From Pseudooceanicola nitratireducens (GTDB taxonomy: Bacteria; Pseudomonadota; Alphaproteobacteria; Rhodobacterales; Rhodobacteraceae), in NCBI RefSeq assembly GCF_900109195.1, contig NZ_FNZG01000005.1, positions 1 to 64,000 on the forward strand: a stretch of DNA of 64,000 bases. The letters are read 5' to 3'. Positions within the stretch are counted from its first letter, which is position 1. Each line of letters starts with the position of its first letter. The position numbers and the translations under genes were made by a program. The notes under the pieces were generated by a model. The model was not told where the DNA came from, searched no databases, and saw only the letters and a list, made by a program, of their open reading frames with translations. Positions 1 through 64,000 of the stretch are shown piece after piece.

Positions 1-153
1 GGGGGGGGGCTGCTGGTTGAGCGAGCTTTCCCTTAGCTCTTTGGCGCAGGCTTTTGGAAGCCTTTCTGTTCTACCTACGCCAATTAAAATTTCCGCCCGG
101 CGTTTACGCCGGGCAGCGCCGTCCCGCCCCCCTGGGGCGGCGCTTTTGCGCCA

Positions 154-176
154 CCCCGCGTGCCGGACGCTGCCCT
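154..176. repeat. 23-bp direct repeat, copy 1
   Basis: Identical to 288-310 (starts CCCCGCGTGCC, ends GCTGCCCT). A second shared word, GCCGGTTGTGG, follows each copy (202-212 and 381-391), so the two blocks look like diverged copies of one roughly 60-100 base segment. Confidence 0.7.
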
Positions 177-240
177 ATGCGATGACCTCTGAAGCCAGAT
201 CGCCGGTTGTGGTGAAGGTGCGCCCCTGGGCTCCGCCCGT

Positions 241-285
241 GATCAGGCGAAATCGTCCACTAAACGATTTCCGGGATGCCTGATC
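241..285. repeat. Two-step interrupted palindrome
   Basis: Outer arms 241-248 (GATCAGGC) and 278-285 (GCCTGATC) and inner arms 249-256 (GAAATCGT) and 264-271 (ACGATTTC) are perfect complements, with a 7-base loop and a 6-base bulge on the right side. As RNA this would be a stable 16-bp bulged stem. It has no T-run, so it is not a simple terminator. Confidence 0.6.
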
Positions 286-287
286 AC

Positions 288-310
288 CCCCGCGTGCCGG
301 ACGCTGCCCT
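288..310. repeat. 23-bp direct repeat, copy 2
   Basis: Second copy of the repeat at 154-176, identical over 23 bases; the flanks beyond it differ apart from the word GCCGGTTGTGG. Confidence 0.7.
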
Positions 311-429
311 TTTCGGGAAAAGTTCGGGCGTGGCAGCCGCGAGCCGAGGTTCCCAGGGTAACGACCGCTAAAGCTGGTGAGCCGGTTGTGGGGAGGTGTG
401 CCGCAAAGTTGCCGCGCATCCTACACAAC

Positions 430-459
430 AAAAAACACCGCCAACCCGAAGGTCGGCGG
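430..459 (-). terminator. Intrinsic terminator of the 503-4040 operon
   Basis: Read leftwards, a 9-bp stem (459-451 with 446-438, one G-T pair) closes a UUCG tetraloop and is followed by TGTTTTTTG. It lies 44 bases after the stop of the crotonase gene and is a textbook rho-independent terminator. Confidence 0.9.
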
Positions 460-502
460 CGAAGTCTCGGGAAGTTTGGTGCCCGATCCCGGGAAGGCGC
501 GG

Positions 503-1300
503 TCAATTGAAGTTGAACCGCGGCGCTTCCTTCCGGGTGAACCGGTCGATGGCGTCCTTGTGATACTCAGACGTCAGGCAGATCGACTGGGCCTGCGCCT
601 CCATGTCCAGCAGCGTGTCGCTGTCCAGCTCCAGAGACCGGGCGGAAATCGCCTTGGTCAGGCCATAGGCCGTGCGCGAGGTCTGGGTCATCTGGGCGGC
701 GATCTCCTGAGCGCGGGGCAGCAGGGCCTCGGGGGTGGTGACCTCCATGCAGATGCCGATCTCTTTCGCCTCGGGCGCGTGCACGGTGCGGCCGGTATAG
801 AACATCTCTCGCGCGCGTTGGAGGCCGACCATGCGGGGCAGCGAATAGAATAGGTTCCCGTCCGGCACCGCGCCGACCTTGCAGAAAGACGCGTTGAACG
901 ACGCCCGGTCCGAGGCCAGGATGATGTCCCCGGTCAGCGCCAGGCCAAGCCCCGCGCCATAGGCCGGGCCATCCACCGCGACGATCACCGGAACCGGCAG
1001 ATCGCGTAGCTTCTTCATCCAGGAATGCAGGTGCTTCATCCGGGGGATGATGTCTTCGGCCCCCGAGACCAGACCGGCCTTATGGTTTTCCAGCATCTTC
1101 TTCAGGTCGCCGCCGGCGCAGAAGACGCCTTCGGACCCGGTGAAGATGACGGCCTTGACCTGCGCGTCCGTGGACAGGCCGTGGAAGGTGTCATGCAGCG
1201 CCTCGCGCATGGCGTCGGACAGGGCGTTGCGCGATTTGGGTTCCGTCATCTCGATCTGGACGACACCCTCGGTGCGGGTGATGCGGATGGGATCGCTCAT
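503..1300 (-). CDS. Crotonase-fold enoyl-CoA isomerase/hydratase-like protein
   Basis: 265 aa, the usual crotonase length, predicted cytoplasmic. The oxyanion-hole segments are clear (CAGGD at 61-65, YGAGLGL at 114-120). The two glutamates of true hydratases are missing: the first position lies in a GLGL run and the second region reads VGAVPDG (142-148). An aspartate in that place (D147) is typical of PaaG-type isomerases, so double-bond isomerisation of an enoyl-CoA is more likely than hydration. It is the last gene of a leftward operon; its ATG overlaps the ligase stop by 4 bases (ATGA). Substrate unknown. Confidence 0.9.
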   Translation of the reverse strand: MSDPIRITRTEGVVQIEMTEPKSRNALSDAMREALHDTFHGLSTDAQVKAVIFTGSEGVFCAGGDLKKMLENHKAGLVSGAEDIIPRMKHLHSWMKKLRDLPVPVIVAVDGPAYGAGLGLALTGDIILASDRASFNASFCKVGAVPDGNLFYSLPRMVGLQRAREMFYTGRTVHAPEAKEIGICMEVTTPEALLPRAQEIAAQMTQTSRTAYGLTKAISARSLELDSDTLLDMEAQAQSICLTSEYHKDAIDRFTRKEAPRFNFN

Positions 1301-2889
1301 GCGTTTTGCCTTTCCGTGCGGGCGGCGAGCACGGCGGCCCGGATCGCCTTTTTGTCGATCTTGTTGGTGGGCGACAGCGGCAGCGCGCCGTCCCAGATGG
1401 TGACCCCGCGCGGGGCCTTGTAGTCGGCGATCTTCTGGCGACAGAAGGCGATCAGGTCCTCCTCGGACGCCTCCTTGCCGTCATGCAGGGCGACGACTGC
1501 ATAGACCATTTCCCCCCATTTCTCGTGCGGGACGCCGATGACGGCGGCCTGGGCAACGGCGGGATGCTTGGAGAGCGCATTCTCGGTCTCGATCGGATAG
1601 ACGTTTTCCCCGCCCGAGATGATCATCTCCTTGGTGCGGCCGACCAGGGTCAGATAGCCGTCTTCGTCCAGGAACCCCGCGTCACCCGTGTGATAGAAGC
1701 CGCCGCGCAGCGCCTGGGCGGTGTCCTCGGGGCGGTTCCAATAGCCGTTCATGACCTGAGGGCCGCGGATGATGACCTCTCCGCTCTGGCCGGTCGGCAC
1801 GGGATTGTCGTTCTCGTCCACGATGCGCACGTCGGCGTAGACCACGGGCTTGCCCACGGTCCCCAGCTTGCCGATCATCGGGTTGCCGGGCATGTGGTCG
1901 GCGGGTGTCAGTACCGTCAGCACGGGCGAGGTTTCGGTCATCCCGTAGCCCTGGCAGAAGACGATGCCCGGGATCGCATCAAGTGCGCGTTCCATCAGCG
2001 CCAGCGGCATCGGAGAGGCCCCGTAGGTCAGGCATCGAATCGACGAGAAATCGAAATCCGAAAACCGGGGGTGGTCCATGATCATCGCCAGCATGGTCGG
2101 CACCAGCGTCATGGTCGTGATGCGCTGATCCTGGATCATGCGCATGGTTTCCTCGACCTCGAACCGGGGCTGGATCACCATGGTCGTGCCATAGGCGATT
2201 GCGGTGTAGACGCGGCTGCCGGTGCCCAGGTGGAACAGCGGCCCGGACAGCAGAAGCACGTCGGTGTCGACATAGCCATACAAATGGCCCGAGCCCGTGG
2301 CATTCACCAGCAGGTTGGCATGGGACAGCATCACCCCCTTGGGCACACCGGTGGTGCCCGAGGTATAGAAGATGATCATCGTGTCGTTGGAATGGCTGGC
2401 CCGGTCGTCAAAGGCATCGTCGGCCACCTTGGGCGTGGCCGCGATCAGCGCATCATACGAAGGTGTGCCGGAAGGCAGGTCTTCGGCCGTGTCGTCCCAA
2501 TCGGCAAAGATCAGGTGCTTCAGCGACGGGCAGCGGTCCATCAGCGCGGCGGCGCGGGGCACGAAGTGGCGGTCGACCACCAGAACCTGCGGAGTGCAGT
2601 CGGCGATGACATCGACCATCTCGTCTTCGGACAGGCGATAGTTCAGCGGCACCAGGATGCCGCCGATGACGCAGGGGACGTAGTACATCTCGACCAGCCA
2701 GTGCGAGTTCTGGCCCAGGTAGGCCACGCGGTCGCCGGGCTTCACGCCCTTGTCCGCCAACACCTGGCCCATGGCCTGGATGCGGTCGCGGAACTGGGCA
2801 TAGGTGAAGTCGCGCCCTTCGAAATGCGTGGCCTTCTTGTCGGGATGCTTGAACGCGTATTTCCGGATCAGGTCGGGGAAGCGGTTCAT
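1297..2889 (-). CDS. Acyl-CoA ligase (AMP-binding, ANL superfamily)
   Basis: 530 aa, full length for a fatty- or aryl-acyl-CoA synthetase. The adenylation P-loop YTSGTTGVPKG is at 175-185, a GYGMTE motif follows in the middle, then the GRTKEMI hinge and a C-terminal NKIDKK with the acyl-AMP-forming lysine near 515. It would activate a carboxylic acid to its CoA thioester with ATP. It overlaps the dehydrogenase upstream and the crotonase downstream by 4 bases each, so the three proteins are translationally coupled. The acid is not identifiable from sequence. Confidence 0.93.
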   Translation of the reverse strand: MNRFPDLIRKYAFKHPDKKATHFEGRDFTYAQFRDRIQAMGQVLADKGVKPGDRVAYLGQNSHWLVEMYYVPCVIGGILVPLNYRLSEDEMVDVIADCTPQVLVVDRHFVPRAAALMDRCPSLKHLIFADWDDTAEDLPSGTPSYDALIAATPKVADDAFDDRASHSNDTMIIFYTSGTTGVPKGVMLSHANLLVNATGSGHLYGYVDTDVLLLSGPLFHLGTGSRVYTAIAYGTTMVIQPRFEVEETMRMIQDQRITTMTLVPTMLAMIMDHPRFSDFDFSSIRCLTYGASPMPLALMERALDAIPGIVFCQGYGMTETSPVLTVLTPADHMPGNPMIGKLGTVGKPVVYADVRIVDENDNPVPTGQSGEVIIRGPQVMNGYWNRPEDTAQALRGGFYHTGDAGFLDEDGYLTLVGRTKEMIISGGENVYPIETENALSKHPAVAQAAVIGVPHEKWGEMVYAVVALHDGKEASEEDLIAFCRQKIADYKAPRGVTIWDGALPLSPTNKIDKKAIRAAVLAARTERQNA

Positions 2890-4040
2890 TTCTTCCCCCC
2901 AAGGACAGACCGGCCGATGATCTCGCGCATCACCTCACCGGTGCCGCCGGCGATGCGGCCGACACGGGCATCGGCCCAGGCGCGGGCAATGGGATATTCC
3001 CACATGTAGCCATAGCCGCCGAACATCTGCAGCATGGTATCAAGGCACTGGCACAGCGTTTCCGAGGTCAGCATCTTGCCCATGGCAGCGTCCACGGCGT
3101 CCAACTCGCCGGCGACGTGCATTTCCAGGCATTTGTCGACGAAGACGCGCATCAGAACGGCCTGGGCCTTGATCTCGGCGATCTTGAAGCGGGTGTTCTG
3201 GAAATCACCGATGGTCTGGCCAAAGGCCTTGCGGGTGGTGACGTGATCCACGGTCCAATCCAGCGCGGCCTCGAGCGCGGCAGAGGCGCGGACACATTGC
3301 AGCAGACGTTCCTGCGGCAACTGTTCCATCAGCTGGTAGAAGCCGCGCCCTTCGCCGCCCAGCAGGTTGGTCGCGGGCACGCGGACGTTGTCAAAGAACA
3401 GCTCGGCCGTGTCCTGGGCCTTCCAGCCGACCTTATCCAGCAGCTTTTCCCCCTTGGTGAAGCCGGGCGTGTCCGCCGGCACCAGGATCAGCGAGGTGCC
3501 CTTGGCCCCCAGTTTCGGGTCGGTCTTGCAGGCCAGGACCAGGATATCGCAGTTGCCGCCATTGGTGATGAACACCTTCTGGCCGTTGATGACGAAATCA
3601 TCGCCGTCCCGCACCGCGGTGGTCTTGATACCCTGTACGTCGGATCCGGCGGCGGGTTCGGTCATGGCGATGGCGCCGATCGCCTCGCCCCGGGCCATCT
3701 TGGGCAGCCATTCCTTCTTGATCTCTTCCGACCCGTAGTGAAGCAGATAGGGCGCGACGATGTCGGAATGCAGCGAAAAGCCTGGCCCCATGGCCCCGGC
3801 GGCGGACAGTTCTTCCATCACCACCATAGAGAACAGGAAATCCGCACCGGCCCCGCCGTATTCCTCGGGCATGGCGGCGCAGAGCAGCCCGTTTTCGCCG
3901 GCCTTCTTCCAGGCCTCGCGGCTGACGCGGCCGTCTTTTTCCCACTGCGCATGATGCGGCGTGATCTCGGCCTCGACAAAGCGGCGGACCTGATCGCGGA
4001 ACATCTCGTGGTCTTCGTTGTAAATGGTGCGCTTGAACAT
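2886..4040 (-). CDS. Acyl-CoA dehydrogenase
   Basis: 384 aa from the chosen ATG (MFKRTIYNEDHEMF), which has GGAGGAG 8 bases upstream; an in-frame extension to 4106 runs through the operator region and is not believed. The three-domain FAD-dependent dehydrogenase fold is shown by AMTEPAAGSD, the ITNGG segment and the C-terminal QMFGGYGYM. The usual C-terminal glutamate is replaced (IAGGTGEVM), so the catalytic base is probably the alternative one used by the isovaleryl/long-chain type. First gene of the operon with CoA ligase and isomerase; it makes the 2-enoyl-CoA. Confidence 0.93.
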   Translation of the reverse strand: MFKRTIYNEDHEMFRDQVRRFVEAEITPHHAQWEKDGRVSREAWKKAGENGLLCAAMPEEYGGAGADFLFSMVVMEELSAAGAMGPGFSLHSDIVAPYLLHYGSEEIKKEWLPKMARGEAIGAIAMTEPAAGSDVQGIKTTAVRDGDDFVINGQKVFITNGGNCDILVLACKTDPKLGAKGTSLILVPADTPGFTKGEKLLDKVGWKAQDTAELFFDNVRVPATNLLGGEGRGFYQLMEQLPQERLLQCVRASAALEAALDWTVDHVTTRKAFGQTIGDFQNTRFKIAEIKAQAVLMRVFVDKCLEMHVAGELDAVDAAMGKMLTSETLCQCLDTMLQMFGGYGYMWEYPIARAWADARVGRIAGGTGEVMREIIGRSVLGGKK

Positions 4041-4160
4041 GCGGGTCTCCTCCAATCCCTGCCGACTCCACCTCGGCGTGTTGAGGTCTTCATAATTAGC
4101 TTGCAATTAATTATCAAGCTAATTACATACGACAGGGAATTGACGAGGAGGAGACATTCC
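4041..4160. promoter_or_regulatory. Divergent promoter region with 11-bp inverted repeat
   Basis: Between the leftward dehydrogenase and the rightward SDR. Perfect arms TAATTAGCTTG (4093-4103) and CAAGCTAATTA (4115-4125) are separated by an AT-rich 11-base spacer containing AATTAATT. The symmetry and the position between two divergent acyl-CoA operons suggest an operator for both. The MarR protein at 5154 is the nearest regulator candidate. Related AT-rich palindromes occur at 7910 and 21793. Confidence 0.7.
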
Positions 4161-5063
4161 ATGCTGGAAGGCAAGGCAGTCATCGTGACGGGCGCGGGCC
4201 GGGGAATCGGCCGCGACATCGCATTGATGATGGCGTCGCGTGGCGCAAAAGTCATCGTGAACGATCTGGGCGGTGCCGCCGATGGTGACGGGGCGGATGC
4301 GACCCCGGCGCAAGAGGTGGTGAACGAAATCAAGGCCGCCGGAGGCGAGGCCGTCGCGAACTTTGGCAACGTGGCCAAGATCGAAGACGCCAACGCGATG
4401 TACGAACAGTCCATGGACGAATTCGGCACCATCGACGTGGTGGTCAACAACGCGGGTATCCTGCGTGACGTCATCTTCCACAAGATGACCGAACAGGAAT
4501 GGGACAGCGTCATCGCCGTGCACCTGAAGGGCAGCTTCAACATGGCGCAGGCCGTGGCCAAGCAGTTCAAGATGCAGGCCTCGGGCTGTTTCCTGAACTT
4601 CACCTCGACCTCCGGGCTGATCGGCAACTTTGGCCAGGCGAACTATTCCGCCGCCAAGATGGGCATCGTTGGCCTGTCGAAGTCGCTGGCGCTGGACATG
4701 GCGCGTTTCAACGTGCGGTCGAACTGCATCGCGCCCTTCGCCTGGTCGCGCCTGATCGGCACCATCCCCGCCAAGACCGAGGCCGAGAAGGCCCGTGTCG
4801 AGCGCATCAAGGAGATGACGCCGGCCAAGATCGCGCCGCTGTGTGTTGCCCTGGCGGATCCGACCTGCGAAACCACCGGTCAGATCTTCTGCATCCGCAA
4901 CAACGAGATCTTCCTGATGTCGCAGCCGCGTCCGATCCGGTCGGTGCACCGTTCGGAAGGCTGGACCCCGGAGACCGTGCGCGATCATGCGATCCCGGCG
5001 ATGAAGGCCAGTTTCCACGAACTGGAACGCTCGGGCGACGTTTTCAGCTGGGATCCGATCTAA
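4161..5063 (+). CDS. SDR-family (3R)-hydroxyacyl-CoA dehydrogenase, MFE-2-like
   Basis: 300 aa. The start ATG (MLEGKAVIVT) follows GAGGAGGAGA. The NAD-binding TGAGRGIG is at 10-17, NNAGILRD at 96-103, and the catalytic Tyr162 and Lys166 lie in YSAAK. The motifs VVNDLGG, NAGILRD and GNFGQANYSAAK are those of the dehydrogenase part of peroxisomal multifunctional enzyme 2 (HSD17B4), which oxidises (3R)-hydroxyacyl-CoAs, including 2-methyl-branched ones. The nearby alpha-methylacyl-CoA racemase fits such substrates. The assignment is by remembered motif similarity; a general ketoacyl reductase is the alternative. Confidence 0.88.
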   Translation: MLEGKAVIVTGAGRGIGRDIALMMASRGAKVIVNDLGGAADGDGADATPAQEVVNEIKAAGGEAVANFGNVAKIEDANAMYEQSMDEFGTIDVVVNNAGILRDVIFHKMTEQEWDSVIAVHLKGSFNMAQAVAKQFKMQASGCFLNFTSTSGLIGNFGQANYSAAKMGIVGLSKSLALDMARFNVRSNCIAPFAWSRLIGTIPAKTEAEKARVERIKEMTPAKIAPLCVALADPTCETTGQIFCIRNNEIFLMSQPRPIRSVHRSEGWTPETVRDHAIPAMKASFHELERSGDVFSWDPI

Positions 5064-5153
5064 GGATTAGACCTTTGGGTCTGGCGAAACTATGCTGTTC
5101 CATGGTCTGCCACGGCGGGCCATGGGATCAGATTTCGGAAGGGAAACGCAGTC

Positions 5154-5624
5154 TTGGGCGATACGGTCAAGGATAAGCCGGTGAAGGTGTCTCTGGGCGA
5201 GGATTACAATCCTCTCTATCAGGACATTGCGAGGTTTCGGGCAATCATGTTCGACAGTCTGCTGAAGCCGCATGACATGACCATGTCGCAGGGCTGGGTC
5301 CTGGTGCATCTGCTGCGCGAGAACGGACTGCGCCAGTCCGAACTGGCCGAGAGGCTGGAGGTGGCGACCGTGACCACCTCGAAGCTGATCGACCGGCTCG
5401 AGGCGCGCGGCTACGTCGAACGGCGCACCGACCCCGAAGATCGCCGCTCCAACCGTGTGTTTGCCACCGACCAGGCCAAGGCCATCGTCAAGATCATGAC
5501 CAAGACGATCTATGACGTGGACGAGATTGCCAATGTCGGGATCGAACAGGCGGATCTGGAGACCACCGGAAAGGTGCTGAGCCGCATGCGCGACAACCTG
5601 CGCGCGGCCCTGGCCAACCGCTAG
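5154..5624 (+). CDS. MarR-family transcriptional regulator
   Basis: 156 aa with a TTG start preceded by GGAAGGGAAA. The winged helix-turn-helix spans about 50-115: LRQSELAERLEVATVTTSKLID region, then the wing with RRTDPEDRRS. MarR proteins usually bind short palindromes as dimers and release DNA on binding a phenolic acid, CoA thioester or similar ligand. It lies inside a rightward gene set for acyl-CoA metabolism and is followed at once by the palindrome TCTATCGATAGA (5629-5640), so local control of this module is likely. Confidence 0.9.
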   Translation: MGDTVKDKPVKVSLGEDYNPLYQDIARFRAIMFDSLLKPHDMTMSQGWVLVHLLRENGLRQSELAERLEVATVTTSKLIDRLEARGYVERRTDPEDRRSNRVFATDQAKAIVKIMTKTIYDVDEIANVGIEQADLETTGKVLSRMRDNLRAALANR

Positions 5625-5628
5625 ACCT

Positions 5629-5640
5629 TCTATCGATAGA
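5629..5640. promoter_or_regulatory. 12-bp perfect palindrome after marR-like gene
   Basis: TCTATCGATAGA, 4 bases after the regulator's stop codon and 50 bases before the racemase start. It is a candidate MarR operator by position and symmetry only. Confidence 0.4.
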
Positions 5641-5689
5641 CGCGTCCCGGTCCGCCGGGGCGTGCCCAATCAGACAAAAGGATGACGCG

Positions 5690-6847
5690 ATGCCGATGGA
5701 CGCATCCGCGCCCCCGCTTGCGGGGCTGCGCATCATTGAATTTGCCGGGATCGGACCGGGCCCCTTTGCGGGCATGATGCTGGCCGACATGGGGGCCGAG
5801 ATCATCCGTATCGAACGCCCCGGCGCGTCGTCTCCGACCGCGCAGGGCGACTATGGTCTGGATTTCATGGCGCGCGGCCGCAAGTCGCTGGCACTGAACC
5901 TCAAGGCCCCCGGCGCGGTCGAGCTGGCATTGCAGCTGATCGAAACCGCCGACGGGCTGATTGAAGGCTTCCGCCCCGGCGTTATGGAGCGTCTGGGCCT
6001 GGGCCCCGACATCTGTCGCGCCCGCAATCCGCGCCTGGTCTATGGCCGCATGACGGGCTGGGGCCAGGACGGTCCGATCGCCCATACCGCCGGGCACGAC
6101 CTGAACTACATCGCGCTGACCGGCGCGCTTTGGGCCAGCGGCGAGGCGGGGCAGAAACCGTCCTTCCCGCTGAACCTGCTGGGCGATTTCGGCGGCGGCG
6201 GCATGTTCCTGGCCTTCGGCATGGTCACGGGGATGCTCAAGGCCGCGCGATCGGGGCAGGGCGACGTGGTGGATGCCGCGATCGTCGACGGCACCTCGGC
6301 CCTGATGACGATGATCTATTCGCGCCGCGCCATGGGCGTCTGGCAGGATGAACGCCAGTCCAATGCGCTGGACGGTGGCGTGCCCTGGTACGGGGTCTAC
6401 GAATGCGCCGACGGCGGCTGGATCACCATCGGATCGCTGGAGCCGCAGTTCTGGGCCGTTCTGCTGAACAAGCTGAACCTGACCGAGGCCGACCTGGGCG
6501 ACCGCAAGGACCGCAGCACCTGGCCCGCCATGCGCGCCAAGTTCACCCAGATCTTCAAGGCCCAGCCCCGCGATCACTGGGTCGCGCTGCTGCAGGACAC
6601 CGACGCCTGTTTCGCCCCTGTGCTCAGCCCGGCCGAAGCGGCGGCGCATCCGCACAACCAGGCGCGCGGCATCTTTACCGGAACCCAGGACCCGCAGCCC
6701 ATGCCCGCCCCGCGCTTTGCCACGTCGCAGACACCGCTGCCCGACAGGCCGCCGGTGCCCGGCGCGCACAGCCGCCAGGTCCTGGAAGAGGCCGGGATCG
6801 GCCCGGACGACATCGACACCTATTTCCGCGAAGGCACGGTGTCCTGA
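5690..6847 (+). CDS. Alpha-methylacyl-CoA racemase (CaiB/BaiF family)
   Basis: 385 aa; ATG preceded by AAAGGATG. Within the CaiB/BaiF CoA-transferase superfamily it carries the racemase signature: GIGPGPFAGMMLADMGAE near the N-terminus, His136 in AGHDLNYIAL and Asp166 in GDFGGGG, matching the His/Asp acid-base pair of AMACR/MCR. It should interconvert (2R)- and (2S)-methylacyl-CoA, which beta-oxidation of branched side chains (isoprenoid, sterol, branched fatty acids) requires. It sits between the regulator and an NPD flavoprotein, upstream of a TRAP transporter. A related racemase lies at 21886-23034. Confidence 0.92.
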   Translation: MPMDASAPPLAGLRIIEFAGIGPGPFAGMMLADMGAEIIRIERPGASSPTAQGDYGLDFMARGRKSLALNLKAPGAVELALQLIETADGLIEGFRPGVMERLGLGPDICRARNPRLVYGRMTGWGQDGPIAHTAGHDLNYIALTGALWASGEAGQKPSFPLNLLGDFGGGGMFLAFGMVTGMLKAARSGQGDVVDAAIVDGTSALMTMIYSRRAMGVWQDERQSNALDGGVPWYGVYECADGGWITIGSLEPQFWAVLLNKLNLTEADLGDRKDRSTWPAMRAKFTQIFKAQPRDHWVALLQDTDACFAPVLSPAEAAAHPHNQARGIFTGTQDPQPMPAPRFATSQTPLPDRPPVPGAHSRQVLEEAGIGPDDIDTYFREGTVS

Positions 6848-6878
6848 GCGACGCCGACAAGGGGGAGGAGACCCACCA

Positions 6879-7856
6879 ATGACCATGCCCGCCGTCATGA
6901 AGAACCTGCGCATTCCGCTGATCGGAAGCCCGCTGTTCATCATCTCGACACCCGAACTGGTGACCGCACAATGCAAGGCCGGCGTCGTCGGCAGTTTCCC
7001 GGCGCTGAACGCCCGCGAAAAGGACGGCCAGTCGCTGGACGAATGGCTGACCCGGATCAAGGACGACCTGGCGCGCTATGACGACGCGAACCCGGACCGT
7101 CCCTCGGCCCCGTTTGCGGTCAACCAGATCGTGCACAAGTCCAACACCCGGCTGGAACGCGACGTGGAGCTGTGCGTGAAGCACAAGGTGCCGGTCTGGA
7201 TCACGTCCCTCGGGGCGCAGAAGTGGGTCTATGACGCGGCGCATTCCTGTGGCGCGGTGGTGCTGCACGACGTGATCAACGACCGCTTCGCCCACAAGGC
7301 GATCGAAAAGGGGGCCGACGGTCTGATCGCCGTTGCCGCCGGCGCGGGTGGCCACGCGGGCGCGCAGTCGCCGCTTGCGCTGATCCAGGAGATCCGCGAA
7401 TGGTTCGACGGGCCGCTGTTCCTGTCCGGTGCCATCGCCAAGGGGGATTCGATCCTGGCCGCGCTGGCCATGGGGGCGGACGGCGGTTACGCTGGCACCG
7501 CCTTCATCGCCACGGAAGAGGCGAACGCCGTTCCCGGCTACAAGCAGATGATCACCGAACACGGCGCATCCGACATCGTCTATTCCAACCTCTTCACCGG
7601 GGTCTGGGGGAATTACCTGAAACCCTCGATCGCGGCGGCGGGCATGGACCCCGACGCGCTTGAGATGTCGGACCCCAGCAAGATGAGCTTTGCGGAAAAC
7701 CGTGAAAAACCAAAGTCCTGGAAAGAGATCTGGGGGTCGGGCCAGGGCATCGGCGCGGTCAAGTCCACCGTGACCACCGCCCAGCTGGTCGACCGCCTGG
7801 AAGCCGAGTTCATCGCCGCGCAAGAACGGCTGAACGCCACGCTCGCCGCCCGCTAA
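6879..7856 (+). CDS. NPD-family flavoprotein (nitronate monooxygenase/enoyl reductase-like)
   Basis: 325 aa from the ATG after GGGGGAGGAGACCC; earlier in-frame codons lie inside the racemase gene. TIM-barrel FMN protein of the 2-nitropropane dioxygenase family: PALNAR at 41-46, GAGGHAG with the family histidine at 159, and GYAGTAFIATEEA for phosphate binding. The family contains nitronate monooxygenases, FabK enoyl-ACP reductases and CoA-ester reductases such as IpdC of steroid degradation. The setting (racemase, CoA ligase, TRAP importer) favours a CoA-ester reaction over nitronate removal, but this is inference. Paralogues at 24329 and 59128. Confidence 0.88.
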   Translation: MTMPAVMKNLRIPLIGSPLFIISTPELVTAQCKAGVVGSFPALNAREKDGQSLDEWLTRIKDDLARYDDANPDRPSAPFAVNQIVHKSNTRLERDVELCVKHKVPVWITSLGAQKWVYDAAHSCGAVVLHDVINDRFAHKAIEKGADGLIAVAAGAGGHAGAQSPLALIQEIREWFDGPLFLSGAIAKGDSILAALAMGADGGYAGTAFIATEEANAVPGYKQMITEHGASDIVYSNLFTGVWGNYLKPSIAAAGMDPDALEMSDPSKMSFAENREKPKSWKEIWGSGQGIGAVKSTVTTAQLVDRLEAEFIAAQERLNATLAAR

Positions 7857-7873
7857 GGCGGCGGCGGCCACCG

Positions 7874-7897
7874 GTGCAGACGGGGGAGAGTCTGCAC
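7874..7897 (+). other. Hairpin after NPD gene
   Basis: Perfect 8-bp arms 7874-7881 and 7890-7897 with an 8-base loop, 18 bases after the NPD stop. There is no T-run; it may be a weak terminator or protect the upstream transcript's 3' end. Confidence 0.5.
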
Positions 7898-7909
7898 AAT
7901 TAGATTGCT

Positions 7910-7924
7910 AGATAACTATTATCT
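7910..7924. promoter_or_regulatory. 15-bp palindrome upstream of TRAP operon
   Basis: AGATAACTATTATCT (6-3-6) inside an AT-rich stretch that also holds AATTAG and two TTGCTA words. The layout resembles GTAAGCTAAGCTTAC at 21793, upstream of the other TRAP binding-protein gene. Candidate operator overlapping the dctP promoter. Confidence 0.5.
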
Positions 7925-7946
7925 TGCTATGCAAATCGAAGGAGGA

Positions 7947-7962
7947 TCGGACAAAAGTCCGA
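7947..7962 (+). promoter_or_regulatory. Leader stem-loop before TRAP binding-protein gene
   Basis: TCGGAC-AAAA-GTCCGA forms a tight 6-bp hairpin. It lies between an orphan Shine-Dalgarno-like AAGGAGG (7939-7945) and the true AGGGAGGA (7968-7975) of the gene at 7980. Confidence 0.5.
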
Positions 7963-7979
7963 CGATAGGGAGGAAGACA

Positions 7980-9038
7980 ATGAAGACATTTACCAAGAAT
8001 ATCCTGGCTGCGGCCTCGGTTTCGGTGATGGCTCTGGCGGCCCAGGCGGAAACCACGCTGATCGCCAACGAACCCGGGCCGAACCGGGGCGTGCGCGCCA
8101 AGGCCGTCAGCTATATCGCTGAACAGATCACCGAACGCACCGGCGGCGAAGTGAAGGTCGAACAGAACTGGGGCGGTGCCCTGTTCAAGACCAACGCCGC
8201 GCTGCAGTCGCTTGGCCTGGGCGTGGCCGACATGGGCGTCATCATCGGGGCCTATTCCGCATCGGAATTCCCGGAGCTGCAGATGGCCGGCCTTCAGCTG
8301 AAGCCCGCGCATCCCTGGGTGATGATGCAGGCGATGTACGAACTGTTCACCACCAATGAAAAGGTCCAGGCCCGCCTGGACGAGATGAACGTCGAATACA
8401 TCCTGACCTTCTCGCTGACGCCGGGCATCCTGGTCTGTTCCGGTGACGGTATCCGCAAGCTGTCGGATGCGCCGGGCACGAAGATCGCGCACACCGGCTC
8501 CTCGACCGACATCTTCGGCGAACTGGGCGGCAACCTTGTCTCGATGCCGATCTACGACGTCTACCAGGGCATGGAAACCGGCCTGGTCGAATGTTCGGTG
8601 TCCTACGCCTACTACACCGTGGCGTCCAAGCTGAATGAGCTGATCGACACGATCACCGACATGCGCTTTTCCTCGCTGGCCAGCCTTGCGACCGTCGTCA
8701 ACAAGGATACCTTCAACAGCCTGACGCCCGAGCAGCAGGAAATCATCCGCCAGGTCGGTCGTGACACGATGGACTACTACGCCGAGCAACTGGCCGAGGC
8801 CGACATCGCGGCGATGAAGACCCTGACCGAAGGCGAAGGCGCGGCCGAGCTGGTCGAGCTGCCCGAAGAGGACTATGCCCGCATGTCCGAACTGTTCCAG
8901 CCCTCGATCGAGAACTGGAAGGCCGACATGGCTGCTGTCGGCATGGACGGTGACGCCCTGATGGCCGAGCTGTACGAGCTGATCGACAAGTGGACCGCCG
9001 TGATGGAGACCGAAGGTCTTCCCTGGGAACGCGGCTGA
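7980..9038 (+). CDS. TRAP transporter substrate-binding protein (DctP family)
   Basis: 352 aa; ATG 4-5 bases after AGGGAGGA. An N-terminal signal peptide (MKTFTKNIL, hydrophobic run, cleavage near AQAE at 22-24) sends it to the periplasm. DctP-type features follow: a TGGEVKV segment, an alternating hinge and the region where the family arginine contacts the carboxylate. It delivers an organic acid to the DctQM pair encoded next. The cluster with a CoA ligase immediately after the permease implies that the ligand is a carboxylic acid that is then activated; identity unknown. Confidence 0.94.
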   Translation: MKTFTKNILAAASVSVMALAAQAETTLIANEPGPNRGVRAKAVSYIAEQITERTGGEVKVEQNWGGALFKTNAALQSLGLGVADMGVIIGAYSASEFPELQMAGLQLKPAHPWVMMQAMYELFTTNEKVQARLDEMNVEYILTFSLTPGILVCSGDGIRKLSDAPGTKIAHTGSSTDIFGELGGNLVSMPIYDVYQGMETGLVECSVSYAYYTVASKLNELIDTITDMRFSSLASLATVVNKDTFNSLTPEQQEIIRQVGRDTMDYYAEQLAEADIAAMKTLTEGEGAAELVELPEEDYARMSELFQPSIENWKADMAAVGMDGDALMAELYELIDKWTAVMETEGLPWERG

Positions 9039-9050
9039 TCCCTGATCTTC

Positions 9051-9080
9051 CGGCCCGGCCGCGCCCTGCGTGCCGGGCCG
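9051..9080 (+). other. Hairpin between TRAP binding-protein and small permease genes
   Basis: Perfect 9-bp GC arms CGGCCCGGC (9051-9059) and GCCGGGCCG (9072-9080), 12-base loop, no T-run. A stem in this position commonly stabilises the upstream message so that the binding protein is made in excess over membrane subunits. Confidence 0.65.
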
Positions 9081-9114
9081 ATTTCCAAAACTCTCCGACA
9101 AAACGGACCCGACC

Positions 9115-9606
9115 ATGAAACGCATCGAGCATCTTCTCGATACGGTGGCGGCCATTGCCATCGTGTTGCTGTGCATCCTGATCACGGCCAATATCGTCGC
9201 CCGCGAGGTCATCCAGACCGGCGTGCCCGACATCATCATCATGGTGCAGGAACTGATGATCCCCGCGATCCTGTTCCCGCTGGCCGGGGCCACCGCAGCC
9301 CGCGCCCATATCGCCATCGAAGTGATCGCCAACCTCTTTCCCGCCGCCCTGAACCGGTGGATCGCGGTCTTCGCGGCCCTGATCGGGGTTGTCATCGCCT
9401 CGGCCCTGCTGCTGGCCGGCTGGATGGAGTTCTGGAAAACCTTCAATTCCAACGCGCATTACGGCGGCGTCTTCATGTGGCCCAAGTGGCCGGGTCGCGC
9501 GCTGTTCGTCATCGCCATCGCCTTCTTTGAAATTCGGCTGATCCACGTTCTCTGGGTCGATCTTCGCGCTGCCCTTTCGGGCAAGCCCGCCCCCGAAAAG
9601 CTTTAG
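9115..9606 (+). CDS. TRAP transporter small permease (DctQ family)
   Basis: 163 aa from ATG at 9115 (MKRIEHLLDTV). Four hydrophobic segments (about 12-32, 43-62, 84-106, 126-148) give the standard four-helix DctQ topology in the inner membrane. It pairs with the large permease starting 18 bases downstream and the periplasmic protein upstream. No strong Shine-Dalgarno is visible, in keeping with lower expression than the binding protein. Confidence 0.92.
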   Translation: MKRIEHLLDTVAAIAIVLLCILITANIVAREVIQTGVPDIIIMVQELMIPAILFPLAGATAARAHIAIEVIANLFPAALNRWIAVFAALIGVVIASALLLAGWMEFWKTFNSNAHYGGVFMWPKWPGRALFVIAIAFFEIRLIHVLWVDLRAALSGKPAPEKL

Positions 9607-9624
9607 GCCGAAAGGACAGTTACA

Positions 9625-10965
9625 ATGGATCTGGCTACCGTCGGATATATCTCCTGCGCCGTCGTCATCTTTCTGCTGGCGATCCGTGTGCCCATCTCGT
9701 TCGCGATCGGTGGCGTTGCCGTCGTCGCAATCTTCACCGTCTTTGCCTTCCGCACCGGCACCTTCATGCCCGAGCGCGCCTTCTGGACCACGCTGTCGCT
9801 GTCGTTCTCGTCCAGTTTTGACCTGGTGCACAGCTATGACCTGTCGATGATCCCGCTGTTCATCGCGCTTGGTCACGTCGCCTACAAGGCCGGCATCACC
9901 ACCGAGATCTACGAGGCCGCGCGCGTCTGGCTGGCCCGTCTTCCCGGCGGTGTCGCCATCGCGTCGGTCGCGGGCTGTGGCGGCTTCTCGGCGATCTCGG
10001 GGTCATCGATCGCCTGTGCCTCGACCATGGGGCGGATCTGTACGCCGGAAATGCTGCGGCTGAACTACGACCCGCGCCTGGCCACGGCATCCGTGGCGGC
10101 GGGCGGCACCCTGGGGTCGCTGATCCCGCCGTCGGTGCTGTTCATCATCTACGGCATCTTCACCGAAAGCTCGATCAGCCAGCTGTTCCTGGCGGGTTTC
10201 CTTCCGGGCGTCATCTCGATGCTGGGCTATACGCTGGTCATCGTGCTCTGGGTCAAGCAACGCCCCGAGATCGCGCCGCGCCCGACCGAGGTCACGCCGA
10301 TGAACGAACGCATCACCGCCGCGCTGCGCTGCTGGCCCGCGGTCCTGCTGTTCGTCGTCGTCATCGGCGGCATCTATGGCGGCATCTTCACCGCGACCGA
10401 GGCGGCGGCGATTTCGCTGATGTTCGCCACGATCCTGGGTGTCTCGCGCCGGCTGATCCGCCTGCGCGACGTGATCCCGCTGCTGCGCGAAACCATGGAG
10501 ACCACCGGCGCGATCTTCTTCATCGCGGCCTGTGCCAAGATCTTCGTCGCTCTGATCGCCCTGACCGGCCTGTCGAATTCGCTGGTCGGCCTGCTGGACA
10601 ACGCGGCCATCGGTCCGGTCGTCTTCCTGATCATGGTCTGTGTGATCTACCTGGTGCTGGGCATGTTCCTGGACCCGGTCGGCATCATGGTCCTGACCCT
10701 GCCGCTGATGATCCCGATGGTGGAAAGCTACGACATGAACCTGATCTGGTTCGGCGTGGTCATCGTCAAGCTGCTTGAGATCGGGTTGATCACCCCGCCC
10801 GTCGGCCTGAACGTCTTTGTCCTGGCCGGTGTGCTGGAAGGCAAGGTCGAGATCGGCAAGATCTTCTCGGGTCTGTGGCGGTTCCTGGGCATCGACCTGG
10901 TGGTGCTGACCCTGCTGGTCGCCATCCCCTGGCTGTCGCTTGCCATCCCGATGTCAATGAACTGA
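9625..10965 (+). CDS. TRAP transporter large permease (DctM family)
   Basis: 446 aa integral membrane protein with about 12 hydrophobic segments. DctM signatures: VAGCGGFSAISGSS, SLIPPSVLFIIYGI in the first half and ITPPVGLNVFVL near the C-terminus. It forms the sodium-coupled transport channel for the organic acid bound by the protein at 7980. Ten bases separate it from the CoA ligase gene, so import and activation are co-transcribed. Confidence 0.95.
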   Translation: MDLATVGYISCAVVIFLLAIRVPISFAIGGVAVVAIFTVFAFRTGTFMPERAFWTTLSLSFSSSFDLVHSYDLSMIPLFIALGHVAYKAGITTEIYEAARVWLARLPGGVAIASVAGCGGFSAISGSSIACASTMGRICTPEMLRLNYDPRLATASVAAGGTLGSLIPPSVLFIIYGIFTESSISQLFLAGFLPGVISMLGYTLVIVLWVKQRPEIAPRPTEVTPMNERITAALRCWPAVLLFVVVIGGIYGGIFTATEAAAISLMFATILGVSRRLIRLRDVIPLLRETMETTGAIFFIAACAKIFVALIALTGLSNSLVGLLDNAAIGPVVFLIMVCVIYLVLGMFLDPVGIMVLTLPLMIPMVESYDMNLIWFGVVIVKLLEIGLITPPVGLNVFVLAGVLEGKVEIGKIFSGLWRFLGIDLVVLTLLVAIPWLSLAIPMSMN

Positions 10966-10975
10966 GGTCTGATCC

Positions 10976-12502
10976 ATGATCCGCTTTACCCCGCCCGCGA
11001 TCGACAATGAAATCCTGCTGAACTTCGGGGCCGAGGTCGCGTCAAACGCGGCCCGGCTGGGCGACAAGCCCGCCGTGATCGTCTCGGGCCGCACGGTCAG
11101 CTGGGCCGACTTCGGCGTGATGGTGGCACAGGTCACCGGAAAGCTGCGGGCACAGGGCATCGGGCGGGGCGGCTTTGTCGCCTCGCTTGCCGAAAACTCG
11201 CTTGAGAACGTGGTGCTGTATTGCGCCGTCCTGTCGGCAGGGGCCTGCATGGTGCCGCTGCCCTTCTCGGCCACCGGCGCGGCGCTGACCCGCATGGTCG
11301 AGGACAGCGGCGCGTCGATGGTCTTTGCCTCTCCGACGCAGTTGGAGGTCGCGCAGGGCCTGGGTGCGAAACAGGTCTATCCGCTGGCCGATCTTCTGGA
11401 TTGGGCGGCGGATGCGGAACCGGCGGTTCCGGCGCAGATCGCGCCGGGGGACCTGTTCAACATCATCTACAGCTCGGGCACGACCGGCCTGCCCAAGGGG
11501 ATCATCCACGACCACCAGTTCCGGTCGCGACAGCTGGCCCGGATCACGCGCTTTGGTCTGACCGAAAACGCCCGGATGATCATCTCGACCCCGATCTATT
11601 CCAACACGACGCTGTTCGCGATGCTGCCCACGCTTCTGCTGGGCGCGACGCTGATCGTCATGCCCAAGTTCAACACGGTCGAATTCCTCAAGCTCTCGCA
11701 AGAGCTGGCACCGACCCACGCCACGCTGGTGCCGGTGCAATACATGCGCCTGCTGGCGGAACCCACCTTCGACGACTATGACCTGAGCAGCTATGAGATG
11801 AAGTTCTGCACCTCGGCCCCGCTGCCGGGATCGCTGATCGCGAAGATCATGGACCGCTGGCCCGGCAACCTGATCGAGGTCTACGGCATGACCGAGGGCG
11901 GGATTTCCACCGCGCTGAACTGCCGCGAGTTTCCCGACAAGTGGGACACCGTCGGCCGCGCCGGCGAAGGCTGCGACATGCGGGTGATCGACGAGCAGGG
12001 CAAGGAACTGCCCGCCGGGGAATTCGGTGAAATCGTCGGCCGTGCGCCTTCGATGATGCCCGCCTATCACAACGCCGACGAGAAGACGCGCGAACTGCTG
12101 TGGACCGATGGCGAGGGCCGCCAGTACATCCGCTCGGGTGACATGGGCCGGATCGACGAAGACGGCTTCCTGCACCTGATGGACCGCAAGAAGGACATGA
12201 TCATCTCGGGCGGGTTCAACATCTATGCCGCCGACCTGGAAGCCGTGCTGCGCAGCCACCCCGATGTCACCGACACCGCCGTGATCGCCATTCCAAGCGA
12301 CGTCTGGGGCGAAACGCCCCTGGGCTTCGTGGTGCTGGCCGAAAACGCCGGATCGACCCCGGAAGGGGTCTGCGCCTGGGCCAACGACCAACTGGGCAAG
12401 ACGCAGCGCCTGTCCAAGGTCATCGCCATGGACGAGCTGCCGCGCAGCGAAATCGGCAAGATCCTGAAGAAGGACCTGCGCGCCCCCTACTGGGACGCGT
12501 AG
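10976..12502 (+). CDS. Acyl-CoA ligase (AMP-binding) linked to TRAP transporter
   Basis: 508 aa. P-loop YSSGTTGLPKG at 165-175, EVYGMTEGG in the middle, RKKDMIISGGFN hinge, and C-terminal IGKILKKDL with the catalytic lysine. It should convert the imported acid to its CoA ester. It is the last gene of the rightward module that starts with the MFE-2-like SDR. Its 3' end overlaps the 3' end of panC on the other strand by 16 bases, with no terminator between them. Confidence 0.93.
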   Translation: MIRFTPPAIDNEILLNFGAEVASNAARLGDKPAVIVSGRTVSWADFGVMVAQVTGKLRAQGIGRGGFVASLAENSLENVVLYCAVLSAGACMVPLPFSATGAALTRMVEDSGASMVFASPTQLEVAQGLGAKQVYPLADLLDWAADAEPAVPAQIAPGDLFNIIYSSGTTGLPKGIIHDHQFRSRQLARITRFGLTENARMIISTPIYSNTTLFAMLPTLLLGATLIVMPKFNTVEFLKLSQELAPTHATLVPVQYMRLLAEPTFDDYDLSSYEMKFCTSAPLPGSLIAKIMDRWPGNLIEVYGMTEGGISTALNCREFPDKWDTVGRAGEGCDMRVIDEQGKELPAGEFGEIVGRAPSMMPAYHNADEKTRELLWTDGEGRQYIRSGDMGRIDEDGFLHLMDRKKDMIISGGFNIYAADLEAVLRSHPDVTDTAVIAIPSDVWGETPLGFVVLAENAGSTPEGVCAWANDQLGKTQRLSKVIAMDELPRSEIGKILKKDLRAPYWDA

Positions 12503-13341
12503 GGCGCAACCGCCACGTTGTCGATCAGGCGCACGCCGTCCAGCCAGGCCGCCAGGAACAGGCGGGCCGGGCGGTCGGCGTGGGTCATCAGCTTCAGGTC
12601 CGGATCGCCGCGCAGCTCGAGGTAGTCAACCTCGCCCATGCCGGCCCGGGCCAGGTCTTCGCGGGCGCGGGCGAGGGTCTCTTCGGCCGGTTGACCGGCG
12701 CTCATCGACGCGGCCGCCCGGTCCAGAACGCGTCCGATTACCGGGGCCGTCGCGCGGGCGCTGTCATCCAGGCGCAGGTTGCGCGAGGACATGGCCAGCC
12801 CGTCGTCTTCGCGCACGGTCGGGCAGCCGACGATGCGGGTCTTCAGGTCCAGATCCAGGGCCAAGCGGGTCACCACCTGCAGCTGCTGATAATCCTTTTC
12901 CCCGAAATAGGCGCGGTCGGCGTCGGTTTGCAGGAACAGCTTGGTCACCACCGTGGCCACCCCGTCGAAATGCCCCGGGCGCGCCCCGCCGCACAGGCCT
13001 TCGCTGACGCCGGTCACCGACACGGTCGTGGCAAAGCCTTCGGGGTACATCTGCGCGCCATCGGGCACATAAAGGATATCCGCGCCATAGGGCGTCAGCT
13101 TTTCGGCATCGCTGTCTTCGGTCCTTGGGTATTTCGCCAGATCCTCGGGGTTGTTGAACTGCTTGGGGTTCACGAACAGCGTCACGATCACCCGGTCGTT
13201 TTCGGCGCAGGCCCGTTCCACCAGGGACAGGTGCCCGGCATGCAGCGCGCCCATGGTGGGCACGACGCCGATGGTTTCTCCGGCGCGGCGCCAGCTTTCG
13301 GTCAGGGCGCGCAGGTCTGCCTTGGTGCGGATGATCTTCAT
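12487..13341 (-). CDS. panC: Pantothenate synthetase
   Basis: 284 aa, typical length. Catalyses ATP-dependent condensation of pantoate and beta-alanine to pantothenate, the CoA precursor. Motifs: [11 protein letters not shown] (nucleotidyltransferase HxGH), [21 protein letters not shown] and MSSRN. The start overlaps the panB stop by 4 bases. Last gene of the cofactor operon. Confidence 0.97.
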
Positions 13342-14165
13342 GTGCCCGGTTCCTCCTGGGAAAAGACATGTTCGGGGGCGGGGAAGCTGCGGGCGCGGAC
13401 CTCTTCCGCGTAGGTGCGGATGGCGGTGCGCGCATCGCTGGCCAGATCGCCATAGCGTTTCACGAACTTCGGCTTGAAGGCGTCGAACAGGCCCAGCATG
13501 TCGTCGATCACAAGGATCTGCCCGTCACAGCCCGCGGACGCCCCGATGCCGACCGTGGGGATGGCGATTTCGGATGTGATTTGATCCGCCAGCGCGGCGG
13601 GCACCTTTTCCAGCACGACTGAAAACGCCCCGGCGCGGGTCACCGCACGGGCGTCTTCCAGGATCCGGTCCGCATCCGCGCCGCGCCCCTGCACCCTGTA
13701 GCCGCCAAGCGCGTTCACCGCCTGCGGTGTCAGGCCGATATGCGCCATGACGGGGATGCCGCGATCGACGATAAAGCGGATCGTGTCCTCCATATGCGCG
13801 CCGCCTTCCAGCTTGACCGCGCCGGCCCCGGTTTCGGCCATCAGCCGGGCGGCATTGCGAAAGGCCTGGGCGGGGGATTCCTCGTAACTGCCGAAGGGCA
13901 TGTCGATGACCATCAGCGCGCGGCTCAGGCCCCGGGCGACGGCGCTGCCATGCAGCACCATCATCTCCATCGTCACGCCAAGGGTCGAGGGCAGCCCATG
14001 CAGCACCATGCCGACGCTGTCACCGACCAGAACCAGATCGCAGTCTGCATCCGCCAGCTGGGCCACGGGGGTCGTATAGGCCGTCAGGCAGACCAGCGGA
14101 TCGGACCCCTTGCGCGCACGGATGTCGGACGCGGTCAGGCTGCGTTGCGGGGCGGATTGGCTCAT
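13338..14165 (-). CDS. panB: 3-methyl-2-oxobutanoate hydroxymethyltransferase
   Basis: 275 aa from ATG at 14165 (MSQSAPQRS), preceded by GAGGAGGACCG; a longer reading frame exists but lacks a ribosome site. Makes ketopantoate from 2-oxoisovalerate and methylene-THF. Key segments: [16 protein letters not shown], the metal-binding [14 protein letters not shown] and MAHIGLTPQ. Coupled with panC; separated from nadC by 124 bases that may hold its own promoter. Confidence 0.97.
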
Positions 14166-14289
14166 GTCGGTCCTCCTCAGACAGGCTTCCGAGGGGATAC
14201 CTGTTTGGGGCTCTTTTCGCAAGTGCAGCGCAATATTATTACGTTTGCCTATACGAAAAAGTCATATCCGTGCGCGGCGGATTGCCGGG
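14166..14289 (-). promoter_or_regulatory. AT-rich nadC-panB spacer, possible panB promoter
   Basis: The only sizeable gap in the cofactor operon. The leftward strand reads CGTATAGGCAAACGTAATAATATTGCG, clearly AT-richer than the neighbours, with a TAATAT box-like word. A promoter for panBC is plausible; no clear -35 partner can be assigned. Confidence 0.35.
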
Positions 14290-15150
14290 TCAGAAATCCA
14301 GCCCAAGGTCCAGGACCTGCGCCGAATGGGTCAGCGCCCCGGACGAGATATAGTCGACCCCCGTCGCCGCGACCTCGGCGATGCGGGCCAGCTTCATGTT
14401 GCCCGAGGCTTCGAGAACTACGCGCCCGGCGGTCATTTCAACCGCTTTCACAAGGGTTTGCGTGTCCATATTGTCCAGAAGGACGACATCTGCGCCGCCC
14501 TCCTCCAGCACCTCGGCCAGTTGGTCCAGGCGGTCGACTTCGATTTCGCAGCGGATCATGTGAGAGGCTTGGGCCTTCACCGATTGCAGCACGGGGCGGA
14601 TGCCCCCGGCGGCGGCGATGTGATTGTCCTTGATCAGAATGGCGTCGGACAGGCTGAAGCGGTGGTTGAATCCGCCGCCATGCAGCACGGCCTGTTTTTC
14701 GACGATCCGCAGCCCCGGCGTGGTCTTGCGGGTGCAGGTCACGCGGGTGTCGGTGCCGCGTGTCTCGGCCACGAAGGCGGCGGTCAGCGTGGCGATCCCA
14801 GACATGCGCCCGGCAAAGTTCAGCGCGACCCGTTCGCCCGACAGGATCGACGCCGCGTCGCCCGTGATCTCCATCAGCAGGTCGCCGGGCGCGATCACGT
14901 CGCCATCGGCCTTGTGCGCGGTGATCTTCAGCGCGGGATCCACCAGCCGGAAGGCCAGCGCGGCGATCTGCAGGCCCGACACGACGCCCGGTTCGCGCGC
15001 ATTCAGACGCGCGGAATAGGTGGTGCCAGCAGGAATGACCGTGCGGGTGGTGATGTCGCCATAGGTGCCCAGATCCTCCATCAGCGCGGCGCGGACGAGC
15101 GGTTCAAGGATCAGGTCGGGCAGGGGGGCCGATTTTGCACGGGGGCTCAT
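14290..15150 (-). CDS. nadC: Nicotinate-nucleotide pyrophosphorylase (carboxylating)
   Basis: 286 aa. Quinolinate phosphoribosyltransferase of de novo NAD synthesis: turns quinolinate and PRPP into nicotinate mononucleotide. Signatures: TCTRKTTPGLR, EKQAVLHGGG, HRFSLSDAILIKDNH and the C-terminal LEASGNM and DYISSGALTHS. The start overlaps the nadB stop by 4 bases. Confidence 0.97.
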   Translation of the reverse strand: MSPRAKSAPLPDLILEPLVRAALMEDLGTYGDITTRTVIPAGTTYSARLNAREPGVVSGLQIAALAFRLVDPALKITAHKADGDVIAPGDLLMEITGDAASILSGERVALNFAGRMSGIATLTAAFVAETRGTDTRVTCTRKTTPGLRIVEKQAVLHGGGFNHRFSLSDAILIKDNHIAAAGGIRPVLQSVKAQASHMIRCEIEVDRLDQLAEVLEEGGADVVLLDNMDTQTLVKAVEMTAGRVVLEASGNMKLARIAEVAATGVDYISSGALTHSAQVLDLGLDF

Positions 15151-16730
15151 GCCGGTTCCTTTCGGGTCGTGGTCGCGCGGATCGCCAGCGCGTCGTTCAG
15201 GGTCATCAGCGACCGGGTGCCGGTTGCGCCGTCGGGCTGGGGAAAGTCCGACCGGAAATGCGCGCCCCGGCTTTCACGGCGCAGCAGCGCGGCGGCGGCA
15301 ATCAGGGTGGCGGTGGTGGTCATGTTCTTTAGCGTCTCGCACCCGGGTTGCGCGGCTTCGATCGCGGCGATCTGTGCCAGCGTCCGGGTCAGGCCATCCG
15401 CCGTGCGGATGACGCCGGCACCATCGGTCATCGCCTGCCGCAACCGGGTGACCAGCGCGGGGTCGGGCGTTTCGGCGGCGGGAAGGTCGGGCAGGGTGAC
15501 GGGGGCGGTATCCGTGGGCACGGGCAGGGCGGCATCGATCGCCAGCGCACAGCGGCGGCCATAGACCAGAGCCTCGAGCAGCCCGTTCGAGGCAAGACGG
15601 TTCGCGCCGTGCAACCCGGTCGAGGCGACCTCTCCACAGGCCCAGAGGCCGGGCAGGGTGGAGGCCCCGTCGGCATCCGTCGCCACGCCGCCCATGTGGT
15701 AATGCGCGGCGGCGGCCACGGGGATCACCTGCGTCACCGGGTCCAGCCCCGCCTGTTGGCAGGCGGCGGCGACGGCTGGGAAATCGGTCAGGATCTTCGC
15801 GCCCAATGCCGCGCGGGTGTCCAGCGCGGGGGCGAGACCTGCCTGCGTCTGGGCATAGACGGCGCGGGCGACGATATCGCGGGGGGCCAGTTCGGCATCG
15901 GGATGCGCGTCCAGCATGAAGCGATCGCCATCGCGGTTGACCAGTACGGCCCCTTCGCCGCGCAGCGCCTCGGTCGCGAGCGGCGCGGGGTCAATGCCGC
16001 AGGCCATGGCGGTCGGGTGAAACTGCACGAATTCCGCATCGGCGATCTGCGCCCCGGCGCGGGCGGCCATGCCGATCACCTGCCCCCGGATGCGCGGCGG
16101 ATTGGTCGTCAGCGCATAAAGCCCGCCCGAACCGCCCCCGGCCAGAAGAACGGCGGTGCCGCGTAGTGTGATGCTGGCGCTTTGGCCCTGATCGCAGCGG
16201 GCGACGGCCACACCGGTGACATGGCCCTGAGCAACCTCAAGCCCCGTGGCCATCACGCCTTCGAGCACCTGGATATGGTCCGCCTCGCGCACCTGAACGG
16301 TTAGGGCGCGCATGATCTCGGCCCCGGCCTGATCGCCCTGCACCCGGACCACGCGGGCGAAACTATGCGCCGCTTCGCGCGACAGAACATAGGATCCGTC
16401 AGCGGTACGGTCGAATGGCGTGCCCAGCCCGGTCAGGTCAAGGATGTGATCGCGCGCCTCGGCGGTGACGGACACCGCCACGCCCGGATCGACGGTGCCG
16501 GCGCCTGCGGTGACGGTATCGCGGGCATGGGCATCGGCGCTGTCGGCCGGGTCCATCGCCGCGGCCACGCCACCCTGCGCCCAGGCCGAGGACGCGCCCG
16601 TCCCCAAAGCCTCGGGAGAGATCATCAGCACGGGCCGCGGGACCAGTTTCAGCGCCGCATATTGCGCCGCCAGCCCCGCGCCGACGATGATGACCCGACC
16701 CGTTTCGATCGGCGTGTCGATCGGGGTCAT
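15147..16730 (-). CDS. nadB: L-aspartate oxidase
   Basis: 527 aa. FAD flavoprotein that oxidises L-aspartate to iminoaspartate for quinolinate synthesis. The Rossmann segment IIVGAGLAAQ is near 15, followed by SSAWAQGGVAAAM, HFHP-type FVQFHPTA and GEVASTGLHGANRLASN, all hallmarks of NadB within the succinate dehydrogenase flavoprotein family. Four bases after nadA. Confidence 0.97.
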   Translation of the reverse strand: MTPIDTPIETGRVIIVGAGLAAQYAALKLVPRPVLMISPEALGTGASSAWAQGGVAAAMDPADSADAHARDTVTAGAGTVDPGVAVSVTAEARDHILDLTGLGTPFDRTADGSYVLSREAAHSFARVVRVQGDQAGAEIMRALTVQVREADHIQVLEGVMATGLEVAQGHVTGVAVARCDQGQSASITLRGTAVLLAGGGSGGLYALTTNPPRIRGQVIGMAARAGAQIADAEFVQFHPTAMACGIDPAPLATEALRGEGAVLVNRDGDRFMLDAHPDAELAPRDIVARAVYAQTQAGLAPALDTRAALGAKILTDFPAVAAACQQAGLDPVTQVIPVAAAAHYHMGGVATDADGASTLPGLWACGEVASTGLHGANRLASNGLLEALVYGRRCALAIDAALPVPTDTAPVTLPDLPAAETPDPALVTRLRQAMTDGAGVIRTADGLTRTLAQIAAIEAAQPGCETLKNMTTTATLIAAAALLRRESRGAHFRSDFPQPDGATGTRSLMTLNDALAIRATTTRKEPA

Positions 16731-16734
16731 GGCC

Positions 16735-17817
16735 CTAGCCGGCCATCTTGGCAGACAGGTCGATCATGCGCTGAACGGCGACGCGGGCCTTGTCGGCGAC
16801 CTCCGGGTCGACCTCGACCGCGCCTTCCATCGTGTGCAGTGACCACAGCACCTTTTCCAGCGTGATCTTCTTCATGTAGGGGCACATGTTGCAGGGGCCG
16901 ACAAAATCCACATCCGGCAGCGCGTCCGAGATATTCGAGGCCATCGAACATTCCGTCACCAGCATCGCCTTTTCCGGGCGCTGCTGTGTCACATAGTCGA
17001 TGATCCCGCTGGTCGAACCTGAGAAATCGGCCTCGGCCACGACATCCGGCGGGCATTCGGGATGCGCGATGATCCGAGTGCCCGGGTTCCATTCGCGGAA
17101 GTCCTTCAGGTCCTGCGCGGTGTATTGTTCGTGCACGATGCAGGCCCCGTCCCACCACACGATGTTCTTTTCCGGCACCAGGTTGGCGATGTTCTGCGCC
17201 AGGTACTTGTCCGGCGTCATGATGACGGTGTCCGCGTCCAGCCCGCGCACGATCTGCACCGCGTTGGACGAGGTGCAGCAGATGTCGGACGCCGCCTTCA
17301 CCTCGGCCGTGGTGTTCACATAGGTCACCACCGGAGCGCCGGGATATTTGGCGCGCATCTGGGCGATGCCCTCGGCGGTGATGCTTTCGGCCAGGGAACA
17401 GCCCGCTTCCATGTCGGGGATCAGCACCGTTTTCGACGGGTTCAGGATCTTTGACGTTTCAGCCATGAAATGCACGCCGCACTGGACGATCACGTCAGCC
17501 TGTACCTTGGTCGCCTCGATCGCCAGCTGAAGGCTGTCGCCAACCACGTCCGCGATGCCGTGGTAGATCTCGGGCGTCATGTAGTTATGCGCCAGGATAA
17601 CCGCGTTGCGTTCCTTTTTCAGCTTGTTGATCGCCGCGACATAGGGGGCGTAGATCGCCCAGTCGGGGGGCGTCACGACACGGTCCATCCGGGCGAAAAT
17701 GTCAGCATTTGCCTGGGCGATGTCGGTGGAAGGAGAGAGATCGTAGTGATCGGCGAGTTCGGCGCGCAGCGCGATCTGGTCGAGCAAGTGAGCGGTCCTC
17801 AGATGATGTCGAACCAC
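16735..17817 (-). CDS. nadA: Quinolinate synthase (4Fe-4S)
   Basis: 360 aa from a GTG at 17817; an in-frame TTG at 17787 with GAGG just upstream (MLDQIALRAEL) is an equally good start and would give 350 aa. Condenses iminoaspartate with DHAP. Cluster cysteines lie in QCGVHFMAETSKIL, ICCTSSNAVQI and GPCNMCPYMKKITLEKVL. First gene of nadABC-panBC. Confidence 0.96.
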   Translation of the reverse strand: MVRHHLRTAHLLDQIALRAELADHYDLSPSTDIAQANADIFARMDRVVTPPDWAIYAPYVAAINKLKKERNAVILAHNYMTPEIYHGIADVVGDSLQLAIEATKVQADVIVQCGVHFMAETSKILNPSKTVLIPDMEAGCSLAESITAEGIAQMRAKYPGAPVVTYVNTTAEVKAASDICCTSSNAVQIVRGLDADTVIMTPDKYLAQNIANLVPEKNIVWWDGACIVHEQYTAQDLKDFREWNPGTRIIAHPECPPDVVAEADFSGSTSGIIDYVTQQRPEKAMLVTECSMASNISDALPDVDFVGPCNMCPYMKKITLEKVLWSLHTMEGAVEVDPEVADKARVAVQRMIDLSAKMAG

Positions 17818-18070
17818 CCCCGGCAGGGCGGTCGGGTTCGCAGCCCCGCTAGGGCCGTCACCTCCGCGTTACATATGGACTGGCGGGGGGGATGACAAGC
17901 GCGCAAAGCCGGTCTTTCCGTGGATTTCCGACCAAAAGCGCCGCTTTGCGTGCTGAAAGCGACGCGAATGTCGCGATTGCCTTCCCTTGGGTCAATTGGG
18001 CCGGATCATGTCTGCGCTAACAGTCCGGGACCTGCGCGGGGCGGGCTGGAATGCCCGCCTGGGCCGTTGA
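17818..18070. promoter_or_regulatory. nadA promoter region with long inverted repeat
   Basis: 253 bases between the start of nadA and the 3' end of the lyase gene. An interrupted palindrome has arms CGCAAAGC (17902-17909) and GCTTTGCG (17943-17950) and, nested, GGTC/GACC (17911-17914 and 17929-17932), about 90-130 bases upstream of nadA. It could be an operator for an NAD-pathway regulator or a leader stem. A 7-bp hairpin, 18040-18059, close to the lyase gene may terminate that operon. Confidence 0.5.
18040..18059 (-). terminator. Possible terminator hairpin after lyase gene
   Basis: GGCGGGC (18040-18046) and GCCCGCC (18053-18059) with a 6-base loop, 11 bases beyond the lyase stop codon. No T-run, so factor-dependent or weak termination. 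Confidence 0.4.
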
Positions 18071-18955
18071 CTAACCGGAATGATCCCGCCGGGACGAGGC
18101 ATAGCGTTCCGACGCGTCATAATAGTCGTCAAAACCGATCCGGCGTCGCAATTCGACGAAATCCATCTGGCCGGGGCGTTCGTCCTGACGCATGTGGCGC
18201 AGGGTCGTCACCATGGCCTGCATGGCCGAGGCCATGACCGACAGCGGATAGGCGGCGATCGAAAAGCCGATGTCGTGCAGGGCGGCATTGGGCAGGTCCG
18301 GGGTCGCCCCGCCTTCGACGATATTGGCCATCTTGGGGCCGGGCAGGTTGGCGCAGACCTCGCGCATTTCGGCCTCGCTTTGCGGGGCTTCGACAAACAG
18401 GATATCGGCCCCCAGTTCGGCGAATGTCTCGGCCCGGGCGATGGCCTCGGACAGGCCATGATCGTGGCGGGCATCGGTGCGGGCCAGGATCAGGATGTCG
18501 CCGCCGCTTTCGCGCAGTTCCGCCCGCAGGTCGACGGCGGCGCGGATGCGGTCGAAGGCTTCGTCACGGCCGACAACCGCCTTGCCGGGTGTATGGCCGC
18601 AGCGCTTCGGGGCCAGCTGATCCTCGATCATGACCGAGGCCGCGCCGGCCCGGGCGAAGCCCTGCACCGTCCGCCGCACGTTCATCGCATTGCCATAACC
18701 GGTGTCGCCGTCGCCAATCACGGGGATGTCCACCGCGTCGGCGATGTTGCGCAGCTGGTCGGCGACCTCGCCATAGCTCATCAGGCCCAGGTCCGGGGCC
18801 CCGATGCGGCTGGCCGAGGCGGCAAAGCCGGACATGAATGTCAGCTCGTAGCCTTCCTGCGCGATCAGCTTGGCCGAAAGCGCGTCGAAACAGCAGGGCA
18901 TGATATGGCAGCGATCCTGCGCAAGAAGATCGCGCAGGCGGGAAGCTTGGGTCAT
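18071..18955 (-). CDS. Isocitrate lyase/PEP mutase-family lyase (methylisocitrate lyase-like)
   Basis: 294 aa from ATG at 18955 (MTQASRLRDLL). TIM-barrel enzyme of the isocitrate lyase superfamily: metal-binding GDGDTGYG at 81-88 and the lyase loop PKRCGHTPGK with catalytic Cys119. The cysteine argues for C-C bond cleavage (2-methylisocitrate, 2,3-dimethylmalate or related) and against phosphonomutase or oxaloacetate decarboxylase activity. It directly follows a TRAP large-permease gene in the same leftward operon, so it may cleave the imported dicarboxylate or a derivative. Exact substrate unresolved. Confidence 0.88.
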   Translation of the reverse strand: MTQASRLRDLLAQDRCHIMPCCFDALSAKLIAQEGYELTFMSGFAASASRIGAPDLGLMSYGEVADQLRNIADAVDIPVIGDGDTGYGNAMNVRRTVQGFARAGAASVMIEDQLAPKRCGHTPGKAVVGRDEAFDRIRAAVDLRAELRESGGDILILARTDARHDHGLSEAIARAETFAELGADILFVEAPQSEAEMREVCANLPGPKMANIVEGGATPDLPNAALHDIGFSIAAYPLSVMASAMQAMVTTLRHMRQDERPGQMDFVELRRRIGFDDYYDASERYASSRRDHSG

Positions 18956-18959
18956 CGGG

Positions 18960-20234
18960 TCACCATTTGAAGGGGATATAAAGCGCCAGATCCGGCCAGG
19001 CGAACAGCACGGCCACACACAGCAGCATGAGAAGAAGGAAGGGCCAGACCCCGCGCGCCACCTGCGACAGCGACACGCGTGCCACCGCCTGGATGACATA
19101 CAGGTTCAGCCCCACGGGCGGGGTGATCAGGGCGCATTCCACCATGATCACCATGAAGATGCCGAACCAGATCGGATCGAAGCCAAGCGCCATGGCCGCA
19201 GGAAGCAGCACGGGCGTCATGATCAGGATCATCGACAGCGTTTCAAACACCAGCCCCATGATCAGAAGCACCGCCGAGACCAGCAGGATGAAGGTCAGCG
19301 ATCCGTCGATATTGGCAGCGATGAAGGCCGAGATGTCCTGCGGGATCCGGTACAGCGCGATCGCCTTGCCGAAGACCTTGGCCCCGGCGATGATCAGCAG
19401 GATGGCGGCGGTGGTCACGGCGCTGTCGCGCACCGCTTCCCAGAACCCCCGCCAGGTCAGCGACCGCAGTACCAGGCCGGTGATCACCAGGGCGGCGGCA
19501 AATCCCACGGCCGAGGCCTCGGTCGGGGTGAAGGTGCCAGAGTAGAGCCCGACCACGATCAGCAGCGCCAGCGCCAGCGACGGCAGCGCGCGAAGCGAGG
19601 CCTCGCCGCGTTCCGACCAGCTGGCCTTGGGCATCGGCGTATAGCTGTCGGACACCCGCGCGTAGATCATCGAATAGACAACGAACATGCCGACCAGCAG
19701 AAGGCCCGGACCGATCCCGGCCAGGAACAGCGCGATCACCGATTCCTCGGCCACGAAGCCGAAGACGATCATCGGGATCGACGGCGGGATCAGGATGCCA
19801 AGCGTGCCGCCCGCCGCCAGAAGCCCGTAGACAAAGCGCCGGTCATAGCCGCGACTGACCATTTCCGGGATGGCGACGGTGCCGATGGTGGCCGCCGTCG
19901 CGACCGAGGAACCCGAGATCGCCGCGAACAGCCCGCAGCTGAGGATCGTCGCCACCGCAAGGCCGCCGGGCCAGTGTCCGACCCAGGCCTGCACGGCCCC
20001 GAACAGGTCCCGCCCCACGCCGCCCTTGAGCAGAACATTGGACATCAGAAGGAACAGCGGCACCGCCAGCAGGATGAACCCGTCCAGCGTCGACAGGATC
20101 GACTGCGGGGCCATCAGCGGGGAAAAGCCGCCGAACACCAGCATGCCAAGGCCCAGCCCGCCCAGGGCAAAGGCCACCGGCACGCCGATCAGAAGAAGCG
20201 CGAAGAGGATCGCGAGAATGGCAAGGATGGTCAT
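18960..20234 (-). CDS. TRAP transporter large permease (DctM family)
   Basis: 424 aa, about 12 membrane segments. DctM signatures: ILSCGLFAAISGSS, GILIPPSIPMIVFG and ALITPPVGLNLYV near the end. The start overlaps the small-permease stop by 4 bases and its stop is 4 bases from the lyase start, so transporter and lyase form one operon. Confidence 0.95.
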   Translation of the reverse strand: MTILAILAILFALLLIGVPVAFALGGLGLGMLVFGGFSPLMAPQSILSTLDGFILLAVPLFLLMSNVLLKGGVGRDLFGAVQAWVGHWPGGLAVATILSCGLFAAISGSSVATAATIGTVAIPEMVSRGYDRRFVYGLLAAGGTLGILIPPSIPMIVFGFVAEESVIALFLAGIGPGLLLVGMFVVYSMIYARVSDSYTPMPKASWSERGEASLRALPSLALALLIVVGLYSGTFTPTEASAVGFAAALVITGLVLRSLTWRGFWEAVRDSAVTTAAILLIIAGAKVFGKAIALYRIPQDISAFIAANIDGSLTFILLVSAVLLIMGLVFETLSMILIMTPVLLPAAMALGFDPIWFGIFMVIMVECALITPPVGLNLYVIQAVARVSLSQVARGVWPFLLLMLLCVAVLFAWPDLALYIPFKW

Positions 20235-20728
20235 TCGTGGCTGCTCCCCAAGGATGCGACATGTGTGGTGCGCAGGCGGATCAGTTCGACCAGCGCCTGT
20301 GCGGTCAGCAGGGCAAAGCCCACGGGCACCGAAAGCTCGGCCACCCAGGCGGGCAGGTTCAGCAGCGATCCGGTTGTCCGGCCGCGCACGAAGCTTTCAT
20401 GGAAGATGTCCCAGCCCCAGATCGTCACCACCACCGAGAAGGCGATGATGACGCAAAGCGACAGCAGCACGCAGATCCGCTGCGCGGCGGGCGGCAGAAG
20501 GTTCGTCACCGCGTTCACCGTGATGTGCTGGCGCAGGCTCAGCACCCAGCCCATGGCCAGAAGGCAGCCCCAGATCAGGCAAAGCTGGCTCAGCTCGGCC
20601 GCCCAGATCGTGGGTTTCAGGAAGAAATAGCGCGCGATCACCTCGTAGGTCAGCATCGCGCCGGTCGCCGCCAATAGGCATGCGCCGAGGATCCCCGCCA
20701 TGCGGGACAGTGAGACGATGAATGTCAT
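20231..20728 (-). CDS. TRAP transporter small permease (DctQ family)
   Basis: 165 aa with four hydrophobic helices (about 8-30, 43-62, 84-106, 130-152), as expected for DctQ. Sits between the binding-protein and DctM genes. A second TRAP system in the window, distinct in sequence from the one at 7980-10965. Confidence 0.92.
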   Translation of the reverse strand: MTFIVSLSRMAGILGACLLAATGAMLTYEVIARYFFLKPTIWAAELSQLCLIWGCLLAMGWVLSLRQHITVNAVTNLLPPAAQRICVLLSLCVIIAFSVVVTIWGWDIFHESFVRGRTTGSLLNLPAWVAELSVPVGFALLTAQALVELIRLRTTHVASLGSSHE

Positions 20729-20742
20729 GGGGCCACCCGTCG

Positions 20743-20756
20743 GGCGACCCGTCGCC
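20743..20756 (-). other. Hairpin between TRAP binding-protein and small permease genes
   Basis: GGCGA-CCCG-TCGCC in a GC-rich 53-base gap. Small, but in the same place as the larger stems at 9051 and 51561, where expression of a binding protein must exceed that of its permease. Confidence 0.4.
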
Positions 20757-20781
20757 GGGCCGCCCGTTGCTAGAGGTCAGG

Positions 20782-21774
20782 TTACTGCTGGGCTGCGTCC
20801 AGCACCGTCTTGCCGGCTTCCCCGGCCGAGGCCAGGTAGGCGTCGTAGACCGGCTGCGACACGGCTTTCCACTGTGCCAGGTCATCCTCGCTCAGCTCGA
20901 CCACCGTCATGCCGTTTTCCTTGGCGGCGGCATAGGCCTCGGCCTCGATCTCGGACATGCGGTCACGCACGGTGTCCTGGGCCACGCGGGCGGCATCGCT
21001 GATATGGCCGCGGATTTCATCGGACAGGCCGTTCCACCAGTCGGTGTTCACCACGACGACGAATTCGATATCGGCATGGTTGGTCACGGTGATCGTGTCC
21101 ATCACCTCCCACAGCTTGCGCGACTTCACGCCCGAAACGCCGGTCATGCCCACGTCGACCGTGCCGCGCTGATAGGCCAGGTACTGCTCGGATCCCGAAA
21201 CCAGCGTCGGTGCACCCCCGGCAGCGGTGACGAAATCACCCAGGGTCTTGCCGAAGACTCGGACCTTCTTGCCCTTGAGGTCGGCGGGCGTTTTGATCGG
21301 GCCGCCCTTGGACAGCATGATCGCGCCGCCATAGGCCTGCCAGAACAGGATCTGCCCGCCGGTCTTGGCGACCTCGGCCTCGATCGTGGTGCGCACGGGG
21401 GATCCTTCGGCCACCGCGGCGCGCACCTTGTCTTCCGAGTTCAGCAGGAACGGCATGTAGAAGACGTCCACCACCGGCGCGTCGCCCACATAGCGGGTCA
21501 GAGAGGCCACGCCGGCCTCGATCGCGCCGGAGCCGACGGCGGCGGGCACTTCCTTGTCCTTGTACAGCGTGGCGCTGTCGTAGATCTCGACGTCGATGGC
21601 TCCTCCGGTGCGCTCTTCGACCTCCTTCTCGAAAAGCGACAGGTTCTGGCCAAGGTGGCTTTTCAGCGGCAGCTGAAGCGAGATCCGCATCTTCTCGGTC
21701 GCGCTGGCCCCCGTGGCAAAGCCCGTAGCCATGAGTGCAAGGCCCAGAGCGGCCCCCAGGATCGGTTTGTTCAT
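20782..21774 (-). CDS. TRAP transporter substrate-binding protein (DctP family)
   Basis: 330 aa with a Sec signal peptide (MNKPILGAALGLALMATGFA, cleavage near ASA-TE at 26). Periplasmic solute receptor: SHLGQNLSLFEKEVEERTGG at the N-lobe, KGKKVRVFG and WWNGLSDEIR further on. ATG preceded by GGGAGGACATC. Downstream genes are DctQ, DctM and a lyase; upstream are a racemase and a quinone reductase on the same strand. The ligand is probably an organic acid. Confidence 0.94.
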   Translation of the reverse strand: MNKPILGAALGLALMATGFATGASATEKMRISLQLPLKSHLGQNLSLFEKEVEERTGGAIDVEIYDSATLYKDKEVPAAVGSGAIEAGVASLTRYVGDAPVVDVFYMPFLLNSEDKVRAAVAEGSPVRTTIEAEVAKTGGQILFWQAYGGAIMLSKGGPIKTPADLKGKKVRVFGKTLGDFVTAAGGAPTLVSGSEQYLAYQRGTVDVGMTGVSGVKSRKLWEVMDTITVTNHADIEFVVVVNTDWWNGLSDEIRGHISDAARVAQDTVRDRMSEIEAEAYAAAKENGMTVVELSEDDLAQWKAVSQPVYDAYLASAGEAGKTVLDAAQQ

Positions 21775-21792
21775 GATGTCCTCCCATTATTA

Positions 21793-21807
21793 GTAAGCTA
21801 AGCTTAC
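21793..21807. promoter_or_regulatory. 15-bp palindrome upstream of second TRAP operon
   Basis: GTAAGCTAAGCTTAC (6-3-6), just before the ribosome site of the binding-protein gene. Read leftwards the flank is TTAGCTTACTAATAAT, close to TTAGCTTGCAATTAATTAT in the 4093-4125 operator. Probable regulator-binding site shared between modules. Confidence 0.55.
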
Positions 21808-21836
21808 CCAGGGGCAGGCATCTGACAACAGTTTTG

Positions 21837-21850
21837 TGACCGATCGGTCA
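21837..21850. promoter_or_regulatory. 14-bp perfect palindrome, TetR-type operator candidate
   Basis: TGACCGATCGGTCA, 63 bases upstream of the TRAP binding-protein start. The half site GACCGAT also occurs in the TetR-linked site at 58949. Such even, GC-centred palindromes are typical TetR-family operators. Confidence 0.55.
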
Positions 21851-21885
21851 ATGATTTTTTCCAAAACGAAAGGCGGGGAGGGGGC

Positions 21886-23034
21886 CTAGCTGATCGCGCC
21901 CTCGTCACGCAGGCGGCGGATGCGGTCGGTGTCATAGCCGATCTCGGCCAGCACATCGTCGGTATCCAGGCGGTTCTGGAACATCTCGGGCGGGACCGTG
22001 GGGCTGCGGGAATACCGCGGGGCCGGACCGGGCTGCACGATGCCGCCCGCGGTGGTGAAGGTCCCGCGCACGGTGTTGTGGGGGTGATCGGGGGCTTCGG
22101 TCAGCGACAGGACGGGGGCATAGCAGGCGTCCGATCCCATCAGCAGCTCATCCCATTCGTCACGCGTGCGGGTCCTGAAGATCCGGGTCAGCCCGTCGCG
22201 CATCTGGTCCCAGTCCCCGGCCTCCATCTGCCGGGCATAGGCGGGGTCGTCGGTCAGACCCAGAAGATCGAGCAGGCGGGCGTAGAACTGCGGTTCGATC
22301 GCCCCGATCGAGACGAATTTGCCATCCTTCGTCTCGTAGGTGTCATAGAAATGCGCGCCGCCATCCAGAAGGTTCACGCCCCGGTCGTCCTGCCAGATGC
22401 CGATCTGGCGGAAGGTCTGGATCATCGCGGTCAGCAGGGCGGAACCATCGGTCATCGCCGCATCGACCACCTGGCCTTCGCCGGTGGCCTTGGCGTGGTG
22501 CAGCGCGGCCAGCATGCCGAAGGCCAGCACCATGCCGCCGCCGCCGAAATCCCCGAACAGGTTCAGCGGCACCACCGGTTTCTCGCCCTTGCGGCCGACC
22601 CCGTGCAGCGCGCCCGAGATGGCGATATAGTTCAGGTCATGCCCGGCCATATGGGCCATGGGCCCGGTCTGGCCCCAGCCGGTCATGCGCCCGATCACCA
22701 GCCGTGGATTGGCGGCATGCAGGACATCCGGGCCAAGCCCCAGCCGTTCGATCACCCCGGGGCGGAACCCTTCGATCAGCCCGTCGGCCTTGCGCACCAG
22801 GTCCAGCAGCACCTCTTGCGAGGCGGGGTTCTTCAGGTCCAGTTCGATCGTCTTGCGCGACCGCAGCAGGATGTCCTTGTCCGGTGCCACCTCGGGGCCG
22901 GCCTTGCCCGATCCGATGCGTTCGATGCGGATCACCTCTGCCCCGTGATCGGCCAGCATCATGCCAGCAAAGGGGCCCGGGCCGATGCCCGCCAGTTCGA
23001 TGATGCGGAGGCCGGAAAGCGGGGGACGGGACAT
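21886..23034 (-). CDS. Alpha-methylacyl-CoA racemase (CaiB/BaiF family)
   Basis: 382 aa. Same signature as the protein at 5690: GIGPGPFAGMMLAD, His132 in AGHDLNYIAI, Asp162 in GDFGGGG. Expected to epimerise 2-methylacyl-CoA esters. It follows the quinone-reductase-like gene by 21 bases and precedes the second TRAP operon, repeating the racemase-TRAP association of the first module. Close relatives in the superfamily are CoA transferases, so activity needs testing. Confidence 0.9.
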   Translation of the reverse strand: MSRPPLSGLRIIELAGIGPGPFAGMMLADHGAEVIRIERIGSGKAGPEVAPDKDILLRSRKTIELDLKNPASQEVLLDLVRKADGLIEGFRPGVIERLGLGPDVLHAANPRLVIGRMTGWGQTGPMAHMAGHDLNYIAISGALHGVGRKGEKPVVPLNLFGDFGGGGMVLAFGMLAALHHAKATGEGQVVDAAMTDGSALLTAMIQTFRQIGIWQDDRGVNLLDGGAHFYDTYETKDGKFVSIGAIEPQFYARLLDLLGLTDDPAYARQMEAGDWDQMRDGLTRIFRTRTRDEWDELLMGSDACYAPVLSLTEAPDHPHNTVRGTFTTAGGIVQPGPAPRYSRSPTVPPEMFQNRLDTDDVLAEIGYDTDRIRRLRDEGAIS

Positions 23035-23055
23035 GGCGGTTCCTTCGGGGTCGGA

Positions 23056-24054
23056 TCAAAGTTCGATGACGATCTTACCGGTTGCCCGGCGAGAGGCGAG
23101 ATGCTTCATCGCCGGGATCCCCTGTTCCAGCGGATAGCGGGCCTGAATGCGGGGTTTGATCTGCCTGCGGGCGTAAAGGTCGTATAGCTCTTGCACGGCG
23201 CGGGCATGGCCTTCCGGGTCGCGCACCAGACTGTCCGCCCAGTAGACGCCGAGCACGCCCGCCCCCTTCAGAAGCGGCAGGTTCATCGGTAGGGCCGCGA
23301 TCCCGGCGGCAAAGCCGATCACCAGATACCGTCCGCCCCATCCGATCGCACGAAAGGCAGGTTCTACATAGGCTCCGCCAATGGGATCAAAGATCGCGTC
23401 GATGCCCTTGGTCCCGCCAAGCGCCTTGATCTCTTTCGACAGGGTCTTTTGCTGATCCCGGGTCAGATCGCCGGTTGGGTAGATCAGCCCATCCTCGGCC
23501 CCGGCATCCCTGGCGACTTGCAGCTTCTCGGCCGAGGACACGCCGGCCACGACCCGCGCGCCAAGGGCCCGACCCAGTTCGATCGCCGCCAGCCCGACCC
23601 CGCCCGAGGCCCCTAGGACCAGAAGCGTCTCGCCTTTCTGCAAATTGGCGCGGTCTTTCAGTGCATGCCATGCGGTGCCGTATGTCACCAGCAGGGCCGA
23701 GGCGTCGTCATAGGGCATGGCGTCAGGGATCCGAGACGTCTTGGTCGCCGGGGCGCAGACAAAATCCGCCAGCCCGCCGTGGCTGCAGACGGCCAGCACC
23801 CGGTCGCCTTTGGCAAAGCCGGTCACACCCGCGCCCAGGTCATCGACGGTGCCCGCAACTTCGGATCCCGGTGCGAAGGGACGGGCGGGGCGATCCTGGT
23901 ACAGGTCCTCGATCATCAGAAGGTCGGGCATGTTCAGTGCCGCGGACTGAACCCGGATGCGGATCTGGCCGGGCAATGGTTCGGGAATGGGCGCGTCGGT
24001 GCGATAGATCAGCTTTTCGGGGCCGCCGTTTTCGACGCTGTGAATGGCGCGCAT
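23056..24054 (-). CDS. NADPH:quinone oxidoreductase-like MDR protein
   Basis: 332 aa medium-chain dehydrogenase/reductase without the zinc ligands of alcohol dehydrogenases. Cofactor motif GASGGVGLAA at about 148-157; N-terminal GroES-like domain with NMPDLLMIEDLYQ; a QOR-type tail (RRATGKIVIEL). Could reduce an enoyl or quinone group. First gene of a leftward pair with the racemase; ATG preceded by GGAGGACATC. Confidence 0.9.
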   Translation of the reverse strand: MRAIHSVENGGPEKLIYRTDAPIPEPLPGQIRIRVQSAALNMPDLLMIEDLYQDRPARPFAPGSEVAGTVDDLGAGVTGFAKGDRVLAVCSHGGLADFVCAPATKTSRIPDAMPYDDASALLVTYGTAWHALKDRANLQKGETLLVLGASGGVGLAAIELGRALGARVVAGVSSAEKLQVARDAGAEDGLIYPTGDLTRDQQKTLSKEIKALGGTKGIDAIFDPIGGAYVEPAFRAIGWGGRYLVIGFAAGIAALPMNLPLLKGAGVLGVYWADSLVRDPEGHARAVQELYDLYARRQIKPRIQARYPLEQGIPAMKHLASRRATGKIVIEL

Positions 24055-24328
24055 GATGTCCTCCGTTCGGGATCTGACCTGCGCCGGTTGCGCCGCCTTC
24101 CCCGGTGTCGAGGCCCCTCCCAGAGCCTGAATTGACCTCAGGGGTAGGGGTGCGAAACGGGGTCTGTCAAACGAAAATAGGGCGTGATCCTAAAAAAATA
24201 ATGCAATGACCTAAAAAAACTGGAGTTGCGCCACGACCCATGCTAGGCACACCACCGGAGGAGAGCGCATCGCCGGGTCGGGGTGCCGCAGCCTCTGCCG
24301 TACGAAGGTTGCAAGGAAAGGCCTCCGG
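24055..24328. promoter_or_regulatory. Divergent promoter region, quinone reductase / NPD gene
   Basis: 274 bases. AT-rich island 24180-24225 with two CCTAAAAAA words (24189 and 24210) and TGCAATGAC at 24202-24210. The same nonamer occurs in reverse orientation at 59079-59087, upstream of the paralogous NPD gene. CCTGA-ATTGACC-TCAGG (24126-24142) is a further small inverted repeat. No complete -35/-10 pair can be assigned with confidence. Confidence 0.5.
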
Positions 24329-25279
24329 ATGACGTTACCCAAGCCCCTGGACCGGCTGCGCCTGCCGGTGATCGTGGCCCCGATGTTTCTGACCTCGGCC
24401 CCGGATCTTGTCGTCGCCGCCTGCCAGTCGGGCCTGTTGGGCGCGCTTCCGGCGCTGAACCAGCGCACCAGCCAAGGGTTCGAGGATTGGCTGACCGAGA
24501 TCGAAACCCGGCTGGCTGAAACCCCCGATGCCGCGCCACACGCGGTGAACCTGATCGTGCACAAATCCAATCCCCGTCTGGACGCGGACCTTGAGATCGT
24601 CGTGCGCCACAAGGTGCCCGTGGTCATCACCGGATTCGGTGCCGTGCCCGAGGTGATCAAGGCGGTGCAGTCCTATGGTGGGCTGGTCTTTCACGACGTG
24701 GCCACCCGCCGCCATGCCGAAAAGCTGGCCGACACCGGGATTGACGGGTTGATCGCCCTTGGGGCCGGGGCGGGCGGGCATACCGGCCATCTGTCCCCCT
24801 TCGCCGCCGTGGCCGAGATCCGCAAGGTCTTTGACGGGCTGATCATCCTTGCGGGCGCGATGTCCTCGGGGTCGGATATCGCCGCCGCGCGGGCCATGGG
24901 GGCGGACATGGTCTGCATGGGCACCCGCTTTATCGCCACGCAAGAGGCGGCAGTCAGCGATGCGCAGAAACAGATGATGATCGATGCCGGGGCGTCGGAC
25001 GTGGTGATCACGCCGAACCTGACCGGGGCGGATGCGGCCTTTCTGAAGCCCTCGATCCGGGCGAATGGTCTGGATCCGGACGCGCTTCCCCCGGTTGGCA
25101 GTCCGGACGCCACCCGCGACAGCAAGGCCTGGCGCGATATCTGGTCGGCGGGGCAGGGGGTTGGAAGCGTGACGGATGTGCCGTCGCTTGCGGCGCTGAC
25201 CGACCGGCTTGCCGTCGAATACCGGGCCGCCATCGCCCAGCTCTCTGCAGATCCCTTTGCGCAACATGCTGCCGAATAG
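24329..25279 (+). CDS. NPD-family flavoprotein (nitronate monooxygenase/enoyl reductase-like)
   Basis: 316 aa; ATG after AAGGAAAGG. FMN TIM barrel similar to the protein at 6879: PALNQRT at 41-47, NLIVHKSNPRLD, GAGGHTG with the family histidine at 151, and MGTRFIATQEA. Followed 12 bases later by a crotonase-fold gene, again placing an NPD protein beside CoA-ester chemistry. Function as a CoA-ester reductase or oxygenase is inference; nitronate oxidation remains possible. Confidence 0.88.
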   Translation: MTLPKPLDRLRLPVIVAPMFLTSAPDLVVAACQSGLLGALPALNQRTSQGFEDWLTEIETRLAETPDAAPHAVNLIVHKSNPRLDADLEIVVRHKVPVVITGFGAVPEVIKAVQSYGGLVFHDVATRRHAEKLADTGIDGLIALGAGAGGHTGHLSPFAAVAEIRKVFDGLIILAGAMSSGSDIAAARAMGADMVCMGTRFIATQEAAVSDAQKQMMIDAGASDVVITPNLTGADAAFLKPSIRANGLDPDALPPVGSPDATRDSKAWRDIWSAGQGVGSVTDVPSLAALTDRLAVEYRAAIAQLSADPFAQHAAE

Positions 25280-25291
25280 AAAGGACAGACA

Positions 25292-26269
25292 ATGACCCAC
25301 CCCCTCGTGGCCGACCTGCCGGTTCTGGCGGGCAACGACATGGCAACGCTGCATGATCTGGGCGACGGCGTCGTCTGTTTCCGCGCCCATACGAAGATGA
25401 ACACCTTCGATCCCGGCGTCTTCGATCTGATGGAGGACACGCTGGATCAGGCCGGGCGCAGCTATCAGGCGATGGTGCTGGCCAATGACGATCCGCGCGC
25501 CTTTTCCGCCGGGGCGGATTTGACCTTTTTCACCCGCATGATCGACAGCCCCGGCGGGGCCGAGAAGATCAGCGCCTATGGCCAGCGCGGGCAGGGGCTG
25601 TTCGTGCGGATGATGCGCGCGCCGGTACCTGTGGTCGCGGCGGTGCATGGCTTTGCCCTGGGCGGCGGTTGCGAATTCCAGATGCACGCGGATGCGACGA
25701 TTGCGCTGGCGGATGCGGGGATCGGCCTGCCCGAGGCGGGCATCGGCCTGGTTCCGGGCTGGGGCGGCTGCACGCGGATGTATGCCCGGATGCTGGTGGC
25801 GGACCCGGCGGCGGATCCGGTTATGCTGGCGCGGCGCGCCTTCGGGCCGCTGTTTTCCGGGCGTATCGCAGTGGACGCGTCCGAGGCGCGCGACATGGGG
25901 CTGCTGCGCCCCTCGGACGCGGTGATCTCCGACCGGGGCGAACTGCTGGCCACGGCCAAGGCGCGTGCGCTGTCGTTGGTGCCGGGCTATGTCCCGCCCG
26001 CGCCGATTGCCCTGCCGGTGGCCGGTGATCCGGGCGTCGGCGCGATCCTGTCCGCGCTGGAAGGCCAAGGCGACCTGAGCGACACGGACCTGACCGTCGC
26101 GCGCAAGCTGGCCCATATCCTGACCGGCGGTGCCACCGCCGCCGCCACCGTCACCGAAGCCGAGATGATGGCGCTTGAAGTCCAGACCCTGGCCGAGCTT
26201 GTGTCCTGGGCCCCGGTTCGTGCGCGGATCGACCATATGCTGGCCACCGGACAGCGGTTGAGGAACTGA
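25292..26269 (+). CDS. Enoyl-CoA hydratase, FadN C-terminal-domain-like
   Basis: 325 aa, longer than a plain crotonase (about 260). LHDLGDGVVCF and KMNTFDPGVFDLM at the start and a helical tail after 240 resemble the C-terminal hydratase domain of FadN-type 3-hydroxyacyl-CoA dehydrogenase/hydratase fusions, here as a separate protein. Both catalytic glutamates are present (GGGCEFQM and GLPEAGIGL), so hydration of 2-enoyl-CoA is credible. Probably co-transcribed with the NPD gene before it. Confidence 0.88.
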   Translation: MTHPLVADLPVLAGNDMATLHDLGDGVVCFRAHTKMNTFDPGVFDLMEDTLDQAGRSYQAMVLANDDPRAFSAGADLTFFTRMIDSPGGAEKISAYGQRGQGLFVRMMRAPVPVVAAVHGFALGGGCEFQMHADATIALADAGIGLPEAGIGLVPGWGGCTRMYARMLVADPAADPVMLARRAFGPLFSGRIAVDASEARDMGLLRPSDAVISDRGELLATAKARALSLVPGYVPPAPIALPVAGDPGVGAILSALEGQGDLSDTDLTVARKLAHILTGGATAAATVTEAEMMALEVQTLAELVSWAPVRARIDHMLATGQRLRN

Positions 26270-26303
26270 CGCCCGGACCGGGCCGTCAAATCAGAAGCGG
26301 AAC

Positions 26304-27029
26304 TCAGGCTGGGGCGCTGGTCCCGGCCGCGTCCACGGCGGGCTCTTTCTTCTGGCCGACGGCGGCCAGTGTTTTGTCCGACACCGGAGCAATGATCATG
26401 CCCGCCATGATGTCTGCCAGGTTATGCTCGGCCGAGGCCTGTCCCCAAAGCGAAGACCAGTTGCGGTGCCCTTCCTGGCCCGATTCCATCGACGCCCCGG
26501 CGGACAGCGCAAACAGCAGCATCATCTGCAGGCGTTGATTGATGATTTCCTTCGGCATGTCGGGGGCCAGACGGACGATGTGCCGGAAACAGCGTCGCGT
26601 CGCGCGGTCTGCATCGGCGGTGGCTTCGAACAGCAGGTCGCGCCGGGTGATCAGGACCGAGGTGAAGAACTGAAGCTGATACAGGTCGTCCTTGTCGCCG
26701 TCGGGGCCGCGATCGACGACGGGCAGCAGGATCTCGGCCACCTCGCGGACGCTGGTCGGCCCGCCGCGCGCCTCAAGCGCATCCAGACGGCGGTTGTTGT
26801 CCTCGTCGAGAATCGCCGCCACGTCGGCGACAATTTCACGGATCAGCGCATCGCGGGACGAGAAGTAGTAGGTGATGGACCCGTTGTTCTTCTGACCGGC
26901 GGCGGCCTGGATGTCGCGGATCGAGACGTTCTCGATTCCGCGCTGCGCAAACAGACGCAGCGCTGTTTTCTTCAGGCGCAGGCGGGTGCGTTCCCCCTTG
27001 CGGAGCTTGTCTTTTTCCGTCGCGGCCAT
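26304..27029 (-). CDS. TetR-family transcriptional regulator
   Basis: 241 aa. N-terminal helix-turn-helix at about 15-65 (RLFAQRGIENVSIRDIQAAAG, then YYFSSRDALIREI); the remainder is a helical ligand-binding domain with an unusually long, low-complexity tail (KKEPAVDAAGTSAPA). Divergent from the large acyl-CoA operon at 27264, which it most likely controls, probably through the palindrome at 27066-27083. Confidence 0.92.
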   Translation of the reverse strand: MAATEKDKLRKGERTRLRLKKTALRLFAQRGIENVSIRDIQAAAGQKNNGSITYYFSSRDALIREIVADVAAILDEDNNRRLDALEARGGPTSVREVAEILLPVVDRGPDGDKDDLYQLQFFTSVLITRRDLLFEATADADRATRRCFRHIVRLAPDMPKEIINQRLQMMLLFALSAGASMESGQEGHRNWSSLWGQASAEHNLADIMAGMIIAPVSDKTLAAVGQKKEPAVDAAGTSAPA

Positions 27030-27263
27030 GCAGCTAAATCTCGGACCCCTGTCGATATCGCAATCGATAATTCAATCATTATCCAAGGATTTATAGGGCC
27101 GGCGCAGGGCTAGATCAACATCGTGACTGGCGCGGGATGTGCAGCCTCAAACCGGCGTCTTGAATTTTTTAATACATCGCTTGAAAATAATTTGACCTGT
27201 CGGTAAGGTCCGATCCATCAAGGACCGTCAGAGGGAGAGGCGGCCTGACCGGAGGGGATCTGC
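27030..27263. promoter_or_regulatory. Divergent promoter region of the TetR gene and beta-oxidation operon
   Basis: 234 bases. GATAAT-TCAATC-ATTATC (27066-27083) is a perfect 6-6-6 palindrome close to the TetR start. Nearer the operon, GACCT-N7-AGGTC (27194-27210) follows TTGAAAATAATTTGACC, where promoter elements may lie. The ribosome site GGAGGGG precedes the ATG at 27264. Confidence 0.55.
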
Positions 27264-28985
27264 ATGGGCTTTGAGTATCGGCGTGACGCGTCAGGCATCG
27301 TGGTGGTCACGATGGACATGGACGGCCAGTCGGCCAACACCATGAGCCCCGCCTATCACGACGAAATGGGCGCAACCGTCGTCCTGCTTGAGGCCGAAGT
27401 CGGGCTGACCGGCGTGATCTTTGCCTCGGCCAAGAAAACCTTCTTTGCGGGTGGCGATCTGCATGGGCTGCTGGCGGCGGAAACGGGCGACGCGGCCTAC
27501 AAGGCCTGGCTGAACGAGGACAAGGGCTTCCTGCGCCGGTTGGAGCGTCTGGCGGTGCCGGTCGTGGCGGCCATCAACGGCGCAGCCCTTGGTGGCGGGT
27601 TCGAGATCTGCTTGGCCTGCAATCACCGGATCATCGTCGATGCGCCCTCGGCCGTGGTGGGCCTGCCCGAGGTGACGCTTGGCCTTCTGCCCGGTGCCGG
27701 CGGGGTCGCCCGCCTGCCGCGCAAAGTGCCGCTGGAGGTCGCGCTGGATCTGCTGCTGACCGGGCGTTTCGTGCAACCCGAGGAGGCGCTGTCGCTTGGT
27801 CTGGTGGATCAGATCGTGCCGAGCGCAGATGCCCTGATCCCCGCCGCGCTGGCCTGGATCAAGGGGGCGGATGCGACGGCCGTGCAGCCCTGGGATGCAG
27901 ACGCCGCCGCGCTCGCCGTTGATCGTGATGCCAGCCGCGCCCTGGTCACGGGCGCGCGCGATAGGGTGCTGAAGCAGACCCGTGGCAAGATGCCTGCGCC
28001 GTTGCGGATCCTTGAAATCGTTGAGCAGGGGGTGGACCTGTCGCTGGATCAGGCGCTGTTGCTTGAGACCGAGAAATTCGCTGGGCTTCTGGGCCTGCCG
28101 GAAACCCGCGCGGCGATTTCGCTGAACTTCTTTGCGGCCAATGCCATCCGCTCGGGCAAGATGCGCCCCGAAGGCGCGCGGACAAAAGTCGCCTCGCTGG
28201 CCGTGCTGGGTGACTCACCGCAGGCCAAGGCGCTGGCGAAAGCCGCCGGGCGCAAGCTTGACCTGCATCGTGACATGTCACAACCGATTGATATGGCGAT
28301 ATGTTTTGCAGATCACGCGGAAGGCCGCGCGTCGGTCACGGGTACGCATGTCACGCATCTGGCCTCCGACCTGCCGGGGGGTGAAGGGCATTTCGGCTTC
28401 CGCCTGCCCGCCGCCCCGGCGGGGGCGAAATTGGTCGAGCTGATCGCGGGCGATCAGACCTCGGGCGACACTTTGTGCCGCGCCTATGACCTGTTCCAGC
28501 TGATCGGCTATACGCCGATCATCGCGCGCGACGTGCCGGGCCATTACATTGCAAGGCTGAATGCGGCCTATCTGACCGAAGTCGCTGCCCTGAAGGCCGC
28601 AGGAATGATCGGGGCCGACATCGACACGCTGGCCCACGACATCGGCATGACTGTCGCGCCCGGCGATCTGCCCCCGGAAATGGCCTTGTCCGTCCTGCCG
28701 ACAGGGGGCGGGGATGCCGCTGACCGGCTGCTTTACATCCAATCCATTGCCGCGCTGTCTGCGCTGGCCGAAGGTGTCGTGGGAACCGAAGAGGAATGCG
28801 ACCTGGCCTCGGTCATGGGGGCGGGGTTCCCGCCACATACCGGCGGCGCGATCCGGTTCATCCGGGGCATCGGCATCGACGCCTTTGCGGGGCGCGCGCT
28901 GGACCTGGCGGAACGACACGGGCCAAGGTTCCGCATCGATCCGGCACATTGGGAGGCGCTGCATCGGGGCAGCAAAGCCGCGTGA
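27264..28985 (+). CDS. FadJ-like hydratase / 3-hydroxyacyl-CoA dehydrogenase with eroded NAD domain
   Basis: 573 aa, against about 700 for FadB/FadJ. Residues 1-190 form a hydratase with both catalytic glutamates (Glu114 in GGGFEIC, Glu136 in GLPEVTLG). The dehydrogenase part starts near 308, but the expected GxGxxG is replaced by LAVLGDSPQA and roughly 80 residues of the Rossmann fold are missing. The later segments survive: GHFGF (His376), KLVELI (Glu392), DVPGHYIARLN and the C-terminal helical domain. Hydration is likely intact; NAD-dependent oxidation looks lost and may be supplied by the SDR at 31746. First gene of the operon. Confidence 0.88.
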   Translation: MGFEYRRDASGIVVVTMDMDGQSANTMSPAYHDEMGATVVLLEAEVGLTGVIFASAKKTFFAGGDLHGLLAAETGDAAYKAWLNEDKGFLRRLERLAVPVVAAINGAALGGGFEICLACNHRIIVDAPSAVVGLPEVTLGLLPGAGGVARLPRKVPLEVALDLLLTGRFVQPEEALSLGLVDQIVPSADALIPAALAWIKGADATAVQPWDADAAALAVDRDASRALVTGARDRVLKQTRGKMPAPLRILEIVEQGVDLSLDQALLLETEKFAGLLGLPETRAAISLNFFAANAIRSGKMRPEGARTKVASLAVLGDSPQAKALAKAAGRKLDLHRDMSQPIDMAICFADHAEGRASVTGTHVTHLASDLPGGEGHFGFRLPAAPAGAKLVELIAGDQTSGDTLCRAYDLFQLIGYTPIIARDVPGHYIARLNAAYLTEVAALKAAGMIGADIDTLAHDIGMTVAPGDLPPEMALSVLPTGGGDAADRLLYIQSIAALSALAEGVVGTEEECDLASVMGAGFPPHTGGAIRFIRGIGIDAFAGRALDLAERHGPRFRIDPAHWEALHRGSKAA

Positions 28986-28998
28986 GGGAGGGGGAGAG

Positions 28999-30147
28999 AT
29001 GATCCGCAGAAAACTGTTCGAGCCAGAGCACGAGATGTTCCGCGACACGGTCCGCAAATGGGCCGAGGCTGAGGTCTATCCGCATTCGGAGCAATTCCGC
29101 CGCGACGGCATGATCTCGCGCGAGGTCTGGAAATCCGCCGGGGCACAGGGGTTTCTGGCCATGTACGCCGATGAGGCATACGGCGGCCTGGGGCTGGATG
29201 ATTTCCGCATGGACATGATCCTGACCGAGGAGCTTTCCGCGCGCGAGAACGGCTTTTACCTGCCGCTGCACAACCGCATCGTTGGCCCCTATATCCACAA
29301 GTTCGGCACCGAGGCGCAGAAGGCGCGGTTCATGCCTGGCATCGTCTCGGGCGAGACGGTCCTGGCCATCGCCATGACCGAGCCCGACACCGGGTCCGAC
29401 CTGGCTGCCGTACGCACCAAGGCCGAGGATATGGGCGATCACTGGCTGCTGAACGGGTCGAAGACATATATCTCGAACGGGATCCTGGCCGGTCTGGTCG
29501 TGGTCGCCGCCCGCACGGGCGAAGGGCGGCACGACATTGGGCTGTTCCTGGTTCCGGACGGCACCGAAGGGTTCTCCCGGGGCCGCAAGCTGGACAAGAT
29601 CGGCATGAAGACCCAGGACACCGCCGAGCTTCATTTCAAGGACGTGAAACTGCCCAAGGACGCGGTGTTGGGTGACCCCAAGGGCGGCTTTGGCATGATG
29701 ATGCACAACCTGGCCGAGGAACGTCTGGTCGGGTCTGTACAGTTCGTCGCCCATGCGCAGCGCGCCTTCGACATCACGCTGGATTTCATCCATGAACGCC
29801 GGGCCTTTGGTCGCCCGATCGGCACCTTCCAGAATTCGCGGTTCGCCATGGCGGCGCTGAAGACCAAGATCGACGCCGCCTGGGCCTTTGTCGATCACTG
29901 CGCCAGCGAACATCTGGACGGAAACCTGACCGGCGATCTGGCCGCGCAGTCGAAACTGCTGACTTCAGAGGTCGAGGGCGAGGTGGTCGATACCTGCGTG
30001 CAGCTGCACGGCGGCGCAGGTTTCATGGAGGAATACGAGATCGCGCGCATGTACTGCTCGGCCCGGGTCAGCCGGATCTATGCGGGGTCGTCCGAAATCA
30101 TGAAGGAAATCATAGGACGCGGCCTTGGCCTGGGAGAGAGGCGCTAA
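28999..30147 (+). CDS. Acyl-CoA dehydrogenase
   Basis: 382 aa from the ATG after GAGGGAGGGGGAGAG. Starts MIRRKLFEPEHEMFRDTVR, like long-chain/isovaleryl-type enzymes; AMTEPDTGSD and YISNGILAG bind FAD and substrate; C-terminal LHGGAGFMEEYEIARMY. The final loop (YAGSSEIMKEIIGR) lacks the usual glutamate, so the base may lie on an internal helix. One of three acyl-CoA dehydrogenases in this operon, which argues for a multi-step or mixed-chain substrate. Confidence 0.94.
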   Translation: MIRRKLFEPEHEMFRDTVRKWAEAEVYPHSEQFRRDGMISREVWKSAGAQGFLAMYADEAYGGLGLDDFRMDMILTEELSARENGFYLPLHNRIVGPYIHKFGTEAQKARFMPGIVSGETVLAIAMTEPDTGSDLAAVRTKAEDMGDHWLLNGSKTYISNGILAGLVVVAARTGEGRHDIGLFLVPDGTEGFSRGRKLDKIGMKTQDTAELHFKDVKLPKDAVLGDPKGGFGMMMHNLAEERLVGSVQFVAHAQRAFDITLDFIHERRAFGRPIGTFQNSRFAMAALKTKIDAAWAFVDHCASEHLDGNLTGDLAAQSKLLTSEVEGEVVDTCVQLHGGAGFMEEYEIARMYCSARVSRIYAGSSEIMKEIIGRGLGLGERR

Positions 30148-30182
30148 CGCCCGCAGGTATAGGCACTTTGGGAGGAGAGGCC

Positions 30183-31724
30183 ATGAAACATCCGTCGGCA
30201 CATGCAAGGACACATCCGGACAAGATTGCCTATCTGATGGCGGAAACCGGGGACAGCCTGAGTTTTGCCCAGCTGGACGATCTGTCCAACCGGGGCGCGC
30301 AGGCGTTTCGGGCCTTGGGTCTGGGGCAGGGCGATCACATCGCGCTTCTGTTTGAAAACAGTCTCGATTTCGTCGGGCTGACCTGGGCCGCGCAGCGGGC
30401 GGGGCTGTTCTACACGGCTGTCAGCCGCCACCTCTCGGCGGATGAGATCGCCTATATCGTCGGTGATTGCGACGCCAAGGTGATGATCCTTTCGGCGAAA
30501 TATGCCGACTGCCTGGGGACACTGGAAGCCGCTTGTTCCGACGTGCGGTTCTTCGTCTGCGGTGCCGGCGCGCCCGCCGGGCAGGATTGGCTGGCCTATC
30601 AGACCGCCCAGCCCGCGACTCCCATTGCGGACGAAGCCGCCGGGGCCGATTTGCTGTATTCCTCGGGCACAACGGGGCGGCCCAAGGGCATCACCCGCAG
30701 CTTCACCCCGCAGCCGATCGACACGGTCATCCCCGGCCTGATGACCGTGCTGTGCGAAACGATGGCGGGCATGGATGCGGACACGATCTATCTGTCGCCC
30801 GCGCCGCTTTATCATGCGGCTCCGCTGCGGACCTCGATGATGGCCGTGATGCTGGGCGGCACGGCGATCATCATGGAACGGTTCGACGCCGAAGAGATGC
30901 TGCGCCTGATCGAGGCCCATAAGGTCACACACACCCAGGTCGTGCCGACGATGTTCGTGCGGATGCTGAAACTGCCCGAGGATGTGCGCGCCAAATACGA
31001 TGTCTCGACGCTGCAGGTCGCGTTCCACGCCGCCGCGCCCTGTCCCAAGGACGTCAAGGCCGCGATGATTGATTGGTGGGGGCCGATCCTGATCGAATAT
31101 TACGCCGGATCCGAGGCCAATGGCGTCACCGTCACAACATCCGAAGACTGGGCGAAGTATCCCGGCACTGTGGGCAAGTCGATGATTGGCCGGATCGTCG
31201 TGACGGACCCGGACGGAAACGAACTGCCCGTGGGCGAAATCGGTAATGTCTACTTCGACAGCGGCGTCGAATTCCAATATCGCCACGACCCCGAAAAGAC
31301 CGCCAAGGCCTATCTGCGGCCCGGCTGTTCGACCATCGGCGACGTGGGTTACGTGAACGCCGACGGCTTCCTGTTCCTGACCGACCGGGCGTCCTACACG
31401 ATCATCTCGGGCGGTGTGAACATCTATCCGCAGGAGACCGAGAACCTGCTGGTCACACATCCCGATGTGGCCGACGTGGCGGTTTTTGGCGTGCCCTGCG
31501 AGGAGATGGGCGAAGAAGTTAAGGCCGTGGTCCAGCTGGAACCCGGTGTGCCCGGCACCCCCGAAAAGGCGCAAGAGCTGATCGACTGGTGCCGCGAACG
31601 CCTGTCGAAAATCAAAAGCCCCAAAAGCGTGGACTTCCGGGACCAATTGCCTCGGACCCCGACCGGCAAGCTGATCAAGCGCAAGCTGAAAGACGAATAC
31701 TGGCCCGCCAAACCCGCGGCCTGA
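30183..31724 (+). CDS. Acyl-CoA ligase (AMP-binding)
   Basis: 513 aa; ATG at 30183 follows GGAGGAGAGGCC. P-loop YSSGTTGRPKG at 159-169; a YYAGSEANG segment in place of the common YGxTE; ITDRASYTIISGGVNIYPQE hinge region; PTGKLIKRKLK with the catalytic lysine. It activates the operon's substrate acid. The ANL subgroup resembles ligases for short or substituted acids more than long-chain enzymes, but specificity cannot be read from sequence. Confidence 0.92.
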   Translation: MKHPSAHARTHPDKIAYLMAETGDSLSFAQLDDLSNRGAQAFRALGLGQGDHIALLFENSLDFVGLTWAAQRAGLFYTAVSRHLSADEIAYIVGDCDAKVMILSAKYADCLGTLEAACSDVRFFVCGAGAPAGQDWLAYQTAQPATPIADEAAGADLLYSSGTTGRPKGITRSFTPQPIDTVIPGLMTVLCETMAGMDADTIYLSPAPLYHAAPLRTSMMAVMLGGTAIIMERFDAEEMLRLIEAHKVTHTQVVPTMFVRMLKLPEDVRAKYDVSTLQVAFHAAAPCPKDVKAAMIDWWGPILIEYYAGSEANGVTVTTSEDWAKYPGTVGKSMIGRIVVTDPDGNELPVGEIGNVYFDSGVEFQYRHDPEKTAKAYLRPGCSTIGDVGYVNADGFLFLTDRASYTIISGGVNIYPQETENLLVTHPDVADVAVFGVPCEEMGEEVKAVVQLEPGVPGTPEKAQELIDWCRERLSKIKSPKSVDFRDQLPRTPTGKLIKRKLKDEYWPAKPAA

Positions 31725-31745
31725 CATTTACGAAAGGAAGACGTC

Positions 31746-32507
31746 ATGAAAATCGAAGGACAGGCGGCAATCGTCACCGGCGGGGCCTCGGGCCTGGGCG
31801 GGGCGACTGTGGATCTGCTGGCCAAGGCCGGGGCCAAGGTCACCATCTTTGACCTGAACGCCGAACTGGGCGAGGCAAAGGCCAAGGAGATCGGCGGCAA
31901 GTTCATCAAGGTGAACGTGACCGACGAAAGCGAAGTCGAAGCCGCCATTGCCGAGGCCGAGGGCCTGCACGGCAAGGCGCGCATCCTTGTGAACTGTGCC
32001 GGCATCGGGCCGCCGAAAAAGGTCATCGACCGCGAAGGAAATGCGATCCCTCTTGGCGATTTCACTTCGATCGTGAATGTGAACCTCTTTGGCACGTTCA
32101 ATGTGCTGTCGAAATTCGCCGCCGCCCTGCACACCGCCGATCTGGTTGGTGAGGAACGTGGCGTGGTCATCAACACCGCATCCGTGGCGGCATTTGACGG
32201 GCAGATCGGTCAGGCGGCCTATGCGGCCTCCAAGGGGGGCATCGTCGGCATGACCCTGCCGGTCGCACGCGAATTCGCCCGCTACGGCATCCGCGTCATG
32301 ACCATCGCGCCGGGCCTTTTCCTGACCCCGCTGATGGCAACCCTGCCGCAAGAGGCACAGGACAGCCTGGGCCGTCAGGTGCCCTTCCCGCCGCGTCTGG
32401 GTGATCCGTCGGAATTCGCGCATATGGTCGGCTCGATCGTGGAAAATACCATGCTGAACGGCGAAACGATCCGCCTGGACGGCGCAATCCGGATGGCCCC
32501 GAAATGA
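31746..32507 (+). CDS. SDR-family 3-hydroxyacyl-CoA dehydrogenase, HSD10-like
   Basis: 253 aa. NAD-binding TGGASGLG at 11-18, DLNAELGEAKA after the second strand, catalytic Ser146 (NTAS), Tyr159 and Lys163 (YAASK). The set VNVNLFGTFNV, FDGQIGQAAYAASK and TIAPGLF.TPL matches type-2 3-hydroxyacyl-CoA dehydrogenase (HSD17B10 family), which oxidises (3S)-hydroxyacyl- and 2-methyl-3-hydroxybutyryl-CoA. It could replace the dehydrogenase activity lost from the FadJ-like protein in the same operon. The stop overlaps the next start by 4 bases. Confidence 0.92.
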   Translation: MKIEGQAAIVTGGASGLGGATVDLLAKAGAKVTIFDLNAELGEAKAKEIGGKFIKVNVTDESEVEAAIAEAEGLHGKARILVNCAGIGPPKKVIDREGNAIPLGDFTSIVNVNLFGTFNVLSKFAAALHTADLVGEERGVVINTASVAAFDGQIGQAAYAASKGGIVGMTLPVAREFARYGIRVMTIAPGLFLTPLMATLPQEAQDSLGRQVPFPPRLGDPSEFAHMVGSIVENTMLNGETIRLDGAIRMAPK

Positions 32508-33694
32508 CATTTTCCCTTGATAACAGTGGCATGAGCACGCGCGCGCTGGAGATCGCGGACCGGGTCGAGGCCTTTGTCCGCAACACCGTCGCGCCTTATG
32601 AAAAAGACCCCCGCCGGACCTCGCACGGGCCGTCCGACGACCTGGCGGTGGAACTGAAGGAAGCCGCCCGCAAGGCCGGCGTCCTGACCCCGCATATACT
32701 GGAAGACGGCAGCCACCTGAGCCACCGGGAAACCGCCGCTGTGCTGATCCGGTCGGGTCTGTCGCCGCTTGGCCCCGTGGCCTGCAACGTGGCTGCCCCG
32801 GATGAGGGCAACATGTACCTGCTGGGCAAGGTCGGTTCGCCCGAGCTGAAGGAGAGGTTCCTGACGCCCATGGTGCAGGGCAAGATGCGCTCGGCCTTCT
32901 TCATGACCGAACCGGCCGAGGACGGCGGCGCGGGGTCGGACCCGTCGATGATGCTGACCACCTGCCGGATGGACGGTAACCATTGGGTCATCAACGGCCG
33001 CAAGACCTATATCACCGGGGCCGAGGGGGCCGGGCTGGGTATCGTCATGGCGAAATCCGACGATGGTGCCTGCATGTTCATGGTCGATCTGCCCGACCCG
33101 GCGATCCGGATCGAACGGGTGATGGATACCATCGACAGTTCGATGCCCGGCGGCCATGCGGTCGTGACCATCGACAACCTGCGCGTGCCCGCAACCCAGA
33201 TGCTGGGCCAGTCCGGCGAAGGGTTCAAATACGCCCAGGTCCGCCTGTCGCCCGCGCGTCTGACCCATTGCATGCGTTGGCTTGGGTCCTGTATTCGCGC
33301 CAATGAGATCGCAAGCGATTATGCCAACCGCCGCAATGCCTTCGGCAAGCCGCTGGTGGATCACGAAGGCGTCGGCTTCATGCTGGCGGACAATCTGATC
33401 GACCTGAAACAGGCCGAGCTGATGGTCTATTGGTGCGCCGATGTGCTGGACACCGGCGTTCTGGGCACCGTCGAAAGCTCGATGGCCAAGGTCGCGGTGT
33501 CCGAGGCGCTGATGCGTGTGGCGGATCGCTGCGTGCAGGTCATGGGCGGTCAGGGCGTCACCGGGGACACGATCGTCGAACAGGTCTTCCGCGAGGTCCG
33601 CGCCTTCCGCATCTATGACGGCCCGACCGAGGTGCACAAATGGAGCCTTGCCAAGAAGATCAAGCGCGACTGGCGAAAGGCGCATGAGTCATGA
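32504..33694 (+). CDS. Acyl-CoA dehydrogenase, ACAD10/ACAD11-type
   Basis: 396 aa. FMTEPAEDGG and INGRKTYITGAEG are FAD/substrate segments. GGHAVVTIDNLRVP, VRLSPARLTHCMRWLG and the C-terminal DGPTEVHKWSLAK match the dehydrogenase domain of ACAD10/11 and its bacterial relatives rather than ordinary dehydrogenases; aspartate replaces glutamate in the last motif. In mammals this domain, with a kinase domain, converts 4-hydroxyacyl-CoA through 4-phosphoacyl-CoA to the 2-enoyl ester. The matching kinase is encoded next, overlapping by 4 bases. Confidence 0.93.
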   Translation: MTFSLDNSGMSTRALEIADRVEAFVRNTVAPYEKDPRRTSHGPSDDLAVELKEAARKAGVLTPHILEDGSHLSHRETAAVLIRSGLSPLGPVACNVAAPDEGNMYLLGKVGSPELKERFLTPMVQGKMRSAFFMTEPAEDGGAGSDPSMMLTTCRMDGNHWVINGRKTYITGAEGAGLGIVMAKSDDGACMFMVDLPDPAIRIERVMDTIDSSMPGGHAVVTIDNLRVPATQMLGQSGEGFKYAQVRLSPARLTHCMRWLGSCIRANEIASDYANRRNAFGKPLVDHEGVGFMLADNLIDLKQAELMVYWCADVLDTGVLGTVESSMAKVAVSEALMRVADRCVQVMGGQGVTGDTIVEQVFREVRAFRIYDGPTEVHKWSLAKKIKRDWRKAHES

Positions 33695-34761
33695 GCGGCG
33701 CACTAGGGGCAGACGCCAATGCCGGGGTCGAACCTGTCGGCCCCGACCACGGCTTTGATCTGGACCGGCTGACCGCCTGGTTGCAGGACAATGTCAAAGG
33801 GTTTCAGGGCCCTGTGCAGCTGTTCAAGTTCAAGGGCGGCCAGTCGAACCCGACCTTCAAACTGGTCGCCGCCAGTGGCGATTACGTGCTGCGGCGCAAG
33901 CCTCTGGGGCAGCTGGCCAAGGGGGCCCATGCGGTCGACCGCGAGGCGCGGGTGCTGACCGCCCTGCATGCGCAGGGCTTTCCGGTGGCCAAGGTGCACG
34001 GGCTGTGTACCGACGACAGCATCGTCGGCTCGATGTTCTTTGTCATGGATATGGTCGAAGGCCGGATCTTCTGGGATGCGGGCTTCCACGACGTGCCCGC
34101 GCCAGACCGCGCCGCCTATTTCTCGGAAATGAACCGGGTTCTGGCGCAGCTGCATTCCTACGACCCCGAGGCGATTGGGCTTGGCGATTATGGCCGGCGC
34201 GGCAATTACTTCGAACGTCAGATCGGGCGCTGGACCAAAAGCTATCTGGCCGACACCGACGCGGGTCGTGACGCGGGCATGGACCGGCTGATCGAATGGC
34301 TGCCGAGTGCGGTCCCTGAAGGCGATGAAAGCACTGTGGTGCATGGCGATTTCCGCTGCGACAACATGATCTTCCACCCGAGTGAACCGCGCGTTCTGGC
34401 CGTCCTGGACTGGGAGCTTTCGACCCTGGGCCACCCGCTGGCGGATTTCGCCTATCACGCGATCATGTACCGGATGCCGCCCGATATCGTCGCGGGCATC
34501 GGGGATGTGGACCCGGCATCGCTGTCCTTGCCGAGCGAGGCAGACTATGTCGCCGAATATTGCGCCAACACCGGGCGCGACGGCATCCCCAACTATGATT
34601 TCTACATTGCGTTCAACTTCTTCCGCCTTGCCGCGATCTTCCACGGGATCAAGGGCCGGGTGGCGCGGGGGCAGGCGTCGTCCGCCCATGCGGCGGAACG
34701 GGCTGCGGCCTATCCGCGTCTGGTGAAGCTGGCGCTTGATGCGATGGAGGCCTGCTCATGA
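33691..34761 (+). CDS. ACAD11/LvaA-type acyl-CoA kinase (APH fold)
   Basis: 356 aa aminoglycoside-phosphotransferase fold. FKGGQSNPTF at 47-56, the ATP lysine in VLRRKPLG, the catalytic loop VHGDFRCDNMIFHP (Asp220, Asn225) and Asp240 in LDWELSTLGHPL are those of the ACAD10/11 kinase domain and of LvaA, which phosphorylates the 4-hydroxyl of 4-hydroxyvaleryl-CoA in levulinate catabolism. Lying directly after its partner dehydrogenase, it is probably a 4-hydroxyacyl-CoA kinase, not an antibiotic-resistance enzyme. Confidence 0.93.
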   Translation: MSGALGADANAGVEPVGPDHGFDLDRLTAWLQDNVKGFQGPVQLFKFKGGQSNPTFKLVAASGDYVLRRKPLGQLAKGAHAVDREARVLTALHAQGFPVAKVHGLCTDDSIVGSMFFVMDMVEGRIFWDAGFHDVPAPDRAAYFSEMNRVLAQLHSYDPEAIGLGDYGRRGNYFERQIGRWTKSYLADTDAGRDAGMDRLIEWLPSAVPEGDESTVVHGDFRCDNMIFHPSEPRVLAVLDWELSTLGHPLADFAYHAIMYRMPPDIVAGIGDVDPASLSLPSEADYVAEYCANTGRDGIPNYDFYIAFNFFRLAAIFHGIKGRVARGQASSAHAAERAAAYPRLVKLALDAMEACS

Positions 34762-35538
34762 CCGAAGTTCTTTGCGACATCTCCGACGGGGTGGCGCGGA
34801 TCACCCTGAACCGCCCCGAGGCTGGCAATGCCCTGAACCAGAGCATGGCCGACACCCTGCTAAAGATCGCGCTGAAGGTCGCCCATGACCCCGAGGTGCG
34901 GGTCGTGACCCTGACCGGGGCCGGACGGATGTTCTGTGTCGGCGGCGATGTCGGTGATTTTGGCCGCAACACCGACCGGATCGGCGCGTTTCTGGCGCAG
35001 CTGGCCGGCACGCTGCATCAGGCGCTGGCGCAGTTTGCCCAGATGAAGAAGCCCCTGATCACTTTGGTCAACGGTCCCGCCGCCGGCGCGGGGATGAGCC
35101 TGGCCATTGGTGGCGATTTCGTCCTGGTCAGCCCGCAGGCCAATTTCACCGCCGCCTATGGGGCCATCGGACTGACCCCGGATGGCGGCATGACCTGGAC
35201 CCTGCCGCGGCTGATCGGGCTGCGTCAGGCGCAGGACATCATCCTGTCGAACCGCCGCGTCAGTGCCGAAGAGGCCGTGCAGATCGGCATGGCCACGCGT
35301 CTGGTCGAGGATCTGCCCGCAGACGGCGCGGCACTGGCCGCGCAACTGGCCACCCACGCTGTCGGGGCTATGGGGCAGGCGCGCTGGCTGATGCAGACCG
35401 GCATGACCGAACCTTTCGTGGCCCAGATGGACCGCGAACTGCAAAGCATCGTGACGGCGGGCGAAGGTCCCGAGGGGCGCGAAGGCGTGGACGCCTTCGT
35501 GGCCCGCCGCACACCCGACTTCCAAGGAGGAAAACCCA

Positions 35539-35546
<8 letters not shown>
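34758..35546 (+). CDS. Crotonase-fold enoyl-CoA isomerase/hydratase-like protein
   Basis: 262 aa, overlapping the kinase stop by 4 bases. Oxyanion hole: CVGGD at 60-64 and AAGAGMSLA. Both hydratase glutamates are absent; GLTPDGG (138-144, Asp142) is the PaaG-like arrangement, so double-bond isomerisation is the better guess. It could move the product of the ACAD11-type step to the position needed for beta-oxidation. Overlaps the thiolase start by 8 bases. Confidence 0.92.
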
Positions 35547-37676
<2,130 letters not shown>

Positions 37677-37686
37677 GGGGAACCTC

Positions 37687-38841
37687 ATGGAACCGATCGT
37701 GATCGCGGGCATGGCCCGCACCCCCATGGGGGGCTTCATGGGGGCGTTTTCGCGCGTCTCGGCACCGCAGCTGGGGTCGGCGGCCATCGCCGCCGCCCTG
37801 ACCCGTGCCGGTCTGTCCGGCGATCAGGTGGATCAGGTGGTGATGGGCAATGTGCTGCCCGCCGGTCTGGGCCAGGCCCCGGCGCGGCAGGCGGCGCTTG
37901 GCGCGGATCTTCCGCTGTCGGTACGGTGCCAGACCGTGGGCAAGGTCTGCGGATCGGGCATGCAGGCGATCATGAACGCCCATGATACGCTGGCGCTTGG
38001 CCAGGCCGATATCATGGTTGCCGGCGGGATGGAGAGCATGTCGAATGCCCCCTACCTGCTGGAAAAGGCGCGCGCGGGCTATCGCGCCGGTCATGGCCGG
38101 GTCGTCGATCACATGTTCCTTGATGGGCTGGAAGACGCCTATGACAAGGGCCGCGCCATGGGCACCTTTGCCGAGGATTGCGCCACGACCTACCAGTTCA
38201 CCCGCGAAGAACAGGACGCCTATGCCCTGCAATCGCTGGACCGCGCGACCAGGGCCATCGCCTCGGGGGCCTTCGGGGCCGAGGTCACGCCCGTGGGCGA
38301 TGTCACCACCGACGAACAGCCCTCTCGGGCGCGGCCCGAGAAGATCCCGACCCTGAAACCCGCCTTCCGCGAGGGCGGCACCGTGACGGCGGCGAATTCC
38401 TCGTCCATTTCTGACGGGGCAGCGGCGCTGGTGTTGACTCGCGCCTCGGTGGCAGAGGCGCAGGGTATGAAGCCCCTCGCTGTGATCCGCGGCCATGCGG
38501 GCCATGCCCAGGCACCGGGGCTTTTCACCACCGCGCCGATCCCCGCGATCCGCAAGCTGCTGGATCAGGTTGGCTGGACCGTCGAAGAGGTGGACTTGTT
38601 CGAGATAAACGAGGCCTTTGCCGTGGTGGCAATGGCGGCGATCCGGGATCTGGGTCTTGACCCCGAAAAGGTCAACGTGAACGGCGGGGCCTGTGCACTT
38701 GGTCATCCGATTGGTTGCTCTGGCGCGCGGATCGTGGTGACCTTGGTGGCGGCGATGCAGGCACGCGGTGCCAAGAAGGGTGTGGCATCCCTGTGCATCG
38801 GCGGAGGAGAGGCGACGGCGCTGGCCGTGGAATTGCTGTAA
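37687..38841 (+). CDS. Acetyl-CoA acyltransferase (thiolase)
   Basis: 384 aa. Nucleophile Cys88 in GKVCGSGM, NEAFAVV, GHPIGCSGARI and CIGGGEATALAVELL, the pattern of biosynthetic/degradative thiolases of the acetoacetyl-CoA (PhaA/AtoB) group. It may finish degradation by splitting a short ketoacyl-CoA into acetyl-CoA units. Ten bases after the NPD gene. Confidence 0.95.
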   Translation: MEPIVIAGMARTPMGGFMGAFSRVSAPQLGSAAIAAALTRAGLSGDQVDQVVMGNVLPAGLGQAPARQAALGADLPLSVRCQTVGKVCGSGMQAIMNAHDTLALGQADIMVAGGMESMSNAPYLLEKARAGYRAGHGRVVDHMFLDGLEDAYDKGRAMGTFAEDCATTYQFTREEQDAYALQSLDRATRAIASGAFGAEVTPVGDVTTDEQPSRARPEKIPTLKPAFREGGTVTAANSSSISDGAAALVLTRASVAEAQGMKPLAVIRGHAGHAQAPGLFTTAPIPAIRKLLDQVGWTVEEVDLFEINEAFAVVAMAAIRDLGLDPEKVNVNGGACALGHPIGCSGARIVVTLVAAMQARGAKKGVASLCIGGGEATALAVELL

Positions 38842-38852
38842 GGAGAGACAAC

Positions 38853-39986
38853 ATGATCCTGACCGAAGACCAGGCCATGATCCAGGAGATGGCGCGCCGT
38901 TTCGCGGCCGAGAAGCTGGCCCCGAAATCGGCCGAATGGGACAAGACCAAGCATTTCCCCAAGGGCGAGATCACCGAGCTGGGCGCGCTTGGAATGCTGG
39001 GGATGCTGGTGCCCGAAGCCTATGACGGGGCTGAGGTCGACCATATTTCCTATGCCCTCGCGCTTGAGGAAATCGCGGTCGGCAATGGCGCGGTCTCGAC
39101 CATCATGTCGGTGCACAATTCGGTCGGCTGCGCGCCGATCCTGAAGTTCGGCAACGAGGATCAGAAGCAGGAATTCCTGCGCCCCATGGCGCGGGGCGAA
39201 CAGCTGGGGGCTTTCTGCCTGACCGAACCGCAGGCCGGGTCCGATGCCTCGGCGCTGAAGACGCGGGCGCGGCGGACCAATTCGGGCTGGGTGCTGGACG
39301 GGGTGAAGCAGTTCATCACCAATGGCCAGAACGGTGACACGGCGATTGTCTTTGCGGTCACCGATCCCGACGCGGGCAAGAAAGGCATTTCCGCCTTCAT
39401 CGTGCCGACCAAGACGCCGGGCTATCGCGTCGCATCGATCGAGGACAAGCTGGGCCAGACCCTGTCGGACACCGCGCAGATTGCATTCGAGGGTTGCGAG
39501 ATCCCGGCCGAGAACCTGCTGGGCGAAGAGGGGCAGGGCTATCGCATCGCGCTGGCCAACCTGGAAGGCGGACGGATCGGCATTGCCTCGCAATCCGTGG
39601 GGATGGCCCGCGCGGCGATGGAGGCGGCGATCGACTATGCCAAGGACCGCGAAAGCATGGGCCGCAAGATCATCGACCATCAGGCGGTGGCCTTCCGGCT
39701 GGCCGACATGGCAACCCGGATCGAGGCCGCGCGCCAGCTGGTGCTGCACGCCGCGTCCCTGCGCGATGCGGGGCAGCCCGCGCTGCAGGCGGCGTCTATG
39801 GCGAAACTCTTTGCGTCCGAGATGGCGGAACGGGTTTGTTCCGATGCGATCCAGACCTTCGGCGGCTATGGCTATACCCGTGATTTCCCTGTCGAACGCA
39901 TCTATCGCGATGTCAGGGTCTGCCAGATCTACGAAGGCACCAGCGACGTGCAGCGTCTGGTGATCGCGCGCGGCCTGGCCGTCTGA
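38853..39986 (+). CDS. Acyl-CoA dehydrogenase, short/branched-chain type
   Basis: 377 aa from ATG at 38853 (MILTEDQAMIQEMAR), after AAGGAGAGAC. Short-chain type features: FCLTEPQAGSDASAL, FITNGQNGD and a C-terminal QIYEGTSDVQRLVIAR with the catalytic glutamate in place. Last gene of the operon; closed by the strong hairpin at 40007-40035. Confidence 0.95.
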   Translation: MILTEDQAMIQEMARRFAAEKLAPKSAEWDKTKHFPKGEITELGALGMLGMLVPEAYDGAEVDHISYALALEEIAVGNGAVSTIMSVHNSVGCAPILKFGNEDQKQEFLRPMARGEQLGAFCLTEPQAGSDASALKTRARRTNSGWVLDGVKQFITNGQNGDTAIVFAVTDPDAGKKGISAFIVPTKTPGYRVASIEDKLGQTLSDTAQIAFEGCEIPAENLLGEEGQGYRIALANLEGGRIGIASQSVGMARAAMEAAIDYAKDRESMGRKIIDHQAVAFRLADMATRIEAARQLVLHAASLRDAGQPALQAASMAKLFASEMAERVCSDAIQTFGGYGYTRDFPVERIYRDVRVCQIYEGTSDVQRLVIARGLAV

Positions 39987-40006
39987 TCCGCGCGGACCGC
40001 AGGCAC

Positions 40007-40035
40007 AGGGGCGGGGTCCCCGTGGCCCCGCCCCT
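40007..40035. terminator. Bidirectional terminator hairpin
   Basis: Perfect 10-bp GC arms AGGGGCGGGG (40007-40016) and CCCCGCCCCT (40026-40035), 9-base loop, in the 70-base gap between two convergent operons. No T-run on either side, but position and strength make a shared terminator likely. Confidence 0.75.
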
Positions 40036-40056
40036 GAGCGTTAGCACCGCCGGACC

Positions 40057-40416
40057 CTAGCCCAGGATGAAATAGACCTTACGCACATGGGTCAGGTTTT
40101 CCCAGGTGCCGCGAAACCCGCGCGTGATGGTGAAACTGTCGCCGGGGCCAAAGACCCGCGCGGTGCCGTCCTCGTCCGTCAGGCGCACCTGGCCTTCCAG
40201 GATATGGCACATCTCGTCATAGTCGGCGCTCTCGCGCTGACAATGCGGCCCGGCCTCCCAGATGCCGGCGGTGGCGGATTTCCCGGGGTTGGAGAAGTGC
40301 CTCCAGGCGTGGCTGGTATAGGGTTCCCTCACCAGGGCGGGATCGTCGATCACGCTGGTGGTGCAGGGCGTTTCGGGGTCGTCGAAGGCGATCACATGCG
40401 CCGGGGTCTGGGTCAT
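40057..40416 (-). CDS. Small cupin protein (DUF861-like)
   Basis: 119 aa single-domain cupin. The start is taken at the second of two ATGs (40416) because GGAAAG lies about 6 bases upstream; a TTG at 40431 is possible. YDEMCHILEGQV and FGPGDSFTITRGFRGTWE form the two cupin motifs; the HxH metal pair of classical cupins is not complete. C-terminal VRKVYFIL matches the ends of the two other small cupins of this operon (KKVYMIR, RNIYMLV). Role unknown; last gene of the amine operon. Confidence 0.85.
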   Translation of the reverse strand: MTQTPAHVIAFDDPETPCTTSVIDDPALVREPYTSHAWRHFSNPGKSATAGIWEAGPHCQRESADYDEMCHILEGQVRLTDEDGTARVFGPGDSFTITRGFRGTWENLTHVRKVYFILG

Positions 40417-40431
40417 CATCTTTCCAATCAA

Positions 40432-41838
40432 TCAGGAGCCGAAGCCGATGCCGAACCGGTCCATCAGCCGCAGCAGGGCCGACCGTCGACCGGTCCGGTC
40501 CTCGCGGGCGAGGTCGGATTGCGCCCAGTGGATCGCCAGGCTGCGCAAAGGTTCGGGCGGGAAGGGCACGGGCGTCTTGCTGGTCATGCGCAGGGCGGTG
40601 CGTTCGGTCTTCAGCCCGTCCAGGTGGTCCAGCAGGGTCAGCGCGGCAAAGCGCGTGGCGGACACGCCCTGCCCGGTGAAGCCAAGCGCATAGGCCAGCC
40701 GCCCGCCGCAGGCAGTGCCCGCAAAGAAGGTCAGCCGGGCCGAGGTGTCGATGATCCCGCCCCAGGCGTGGCTGAACCGCACATCCGCAAGCGCGGGGAA
40801 GGTGGCCAGGAAATTCGACTCAAGCCGGGCGTAGCTGTCGGCCCGGTTCAGCAGCCCCGCGTCACGTTTCGAGCCATAGTGATGCACCGCGTCATAGCCG
40901 CCCCAGAGGATCCGGTTGTCGGCGGTCTTGCGCGAGTAGTGGAACTGGTTGCCGCTGTCGGCCACGCCGTGGCGGCCGGTCCATCCGATCGAGGCCAGCT
41001 GCGCATCGCTTAGCGGTTCGGTCATGATCGTGTAGTCGTAGATCGGGATGATCGTCGGGCGCAGGCGCCGCAACAGGGGCACATCGGCATTGGTGGCCAG
41101 GATGACCTTCCTGGCGCTGACCTCTCCGTCCTTGGTGGTCAGGCGCAGGGCGTCGGGGGTTTCCGCCAGACCGGTGACCTGGGAGGTTTCAAATATCTCG
41201 ACCCCGGCATCCAGGCAGGCGCGGGCCAGCCCGTGCACCAGCCGGGCGGGGTTCACATAGGCATAGTTCTCTTCGAACAGGCCCTTGGGATAGGCGGGGC
41301 TGTCCAGCTTGGCGGCCAGGTCCGGCCCGTCGATCAGGCGGCTGTCCATGCCGAACCGCGCATGAGCGGCGCGCATGGAGGCCAGGCCCTTAGCCTGCCA
41401 GTCGGTGGCGGCCAGGTTGACCTTGCCGGTGCGTTCGAACTCGGCCTCGATGCCATAACGGGTCAGATCGGACTCGAGCGCGTCGAGGTTCGACAGACCC
41501 AGCCTGACCAGCGTTTCGGCCTCTTCCGGCCACCGTTCCAGCGCGTTGCCGACCCCGTGCGAGATGCTGGGCGCGCAGAAGCCGCCGTTTCGTCCGCTGG
41601 CCGCCTGGGCCAGGCGACGCCCCTCTAGCAGGATGATCCGCGCGTCGGGGTGACGTTCGCGGGCCTTCAGCGCCGACCACAGGCCGGTGAAGCCCGCGCC
41701 GACGATGGCCAGATCGCAGTTCTGCGTGCTGGAAAGCGCGGGCAGGGACAGGGGATCGCGGACCGTCTCGCTCCAATACGGTTCAAAGACGGTCTGGGCA
41801 AAGCGATGCGACAGGGAAGACAGATCAGCCATCCGCAT
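40432..41838 (-). CDS. FAD-dependent amine oxidoreductase (DAO family, PuuB-like)
   Basis: 468 aa. Rossmann motif AIVGAGFTGLWSA near 45-57, GRNGGFCAPS, a typical substrate-binding half and GFTGQGVSATRFAA close to the C-terminus. The family includes gamma-glutamylputrescine oxidase (PuuB) and related secondary-amine oxidases that yield an aldehyde and an amine. Together with the PotABCD-type importer and two aldehyde dehydrogenases it points to oxidation of an imported amine or amine conjugate. ATG at 41838 or 41832; overlaps the nucleotidyltransferase gene. Confidence 0.92.
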   Translation of the reverse strand: MRMADLSSLSHRFAQTVFEPYWSETVRDPLSLPALSSTQNCDLAIVGAGFTGLWSALKARERHPDARIILLEGRRLAQAASGRNGGFCAPSISHGVGNALERWPEEAETLVRLGLSNLDALESDLTRYGIEAEFERTGKVNLAATDWQAKGLASMRAAHARFGMDSRLIDGPDLAAKLDSPAYPKGLFEENYAYVNPARLVHGLARACLDAGVEIFETSQVTGLAETPDALRLTTKDGEVSARKVILATNADVPLLRRLRPTIIPIYDYTIMTEPLSDAQLASIGWTGRHGVADSGNQFHYSRKTADNRILWGGYDAVHHYGSKRDAGLLNRADSYARLESNFLATFPALADVRFSHAWGGIIDTSARLTFFAGTACGGRLAYALGFTGQGVSATRFAALTLLDHLDGLKTERTALRMTSKTPVPFPPEPLRSLAIHWAQSDLAREDRTGRRSALLRLMDRFGIGFGS

Positions 41839-42562
41839 GCTCTGTCAGCTGCTGTTCCAGCGCCGCCAGCTCCGCCTGGGAATTGACGCCGGTGACTTCC
41901 AGCGGTTCGGCCTGGGCGGTGGCGATCCGGTGCCCTTCGGCGCGGGCCAGGGCGACCACGTCGGTCAGGTAATATTCACCCTTGGCATTGTCGTTGCGGA
42001 TCTGCGGCAGCAGGCGGCGCAGGACATCCGCCCGACCCGCCAGGATGCCGGAGTTGCAGAAATCAATCGCCCGTTCCGCATCCGTCGCGTCCGAGAATTC
42101 GACGATCCGTTCCAGCGCGCCCTGGTCATCGGTGACCAGACGGCCATAGGCCCGCGGGTCCTGCGGCCGGAACCCCAGCACGGCCAGGGCCGTGTCGCCC
42201 TGCACCAGATCGGCCAGCGCTTGCAGCGTCCCGGCCCGGATCAGCGGCACGTCGCCATACAGCACCAGGATCGTGCCGTCGAAACCGCCGAGCCCGGGCA
42301 GGGCGCAGCGCACCGCATGGCCGGTGCCCAGCTGGCTGTCCTGCACCATCGTATCCAGCGCGGGATAGGCGGCATGGATCTGGTCGCGCCCGGCACCGAC
42401 CACCGTGATGCAGCGTGTGGCCTTCAGCTGATCCAGCGTCGACAGCACGCGGCCCAGCATCGTCTGGCCGCCCAGCACATGCAGCACCTTGTGCAGGTCC
42501 GATCCCATGCGGCTGCCTTTCCCGGCGGCCAGGATAATGGCGGCGATGTCGGGCCGGGTCAT
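41825..42562 (-). CDS. Free-standing GlmU-type uridylyltransferase domain
   Basis: 245 aa. Matches only the N-terminal half of GlmU (about 450 aa): LAAGKGSRM at 11-19, Lys25, QLGTGHAV at 77-84, metal-binding Asp104 in YGD, Glu155, Asn170, NDNAKGEYYLTD at 190-201 and Asn227 in GVN. All UDP-GlcNAc pyrophosphorylase residues are kept, while the left-handed-helix acetyltransferase half is absent. The usual LPK is LHK here. It should make a UDP-sugar from a sugar-1-phosphate, as MurU does after AmgK. The AmgK-like kinase and a GT1 glycosyltransferase in the same operon fit. Overlaps both neighbours. Confidence 0.93.
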   Translation of the reverse strand: MTRPDIAAIILAAGKGSRMGSDLHKVLHVLGGQTMLGRVLSTLDQLKATRCITVVGAGRDQIHAAYPALDTMVQDSQLGTGHAVRCALPGLGGFDGTILVLYGDVPLIRAGTLQALADLVQGDTALAVLGFRPQDPRAYGRLVTDDQGALERIVEFSDATDAERAIDFCNSGILAGRADVLRRLLPQIRNDNAKGEYYLTDVVALARAEGHRIATAQAEPLEVTGVNSQAELAALEQQLTEHADG

Positions 42563-44049
42563 TGCGCGTCCCCGCCGCCCAGATACCAGCCCCAGTCCGC
42601 GTCGCGGGCAAAACGGGTGACCTGCTTGGTCTCGAAATAGGCGTCGAAGCCTTCGCGCCCCAGTTCCCGCCCGATGCCGGAGGTCTTGTAGCCGCCCCAG
42701 GGGGCCTGGGTGAAGGTCGGCTGGGAACAGTTGATCCAGATGATCCCGGCGCGCAGCTTGGCCGCCACCCGGTCGCAGCGGTCCAGATCGTGGCTCATCA
42801 CCGCGGCGGCCAGGCCGAAGGGGCTGTCGTTGGCCAGGTGGATCGCCTCTTCCTCGGTCTCGAAGGGGGCCAGGCAGACGACGGGGCCAAAGATCTCCTC
42901 GCGCCAGATCTCGGCCTCGGGGGGGACGTCGGCATAGATCGTCGGGGCGATGAAATAGCCCGTGTCCATCCCATGCGGACGGCCACCGCCGGTGATCAGC
43001 CTTGCGCCATTGCCCTGCGCGCGAGCAAGGAAGCCCATGATCTTGTCGTATTGCGATTTCGACACGATCGGCCCCAGCTTGATGCCGTCCTGATCGCCGG
43101 GTCCGATGGTGATCGCCTCGGTCGCCTCTTTCAGCCGGGCCAGCAGCGGCTGGTACAGCGCCTTCTGCACCAGCACGCGGGATGTGGCCGAACAGACCTC
43201 GCCCTTGTTCCAGAAGATCCCGAACAGGATCCATTCCACGGCCCGGTCGATATCGGCGTCGTCGAAGATCACGAAGGGCGACTTGCCCCCCAGTTCCAGC
43301 GACACGGTGCGGATCCCGGCCGAGGCCGCCTGCATCACCCGCCGCCCCGTTGCGACCGACCCGGTAAAGGCGACCTTGTCGACCAGGGGGTGTTCCGACA
43401 ACGGTGCCCCGGCCGAGGGGCCGTCACCCGTCAGCAGGTTGAAGACCCCGGCAGGCACCCCGGCGGCGTCGATGATCCGGGCCAGTTCGTGACAGGACAG
43501 CGCGCAGAGTTCTGAAGGTTTGAGGACCACGGAACAGCCCGCCGCCAGCGCCGGCGCGACCTTCCAGACGGCCATCAGCATGGGGAAGTTCCAGGGCGTG
43601 ATCGCGGCGACGACCCCGACGGGTTCGCGCCAGACCCGCCCGTCAAAACGGTCGTCGCCCAGGTCGATGGTGCGCAGGGGGGCCTTGGCGTCGGCCTCGG
43701 CCAGGTCGGCGTAATAGTCGAAGACAAAAGCGGCGTCTTCGATGTCCCAGATTGCTTCGGGCAGGGGTTTGCCGTTGTCGCGCGTTTCGATCGCGGCCAG
43801 GGCGGGGGTCTCGGCCCGGATGCCTTCGGCGATGCGGCGCAGGGTGGCGGCGCGGTCGCTGGCGGGCAGATCGGCCCAGACCCCGGCGTCGAAGGACCGG
43901 CGTGCGGCGCGCACGGCCAGGTGCACGTCTTCGCCGGTCGCGGCGGCGACCTGGGCAAATTCCTGTTCGGTGGCGGGGTCGATGGCGGCAAAGCTGCCGC
44001 CCTTCACGGGGGCGCAGAAGGCGCCGTCGATAAAAAGCCGGGTGGTCAT
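42559..44049 (-). CDS. Aminoaldehyde/betaine aldehyde dehydrogenase (ALDH10-like)
   Basis: 496 aa. Catalytic Cys286 in NKGEVCSATSR and general base Glu252 in LELGGKSP. The runs ELGGKSPFVIFDDADID, WNKGEVCSATSR and WINCSQPTFTQAPWGG are characteristic of ALDH10 aminoaldehyde/betaine aldehyde dehydrogenases. Substrates of that group are 3-aminopropanal, 4-aminobutanal, 4-guanidinobutanal and betaine aldehyde, giving beta-alanine, GABA and so on. This is the best substrate clue in the operon and agrees with the polyamine-type importer. Confidence 0.93.
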   Translation of the reverse strand: MTTRLFIDGAFCAPVKGGSFAAIDPATEQEFAQVAAATGEDVHLAVRAARRSFDAGVWADLPASDRAATLRRIAEGIRAETPALAAIETRDNGKPLPEAIWDIEDAAFVFDYYADLAEADAKAPLRTIDLGDDRFDGRVWREPVGVVAAITPWNFPMLMAVWKVAPALAAGCSVVLKPSELCALSCHELARIIDAAGVPAGVFNLLTGDGPSAGAPLSEHPLVDKVAFTGSVATGRRVMQAASAGIRTVSLELGGKSPFVIFDDADIDRAVEWILFGIFWNKGEVCSATSRVLVQKALYQPLLARLKEATEAITIGPGDQDGIKLGPIVSKSQYDKIMGFLARAQGNGARLITGGGRPHGMDTGYFIAPTIYADVPPEAEIWREEIFGPVVCLAPFETEEEAIHLANDSPFGLAAAVMSHDLDRCDRVAAKLRAGIIWINCSQPTFTQAPWGGYKTSGIGRELGREGFDAYFETKQVTRFARDADWGWYLGGGDAQ

Positions 44050-44094
44050 GGTGCTGTCCTTTCCTGCCAGGGGTGTGGGTGTAACCCTATGGGG

Positions 44095-45600
44095 TCACAC
44101 GTGTTTCCGTCCGCCGGCATCCAGGAACCAATCGTCCGGATAGGGATACCACCAGTCCGCCATCTTCGCGACGGGATCCAGGATCACCATCTTGGGCTGG
44201 CGGAAGGCATCCAGCCCCGCCTTGCCAAGCGCCCGCCCCAGGCCCGAGCTTTTGATGCCGCCGAAGGGCAGGGCATCGTTGTCGACCAGCGGGTTGTTGA
44301 CCCAGACCATGCCGGCCTCGAAGGCCTCGATCGCGCGATGCGCTTCGGCCAGGTCCGAGGTGAAGACCGAGGCACCCAGCCCGAAGCGGCTGGCATTGGC
44401 CTGGGTCAGCGCATCCTCGAAAGACGCGGTGCGGATGATCGACACGACGGGGCCGAAGATCTCGGTCTCGTGCAGGTCCATCTCGGCGGTGACGCCGGTG
44501 ACGATCGTGGGCTCAACGTACCAGCCCTTGGGCTGATCGGCAGGCACACCGCCGCCGATGGCGATGGTTGCGCCCTTGTCGCGGGCCGTGTCGATCCAGG
44601 CCAGCACGCGGTCGCGCGCGGCCCTGGACACCAGTGGCCCGATCTCGGCCACGCCCAGCCCGTTGCCGACGCGCAGCTGGCGGGTCTTCTCGACCATGGC
44701 GGCGACGAATTCGTCATGTACCGCGTCCTCGACATAGATCCGTTCGGCCGAGGTGCAGACCTGCCCCGATTGCAGGTAGGCGGTGGTGACGGCCCCCGCC
44801 GCGGCCACCTGGATATCCGCGTGGCGCGAGATCACCATCGGATCGCTGCCGCCGCCTTCGATCACGCAGGGCTTCATCTGCGACGCGGCCTCGATCGCGA
44901 TCTGGCGGCCCACTTCGGCCGATCCGGTAAAGGCGATGGCATGGGTCTTGGGCGAGGAAATCAGCGCTTTGCCGACCTCGGCACCGCCCCCGACACAGGC
45001 GATCAGGTCACGCGGCAGGGCGTCGAAGAATTTCATGAACATCAGCGTGCAGATCGTCCCCGCGGGCGAGGCCTTCAGCACCACGCCGTTCCCCGCCGCA
45101 AGCGAGGCCGCCATGGTCCAGCAGCCCAGGATCAGCGGGAAGTTGTAGGGCACGATATGAACCGAGACACCGTAGGGCGCATAGGTCTGGAACTGGAAGG
45201 ACCCGGGCTGCATCGATCCGGCAATCCGCCCGGCGTCATCGCGGGCCATTTCCGCGAAATAACGGAAGACGGGGGGAATATTTGCGATCTCGCCAATGGC
45301 TTCGGGATAGGGCTTGCCGATTTCGCGGGTCATCATGACGGCGATTTCGGTCATGTCGGCCTGTTCCATCGCATCGGCCACGCGGTGCAGGATGCCCGCG
45401 CGGGTCTTGCAATCCATCGCCGCCCAAAGCTTTTGCGCCGCGTTCACACGGTCAAGGATCGTATCCAGCTGCGCGGACGAGGGTTCGCCGTATTGGCCGA
45501 CGTGCTCCAGCGTGGCGGGGTCCTCCACGTCGTGCAGGGGCCCTTGGGTCGCGACGTATTCGGGCGCGAGGTAATAGGACGGGGCAAGCAGGTCAGTCAT
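44095..45600 (-). CDS. NAD(P)-dependent aldehyde dehydrogenase
   Basis: 501 aa. Catalytic Cys282 in SGQVCTSAERIYV and Glu248 in VIEGGGSDP (the usual ELGG is EGGG). PYNFPLILGCW and ALPFGGIKSSGLGR are general family segments. It has an unusual C-terminal extension rich in Trp and Tyr (MADWWYPYPDDWF). A second aldehyde step next to the ALDH10-like enzyme suggests two different aldehydes, or one handled in glycosylated form. Overlaps the kinase gene upstream by 8 bases. Confidence 0.93.
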   Translation of the reverse strand: MTDLLAPSYYLAPEYVATQGPLHDVEDPATLEHVGQYGEPSSAQLDTILDRVNAAQKLWAAMDCKTRAGILHRVADAMEQADMTEIAVMMTREIGKPYPEAIGEIANIPPVFRYFAEMARDDAGRIAGSMQPGSFQFQTYAPYGVSVHIVPYNFPLILGCWTMAASLAAGNGVVLKASPAGTICTLMFMKFFDALPRDLIACVGGGAEVGKALISSPKTHAIAFTGSAEVGRQIAIEAASQMKPCVIEGGGSDPMVISRHADIQVAAAGAVTTAYLQSGQVCTSAERIYVEDAVHDEFVAAMVEKTRQLRVGNGLGVAEIGPLVSRAARDRVLAWIDTARDKGATIAIGGGVPADQPKGWYVEPTIVTGVTAEMDLHETEIFGPVVSIIRTASFEDALTQANASRFGLGASVFTSDLAEAHRAIEAFEAGMVWVNNPLVDNDALPFGGIKSSGLGRALGKAGLDAFRQPKMVILDPVAKMADWWYPYPDDWFLDAGGRKHV

Positions 45601-46672
45601 CGGAAGATCCGTTCATTTGGAGGGTCTTTTCTGTGGGGGCGGAGCAAGGGGCCAGCCGGGTGGCGGCCTCGGTCCAGCCCGGCAGGGCGGTGTTCAGGAA
45701 ATCGCGGATGTCGGTCAGCGCGGCATCGTCCAGCGCCTTTTGGAACTGTGCCAGGACGCGGGGCAGGAAGGTCATGTAGCGCGGCTTGCCGTCCCGCCGG
45801 TCGAGCCGCAGGAAGACGCCGAGGATCCGCGCGTGGCGCTGCGCGCCCAGAAGCGCATAGCGGTGGCGTATGGCGGCCTCTCCGCCCAGATGGGCGGGGG
45901 CCTGGGCGCAATAGCGGGCCAGCAGCTGTGTCTCGAGCCCCGGGGCCAGATCGCGCCGGGCGTCCTGCAACAGCGACACCAGGTCGTATTCGCAGGGGCC
46001 CAGGATCGCGTCCTGGAAATCCAGCAGCCCGCAGCGCGCAACGCCGTGGCGATCCGACAGCAGCATCAGGTTGTCGACGTGGAAGTCGCGCAGCACCAGC
46101 GTGTCGTGGCGGGTGTCGACCGGGGCCAGCGCCTCGCTCCAGAGGCGACGGAATTCGGTGTCGAAGAAGGCGACGTCGATCTCGGGGCGCAGGGCCGGGG
46201 CGAACCACTGGGAAAAGACCGACAGCTCGTCCAGGTGCACGGCGCGGTCATAGACCGGCCGGTCCAGCGCGGCCCCTTTGGGCGCGTGGTGCAGGTGAAG
46301 AAGCGCATCGACCGCCAGCTGGTACAGCCTGGCCTCGTCCTCGCCTTCCGCAAGGCATCGGGCATAGGTTGCGTCGCCGAAATCCTCGACCAGCGCCAGG
46401 CAGCTGTCGCGGTCCGCCGCCAGAACGCGCGGCGCCGAAAGCCCCAGCCCGTTCAGGTGGTCCGAAATCGCGAGATAGGCGGCAAAGCCCGCTGGATCGT
46501 GGCGATCGTCCATCAGCAGCGCGTCCTTGCCGACCAGCCGGGCGTAGGACCGGGTGGAGGCATCGGCGACAAACCCCTGAACGGGGACCCCGGCCATCCC
46601 CTGCCGCGCCAGAAAGGCGGGCGCGGGGGCGGGCAGGCTGTCGGACAGAAGGGGCGGCGACGCTAGGGTCAT
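45593..46672 (-). CDS. AmgK-like anomeric sugar kinase (APH fold)
   Basis: 359 aa. ADASTRSYARL at 36-46 corresponds to the ADASFRRYFR strand of AmgK; the catalytic loop LRDFHVDNLM (194-203, Asp196, Asn201) and LLDFQDAILGP with Asp218, then YDLVSLLQDARRD, are typical of AmgK and not of resistance kinases. AmgK phosphorylates C1 of MurNAc/GlcNAc to feed a nucleotidyltransferase (MurU). The partner here is the GlmU-type domain at 41825. It differs clearly from the ACAD11-type kinase at 33691. Overlaps both neighbouring genes. Confidence 0.9.
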   Translation of the reverse strand: MTLASPPLLSDSLPAPAPAFLARQGMAGVPVQGFVADASTRSYARLVGKDALLMDDRHDPAGFAAYLAISDHLNGLGLSAPRVLAADRDSCLALVEDFGDATYARCLAEGEDEARLYQLAVDALLHLHHAPKGAALDRPVYDRAVHLDELSVFSQWFAPALRPEIDVAFFDTEFRRLWSEALAPVDTRHDTLVLRDFHVDNLMLLSDRHGVARCGLLDFQDAILGPCEYDLVSLLQDARRDLAPGLETQLLARYCAQAPAHLGGEAAIRHRYALLGAQRHARILGVFLRLDRRDGKPRYMTFLPRVLAQFQKALDDAALTDIRDFLNTALPGWTEAATRLAPCSAPTEKTLQMNGSSDD

Positions 46673-47013
46673 CGGATCATGTAGACCTTCTTGACCGTCT
46701 CATGGACAGTGCAGGTGCCCTTCCAGTCCTGGGGAAAGAAGGCGGCGGTATCGGGGGTGATCTCGATCACCTCGCCGCTTTCATGCACGTAGGTGCAGCG
46801 GCCTTCGAGGAAGTGGCAGAATTCGTCCTTGGTGACGTGGCACTCCCATTTGCCGGGGGTGCAGATCCACAGCCCGCATTCGCTTTGGCCGTCGGGACCC
46901 TTGTGCAGGACCTTTCCCGAGGTGCGGCTTTCGCCCTCGATCATGGTCGGAATGACGCCCCAGTCGACCGTGTCGGTCACCGAAAGGGGTTTGTGCATCA
47001 CAGGTGCTTTCAT
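46669..47013 (-). CDS. Small cupin protein (DUF861-like)
   Basis: 114 aa cupin: WICTPGKWECHVTKDEFCHFLEG then AAFFPQDWKGTCTVHE and a KKVYMIR end. The D/E-F-C-H-F-x-x-G core is shared with the next gene upstream (47029), so the two are tandem paralogues. Related to the (S)-ureidoglycine aminohydrolase-type cupins; metal ligands are incomplete. May bind or isomerise a small amine or sugar product; function unknown. Confidence 0.88.
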   Translation of the reverse strand: MKAPVMHKPLSVTDTVDWGVIPTMIEGESRTSGKVLHKGPDGQSECGLWICTPGKWECHVTKDEFCHFLEGRCTYVHESGEVIEITPDTAAFFPQDWKGTCTVHETVKKVYMIR

Positions 47014-47028
47014 GTCTTTTTTCCTATG

Positions 47029-47391
47029 TCAGACAAGCATGTAGATATTGCGCAGGGTGTCCGTGATCTCGGCCGTGCCGGTCCAGCCGGCGGGAAACAG
47101 AACACAGGTGCCGGCGCTGGCTTCGATGACCTCGTCGCTGTCGTCGCGGCGATAGATCACGTGGCCCGCAACGAAATGGCAGAATTCGTCCCGGGGCACG
47201 GAAATCCGCCAGGTGCCGGGGGTGCAGACCCAGACACCGGTTTCCGGCGAATTGCCCGGCCCCTTGTGCAGAAGCCGGCCGGTGGAATGGGACTGACCTT
47301 CGATCATGTCGGGTTGCGGACCCCAGTCGACCAGGTCGTCATAGGTGGTGGCCCCGTGGATATGCGGGGCCGAAGAGGTGAGATCGGTCAT
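47029..47391 (-). CDS. Small cupin protein (DUF861-like), tandem paralogue
   Basis: 120 aa from ATG at 47391, overlapping the glycosyltransferase stop by 4 bases; upstream extension in the same frame is not coding. Shares TTYDDLVDWGPQPDMIEGQS/SHSTGRLLHKGP with the MIEGES/SGKVLHKGP run of the cupin at 46669, plus DEFCHFVAG and a RNIYMLV end. The duplication suggests a hetero-oligomer or two related ligands. Confidence 0.88.
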   Translation of the reverse strand: MTDLTSSAPHIHGATTYDDLVDWGPQPDMIEGQSHSTGRLLHKGPGNSPETGVWVCTPGTWRISVPRDEFCHFVAGHVIYRRDDSDEVIEASAGTCVLFPAGWTGTAEITDTLRNIYMLV

Positions 47392-48671
47392 GCGTCCCCC
47401 GCAAGCTCGACCAGCAGGCGGGCTGCCTTTTCCTGGCCGTTCTGGGATTGCATGTGTTCGGACGTGGTCTTCAGACGGGCGGCGATCTCGGGGTCTGTCA
47501 GGCAGGCCTCGATCTTCGCGATCATCTCTTCGTCGGTCCAGTCGTAGCGTTCCGAGCGGAAGCCATGGCCGGTTTCCTGCACCCGCATCGCATTGTCGTG
47601 GCCGTCCCAGACATAGGACATGATGATCGCGGGCTTGCCGAAATACAGGCATTCCGTGAACGAGTTGTTGCCGCCGTGGTGGATCACCGCATCGACCTGC
47701 GGAATGACCGAGGGCTGCGGGAACCAGCTGCCGATGATCACGTTGTCGGGCAGGTCGGAATATTCCGCCTCGTAATCGCCGACGTTGACCAGCGCCCGGT
47801 AACGCGACTTGCCGATCAGGGTGATCAGCCGTTTCAGCAGATCCGTGTCGCCCGCGCCAAGTGACCCGAAGGACACGTAAAGCAGCGGCCCGTCGTTGTT
47901 CGCCTTGAAGGTCGGCACCTCGTAGGGTTCGTCCTGGCGGACACAGCCTTCGAGATACTGGAACTTGGCCGGATCCAGCGGTTCAGAGCGTTTGTATTTC
48001 GCCTGCTCGGGGTACAGCAGCAGGTTCATGTAGGGCGAGGCCTCGAAGAACTGGCCAAGGGGATAGGGGTCTTCACCGTTCTCGGCCAGGAAGGCGTTGA
48101 AGTCGTCGTGCAGCGGCTTCACCACCTCGTTGAATTTGGCGCGGAAGGCCTTGTGCCCCTCGGTGTCGTTTTCCGACATGCCCGACAGATGAGGCGGGAT
48201 GGCGTCATCCTCGATCTCGTTTTCCGAACAGGAAATGATCCGCACCCAGGGCACGCCGTGCTGCTTGATCGCCGGGAACAGGATCACGTTGTCGACGGAA
48301 ATCACGTCGGGTTTCACTTCGGCCAGGATGCCGGGCAGGTCCTTCTGGGCCCATTTCGCGCTGTCCACGATCGCTTCCCAGCATTCCTTGACGTAGTTGT
48401 CGATCTGGTCGATCGGCGCCTTGCGGAAGTTGGGGATGTGGCCGTTGATGAAGTCTTCCCAGAACTTGGCCATCTGTTCGGCGGGCATGGGTTCGGACAG
48501 GTTCACCGGGTGCGCCTCGAACCCGTAGCCCTTGTAGACATCGACAAAGCCCGGATCGGACAGGAACACGGCCTTGTGGCCCATGCGTTCCACGGCCTGC
48601 GCGATGCCGACGGAATTCAGCGCGGGGCCAAAGGCGGCCTCGGGGAAGAAGGCAAAGGTCTTTTGCGTCAT
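47388..48671 (-). CDS. GT1-family glycosyltransferase (UGT/MGT-like)
   Basis: 427 aa from ATG at 48671 after AGGAGAGAGATC. GT-B fold: N-terminal FPEAAFGPALNSVGIAQ with acceptor-side residues, C-terminal nucleotide-sugar motif SWFPQPSVIPQ (315-325), HHGGNNS (331-337) and WDGHDN (355-360) in place of the usual DQ. Such enzymes transfer a sugar from UDP- or TDP-sugar to a small acceptor. No lipid-anchoring or membrane segment is seen. Its operon supplies a kinase and uridylyltransferase able to make the donor. Paralogous to the protein at 53793. Confidence 0.93.
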   Translation of the reverse strand: MTQKTFAFFPEAAFGPALNSVGIAQAVERMGHKAVFLSDPGFVDVYKGYGFEAHPVNLSEPMPAEQMAKFWEDFINGHIPNFRKAPIDQIDNYVKECWEAIVDSAKWAQKDLPGILAEVKPDVISVDNVILFPAIKQHGVPWVRIISCSENEIEDDAIPPHLSGMSENDTEGHKAFRAKFNEVVKPLHDDFNAFLAENGEDPYPLGQFFEASPYMNLLLYPEQAKYKRSEPLDPAKFQYLEGCVRQDEPYEVPTFKANNDGPLLYVSFGSLGAGDTDLLKRLITLIGKSRYRALVNVGDYEAEYSDLPDNVIIGSWFPQPSVIPQVDAVIHHGGNNSFTECLYFGKPAIIMSYVWDGHDNAMRVQETGHGFRSERYDWTDEEMIAKIEACLTDPEIAARLKTTSEHMQSQNGQEKAARLLVELAGDA

Positions 48672-48691
48672 TGATCTCTCTCCTGTTGGTC

Positions 48692-48719
48692 GCCGCCCTC
48701 GGGCGGGCGGCTGTTTTTT
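48692..48719 (+). terminator. Intrinsic-terminator-like hairpin on the antisense strand
   Basis: GCCGCCC (48692-48698) pairs with GGGCGGC (48705-48711), then TGTTTTTT. It reads as a terminator on the plus strand, yet all genes here run leftwards. In the leftward message the same stem lies between the potA-like and glycosyltransferase genes. Confidence 0.6.
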
Positions 48720-48735
48720 GGCGGTTGATGCGGGG

Positions 48736-49800
48736 TCACGCCTTGAAGACGCGGGTGTCCTTGGCGGCCCAGCCGATGCTGAGCGTGCTGCCCTCGGACA
48801 GGGGTGTGTCGTCGACATCCTGCGCGGTCAGGCGCACCAGGATGGGCTGGGCAGCCAGGTCGGTCTTCAGGTGCAATTGCAGGTCCAGCCCCTGGTAGGC
48901 GGTGGCGACGACGGTGCCGGTGACGGTGTTGTCAAAGCCTTCCGCCCCGATCTTCAGCCGTTCGGGCCGGATCGCGATGGACACGGGATCGCCGGCGGCG
49001 ATGCCCTGCGGGCGCGGGGCGTGGATCGGCTGGCCACTGGCGGCGCGCAGCCCGTCGGCCTCGGCCACACCGTCGATGAAGTTCATCGTGCCGATGAAAT
49101 CCGCGGCATAGCGGCTTTGGGGGTGTTCATAGATCTCGTGCGGGGTGCCGCATTGCAGCAGCGTCCCGTCCTTGAGGATCGCGACGCGGTCGGCCATCAC
49201 CAGCGCCTCTTCCTGGTCGTGGGTCACGACGATGAAGGTGATACCGAATTCCGACTGGATGCGCTTCAGCTCAAGCTGCATTTCGCCGCGCAGCTTCTTG
49301 TCCAGCGCGCCAAGCGGTTCGTCCAGCAACAGAAGGCGCGGGCGTTTCACCAGCGCGCGGCCCAGGGCGACCCTCTGGCGCTGGCCGCCCGACAGCTGGT
49401 CGGGCTTGCGGCGGGCCAGGTGCGACATCTGGATGATCTCCAGCATCTCGTCCACGCGGGTCTTGATCTCGGCCTTGGGAAGGCGGTCCATTTCCAGCCC
49501 GTAGGCGATGTTCTGGGCGATCGTCATATGCGGGAACAGCGCATAGGACTGGAACATCAGGTTGATCGGGCGTCGGTTCGGCGGCAGGCGGGAAATGTCT
49601 TCGCCGCCCAGCAGGATCTGCCCCGAGCTGGGGGTCTCGAACCCGGCCAGCATGCGCAGCAGGGTGGTCTTGCCGCTGCCCGATGCACCGAGCAGGGCGA
49701 AGAATTCGTTTTCCTGGATATCGAGGTCCAGATGCGCCACGGCCCGTGCGGATCCGTAGTATTTCTGGATATCCTTGAGAGACAACAGGGCTTGGGTCAT
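48736..49800 (-). CDS. ABC transporter ATPase, spermidine/putrescine type (PotA-like)
   Basis: 354 aa. Walker A GASGSGKT at 38-45, Q-loop in LMFQSYALFPHMT, signature LSGGQ at 136-140, Walker B LLLLDEP at 156-162 and a C-terminal TOBE domain (from about 280), the usual architecture of PotA/iron/sulfate-type importers. It drives uptake through the two permeases encoded upstream. Overlaps the inner permease gene by 4 bases. Confidence 0.94.
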   Translation of the reverse strand: MTQALLSLKDIQKYYGSARAVAHLDLDIQENEFFALLGASGSGKTTLLRMLAGFETPSSGQILLGGEDISRLPPNRRPINLMFQSYALFPHMTIAQNIAYGLEMDRLPKAEIKTRVDEMLEIIQMSHLARRKPDQLSGGQRQRVALGRALVKRPRLLLLDEPLGALDKKLRGEMQLELKRIQSEFGITFIVVTHDQEEALVMADRVAILKDGTLLQCGTPHEIYEHPQSRYAADFIGTMNFIDGVAEADGLRAASGQPIHAPRPQGIAAGDPVSIAIRPERLKIGAEGFDNTVTGTVVATAYQGLDLQLHLKTDLAAQPILVRLTAQDVDDTPLSEGSTLSIGWAAKDTRVFKA

Positions 49801-50588
49801 TGGCCGGGCAGACCTCCGCGGTTCAGGCGTTGCGACAGGGCAAGGGCGATGACCGAGACGGCCATGACGATGGTTGCCAGCGCATTGATTTCAGGGGTGA
49901 CGCCGAAACGGATCATGGCGAAGATCTGCATCGGCAGGGTGATCGAGGCGCGACCGGCACCTGCGGTGAAGAAGGCGATGATGAATTCATCGACCGACAG
50001 GGTGAAGGCCAGCAGCGCCCCGGCGATGATCGCCGGCATCATCACCGGGATGACGATGCGGATCATCGTGATCGGGGTCGAGGCCCCGAGGTCGGCCGAG
50101 GCCTCGACGATGGACCAGTCGAAAGTCTTGAGCCGGGCACGCACCACCGAACAGACGAAGGCCAGGTTGAAGACCACGTGGCTGAGGATCACGGTGTGCA
50201 GCCCCATGGTCACGTTCAGCATCGAGAAGAACGACAGCAGGGCGATGGCCAGCACGATGTCGGGGATGATCATCGGGGCAAAGATGATGGTTTCCAGGAA
50301 CCGGCCCTTGCGGCGGCGGATTTCGACCCCGATGGCCAGCAGCGTGCCGAACAGCGTGGCGAAGATCGTCGAGACGACGGCGACCACCAGCGTGTTGAAG
50401 GCGGCTGACATGACGTCGGCATTGCGGAACAGCTCTCCGTACCATTTGACGGAAAATCCGGTCCAGGCGGTCGGTAGCCCGCCGTCATTGAACGACAGCG
50501 CCACAAGGACCGAGATCGGCACGTAAAGAAAGGCGAAGACCGCGGCGAGGATCACAAGCATCAGGCGGGAATTGGCGGTGCGGGCCAT
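49797..50588 (-). CDS. ABC transporter permease, PotC-like
   Basis: 263 aa from ATG at 50588. Six predicted membrane helices. The EAA loop (VEASADLGASTPITMIRIVIPVMMP) contacts the ATPase; FTLSVDEFIIAFF after it is characteristic of polyamine-type permeases (PotC/PotI). One base separates its start from the stop of the other permease gene. Confidence 0.94.
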   Translation of the reverse strand: MARTANSRLMLVILAAVFAFLYVPISVLVALSFNDGGLPTAWTGFSVKWYGELFRNADVMSAAFNTLVVAVVSTIFATLFGTLLAIGVEIRRRKGRFLETIIFAPMIIPDIVLAIALLSFFSMLNVTMGLHTVILSHVVFNLAFVCSVVRARLKTFDWSIVEASADLGASTPITMIRIVIPVMMPAIIAGALLAFTLSVDEFIIAFFTAGAGRASITLPMQIFAMIRFGVTPEINALATIVMAVSVIALALSQRLNRGGLPGQ

Positions 50589-50589
50589 C

Positions 50590-51444
50590 TCAGCTGTCCT
50601 CTCTTTTCGCGCCCGAGGCGCGTTCGCTGGCAAAGGTCTGCAGGGTCAGAAGCCCCATCATGATGGCGATCAGGATCATCGACAGCGCGGCACCGAAGGG
50701 CCAGTCGTTGGCGGTCAGGAACTGCGCGTAGACAAGGTTGCCGATCATCTGGAACTGGCCGCCGCCCAGAAGCGCGGGGGTCACGAAGTTGCCGATGGAC
50801 AGCACGAAGACAAAGACGAAACCGGTGGCGATGCCGGGGAAGGTCAGCGGCACGGTCACCCGCCGGAAGGTCGTCCAGGCCGAGGCCCCCAGGTCCTGAG
50901 ACGCCTCGGCGATCTCGGGGTTCAGCCGCGACAGGGGGGCGTAGCAGGCCAGGATGACGAAGGGCAGGTAGTTGTAGACCAGGCCCACGACCACGGCGCT
51001 TTCGGTATAAAGCAACTTCGGCAATTCGCCGTCGAACCCCAGCCACTGGGCTAGGCCCGTGATCAGCCCTTCGCGGTTCAGCAACACGATCCAGGCATAG
51101 GTCCGCACCAGGTAGTTCGACCAGAAGGGCAGGACGGCGAAGAACAGCAGGATCGGCTGGCGGCGCGCCGGGGCGGCCGCGATGGCAAAGGCCGCGGCAT
51201 AGCCGACGATCACGGCGATCAGCGCCGACAGCCCCGCGATGGCGGCGGATTTCAGGAAGATCCCGGCGTAAAGCGGGTCGAAGACCAGCGCCAGGTTTTC
51301 CAGCGTGAAGGTATATTCGATGCCGCCGTACAGCCCGCGCCGGAAGAAGGCGAGCGCAAGGATCAGCAGGCAGGGGATGACCATGAAGGCGGTCAGCCAT
51401 GCCAGGGCCGGGGCCATCAGGTAAAGCGGTCTGCGGTCTTTCAT
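50590..51444 (-). CDS. ABC transporter permease, PotB-like
   Basis: 284 aa with six membrane helices. EAA loop EIAEASQDLGASAWTTFRRV followed by VPLTFPGIATGFVFVFV and IGNFVTPALLGGG, the PotB/PotH pattern. Forms the channel with the PotC-like protein. Separated from the binding-protein gene by 190 bases holding a long stem-loop. Confidence 0.94.
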   Translation of the reverse strand: MKDRRPLYLMAPALAWLTAFMVIPCLLILALAFFRRGLYGGIEYTFTLENLALVFDPLYAGIFLKSAAIAGLSALIAVIVGYAAAFAIAAAPARRQPILLFFAVLPFWSNYLVRTYAWIVLLNREGLITGLAQWLGFDGELPKLLYTESAVVVGLVYNYLPFVILACYAPLSRLNPEIAEASQDLGASAWTTFRRVTVPLTFPGIATGFVFVFVLSIGNFVTPALLGGGQFQMIGNLVYAQFLTANDWPFGAALSMILIAIMMGLLTLQTFASERASGAKREDS

Positions 51445-51560
51445 GGGTATAGCGTTCCATGCACAGGCCAGGCGCGACCTGCGGTGCGGTGGTGGGGTCC
51501 GGCGGCGGGCGTCGCCCTGGCCGGATCCCCGGTTCTCTGCTCGATTGTCCGTCCGGGTCC

Positions 51561-51620
51561 GGGGTCACGATCCACGCCGAGGCGACAGCGCCCGTGCAGG
51601 GAGGAGGCGATCGTGACCCC
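51561..51620 (-). other. Long stem-loop between binding-protein and permease genes
   Basis: Perfect 12-bp arms GGGGTCACGATC (51561-51572) and GATCGTGACCCC (51609-51620), loop 36 bases, extended by CCGGG/CCCGG pairing outside. It lies 14 bases after the binding-protein stop codon on the leftward transcript. Probably an mRNA-stabilising or partially terminating element that raises binding-protein output. Confidence 0.75.
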
Positions 51621-51634
51621 GCCCGGGCCGGCCC

Positions 51635-52687
51635 TTACTGGGCCGCCTTGATTTCGGACACGGTGCGGGCGTAAAGGCGCTGGCCCTCGCCCACGTCGCG
51701 CAGCTGCTCATAGCTCAGCAGTTGCTCGGCCCCGATGGCCATGTTGGGGAAGCTTTCCAGGAATTCGGCCGAAAGGCTTTCCATCGCGGGCTTGTTCGGC
51801 ACCTTGTAAAGGATGTTCTCGGCCGCCCAGCCGTGGTTCTTCGCATCAAGGATGAAGTCCACGAAGGCATAGGCCGCGTCTTTGTTTTCGGAATTCTTCA
51901 GGATCACCATCGTGTCCACCCAAAGGTCCGAGCCCTCTTCGGGGATGACATATTTGATGTCGGTGTTCTCGGCGATGCCGTAGTTGCACCAGCCGTCCCA
52001 GGCGTGCACCAGCTCGGCCTCGCCGGACACCAATTTGGCGTAGAAGGTGGTGTCGTCATAGGCCAGCAGGGTCTTCTTGGCGTCGATCAGCAGATCGCGC
52101 ACTTCGCCGACTTTCTCGGGGTCGGTTTCGTTGACCGAATAGCCCTTGGCCAGGAAGCCCGCGCCCAGAAGCCAGCGGTCGGTTGCCAGCATGGTGGTCT
52201 TGCCCGACACATCGGCGGCGGGCACCAGCAGGTCATTCCAGCTGTCCGGTGCTTCGGCCAGCAGGTCCGAGCGATAGCACAGGCCGGTCGTGCCCCAGGC
52301 ATAGGGGATCGAGAAGGTGTTGCCCGGATCATGCGCCAGTTCCATCGCCTCGGGGTAGAGGTTCGCGATGTTGGACAGCTTGGAATGATCCAGCGTCTCG
52401 GCCAGGCCCAGGTTGTGCAGCACCTCGGCGAAGGGCGAAGAGACGAAGACCACGTCATACCCCTTGCCCTTGGAGGCGATCAGCTTGCCCATGATTTCTT
52501 CGTTGGTGCCGTGCAGCACCAGTTCAGCCGCGTTGCCGGTGGCGGCGGTATAGCTGTCGATCGCATCTGCGGCCATGTAGCCGTCCCAGTTCGAAACGAC
52601 GAGGCCCTCGGCCTGAACAGCGCCGAGCGTGGCCATCAAGGCAAGCGCGGACAGGCCGGCGGTCGTGAAAGGTTTCGTACCCATCAA
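51635..52687 (-). CDS. ABC transporter substrate-binding protein, PotD-like
   Basis: 350 aa (or 349 from the second ATG). Signal peptide to about AVQA-EG (26), so periplasmic. VSNWDGYMAADAIDSY, GTNEEIMGKL, GYDVVFVSS, SKLSNIANLYPE and SIPYAWGTTG are the conserved stretches of PotD/PotF polyamine receptors. The ligand is therefore probably a di- or polyamine or similar cation; the exact binding residues cannot be assigned without a structure-based alignment. First gene of the leftward operon, with its own promoter at 52766-52795. Confidence 0.94.
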   Translation of the reverse strand: MMGTKPFTTAGLSALALMATLGAVQAEGLVVSNWDGYMAADAIDSYTAATGNAAELVLHGTNEEIMGKLIASKGKGYDVVFVSSPFAEVLHNLGLAETLDHSKLSNIANLYPEAMELAHDPGNTFSIPYAWGTTGLCYRSDLLAEAPDSWNDLLVPAADVSGKTTMLATDRWLLGAGFLAKGYSVNETDPEKVGEVRDLLIDAKKTLLAYDDTTFYAKLVSGEAELVHAWDGWCNYGIAENTDIKYVIPEEGSDLWVDTMVILKNSENKDAAYAFVDFILDAKNHGWAAENILYKVPNKPAMESLSAEFLESFPNMAIGAEQLLSYEQLRDVGEGQRLYARTVSEIKAAQ

Positions 52688-52765
52688 AGTACTCCCTGTT
52701 TGGTTGTCACCCCGGCTTCGTGGCCGAGAAATTGTCGTGGCGGCTATTGCTTGCCGCCTGCCTAA

Positions 52766-52795
52766 ACTGTATTTTTGTGATCAAAAGAACGTCAA
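52766..52795 (-). promoter_or_regulatory. Sigma70-type promoter for the amine operon
   Basis: On the leftward strand TTGACG (52795-52790) and TACAGT (52771-52766) are 18 bases apart, about 80 bases before the binding-protein ATG. The -35 box overlaps the inverted repeat 52783-52815, so a repressor bound there would block it. Confidence 0.65.
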
Positions 52796-52815
52796 TTTGT
52801 ATTTGCTGTTCTTTT
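52783..52815. promoter_or_regulatory. Inverted repeat between potD-like and GntR genes (operator candidate)
   Basis: AAAAGAAC (52783-52790) and GTTCTTTT (52808-52815) with a 17-base AT-rich spacer, in the 164-base divergent region. Arms, spacing and overlap with the promoter suit binding of the GntR regulator encoded next to it. Confidence 0.65.
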
Positions 52816-52851
52816 CAAATTGCCCGCGGCATCCGTGGGGAAATGCATTGA

Positions 52852-53787
52852 TTGGAGAAAAAATTGGCGGGAACCCGGCGCGCCTCTCATCAAAGCCACC
52901 TGGAGCTGGCCAAGCAGATCATCGGCGTCGCCTTTGAAAAGGGGCTGCGGGCGGGCGATCATTTGCCTGAACAGGTCTTTTCCGACGCCTGCGCCGTGTC
53001 GCGAACGCCCATTCGATCCGCTTTCAAGCTGCTGGAATCAAGTCAAATTCTGGAATGGAAGCAGGAGAGGGGGTATTTCCTGGCGCTGGACGCGCCCGAC
53101 GCCATCACCGCCGCCCTGTCCGACCTGGAAGGAGAGGAGGCATCGCTGGCAGACCGCATCCTGGCTGACCGCGCCAACCGCCGCCTGTCGGAAATCCAGT
53201 CGGTCAGCGCGCTTGCCCGCAGATACAGCGCTTCTCGAAGTGCTGTACTATTTGCGCTAAAAGTACTGGCTCGCGAGGGGATCGTCACCCAATTGCCGGG
53301 ACGCGCCTGGGCGTTTCAGCCCATGATCGACTCGCCCCGCGCCCTCAGCGAGAGCTTCGAGATGCGCCTTTCGATGGAGCCTCTGGCCCTTACATCGCCC
53401 GGTTTTGCCCTCGACGGGAAGAAAGCAGGCATCCTGCGCGCCCAGATGGAGGACTTTCTGCTGCTTGATGAGGCAGCGGCGACCTCGGCCCGGTTCCGGC
53501 GGGCGGACAACGACTTTCACATGTTGCTGGCCGAAAGCTCGGCCAACCGGTTCCTGCGCGCGACCCTGATGGCGCATCACCGGCTGCGCATGGCGTCGAA
53601 GACCGGCGGCTCCATCCCCGCCTTCCGCATGCGCAAGGCGATGGAAGAACACCTTGAGATCCTCGACAGCCTGGATCGAAAGCAGAATGACCTTGCCGCG
53701 GATCAGATGATTGTCCATCTGCGCAGGTCCAATATCCGCCGCCCGGAAGCGGCCAATCGCGGCATTTCCCCGCTTCTGAGAGGTTAG
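52852..53787 (+). CDS. GntR-family regulator with two winged-helix domains
   Basis: 311 aa from TTG at 52852; a TTG at 52864 has a better ribosome site (GGAG, 6 bases) and would give 307 aa. Residues 16-78 form a GntR winged helix (LPEQVFSDACAVSRTPIRSA, then a GYFLAL wing). Residues 97-155 form a second one (SEIQSVSALARRYSASRSAV, REGIVTQLPGRAWAF). The rest is an FCD-like helical ligand domain. Two DNA-binding domains in tandem are unusual. Divergent from the amine operon, it most likely regulates it and is co-transcribed with the second glycosyltransferase 5 bases downstream. Confidence 0.9.
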   Translation: MEKKLAGTRRASHQSHLELAKQIIGVAFEKGLRAGDHLPEQVFSDACAVSRTPIRSAFKLLESSQILEWKQERGYFLALDAPDAITAALSDLEGEEASLADRILADRANRRLSEIQSVSALARRYSASRSAVLFALKVLAREGIVTQLPGRAWAFQPMIDSPRALSESFEMRLSMEPLALTSPGFALDGKKAGILRAQMEDFLLLDEAAATSARFRRADNDFHMLLAESSANRFLRATLMAHHRLRMASKTGGSIPAFRMRKAMEEHLEILDSLDRKQNDLAADQMIVHLRRSNIRRPEAANRGISPLLRG

Positions 53788-53792
53788 CCCCC

Positions 53793-55115
53793 GTGAACGC
53801 AACACCGACCATCGCCCTGTTCCCCGAGGCCAGCTTTGGCGCGGCCCTGAACTGTGTGGGCATCGCGCAGGAATTGCGCAAGCGTGGCGCGCGGCCCGTG
53901 TTCATCTGTCACCCGGGCTTTGTCGGGGTCTTCGCGGAATACGGGTTCATGGAATACCATCTGACCCCGAAGCCCGTGCCCGGCGGCCAGACCAACGAAG
54001 CCCGCTGGACGGATTTCGTGAACACCCATCTGCCGCATTTCAACCTTTCCGCCGCTGACCAGCTGACCACCTACGTGGGGCCGACCTGGGATGCCATCGT
54101 CGACACCGCGATCGAGGTCGAGGACAGTCTGCGCGCGGTTCTGGCCCAGATTCGGCCCGATGCGATCCTGCTGGACAACGTCATCATGTTTCCCGCCGTG
54201 GCCGAAGCCGGCTGCCCCTGGGTGCGTGTCGTGTCCTGCGCCGAAACCGAGATCCCCGATCCCGCGGTGCCGCCCTATCTGTCCGGGTTAGATCCGCAGG
54301 ACGATGCGGCCTGCGATGCCTTCCGCGCAGGCTATGCCAGGGCGACGGCGGCGGCGCACAAACGCTATAACGACTTCCGCCGGAAATGCGGCCTGGGCCC
54401 CCTGCCCGAGGCGATCTTTCTTGAGAACTCGGAGGATCTGAACCTGCTGCTGGCCCCTTCGGTGGTGCGTTATGACCGGGAAACCCCCCTGTCCGAGGAT
54501 CGGTTCACCTATCTCGAGGGCTGTGTGCGCAGCGAAAGCCCCTATGAGCTGCCCTATTTCCCCGATGGTGCTGGGCCGCTGGTCTATACCAGTTTCGGAT
54601 CGCTTGGCGCGCTGGACACGGCCCTGATCCAGCGGCTGCTGGACGCCTTCGCCACCTATCCCGCCCGCTTCCTGGTCAACGTAGGCGGCTTCCTGGAAAC
54701 CTATGACCAGGTGCCGGACAATGTGCATCTGGGCGACTGGTTCCCGCAGCCCTCGGTCGTGGCGCAAAGCGATCTGTTTATCCATCACGGCGGCAACAAC
54801 AGTTTCTGCGAGGCGCTGTTTCATGGCGTGCCTTCGCTGGTGATGCCCTATTGCTGGGACGGCCACGACAACGCGCAGCGCACCGATCACGCGGGCCTTG
54901 GCCTTTGGATGGATCGCAGCGACTGGACACCCGAGGAACTGCACCGCGCGCTGGACCAACTGTTGGGGGATGCTGCGCTGAAGGACCGGCTTTCGGGTAT
55001 TTCCACCGAGATGAAGAAACACCCAGGCAACGAGGTCGCCGCTGACGCCGTCATGGCGATGCTGCACCGGTCCCGTGTCGCCCAACCGGCAGGAGCGCTG
55101 AATGACCCCCACTGA
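53793..55115 (+). CDS. GT1-family glycosyltransferase, second paralogue
   Basis: 440 aa with a GTG start. Same layout as the protein at 47388: FPEASFGAALNCVGIAQEL, DWFPQPSVVAQ (315-325), HHGGNNS (331-337) and WDGHDN (355-360). The nucleotide-sugar site is nearly identical, while the N-terminal acceptor half is more divergent, so the two probably use the same donor on different or successive acceptors. Co-transcribed with the GntR gene and overlapping the NTF2-like gene by 14 bases. Confidence 0.93.
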   Translation: MNATPTIALFPEASFGAALNCVGIAQELRKRGARPVFICHPGFVGVFAEYGFMEYHLTPKPVPGGQTNEARWTDFVNTHLPHFNLSAADQLTTYVGPTWDAIVDTAIEVEDSLRAVLAQIRPDAILLDNVIMFPAVAEAGCPWVRVVSCAETEIPDPAVPPYLSGLDPQDDAACDAFRAGYARATAAAHKRYNDFRRKCGLGPLPEAIFLENSEDLNLLLAPSVVRYDRETPLSEDRFTYLEGCVRSESPYELPYFPDGAGPLVYTSFGSLGALDTALIQRLLDAFATYPARFLVNVGGFLETYDQVPDNVHLGDWFPQPSVVAQSDLFIHHGGNNSFCEALFHGVPSLVMPYCWDGHDNAQRTDHAGLGLWMDRSDWTPEELHRALDQLLGDAALKDRLSGISTEMKKHPGNEVAADAVMAMLHRSRVAQPAGALNDPH

Positions 55116-55575
55116 GAACCCTTTCGATCCCGCCGATCCCCTGCGCCACCACCTGTGGGAGCGTCACATCCGCGCCGACATCGACGCCTTCATCGCGGGG
55201 GACTGGGATGAGGTCGCGGATGATTTCGACGAAGCGGCATTTCAGGCGATCGACGCGGCGTTTTCCCCGGATCCCGCCGATTGGACCATCGGTTTTCCGA
55301 CCCTTGCCGCCTATCGCGACCGCTGGCTGGAGATGTCGGCCCAAACCCGCGCCACCGCCGATCCCGACCGTCTGCGCGATGCGATGTTCGCCGGGGTGCG
55401 GCTTGCCCGGATCGACGTCTACGACGGCGACATGGCCATCCTGCACAAGGTCTTTGACGGGGTGACGCCCCTGAAGGACGGGCAGGAAGACCCCTATGCC
55501 TGGCAATCCGTCTTCACCCTGCGGCTGCGCGAGGGCGCGTGGAAGATCACGTCCTTCGTCGGCTACATGGCATAG
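55102..55575 (+). CDS. Small NTF2/SnoaL-like protein
   Basis: 157 aa, no signal peptide or membrane segment. Helical N-terminus (HHLWERHIRADIDAFIAGDWDEVADDF), then a strand-rich second half ending FTLRLREGAWKITSFVGYM, the usual close of NTF2-like domains. These act as small-molecule cyclases, isomerases or binding modules. Family placement is tentative; the coupling with the glycosyltransferase suggests a role in the same pathway. Confidence 0.8.
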   Translation: MTPTENPFDPADPLRHHLWERHIRADIDAFIAGDWDEVADDFDEAAFQAIDAAFSPDPADWTIGFPTLAAYRDRWLEMSAQTRATADPDRLRDAMFAGVRLARIDVYDGDMAILHKVFDGVTPLKDGQEDPYAWQSVFTLRLREGAWKITSFVGYMA

Positions 55576-55595
55576 GTTCGCGGCTAAGGGCAGGG

Positions 55596-56162
55596 TCAGA
55601 AGGTCGGCGGCGTACAGGCGCTGACGACCTCGCATATGGCGGGGCCGGGGTTGCGGAACCGGTGCGGCGTGGCGCTGCTGAAGTAATAGGCATCGCCCTT
55701 GGTCAGCACATGGGTTTCGTCGCCCACGGTCAGTTCCAGCACGCCCGCCACCACGATCCCGCATTCCTCGCCCTCATGGCTTAGGGCGCGGCGGCCGGAA
55801 TCCCGTCCGGGCTGGTAAAATTCGTGCAGCATCTGCAGCTTGCGATCGGGGCGCGCGGCGGCAACCAGCAGGTATTTCAGCCCCGGCGCGCCGATGTCCA
55901 CCAGGTCGCCGCTGCGGATCACCGGCGTGTCGACGGATGCCAGTTCAAAACTGAAGAAGGTCGCCAGGTCCATGGGGATGCCGTCCAGGATCTTCTTCAA
56001 CACCGAGACCGAGGGCTGGGTCGCCATGGATTCGATCTGGCTGATGGTGCCGCTGCCAACGCCGGTGCGACGGGCCAGTTCGCGCTGCGACAACCCCTTG
56101 GATTGGCGCACGACCCGCAGCCGCCGGGCCACCATCGCGTCATGTGGTTGGGTCTCTGCCAT
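55596..56162 (-). CDS. XRE-family regulator with cupin domain (PuuR-like)
   Basis: 188 aa from ATG at 56162. Helix-turn-helix at about 10-65 (LRVVRQSKGLSQRELARRTGVGSGTISQIE, read in parts) and a C-terminal cupin ending with HRFRNPGPAICEVVSA. This two-domain form includes PuuR, the repressor of putrescine catabolism. Divergent from the omega-amino acid aminotransferase and convergent with the glycosyltransferase operon. Likely sites: CCTGAAAATCAGG (56231-56243) and the TTTTCA repeats at 56200-56215. Confidence 0.92.
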   Translation of the reverse strand: MAETQPHDAMVARRLRVVRQSKGLSQRELARRTGVGSGTISQIESMATQPSVSVLKKILDGIPMDLATFFSFELASVDTPVIRSGDLVDIGAPGLKYLLVAAARPDRKLQMLHEFYQPGRDSGRRALSHEGEECGIVVAGVLELTVGDETHVLTKGDAYYFSSATPHRFRNPGPAICEVVSACTPPTF

Positions 56163-56304
56163 CTGCTTTCCCGCTTCCGATGCGAAGCACCTTATCCATT
56201 TTTCACCTGTTTTCAATGCAGTGGTGCGGGCCTGAAAATCAGGATTGATCGGAAGGGGAAGCAAGCGGCAGTGTCGTCCAAACCCTATCGGACAGGATCC
56301 CGCC
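56163..56304. promoter_or_regulatory. Divergent promoter region, XRE-cupin / aminotransferase
   Basis: 142 bases. A perfect 5-3-5 palindrome CCTGAAAATCAGG at 56231-56243 lies between the two starts, and TTTTCA is repeated with a 10-base period at 56200-56205 and 56210-56215. Either or both may be operator elements of the XRE-cupin regulator. Confidence 0.55.
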
Positions 56305-57627
56305 ATGACCCATTCGCCCAGCCCGAACGATTTCTCGCGTTTCTGGATGCCCTTTTCGGCCAACCGGGATTTCGCCCGCGACCCCCGCCTGATCACGGCG
56401 GCGGACGGCATGTATTACACCAGCAGCGACGGCCGGCAAATCCTGGATGCAACGGCGGGCCTGTGGTGCGTGAACGCAGGCCACGGCGATCCGATCATCA
56501 AAGAGGCGCTGAAACGGCAGATCGACACGCTCGACTATGCGCCGCATTTCAACTTTGGCACCCCCGCCGCGTTCGAGCTGGCCGGCCAGGTCGCCGCGCT
56601 TTTCCCCGCGGGGTTGGAGCATGTGTTCTTCACCGGCTCGGGGTCGGAATCCGTGGATACCGCGCTGAAGATCGCGCTGCACTACCACCGGGCGCGGGGC
56701 GATGGCGCGCGGACCCGGCTGATCGGGCGGGAGCGCGGCTATCATGGGGTCGGCTTCGGCGGCATTTCGGTCGGGGGGATCGTCAACAACCGCAAGCATT
56801 TTGGCACGCTGCTGACCGGCACCGACCACATGCGCCACACCCATGATCCTGCGCGCAACGCCTTTTCACGCGGCTGCCCCGACCATGGGGCCGAGCTGGC
56901 CGACGACCTGATCCGGATCGCGGAACTGCACGATCCCTCGACCATTGCCGCGGTTATCGTCGAGCCGATGGCGGGATCGACCGGCGTTCTTCTGCCCCCC
57001 AAGGGCTACCTGCAGCGCCTGCGCGAGATCTGCGACCGGAACGGCATCCTGCTGATCTTTGATGAGGTCATCACCGCCTATGGTCGTCTGGGCAAGGCCA
57101 GCGCCGCCGAGGTCTTTGGCGTGACGCCCGACATCATCACCACCGCAAAGGGGCTGACCAACGGCGTGATCCCCATGGGGGCGGTGATCGTGGACGAAAA
57201 GATCTATGCCTCGGCCATGGAGCACAGCGAAACCCCGATCGAGCTGTTCCACGGCTATACCTATTCGGCGCATCCCATGGCCGTTGCCGCCGCCAAGGCG
57301 ACGCTGGAAACCTACCGCCGGAACGACATGTTCGCCCGGGTCGAGGCGCTGGCCCCCCTGTGGGAGGACGCGGTGCACAACCTGCGCGACGTGCCGAACG
57401 TTGTGGACCTGCGCAACATGGGTCTGGTCGCGGGGATCGAGCTGTCGCCGCGTCCCGGCGCGCCCGGGGCCCGTGGGGCAGAGGTGATGAAGATGGCCTG
57501 GGCCGAAGGGCTGATGATCCGGGTGACCGGCGACATCATCGCCCTGTCCCCGCCTTTCATCATCACCGAGGACGAGATCCAGATGCTGTTCGAAAAGCTG
57601 GCCGGGATCCTGCGCCGGATCGACTGA
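56305..57627 (+). CDS. Omega-amino acid (beta-alanine):pyruvate aminotransferase
   Basis: 440 aa, class III PLP aminotransferase. The N-terminal FWMPFSANRDF, DGRQILDATAGLWCVNAGH and YHGVGFGGISVGG are those of the BauA/omega-amino acid:pyruvate transaminase group; Asp253 (FDEV) and PLP lysine Lys282 (TTAKGLTNG) are present. It would convert beta-alanine or another terminal amine to the semialdehyde. That is the logical step after an ALDH10-type enzyme producing beta-alanine from 3-aminopropanal. Controlled presumably by the divergent XRE-cupin protein. Confidence 0.94.
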   Translation: MTHSPSPNDFSRFWMPFSANRDFARDPRLITAADGMYYTSSDGRQILDATAGLWCVNAGHGDPIIKEALKRQIDTLDYAPHFNFGTPAAFELAGQVAALFPAGLEHVFFTGSGSESVDTALKIALHYHRARGDGARTRLIGRERGYHGVGFGGISVGGIVNNRKHFGTLLTGTDHMRHTHDPARNAFSRGCPDHGAELADDLIRIAELHDPSTIAAVIVEPMAGSTGVLLPPKGYLQRLREICDRNGILLIFDEVITAYGRLGKASAAEVFGVTPDIITTAKGLTNGVIPMGAVIVDEKIYASAMEHSETPIELFHGYTYSAHPMAVAAAKATLETYRRNDMFARVEALAPLWEDAVHNLRDVPNVVDLRNMGLVAGIELSPRPGAPGARGAEVMKMAWAEGLMIRVTGDIIALSPPFIITEDEIQMLFEKLAGILRRID

Positions 57628-57633
57628 TTGCCA

Positions 57634-57659
57634 GGCGGGCGGGGCCCTGTGGGCCCGCC
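57634..57659. terminator. Convergent hairpin terminator
   Basis: GGCGGGC (57634-57640) and GCCCGCC (57653-57659) with an internal GGGGCCC stretch, between the aminotransferase and the leftward TetR gene. GC-rich, no T-run. Confidence 0.6.
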
Positions 57660-57663
57660 GCCG

Positions 57664-58305
57664 TCAGGCCGAACCGCCGGCAGACCGCAGGAAATGCTGC
57701 GCGTAGATGTCCAGCGCGCTGCCGTTGCGATCCAGCTTGGCCCGCAGCACCGCGCCTTCCCAACCGATCCAGAAGGCGCGGGCCAGCTGATCGCAATCGG
57801 TGTCGGACGGCAGATCCCCGCTGTCGACGGCGGCCCGGAAACAGGCGGCGGTGCGGGTTTCCCAATCCCGCAGGGCATCGATCAGGCGGGCGCGGAAGGG
57901 GGCGGGCAGGGCCGCGACCTCTTGCCCGAGGTTCCCGACAAGGCAGCCGCGGGCGAAATCGTATTTCTCCATCCCCGCGCGGGCGTCACCGATGAACCCG
58001 CGCAGCCGGTCCAGCGGCGGCAGAGCGTCGTCCAGGAACCAGCGGTCCAGCTTGGCGGCGAAATAGGCGGCATAGCTGTCGATCAGCGCCAGCCCGAACT
58101 CGGCCTTGGACCCGAAATAGTGATAGAAGGAGCCCTTGGGCACGCCGACGCGGGTCAGGATTTCCTCGATCCCGACGGGGGTAAAGCCGCGTTCGGTCAG
58201 CATGGCGACCCCGGCCCGCAACAGCGCCTGCCGCGCCTGGTCCAGCCGGGCGGCATCGCGGGGCGGACGGCCCCGCCGGCGCGGTTGCGGGGCGGGTGCC
58301 TGCAT
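57664..58305 (-). CDS. TetR-family transcriptional regulator
   Basis: 213 aa from ATG at 58305, which overlaps the stop of the AhpD-like gene by one base (TGATG). Helix-turn-helix at about 18-65 with EEILTRVGVPKGSFYHYFGSK, the form seen in NemR/AcuR-type regulators of reactive electrophile or peroxide responses. Preceded by a basic, Pro/Arg-rich N-terminus (PAPQPRRRGRPPR). Likely represses its own operon through TAGACCGATTGTCTG at 58949-58963. Confidence 0.93.
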   Translation of the reverse strand: MQAPAPQPRRRGRPPRDAARLDQARQALLRAGVAMLTERGFTPVGIEEILTRVGVPKGSFYHYFGSKAEFGLALIDSYAAYFAAKLDRWFLDDALPPLDRLRGFIGDARAGMEKYDFARGCLVGNLGQEVAALPAPFRARLIDALRDWETRTAACFRAAVDSGDLPSDTDCDQLARAFWIGWEGAVLRAKLDRNGSALDIYAQHFLRSAGGSA

Positions 58306-58886
58306 CAGATGTCGCGCGCCATGTTGAAGAACTCCGCGTTCGGCCGCATCGAGGTGACATTGGCCATGCGGTTCGACAGGCCGAAGAAGGCGGCGATCCC
58401 GGCGATGTCCCAGGCGTCCTCCAGGTCGAACCCATGCTCGGCCAGCAGCGCGAAATCCGCATCCCCGACCTCTTGCGCGGATTGCGACACCTTCATCGCG
58501 AAATCCAGCATGGCCTTCTGGCGCGGGGTGATGTCGGCCTTGCGATAGTTGATCGCCACCTGGTCTGCGATCAACGCATCCTTGGCCCGGATCCGCAGGA
58601 TCGCCCCATGGGCCACGACGCAATACTGGCACTGGTTCACGTTTGAGGTCGCCACGACGATCATCTCACGTTCGGCCTTTGTCAGGTTGCCGGGCTTGTC
58701 CATCAGCGCGTCATGATAGGCAAAGAAGGCGCGGAATTCCTCGGGACGGTGCGCCAGCACAAGAAAGACATTGGGGATGAAGCCGGACTTTTCCTGCACC
58801 GCTTCGATACGGGTGCGAATGTCTTCGGGCATCTCGGACAGCTCTGGCACGGGGAAACGGCTGATAGGGTGATCCTGGGTGCTCAT
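58305..58886 (-). CDS. AhpD-like peroxidase-related protein (carboxymuconolactone decarboxylase family)
   Basis: 193 aa from ATG at 58886, after AAAGGACATC. Cys86 and Cys89 in CQYCVVAHGA with His93 form the AhpD-type redox site (CxxC-x3-H). Members are alkylhydroperoxidases or partners for reducing peroxides and quinones. Pairing with a NemR-like TetR regulator suggests an inducible detoxification unit; amine oxidase activity upstream would generate peroxide, but co-regulation is not shown. Confidence 0.92.
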   Translation of the reverse strand: MSTQDHPISRFPVPELSEMPEDIRTRIEAVQEKSGFIPNVFLVLAHRPEEFRAFFAYHDALMDKPGNLTKAEREMIVVATSNVNQCQYCVVAHGAILRIRAKDALIADQVAINYRKADITPRQKAMLDFAMKVSQSAQEVGDADFALLAEHGFDLEDAWDIAGIAAFFGLSNRMANVTSMRPNAEFFNMARDI

Positions 58887-59127
58887 GATGATGTCCTTTG
58901 CCTGTTGCCAGTGGAAATGGCCGGAGGATATCTCCGGCGAATAATTAATAGACCGATTGTCTGTAAAATTCATGCAAGGCGCGGCGGTGCTTGTCAATCG
59001 CCGGTCCCGGGCGGTCCTGGGCGATCCTGGGCACGGTCATTGGCGAATATGTTGGACTTCTCGAGCCCCCTGAAATAAGTCATTGCACTAATTAGACTCG
59101 GCCGGGGAGGGTCGGGGGAGGATCGAG
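58887..59127. promoter_or_regulatory. Divergent region, AhpD-like / NPD gene
   Basis: 241 bases. Contains the hairpin GCCGGAG-GATAT-CTCCGGC (58920-58938), a TetR-type site (58949-58963) and, next to the NPD gene, GTCATTGCA (59079-59087), reverse complement of the TGCAATGAC at 24202 before the NPD paralogue, followed by AATTAGA. No sure -35/-10 pair. Confidence 0.5.
58949..58963. promoter_or_regulatory. TetR/NemR-type operator candidate
   Basis: TAGACCGATTGTCTG: half sites TAGAC and GTCTG around a 5-base centre, about 65 bases upstream of the AhpD-like start. Resembles NemR-like boxes (TAGACC...GGTCTA) with one degenerate arm. Confidence 0.5.
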
Positions 59128-60069
59128 ATGACGGAGCAGACGACCGCCACCCGTGGCGCGCGTTTCGGGGATGCAGCCCTGCGGGAACGCCTGCGCATCC
59201 GGATGCGGGTGCCGGTATTTGCCGCGCCCATGTTCCTGGTCACGGGACCTGCCTTGGTCACGGCGGCCTGCCGGGCGGGGATTGTCGGGGCCTTCCCGAC
59301 GCTGAATGCCCGCACCCCCGATGAACTGGACCTTTGGCTGGCGCAGTTGAACCGCGACACCGAAGGTGCGGCCCCCTATGCGGCGAACCTGATTCTTGAT
59401 CGGCGCAACCCCCGACGTGATAGCGATCTGGCGGCGATCCTGCGTCACCAGCCGCCGATGGTGATCGCGTCCGTCGGGGCACCGGATCCGGTCATCGCGC
59501 CGATTCACGCCTATGGCGGGCTGGTGTTTTCCGATGTCGCCACCCTGCGCCACGCGCGCAAGGCGGCAGAGGCCGGGGTGGACGGGCTGGTCCTGCTGAC
59601 CGCCGGGGCAGGGGGCAATACCGGCGCCCTGAACCCCTTTGCCTTCGTCGCCGCCGTGCGACAGTTCTGGGACGGGCCGCTGGCCCTGGCCGGGGGGCTG
59701 ACCGGCGGGCATGAGCTGCGGGCGATCCAGGCGCTGGATGTGGATTTTGCCTATATGGGCACGCCCTTCCTGGCTGCGCGCGAAAGCCTTGCCCCCGAGG
59801 CGCACAAGCAGGCTGTTGTGCAGGGCACCATCGATGACATCGTCCTCAGCGACCGGATTTCGGGGATGAACGCCAACCTGCTGCGTCCGCGTCTGATCGA
59901 GGCCGGGGTGATCGCTCCCGACGGCACCGTCCGGGACCTGCGCGGCGACACGCTGGTGTCGTGGAAGAACGTCTGGAGCGCGGGCCACGGTGTCGGCGCG
60001 ATCACCAAAGAACAACCGGTTGTCCAGATCGTGGCGGACCTGATCCGCGCCTATGAGGGAGGAAACTGA
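59128..60069 (+). CDS. NPD-family flavoprotein with altered active-site position
   Basis: 313 aa, same subgroup as 6879 and 24329: PTLNARTPDEL at 57-67, NLILDRRNPRRDSD and FMN segment YMGTPFLAARESL. The family histidine is replaced: the motif reads AGAGGNTG with Asn164 (AAT codon) instead of GGHxG. Nitronate monooxygenases need that histidine, so this one is unlikely to do that reaction. Followed directly by a CoA ligase (1-base gap) and then a TRAP operon. Confidence 0.9.
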   Translation: MTEQTTATRGARFGDAALRERLRIRMRVPVFAAPMFLVTGPALVTAACRAGIVGAFPTLNARTPDELDLWLAQLNRDTEGAAPYAANLILDRRNPRRDSDLAAILRHQPPMVIASVGAPDPVIAPIHAYGGLVFSDVATLRHARKAAEAGVDGLVLLTAGAGGNTGALNPFAFVAAVRQFWDGPLALAGGLTGGHELRAIQALDVDFAYMGTPFLAARESLAPEAHKQAVVQGTIDDIVLSDRISGMNANLLRPRLIEAGVIAPDGTVRDLRGDTLVSWKNVWSAGHGVGAITKEQPVVQIVADLIRAYEGGN

Positions 60070-60070
60070 C

Positions 60071-61663
60071 ATGACCCAGCCGGATAGTCTGCACGGCGGA
60101 CCCACGGATGCCACGCTGGCCCTGCGGGCGCTGGCTCGTTTTCCCGACCGCACTGCCTTTGCCTGGGACGACGGAGAGATGAGCTATGACGAAGCTGCGC
60201 AGCTGATCGGCGGCATGCAGGCGGTGCTTTTGCGGGCGGGCCTGGTTTCGGGGGACTGCGTGGCGCTGCTGTCGGCGAACCGGGCCGAATGCTGGTGCGC
60301 GACGATCGCGGTTCAGGCCCTGGGCTGCGCGGTCAGCAACCTGCACCCCATGGGGCCGCGCGGCGATCACGCGGCGCAGATCGACGAACTGGTGCCTGCC
60401 GTGGTGATCGTGGATGGTCAGGATCATGCCGTGCGTGCGGCGGACCTGGCCGGGGATTGTCCGGCACCGCAGCACATGACCCTGGGGGGTGGCGGGCCGC
60501 TGGATCTGGTGGCGCAGGCCCGCGTTCTGGCCCGAACTTCCGACTGCCCGCCACAGGACCGGTCCCGGCCCGAGCTTGCCGCGACGGCGAATTTCACCGG
60601 CGGCACCACGGGGCGGCCCAAGTCGGTACTGCGCAGTGCCGGGGCGCTGGCGCAGATCAGCCTGACCATCCTGGCCGATTTCGGTCTGCCCGCCTGTCCC
60701 CGGTATCTGGCGGTGGCTCCGATCAGCCATGTGGGCGGCACCAAGATCGTGCCGGTCCTGATGCGCGGCGGGACCGTGCATCTGATGCGGGGCTTCGATC
60801 CGGTGAAGGTTCTGCAGGTGATCGCGCGCGACGGCATCAACATGACACTGATGGTGCCGACGATGATCTACGCGCTGCTGGATCATCCGGATATCGAGGC
60901 GGCGGATCTGTCCTCGCTTGAACTTCTTCTTTATGGCGCGGCCCCCATGGCCCCGGCCCGGCTGGCTCAGGGGATCGAACGGATCGGCCCGGTCTTTGCC
61001 CAGCTTTATGGTCAGACCGAATGCTATCCAATCGCGGTTCTGTCGCGCGGCGATCATGACCCGGCGCGGCCTGACATCCTGGCGGCCTGTGGGCATCCGG
61101 TGTCCACGGCCAGCGTGCGTCTGATCGCCTCGGACGGAACCGATGCGCCGACCGGGACCCTGGGTGAAATCTGCGTTCGTGCGCCCATGGTCATGTCCGG
61201 CTATCGGGACCGGCCCGAGGAAACCGCCAAGGCGCTGGACGGCGGATGGCTACATACCGGCGATATCGCGGTGGCGGATGAAACCGGGCGGCTGACCATC
61301 GTCGACCGCATCAAGGACATGATCGTGACCGGGGGCTTCAACGTCTACCCGAAAGAGATCGAGGACGTGCTGACCGAAGATCCCGCCGTCGCCATGGCCG
61401 CCGTTATCGGCGTGCCCGACGACAAATGGGGCGAGGCGGTCGTGGCCTATATCGTGGCCGGCACCGGGCAGACCCCCGACAAGATCCCTGACAAGACCCC
61501 AGACACCGAGGCGCTGCGCGCCCGCGTCCGGGAAGCCAAGGGGGCCGTGCATGTCCCCAAGGCATTCTATGTCGTGGATGCGCTGCCGCTGACGGGTCTG
61601 GGCAAGGTCGACAAAGTCGCCCTTCGGGCCCCGCATTGGGAAGGGCAGACGCGGCAGGTATGA
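60071..61663 (+). CDS. Acyl-CoA ligase (AMP-binding)
   Basis: 530 aa from ATG at 60071, after GAGGGAGGAAAC. The adenylation loop is FTGGTTGRPKS (175-185), with Gly for the usual Ser and a terminal Ser for Gly, a variation worth noting. YGQTECYP, DRIKDMIVTGGFNVYP and the C-terminal GKVDK lysine are present. A short KIPDKTPDKT-like repeat (about 472-484) lies in the C-terminal domain. Coupled to the NPD gene; may activate the acid taken up by the TRAP system downstream. Confidence 0.92.
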   Translation: MTQPDSLHGGPTDATLALRALARFPDRTAFAWDDGEMSYDEAAQLIGGMQAVLLRAGLVSGDCVALLSANRAECWCATIAVQALGCAVSNLHPMGPRGDHAAQIDELVPAVVIVDGQDHAVRAADLAGDCPAPQHMTLGGGGPLDLVAQARVLARTSDCPPQDRSRPELAATANFTGGTTGRPKSVLRSAGALAQISLTILADFGLPACPRYLAVAPISHVGGTKIVPVLMRGGTVHLMRGFDPVKVLQVIARDGINMTLMVPTMIYALLDHPDIEAADLSSLELLLYGAAPMAPARLAQGIERIGPVFAQLYGQTECYPIAVLSRGDHDPARPDILAACGHPVSTASVRLIASDGTDAPTGTLGEICVRAPMVMSGYRDRPEETAKALDGGWLHTGDIAVADETGRLTIVDRIKDMIVTGGFNVYPKEIEDVLTEDPAVAMAAVIGVPDDKWGEAVVAYIVAGTGQTPDKIPDKTPDTEALRARVREAKGAVHVPKAFYVVDALPLTGLGKVDKVALRAPHWEGQTRQV

Positions 61664-62093
61664 GGGGCGGGATCCATCGGTACCTAGGGCGAGTCGCCCG
61701 GACCGAGCGGGGCAGCGCCTGCCGCGTTAGTGCCGCAGCGCAGCGGCGGGCAAAAATTTTCAAGAATTGACCTAAAATTCCAAATGAGTAGGCAACTATA
61801 TGATTGAAAAAGAAAAATAGTGCCTGAATATTTTTAGTACAACGCACTAGAAATGTTGAAACGGTGGAACCTTTTTGCTACGAATTTGAAGGAGGCCGGT
61901 GCCATCCCCCACAGGGGCAGCGCCGGAAAAGGGAGAAGACCGGACCCGTCCGGCCAGGATTGCACCTGCAATCGGGCGACGCGGGACCGCAGATCGACGG
62001 CTGATTGACGGGGGGCGAATACGGCCCGGCAGCCGTCATCGCAGGAGGGGACAATATGCCAGCCATGACGCACCAGCGGCACCGGAGCGCGGC
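61664..62093. promoter_or_regulatory. 430-bp non-coding region before the third TRAP operon
   Basis: No gene. After a GC-rich hairpin (61717-61751) comes an AT-rich island (61752-61880) likely to hold the promoter: GAATTGACCTAAAATTC at 61764-61780 (TTGACC, -35-like), TAGTGC/GCACTA arms at 61818-61823 and 61844-61849. The rest, 61885-62093, is a GC-rich leader of about 200 bases with an AGGAGGGG (62044) lacking a credible reading frame behind it. Confidence 0.55.
61717..61751 (+). terminator. Possible terminator after CoA ligase
   Basis: GCCTGCCGC (61717-61725) pairs with GCGGCGGGC (61743-61751), one G-T pair, 17-base loop, then AAAAATTTT. Stem and AT tail suit an intrinsic terminator of moderate strength. 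Confidence 0.5.
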
Positions 62094-62588
62094 ATGAATG
62101 CCGTGAAATCGCTTGCCGAGAAATTCCTCGTGGCGCTTGGCGGGTCGGCGCTGCTGGTCATGATGCTGCACATCACCGCCGAGGTGATCCTGCGGTCCGC
62201 CTTCAACGTCACCATCCCCGGCACGCTGGAACTTGTGACCTTCTACTACATGACCTTTGCGGTCTTTGCGGGGCTCGCCCTTGTGGCGCTGTTGAACGAA
62301 CAGGTCATCGTCGAGATCTTCACCGGCTGGATGTCCCGCCGGACCCTGCTGGTGATCGACGGGCTGGCGGCGCTTCTGGGCGCAGGCTACGCCGGGCTTC
62401 TGGTCTACGGCGGCTGGCTCGAAGCGAAGTCGGCGATGAAATTCAACGAAATGGTGGCCGTGCGCGGGTTCGACGTGCCGATCTGGCCCAGCAGATGGGT
62501 GGCGGTCATCGGCCTTGGGCTGATCGCGCTGGCCTCTGTCGCCCATGCGATCGCGCTTCTGCGCGGCACGAAAGGCCCCCGGACATGA
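62094..62588 (+). CDS. TRAP transporter small permease (DctQ family)
   Basis: 164 aa from ATG at 62094 (MNAVKSLAEKFLVAL). Four hydrophobic helices (about 10-30, 45-65, 82-104, 130-152). The ribosome site is weak; a long GC-rich leader precedes it. Its stop overlaps the DctM start by 4 bases. Here the small permease comes first, unlike the other two TRAP operons of the window. Confidence 0.92.
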   Translation: MNAVKSLAEKFLVALGGSALLVMMLHITAEVILRSAFNVTIPGTLELVTFYYMTFAVFAGLALVALLNEQVIVEIFTGWMSRRTLLVIDGLAALLGAGYAGLLVYGGWLEAKSAMKFNEMVAVRGFDVPIWPSRWVAVIGLGLIALASVAHAIALLRGTKGPRT

Positions 62589-63895
62589 GCAGTCTTGAAA
62601 TCGGTTTTGCCGCCATGGGTGTGCTGCTGGTGCTTCTGGCGCTGCGCGTGCCAATCGGCGTGGTGCTGGGCCTGGTGTCCCTGGGCGGGATCTACGCCAT
62701 CATGGGCGAACGGGCGACGATCGGGGTCACCCGGTCGATGGTCTTCGAATTCGTCGCCAAATGGGAACTCTCGGCGATCCCGATGTTCCTGCTGATGGGG
62801 GCGGTGGCCTTTCACAGCGGGCTGACGCGGGGGCTGTTCGATTGCGCCCGCCTGTGGCTGTCGCGGCTTCCCGGCGGGCTGGCCGTGGCGACGAACTATG
62901 CCTCTGCGGGGTTCGCGGCGGCCTCGGGCTCCAGCCTGGCGACGGCGGCGGCCATGGCGCGGCTCGCCGTGCCCGAGATGCTGCGCTACAACTACGCGCC
63001 CTCGCTGGCGACGGCGGTGGTGGCGGCCTCGGGGACCATCGGCACGATGATCCCGCCCAGCATCCTGTTCGTGCTCTATGGCATGTTCACCGGTCAGTCG
63101 ATCGGTATGCTTCTGCTGGCGGGCGTCCTGCCCGGCCTTCTGACCGCGGTGATCTACGGCGTGATGATCATCATCCGCTGCAAGATGAACCCCGACCTGG
63201 CCCCGCCGATCGCGGAAGAGGTCACCTGGTCCGACCGGTTTCATGCCCTGCGGGACATCGCGCCGCTGCCGATCCTGATCCTGGCGGTCATCGGGTCGAT
63301 GTATTCGGGCTGGGCCACCGCGACCGAGGCCGCGGGCTTTGGCGCCTTCGCCGCGATCATCATCGCCACGGTGCGCGGTTCGATGTCCCGGTCGGTGCTG
63401 TTCGACAGCATCCTGGACACCCTGCGGTCGACCGGCACGATCTTTTACATCGCGATTGGTGCGATCCTGTTTTCCCGCTTCCTGACCTTTGCTGGCGTAC
63501 CCCAATTCATGAGCGAAATGGCAGACCAATTCGCCTACAACCCGCTGCTTCTGCTGGCAGTGATTGGTGGCATCTACCTGGTGCTGGGTATGTTCCTGGA
63601 CCCCATGGGGCTGCTCTTGCTGACGATTCCGATCTTCCTGCCCTTCTTTGAGGCGGCCGAGATGAACCTGATCTGGATCGGCGTACTGGTGGTGAAGTTC
63701 ATCGAGATCAGCCTGATCACCCCGCCCGTCGGCCTGAACGCCTTTGTCGTGCGCGGCGTGATCGGCGATGCAGTGCCCCTGGGGCAGATCTTCAAAGGGC
63801 TGATCTGGTTTCTGGGCGCAGAGGTGCTGATCGTCGGCCTTCTGGTCGCCTTCCCCGAAATCAGCCTGGCGATCCCGATGTCCATGCAGAACTGA
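62585..63895 (+). CDS. TRAP transporter large permease (DctM family)
   Basis: 436 aa from ATG at 62585 (MSSLEIGFAAM). About 12 membrane segments; FAAASGSSLATAAAMARLA, TMIPPSILFVLYG and LITPPVGLNAFVV are the DctM landmarks. Completes the third TRAP system together with the small permease before it and the binding protein beginning at 63969. Confidence 0.95.
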   Translation: MSSLEIGFAAMGVLLVLLALRVPIGVVLGLVSLGGIYAIMGERATIGVTRSMVFEFVAKWELSAIPMFLLMGAVAFHSGLTRGLFDCARLWLSRLPGGLAVATNYASAGFAAASGSSLATAAAMARLAVPEMLRYNYAPSLATAVVAASGTIGTMIPPSILFVLYGMFTGQSIGMLLLAGVLPGLLTAVIYGVMIIIRCKMNPDLAPPIAEEVTWSDRFHALRDIAPLPILILAVIGSMYSGWATATEAAGFGAFAAIIIATVRGSMSRSVLFDSILDTLRSTGTIFYIAIGAILFSRFLTFAGVPQFMSEMADQFAYNPLLLLAVIGGIYLVLGMFLDPMGLLLLTIPIFLPFFEAAEMNLIWIGVLVVKFIEISLITPPVGLNAFVVRGVIGDAVPLGQIFKGLIWFLGAEVLIVGLLVAFPEISLAIPMSMQN

Positions 63896-63968
63896 TTTTG
63901 CCATCCCCGCAGAGGAGAGCGGAGAGGGCCAAGATACTGAAAACCAAAATATCCTATGGGAGGATGAC

Positions 63969-64000
63969 ATGAAGACAGCGTTCAAAATGACCCTTGGGGC
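63969..64000 (+). CDS. Start of TRAP binding-protein gene, cut by window end
   Basis: Only MKTAFKMTLG is visible: a basic start entering a hydrophobic run, as in the signal peptide of the DctP at 7980 (MKTFTKNIL). GGGAGGATG lies just upstream. By position it should be the periplasmic receptor of the TRAP system encoded before it; 73 bases separate it from the DctM gene. Confidence 0.7.
   Translation, partial: MKTAFKMTLG

Follow-up and report, generated by a model that had tools for sequence, protein, structure and literature searches.

A glycosyltransferase gene cluster with relatives in bacteria and salt-loving archaea hints at an amine breakdown with a sugar as temporary handle

A gene cluster of Pseudooceanicola nitratireducens, with relatives in other bacteria and in salt-loving archaea, hints at an undescribed breakdown of amines in which a sugar would act as a temporary handle. 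The cluster lies in the window, a stretch of 64,000 nucleotides (positions 1 to 64,000 of contig NZ_FNZG01000005.1). From the gene order, conservation, residue patterns and predicted fold observed here, we propose that an imported amine may be catabolized via a transient sugar conjugate whose sugar is re-activated, a tentative reading to which we give a probability of about 0.4. No such pathway was found in the full-text literature, as judged by titles among the matches listed.

Pfam and NCBIfam profile scans with corrected starts identified 13 closely packed genes on the minus strand (40057-52687), all without internal stops, which confirmed the gene list of the first-pass annotation apart from the starts. 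Six junctions of this block are overlaps of 4-14 bases, the gaps from PotB to cup1 measure 0-64 bases and PotD and PotB are spaced by 190 bases; judged from sequence, the block is a probable operon. It begins with a PotD-like binding protein with an altered ligand pocket (51635..52687; profile score below the PotD cut-off, residue alignment), a PotB-like permease in a corrected frame (50590..51444; identified by tblastn conservation, the longer listed ORF 50561-51568 having matched 0 families), a PotC-like permease (49797..50588; below the PotC cut-off) and a PotA-like ATPase (48736..49800; 382 bits, above the potA subfamily cut-off). These are followed by GT1a, a glycosyltransferase-like protein of predicted GT-B fold without the GT1 catalytic His (47388..48671; EryCIII-like_C/UDPGT, alignment and fold model), the Cupin_3 proteins cup3 (47029..47391) and cup2 (46669..47013), both assigned by Pfam, an AmgK-like sugar kinase that is the second copy in the genome (45593..46672; NF045698, 226.8 bits against a cut-off of 500) and ALDH_B, the aldehyde dehydrogenase that belongs to the commonly conserved genes (44095..45600; profile match). 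The remaining four genes are accessory and encode ALDH_A, of BADH/aminoaldehyde type (42559..44049; nearest BADH, 518.7 bits against a cut-off of 668.6), GlmU-N, a free-standing uridylyltransferase domain of 245 aa after start correction (41825..42562; 266.9 bits against a cut-off of 505), a DAO-family, PuuB/AmaA-like FAD oxidase (40432..41838; profile match) and the Cupin_3 protein cup1 (40057..40431; Pfam).

Divergent from this block, on the plus strand, lie a GntR-FCD regulator (52852..53787; profile match) and a second GT1-type protein, GT1b, with Ala at the catalytic His position (53793..55115; EryCIII-like_C/UDPGT, alignment). The intervening putative control region (52688..52851) carries an inverted repeat, AAAAGAAC-N17-GTTCTTTT, and a promoter-like box, TTGACGT, that is conserved. 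At the place of GntR, four other GT1a loci hold XRE-cupin-like regulators (30-33% identity). The XRE-cupin of the window (PuuR profile, 136.8 bits, cut-off 211) adjoins, outside the usual cluster, a class III aminotransferase that passes as AptA (NF052567, 706 against a cut-off of 500).

Related loci were found in Rhodobacterales, Hyphomicrobiales, Halomonadaceae and Pseudomonas and on two haloarchaeal plasmids, and locus comparison showed that the gene set and order of the operon recur across taxa. GT1a was searched at E 1e-20 in one search and 1e-60 in the others, and genes of fetched loci were called from ORF length and blast without a gene finder. Among 27 GT1a-anchored loci, a cupin is present in 26, all four Pot genes in 19 and one ALDH in 19; GT1a and a cupin form the constant core, to which PotABCD and one ALDH are often added. 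When loci were anchored on AmgK instead (the best 80 of 280 relatives, AmgK being present by construction), GT1a was found in 54 of the 80, and all 54 contain cup2 and ALDH_B. These counts, from either anchor, exceed what chance would give. The sugar kinase, the uridylyltransferase, GT1, the importer, the oxidase and ALDH, which the first-pass annotation had tied into one pathway, co-occur across distant taxa. The AmgK-like kinase and GlmU-N are accessories of the module, present in 6/27 and 1/27 GT1a-anchored loci and in 0/6 further plasmid loci, suggesting that a local sugar supply is dispensable or left to housekeeping enzymes; AmgK as a fixed component was rejected on the 6/27 count. AptA was likewise rejected as a module member, being present in 1/27 GT1a-anchored loci and 0/54 AmgK-anchored loci with GT1a.

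Amine-type oxidoreductases recur at GT1a loci. In the 86 fetched, a PuuB-like oxidase was detected 38 times and a saccharopine-dehydrogenase-like enzyme five times, never together, and other loci hold DAO, Amino_oxidase, DgcA-like or GS-like proteins. Locus L157 has DgcA-like and GcvT neighbours, and L028 a Rieske oxygenase. In five loci (L150, L151, L154, L155 and L158), some of them on short contigs, GT1a and a cupin are accompanied by neither a Pot operon nor a known amine oxidase, and GT1a was not found in G192, the second Pseudooceanicola genome sampled. More distant GT1 relatives (37-43% identity) on plasmids of Streptomyces and Pseudomonas frederiksbergensis lack neighbours of this kind in the displayed annotation, and in two additional records from actinobacteria no genes are annotated around the GT1 relative.

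In both haloarchaeal records, GT1, cupin and ALDH genes lie beside genes for a ROK glucokinase-like protein, on the opposite strand, and a GlmM/PGM-like phosphohexomutase. ROK kinases are not known to be related to AmgK, and this kinase-phosphohexomutase pair supports the sugar-recycling leg of the proposed pathway. Since the two haloarchaea belong to one family and their GT1s are 89% identical, they count as one event.

In an alignment of GT1a and GT1b relatives (rows with identity of at least 40% and coverage of at least 70%), the His that we take to be the catalytic residue of the GT1 His-Asp dyad is present in 0/143 rows, being replaced nearly invariantly by Pro in GT1a and Ala in GT1b, and what is presumably the donor-site Gln is nearly invariantly Gly in both. 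The UDP-binding residues are kept, and no variation is seen at the dyad Asp or at several acidic positions. The predicted model of GT1a (pLDDT 91) is of GT-B fold with a UDP-binding motif, and its best match is a mite UGT (TM 0.90). GT1a and GT1b share the GT-B fold and UDP-binding residues with GT1 UDP-glycosyltransferases such as mite UGT203A2/UGT202A2 and OleD, but differ from them in both replacements and in their placement in a catabolic operon with cupins. Amine acceptors can dispense with a catalytic base.

The nearest solved relatives of GT1a, spider-mite UGTs (UGT203A2 served as alignment reference), are detoxification enzymes, and the GT1 pair may instead make a protective or storage glycoside of the imported amine or of a toxic intermediate aldehyde, with oxidase and ALDHs working in parallel catabolism and no sugar cycle. 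The frequent lack of kinase, uridylyltransferase and PuuB-like oxidase at GT1a loci would fit this, whereas the overlapping genes that join GT1a, cupins, kinase, ALDHs and GlmU-N in one unit, and the two different sets of sugar-activating genes adjoining the same GT1 type, argue against it; we regard it as unlikely. Similarly improbable is that the GT1-like proteins are UDP-sugar sensors or catalyze another reaction with the cupins, the amine being handled by ordinary oxidation or gamma-glutamylation. The loss of His and Gln and the GS-like neighbours speak for such a role, but the invariant UDP-binding and acidic residues and the adjoining sugar-activating genes do not.

GlmU-N was found in 27/54 AmgK-anchored loci with GT1a (best 80 of 280), as a free domain of 243-318 aa where its frame was called (19/27). 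The 26 loci without GT1a gave one match, in L098, whose 452-aa frame is probably an ordinary GlmU (27/54 against 1/26, Fisher p 3e-5, relatedness ignored). In 20 copies the GlmU substrate-site residues are kept, except for one site with Gln in 17 and Arg in 3 and one site with a gap. Where AmgK motif residues are conserved both among 60 cluster copies and among 26 others, the two sets agree. Of the 70 members sampled from this AmgK clade, 58 map to the cluster, spanning Alpha- and Gammaproteobacteria (midpoint-rooted tree with long branches). As in AmgK-MurU amino-sugar salvage, a kinase and a uridylyltransferase that could turn free sugar into UDP-sugar are paired here, but the AmgK belongs to a separate clade, its partner is of GlmU rather than MurU type, and both stand among GT1 and amine genes. 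The genome also encodes another GlmU and, elsewhere, an AmgK of its own beside a MurU-like gene (below cut-off), and 11 of 12 genomes tested carry cluster-type AmgK without GT1a; that the pair are stray peptidoglycan-sugar salvage genes hitch-hiking in an amine operon is nevertheless very improbable, given the clade's distribution and the association of GlmU-N with GT1a.

The importer matches PotABCD spermidine/putrescine importers in gene set, sequence family, aromatic box and one Asp. The amine-binding acids of PotD are E36, D168, E171 and D257 (PotD numbering; PMC11414716). At these positions 68/68 PotD-like rows (at least 50% identity, a threshold favouring like pockets) have G, T, W and D, respectively; two new near-site residues are Trp (W172 and W233), and the new acids D170 and D231 (68/68) and D35 (67/68) flank the pocket and could compensate for the lost ones. 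The two haloarchaeal binding proteins differ from this set, the Natronorubrum one being acidic at all four places. The loss of three of the four acids argues against polyamines, and we provisionally set aside polyamine import, leaving the di- or polyamine ligand initially proposed unsupported. A choline-like or N-methylated substrate was considered in view of the Trp-rich pocket, the BADH-like ALDH_A, and the DgcA-like, GcvT and Rieske neighbours of L157 and L028.

Glutamate is the amine carrier during oxidation in the Puu and N-methylglutamate pathways. The locus shares with Puu/Pau an importer, a DAO-family oxidase, an ALDH, a nearby XRE-cupin and, if our reading holds, an amine handled as a conjugate. 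It differs in its importer pocket, unlike that of PotD/PotF, in its sugar-handling genes and GT1 pair, and in that no PuuA- or PuuD-like gene (Gln-synt_C glutamine synthetase, class I glutamine amidotransferase) was found among the 20 ORFs scanned (37645-57627), as the first-pass annotation had claimed; glycoside hydrolases were also absent from these ORFs. A glutamine-synthetase-like gene does lie beside the clusters of L162 (whose sequence ends just past GT1a), L163 and Natrialba, suggesting that the amine may be glutamylated there and leaving glycosylation as a simple stand-in for gamma-glutamylation unsupported.

The sugar-conjugate pathway first suggested for this locus is kept in part: gene co-occurrence and the haloarchaeal kinase-mutase pair fit it, while its polyamine ligand, AptA and the gamma-glutamylation stand-in lack support. 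The recurring amine-type oxidoreductases, the preserved UDP-binding, AmgK and GlmU residues and the GT-B model speak for our reading. It is weakened by the scarcity of kinase and GlmU-N at GT1a-anchored loci, the missing catalytic His of both GT1s, the lack of a glycoside hydrolase among the ORFs scanned, the five loci with neither Pot operon nor known amine oxidase, the cluster-type AmgK of genomes without GT1a, the GS-like genes next to three clusters and the lack of GT1a in G192. In the scheme we infer, with its substrate, acceptor atom, sugar identity, chemistry, step order and cupin role, the importer would take up one amine-like compound, probably with one cationic end in the tryptophan-rich pocket, which would be oxidized while transiently sugar-bound. 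The GT1 pair, lacking the usual base, would move the sugar of a UDP-sugar to an acceptor atom that is most plausibly nitrogen; the flavin oxidase, or elsewhere the saccharopine-dehydrogenase-like enzyme, would cleave a C-N bond in the conjugate; the ALDHs would then oxidize the aldehyde; and the sugar would be released, perhaps with cupin help, and returned to UDP-sugar by the AmgK-like kinase and GlmU-N. The full cycle, in which base-free N-glycosylation is followed by interchangeable oxidoreductases cutting the chain from the sugar-bound nitrogen and by re-activation through AmgK/GlmU-N in proteobacteria or ROK kinase/phosphohexomutase in haloarchaea, is more doubtful.

If true, sugar would join the short list of amine carriers during oxidation, the others being glutamate-based, and a function would be assigned to a bacterial and archaeal GT1 subfamily that lacks the catalytic His of textbook enzymes. 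It would also explain genes of marine, rhizosphere and hypersaline organisms annotated as glycosyltransferase, cupin and spermidine/putrescine transporter.

The genes that the first-pass annotation had named at this locus are all present and were borne out by family scans, which identified a PotABCD-type importer, two GT1-type glycosyltransferase-like proteins, an AmgK-like sugar kinase, a free-standing GlmU N-terminal uridylyltransferase domain (GlmU-N), two aldehyde dehydrogenases (ALDH_A and ALDH_B), a DAO-family (PuuB-like) oxidase, three Cupin_3 proteins (cup1, cup2 and cup3), a GntR-FCD regulator and an XRE-cupin; the aminotransferase beside the operon passed the AptA cut-off. Thirteen genes lie on the minus strand (40057-52687), with six overlapping junctions, spacings otherwise of at most 64 bases from PotB to cup1, and 190 bases between PotD and PotB, whose frame differs from that of the longest ORF. 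The overlaps and short spacings suggest a single predicted transcript. Upstream, 52688-52851 contains an 8-base inverted repeat, AAAAGAAC-N17-GTTCTTTT, which has no mismatch in the window and is imperfect in the majority of the 21 aligned loci (Pseudomonas left out), and an overlapping TTGACGT box identical in all 21; repeat and box are likely the GntR operator and promoter. The operon is adjoined on the plus strand (32504-39986) by genes for acyl-CoA dehydrogenases, an APH-type kinase, an enoyl-CoA hydratase, two thiolases and a nitronate-monooxygenase-like protein, and past AptA (57664-63895) lie a TetR regulator, another nitronate-monooxygenase-like protein, an AMP-binding enzyme and TRAP transporter DctQ/DctM genes. 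ARAGORN called a single, possibly spurious tRNA-Ala at 17794-17880, with the anticodon AGC, which is unusual in bacteria.

A kinase-anchored search of named genomes, from which the best 80 of 280 loci were kept, placed GT1a (47388..48671, minus strand) nearby in 54. These 54 loci contained cup2 (54), ALDH_B (54), PotA (52), cup3 (51), GT1b (49), the PuuB-like oxidase (36), ALDH_A (32) and GlmU-N (27), and AptA in none. The recurring order, GT1b, GntR, then PotD-B-C-A, GT1a, cup3, cup2, kinase and ALDH_B, occurred in Rhodobacterales, Hyphomicrobiales, Halomonadaceae and Pseudomonas. Because this search had used the kinase, it was rerun with GT1a as anchor, matching 9/248, 13/385 and 8/398 genomes in the family, class and phylum samples, respectively (27 distinct genomes, the own genome being in each sample and one other shared). 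At these 27 loci, each Pot gene was found in 19, the kinase in 6 and GlmU-N in 1; cup2 was found in 25, cup3 in 19, either cupin in 26, ALDH_B in 19, GT1b and GntR in 13 each, an XRE-cupin-like gene in 5, the PuuB-like oxidase in 3, ALDH_A in 2, and cup1 and AptA in 1 each. Neither AmgK nor GlmU-N was matched in six further plasmid loci, of which two are haloarchaeal and the other four, from Rhizobiaceae and Ruegeria, carry most of the core. Therefore, the core is GT1a plus a cupin, commonly with the importer and ALDH_B, to which the kinase and GlmU-N are add-ons. The distribution of the module is patchy, and GT1a was absent from the one further sampled genome that belongs to the window's genus. 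In a rearranged Rhodobacteraceae MAG locus (L097, 3109-12381), GT1a adjoins an AmgK-like kinase and faces ALDH_B, cup2 and cup3; farther along are genes for an Amino_oxidase protein and an MFS transporter, and no Pot importer was found at the locus. Sagittula marina has cup3-like, cup2 and AmgK genes but of ALDH_B only a fragment (L020, 9271-11457), and no GT1a match in its genome, perhaps a decayed cluster.

According to PMC11414716, PotD grips spermidine through E36, D168, E171 and D257 together with aromatic residues. The cluster binding protein has G36, T169, W172 and D258 at these sites (68/68 rows), thus keeping one of the four acids, whereas the aromatic cage is retained (W34, Y37, W230, W256 and Y294, with W233 in addition). 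This pattern points to a monocation as the predicted ligand, but new invariant acids adjoining pocket positions (D170 and D231 in 68/68 rows, D35 in 67/68) could compensate for those lost. In some Pseudomonas (L057, 13555-19094) the cluster is adjoined by a second Pot-type operon, accompanied by an ALDH_A-like gene, and Ruegeria conchae (L179, 1-3597) also has such an operon next to the cluster; in the binding protein of this second operon, the W233 position is Asp. Among 86 fetched GT1a loci, a PuuB-like protein is encoded in 38 (identity of 50% or more), and 5 have a saccharopine-dehydrogenase-like protein, whose remote solved kin include carboxyspermidine dehydrogenase; no locus encodes both. 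A DAO or Amino_oxidase protein, a set of DgcA-like and GcvT genes, or a DAO together with a glutamine-synthetase-like gene is found at other loci. These recurring amine-type oxidoreductases fit amine chemistry; many GT1a loci have none within reach.

We favour, at a probability of about 0.4, the reading that an amine is handled as a transient sugar conjugate with sugar recycling. Against it, no glycoside hydrolase was found among the ORFs scanned in the window's operon region, glutamine-synthetase-like genes lie near three clusters, and five loci (L150, L151, L154, L155 and L158) have GT1a and a cupin with no evident amine genes, an alpha-amylase adjoining GT1a in L154. A rival is that the GT1 pair makes a protective glycoside. 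No sugar-conjugate amine pathway appeared among the literature matches listed (titles and abstract starts, with preprints and most subscription journals outside coverage), and the term 'glycosyl' was absent from the searched text of a review of poly- and monoamine metabolism (PMC9397018) and of studies of XRE-cupin regulators (PMC7901475) and SAR11 polyamine use (PMC8437039).

A second rival, that the GT1-like proteins are non-transferases, turns on their active sites. At the catalytic His column, set by alignment to the His-bearing mite UGT203A2, GT1a has Pro in 81/82 rows and Met in one, and GT1b (53793..55115, plus strand) has Ala in 59/61 and Ser in two; the donor-site Gln is Gly in all 143 rows. 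The missing His also argues against a sugar conjugate. All 143 rows keep the dyad Asp, the second His of HHGG and the motif Glu, the GT1a structure model (46 sequences; mean pLDDT 91) matches UGT203A2 with a TM of 0.90, and the PALN signature is present in both haloarchaeal GT1 proteins too. On these features the GT1 set is a real subfamily, predicted to be built for UDP-sugar binding without the textbook base mechanism. An amine acceptor would suit such enzymes, because an amine may not require this base. The nearest solved structures to GT1a are the spider-mite UGTs 203A2 and 202A2, so the bacterial/archaeal GT1a subfamily may be near the donor of the mite UGT genes.

As for sugar supply, the window genome (32 contigs, 99% complete) encodes a second AmgK (43% identity to the cluster kinase) with a MurU-like neighbour and a second GlmU match (47% identity, open frame of 485 aa); the cluster copies are extra. 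The residues conserved in both sets match between 60 cluster and 26 other AmgK copies, and 58 of 70 sampled members of the cluster clade sit in GT1 clusters, GT1a being absent from 11/12 genomes holding the remainder. Positions that correspond to the GlmU substrate site are kept in the 20 GlmU-N copies examined, and the 19 frames called run to 243-318 aa. Natrialba magadii and Natronorubrum aibiense each have GT1, a single cupin and ALDH, after which come a ROK kinase (opposite strand) and a phosphohexomutase, whose nearest families, glucokinase and archaeal GlmM, scored below cut-off; together they would convert a free sugar to sugar-1-phosphate. This linkage gives the sugar supply role independent support, counting as one event since both haloarchaea belong to one family and their GT1 proteins are 89% identical. 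A third rival is that AmgK and GlmU-N are stray salvage genes. Their infrequency at GT1a loci argues against the sugar-conjugate reading. Under that reading, an imported amine would be attached temporarily to a sugar, which would be recycled afterwards.
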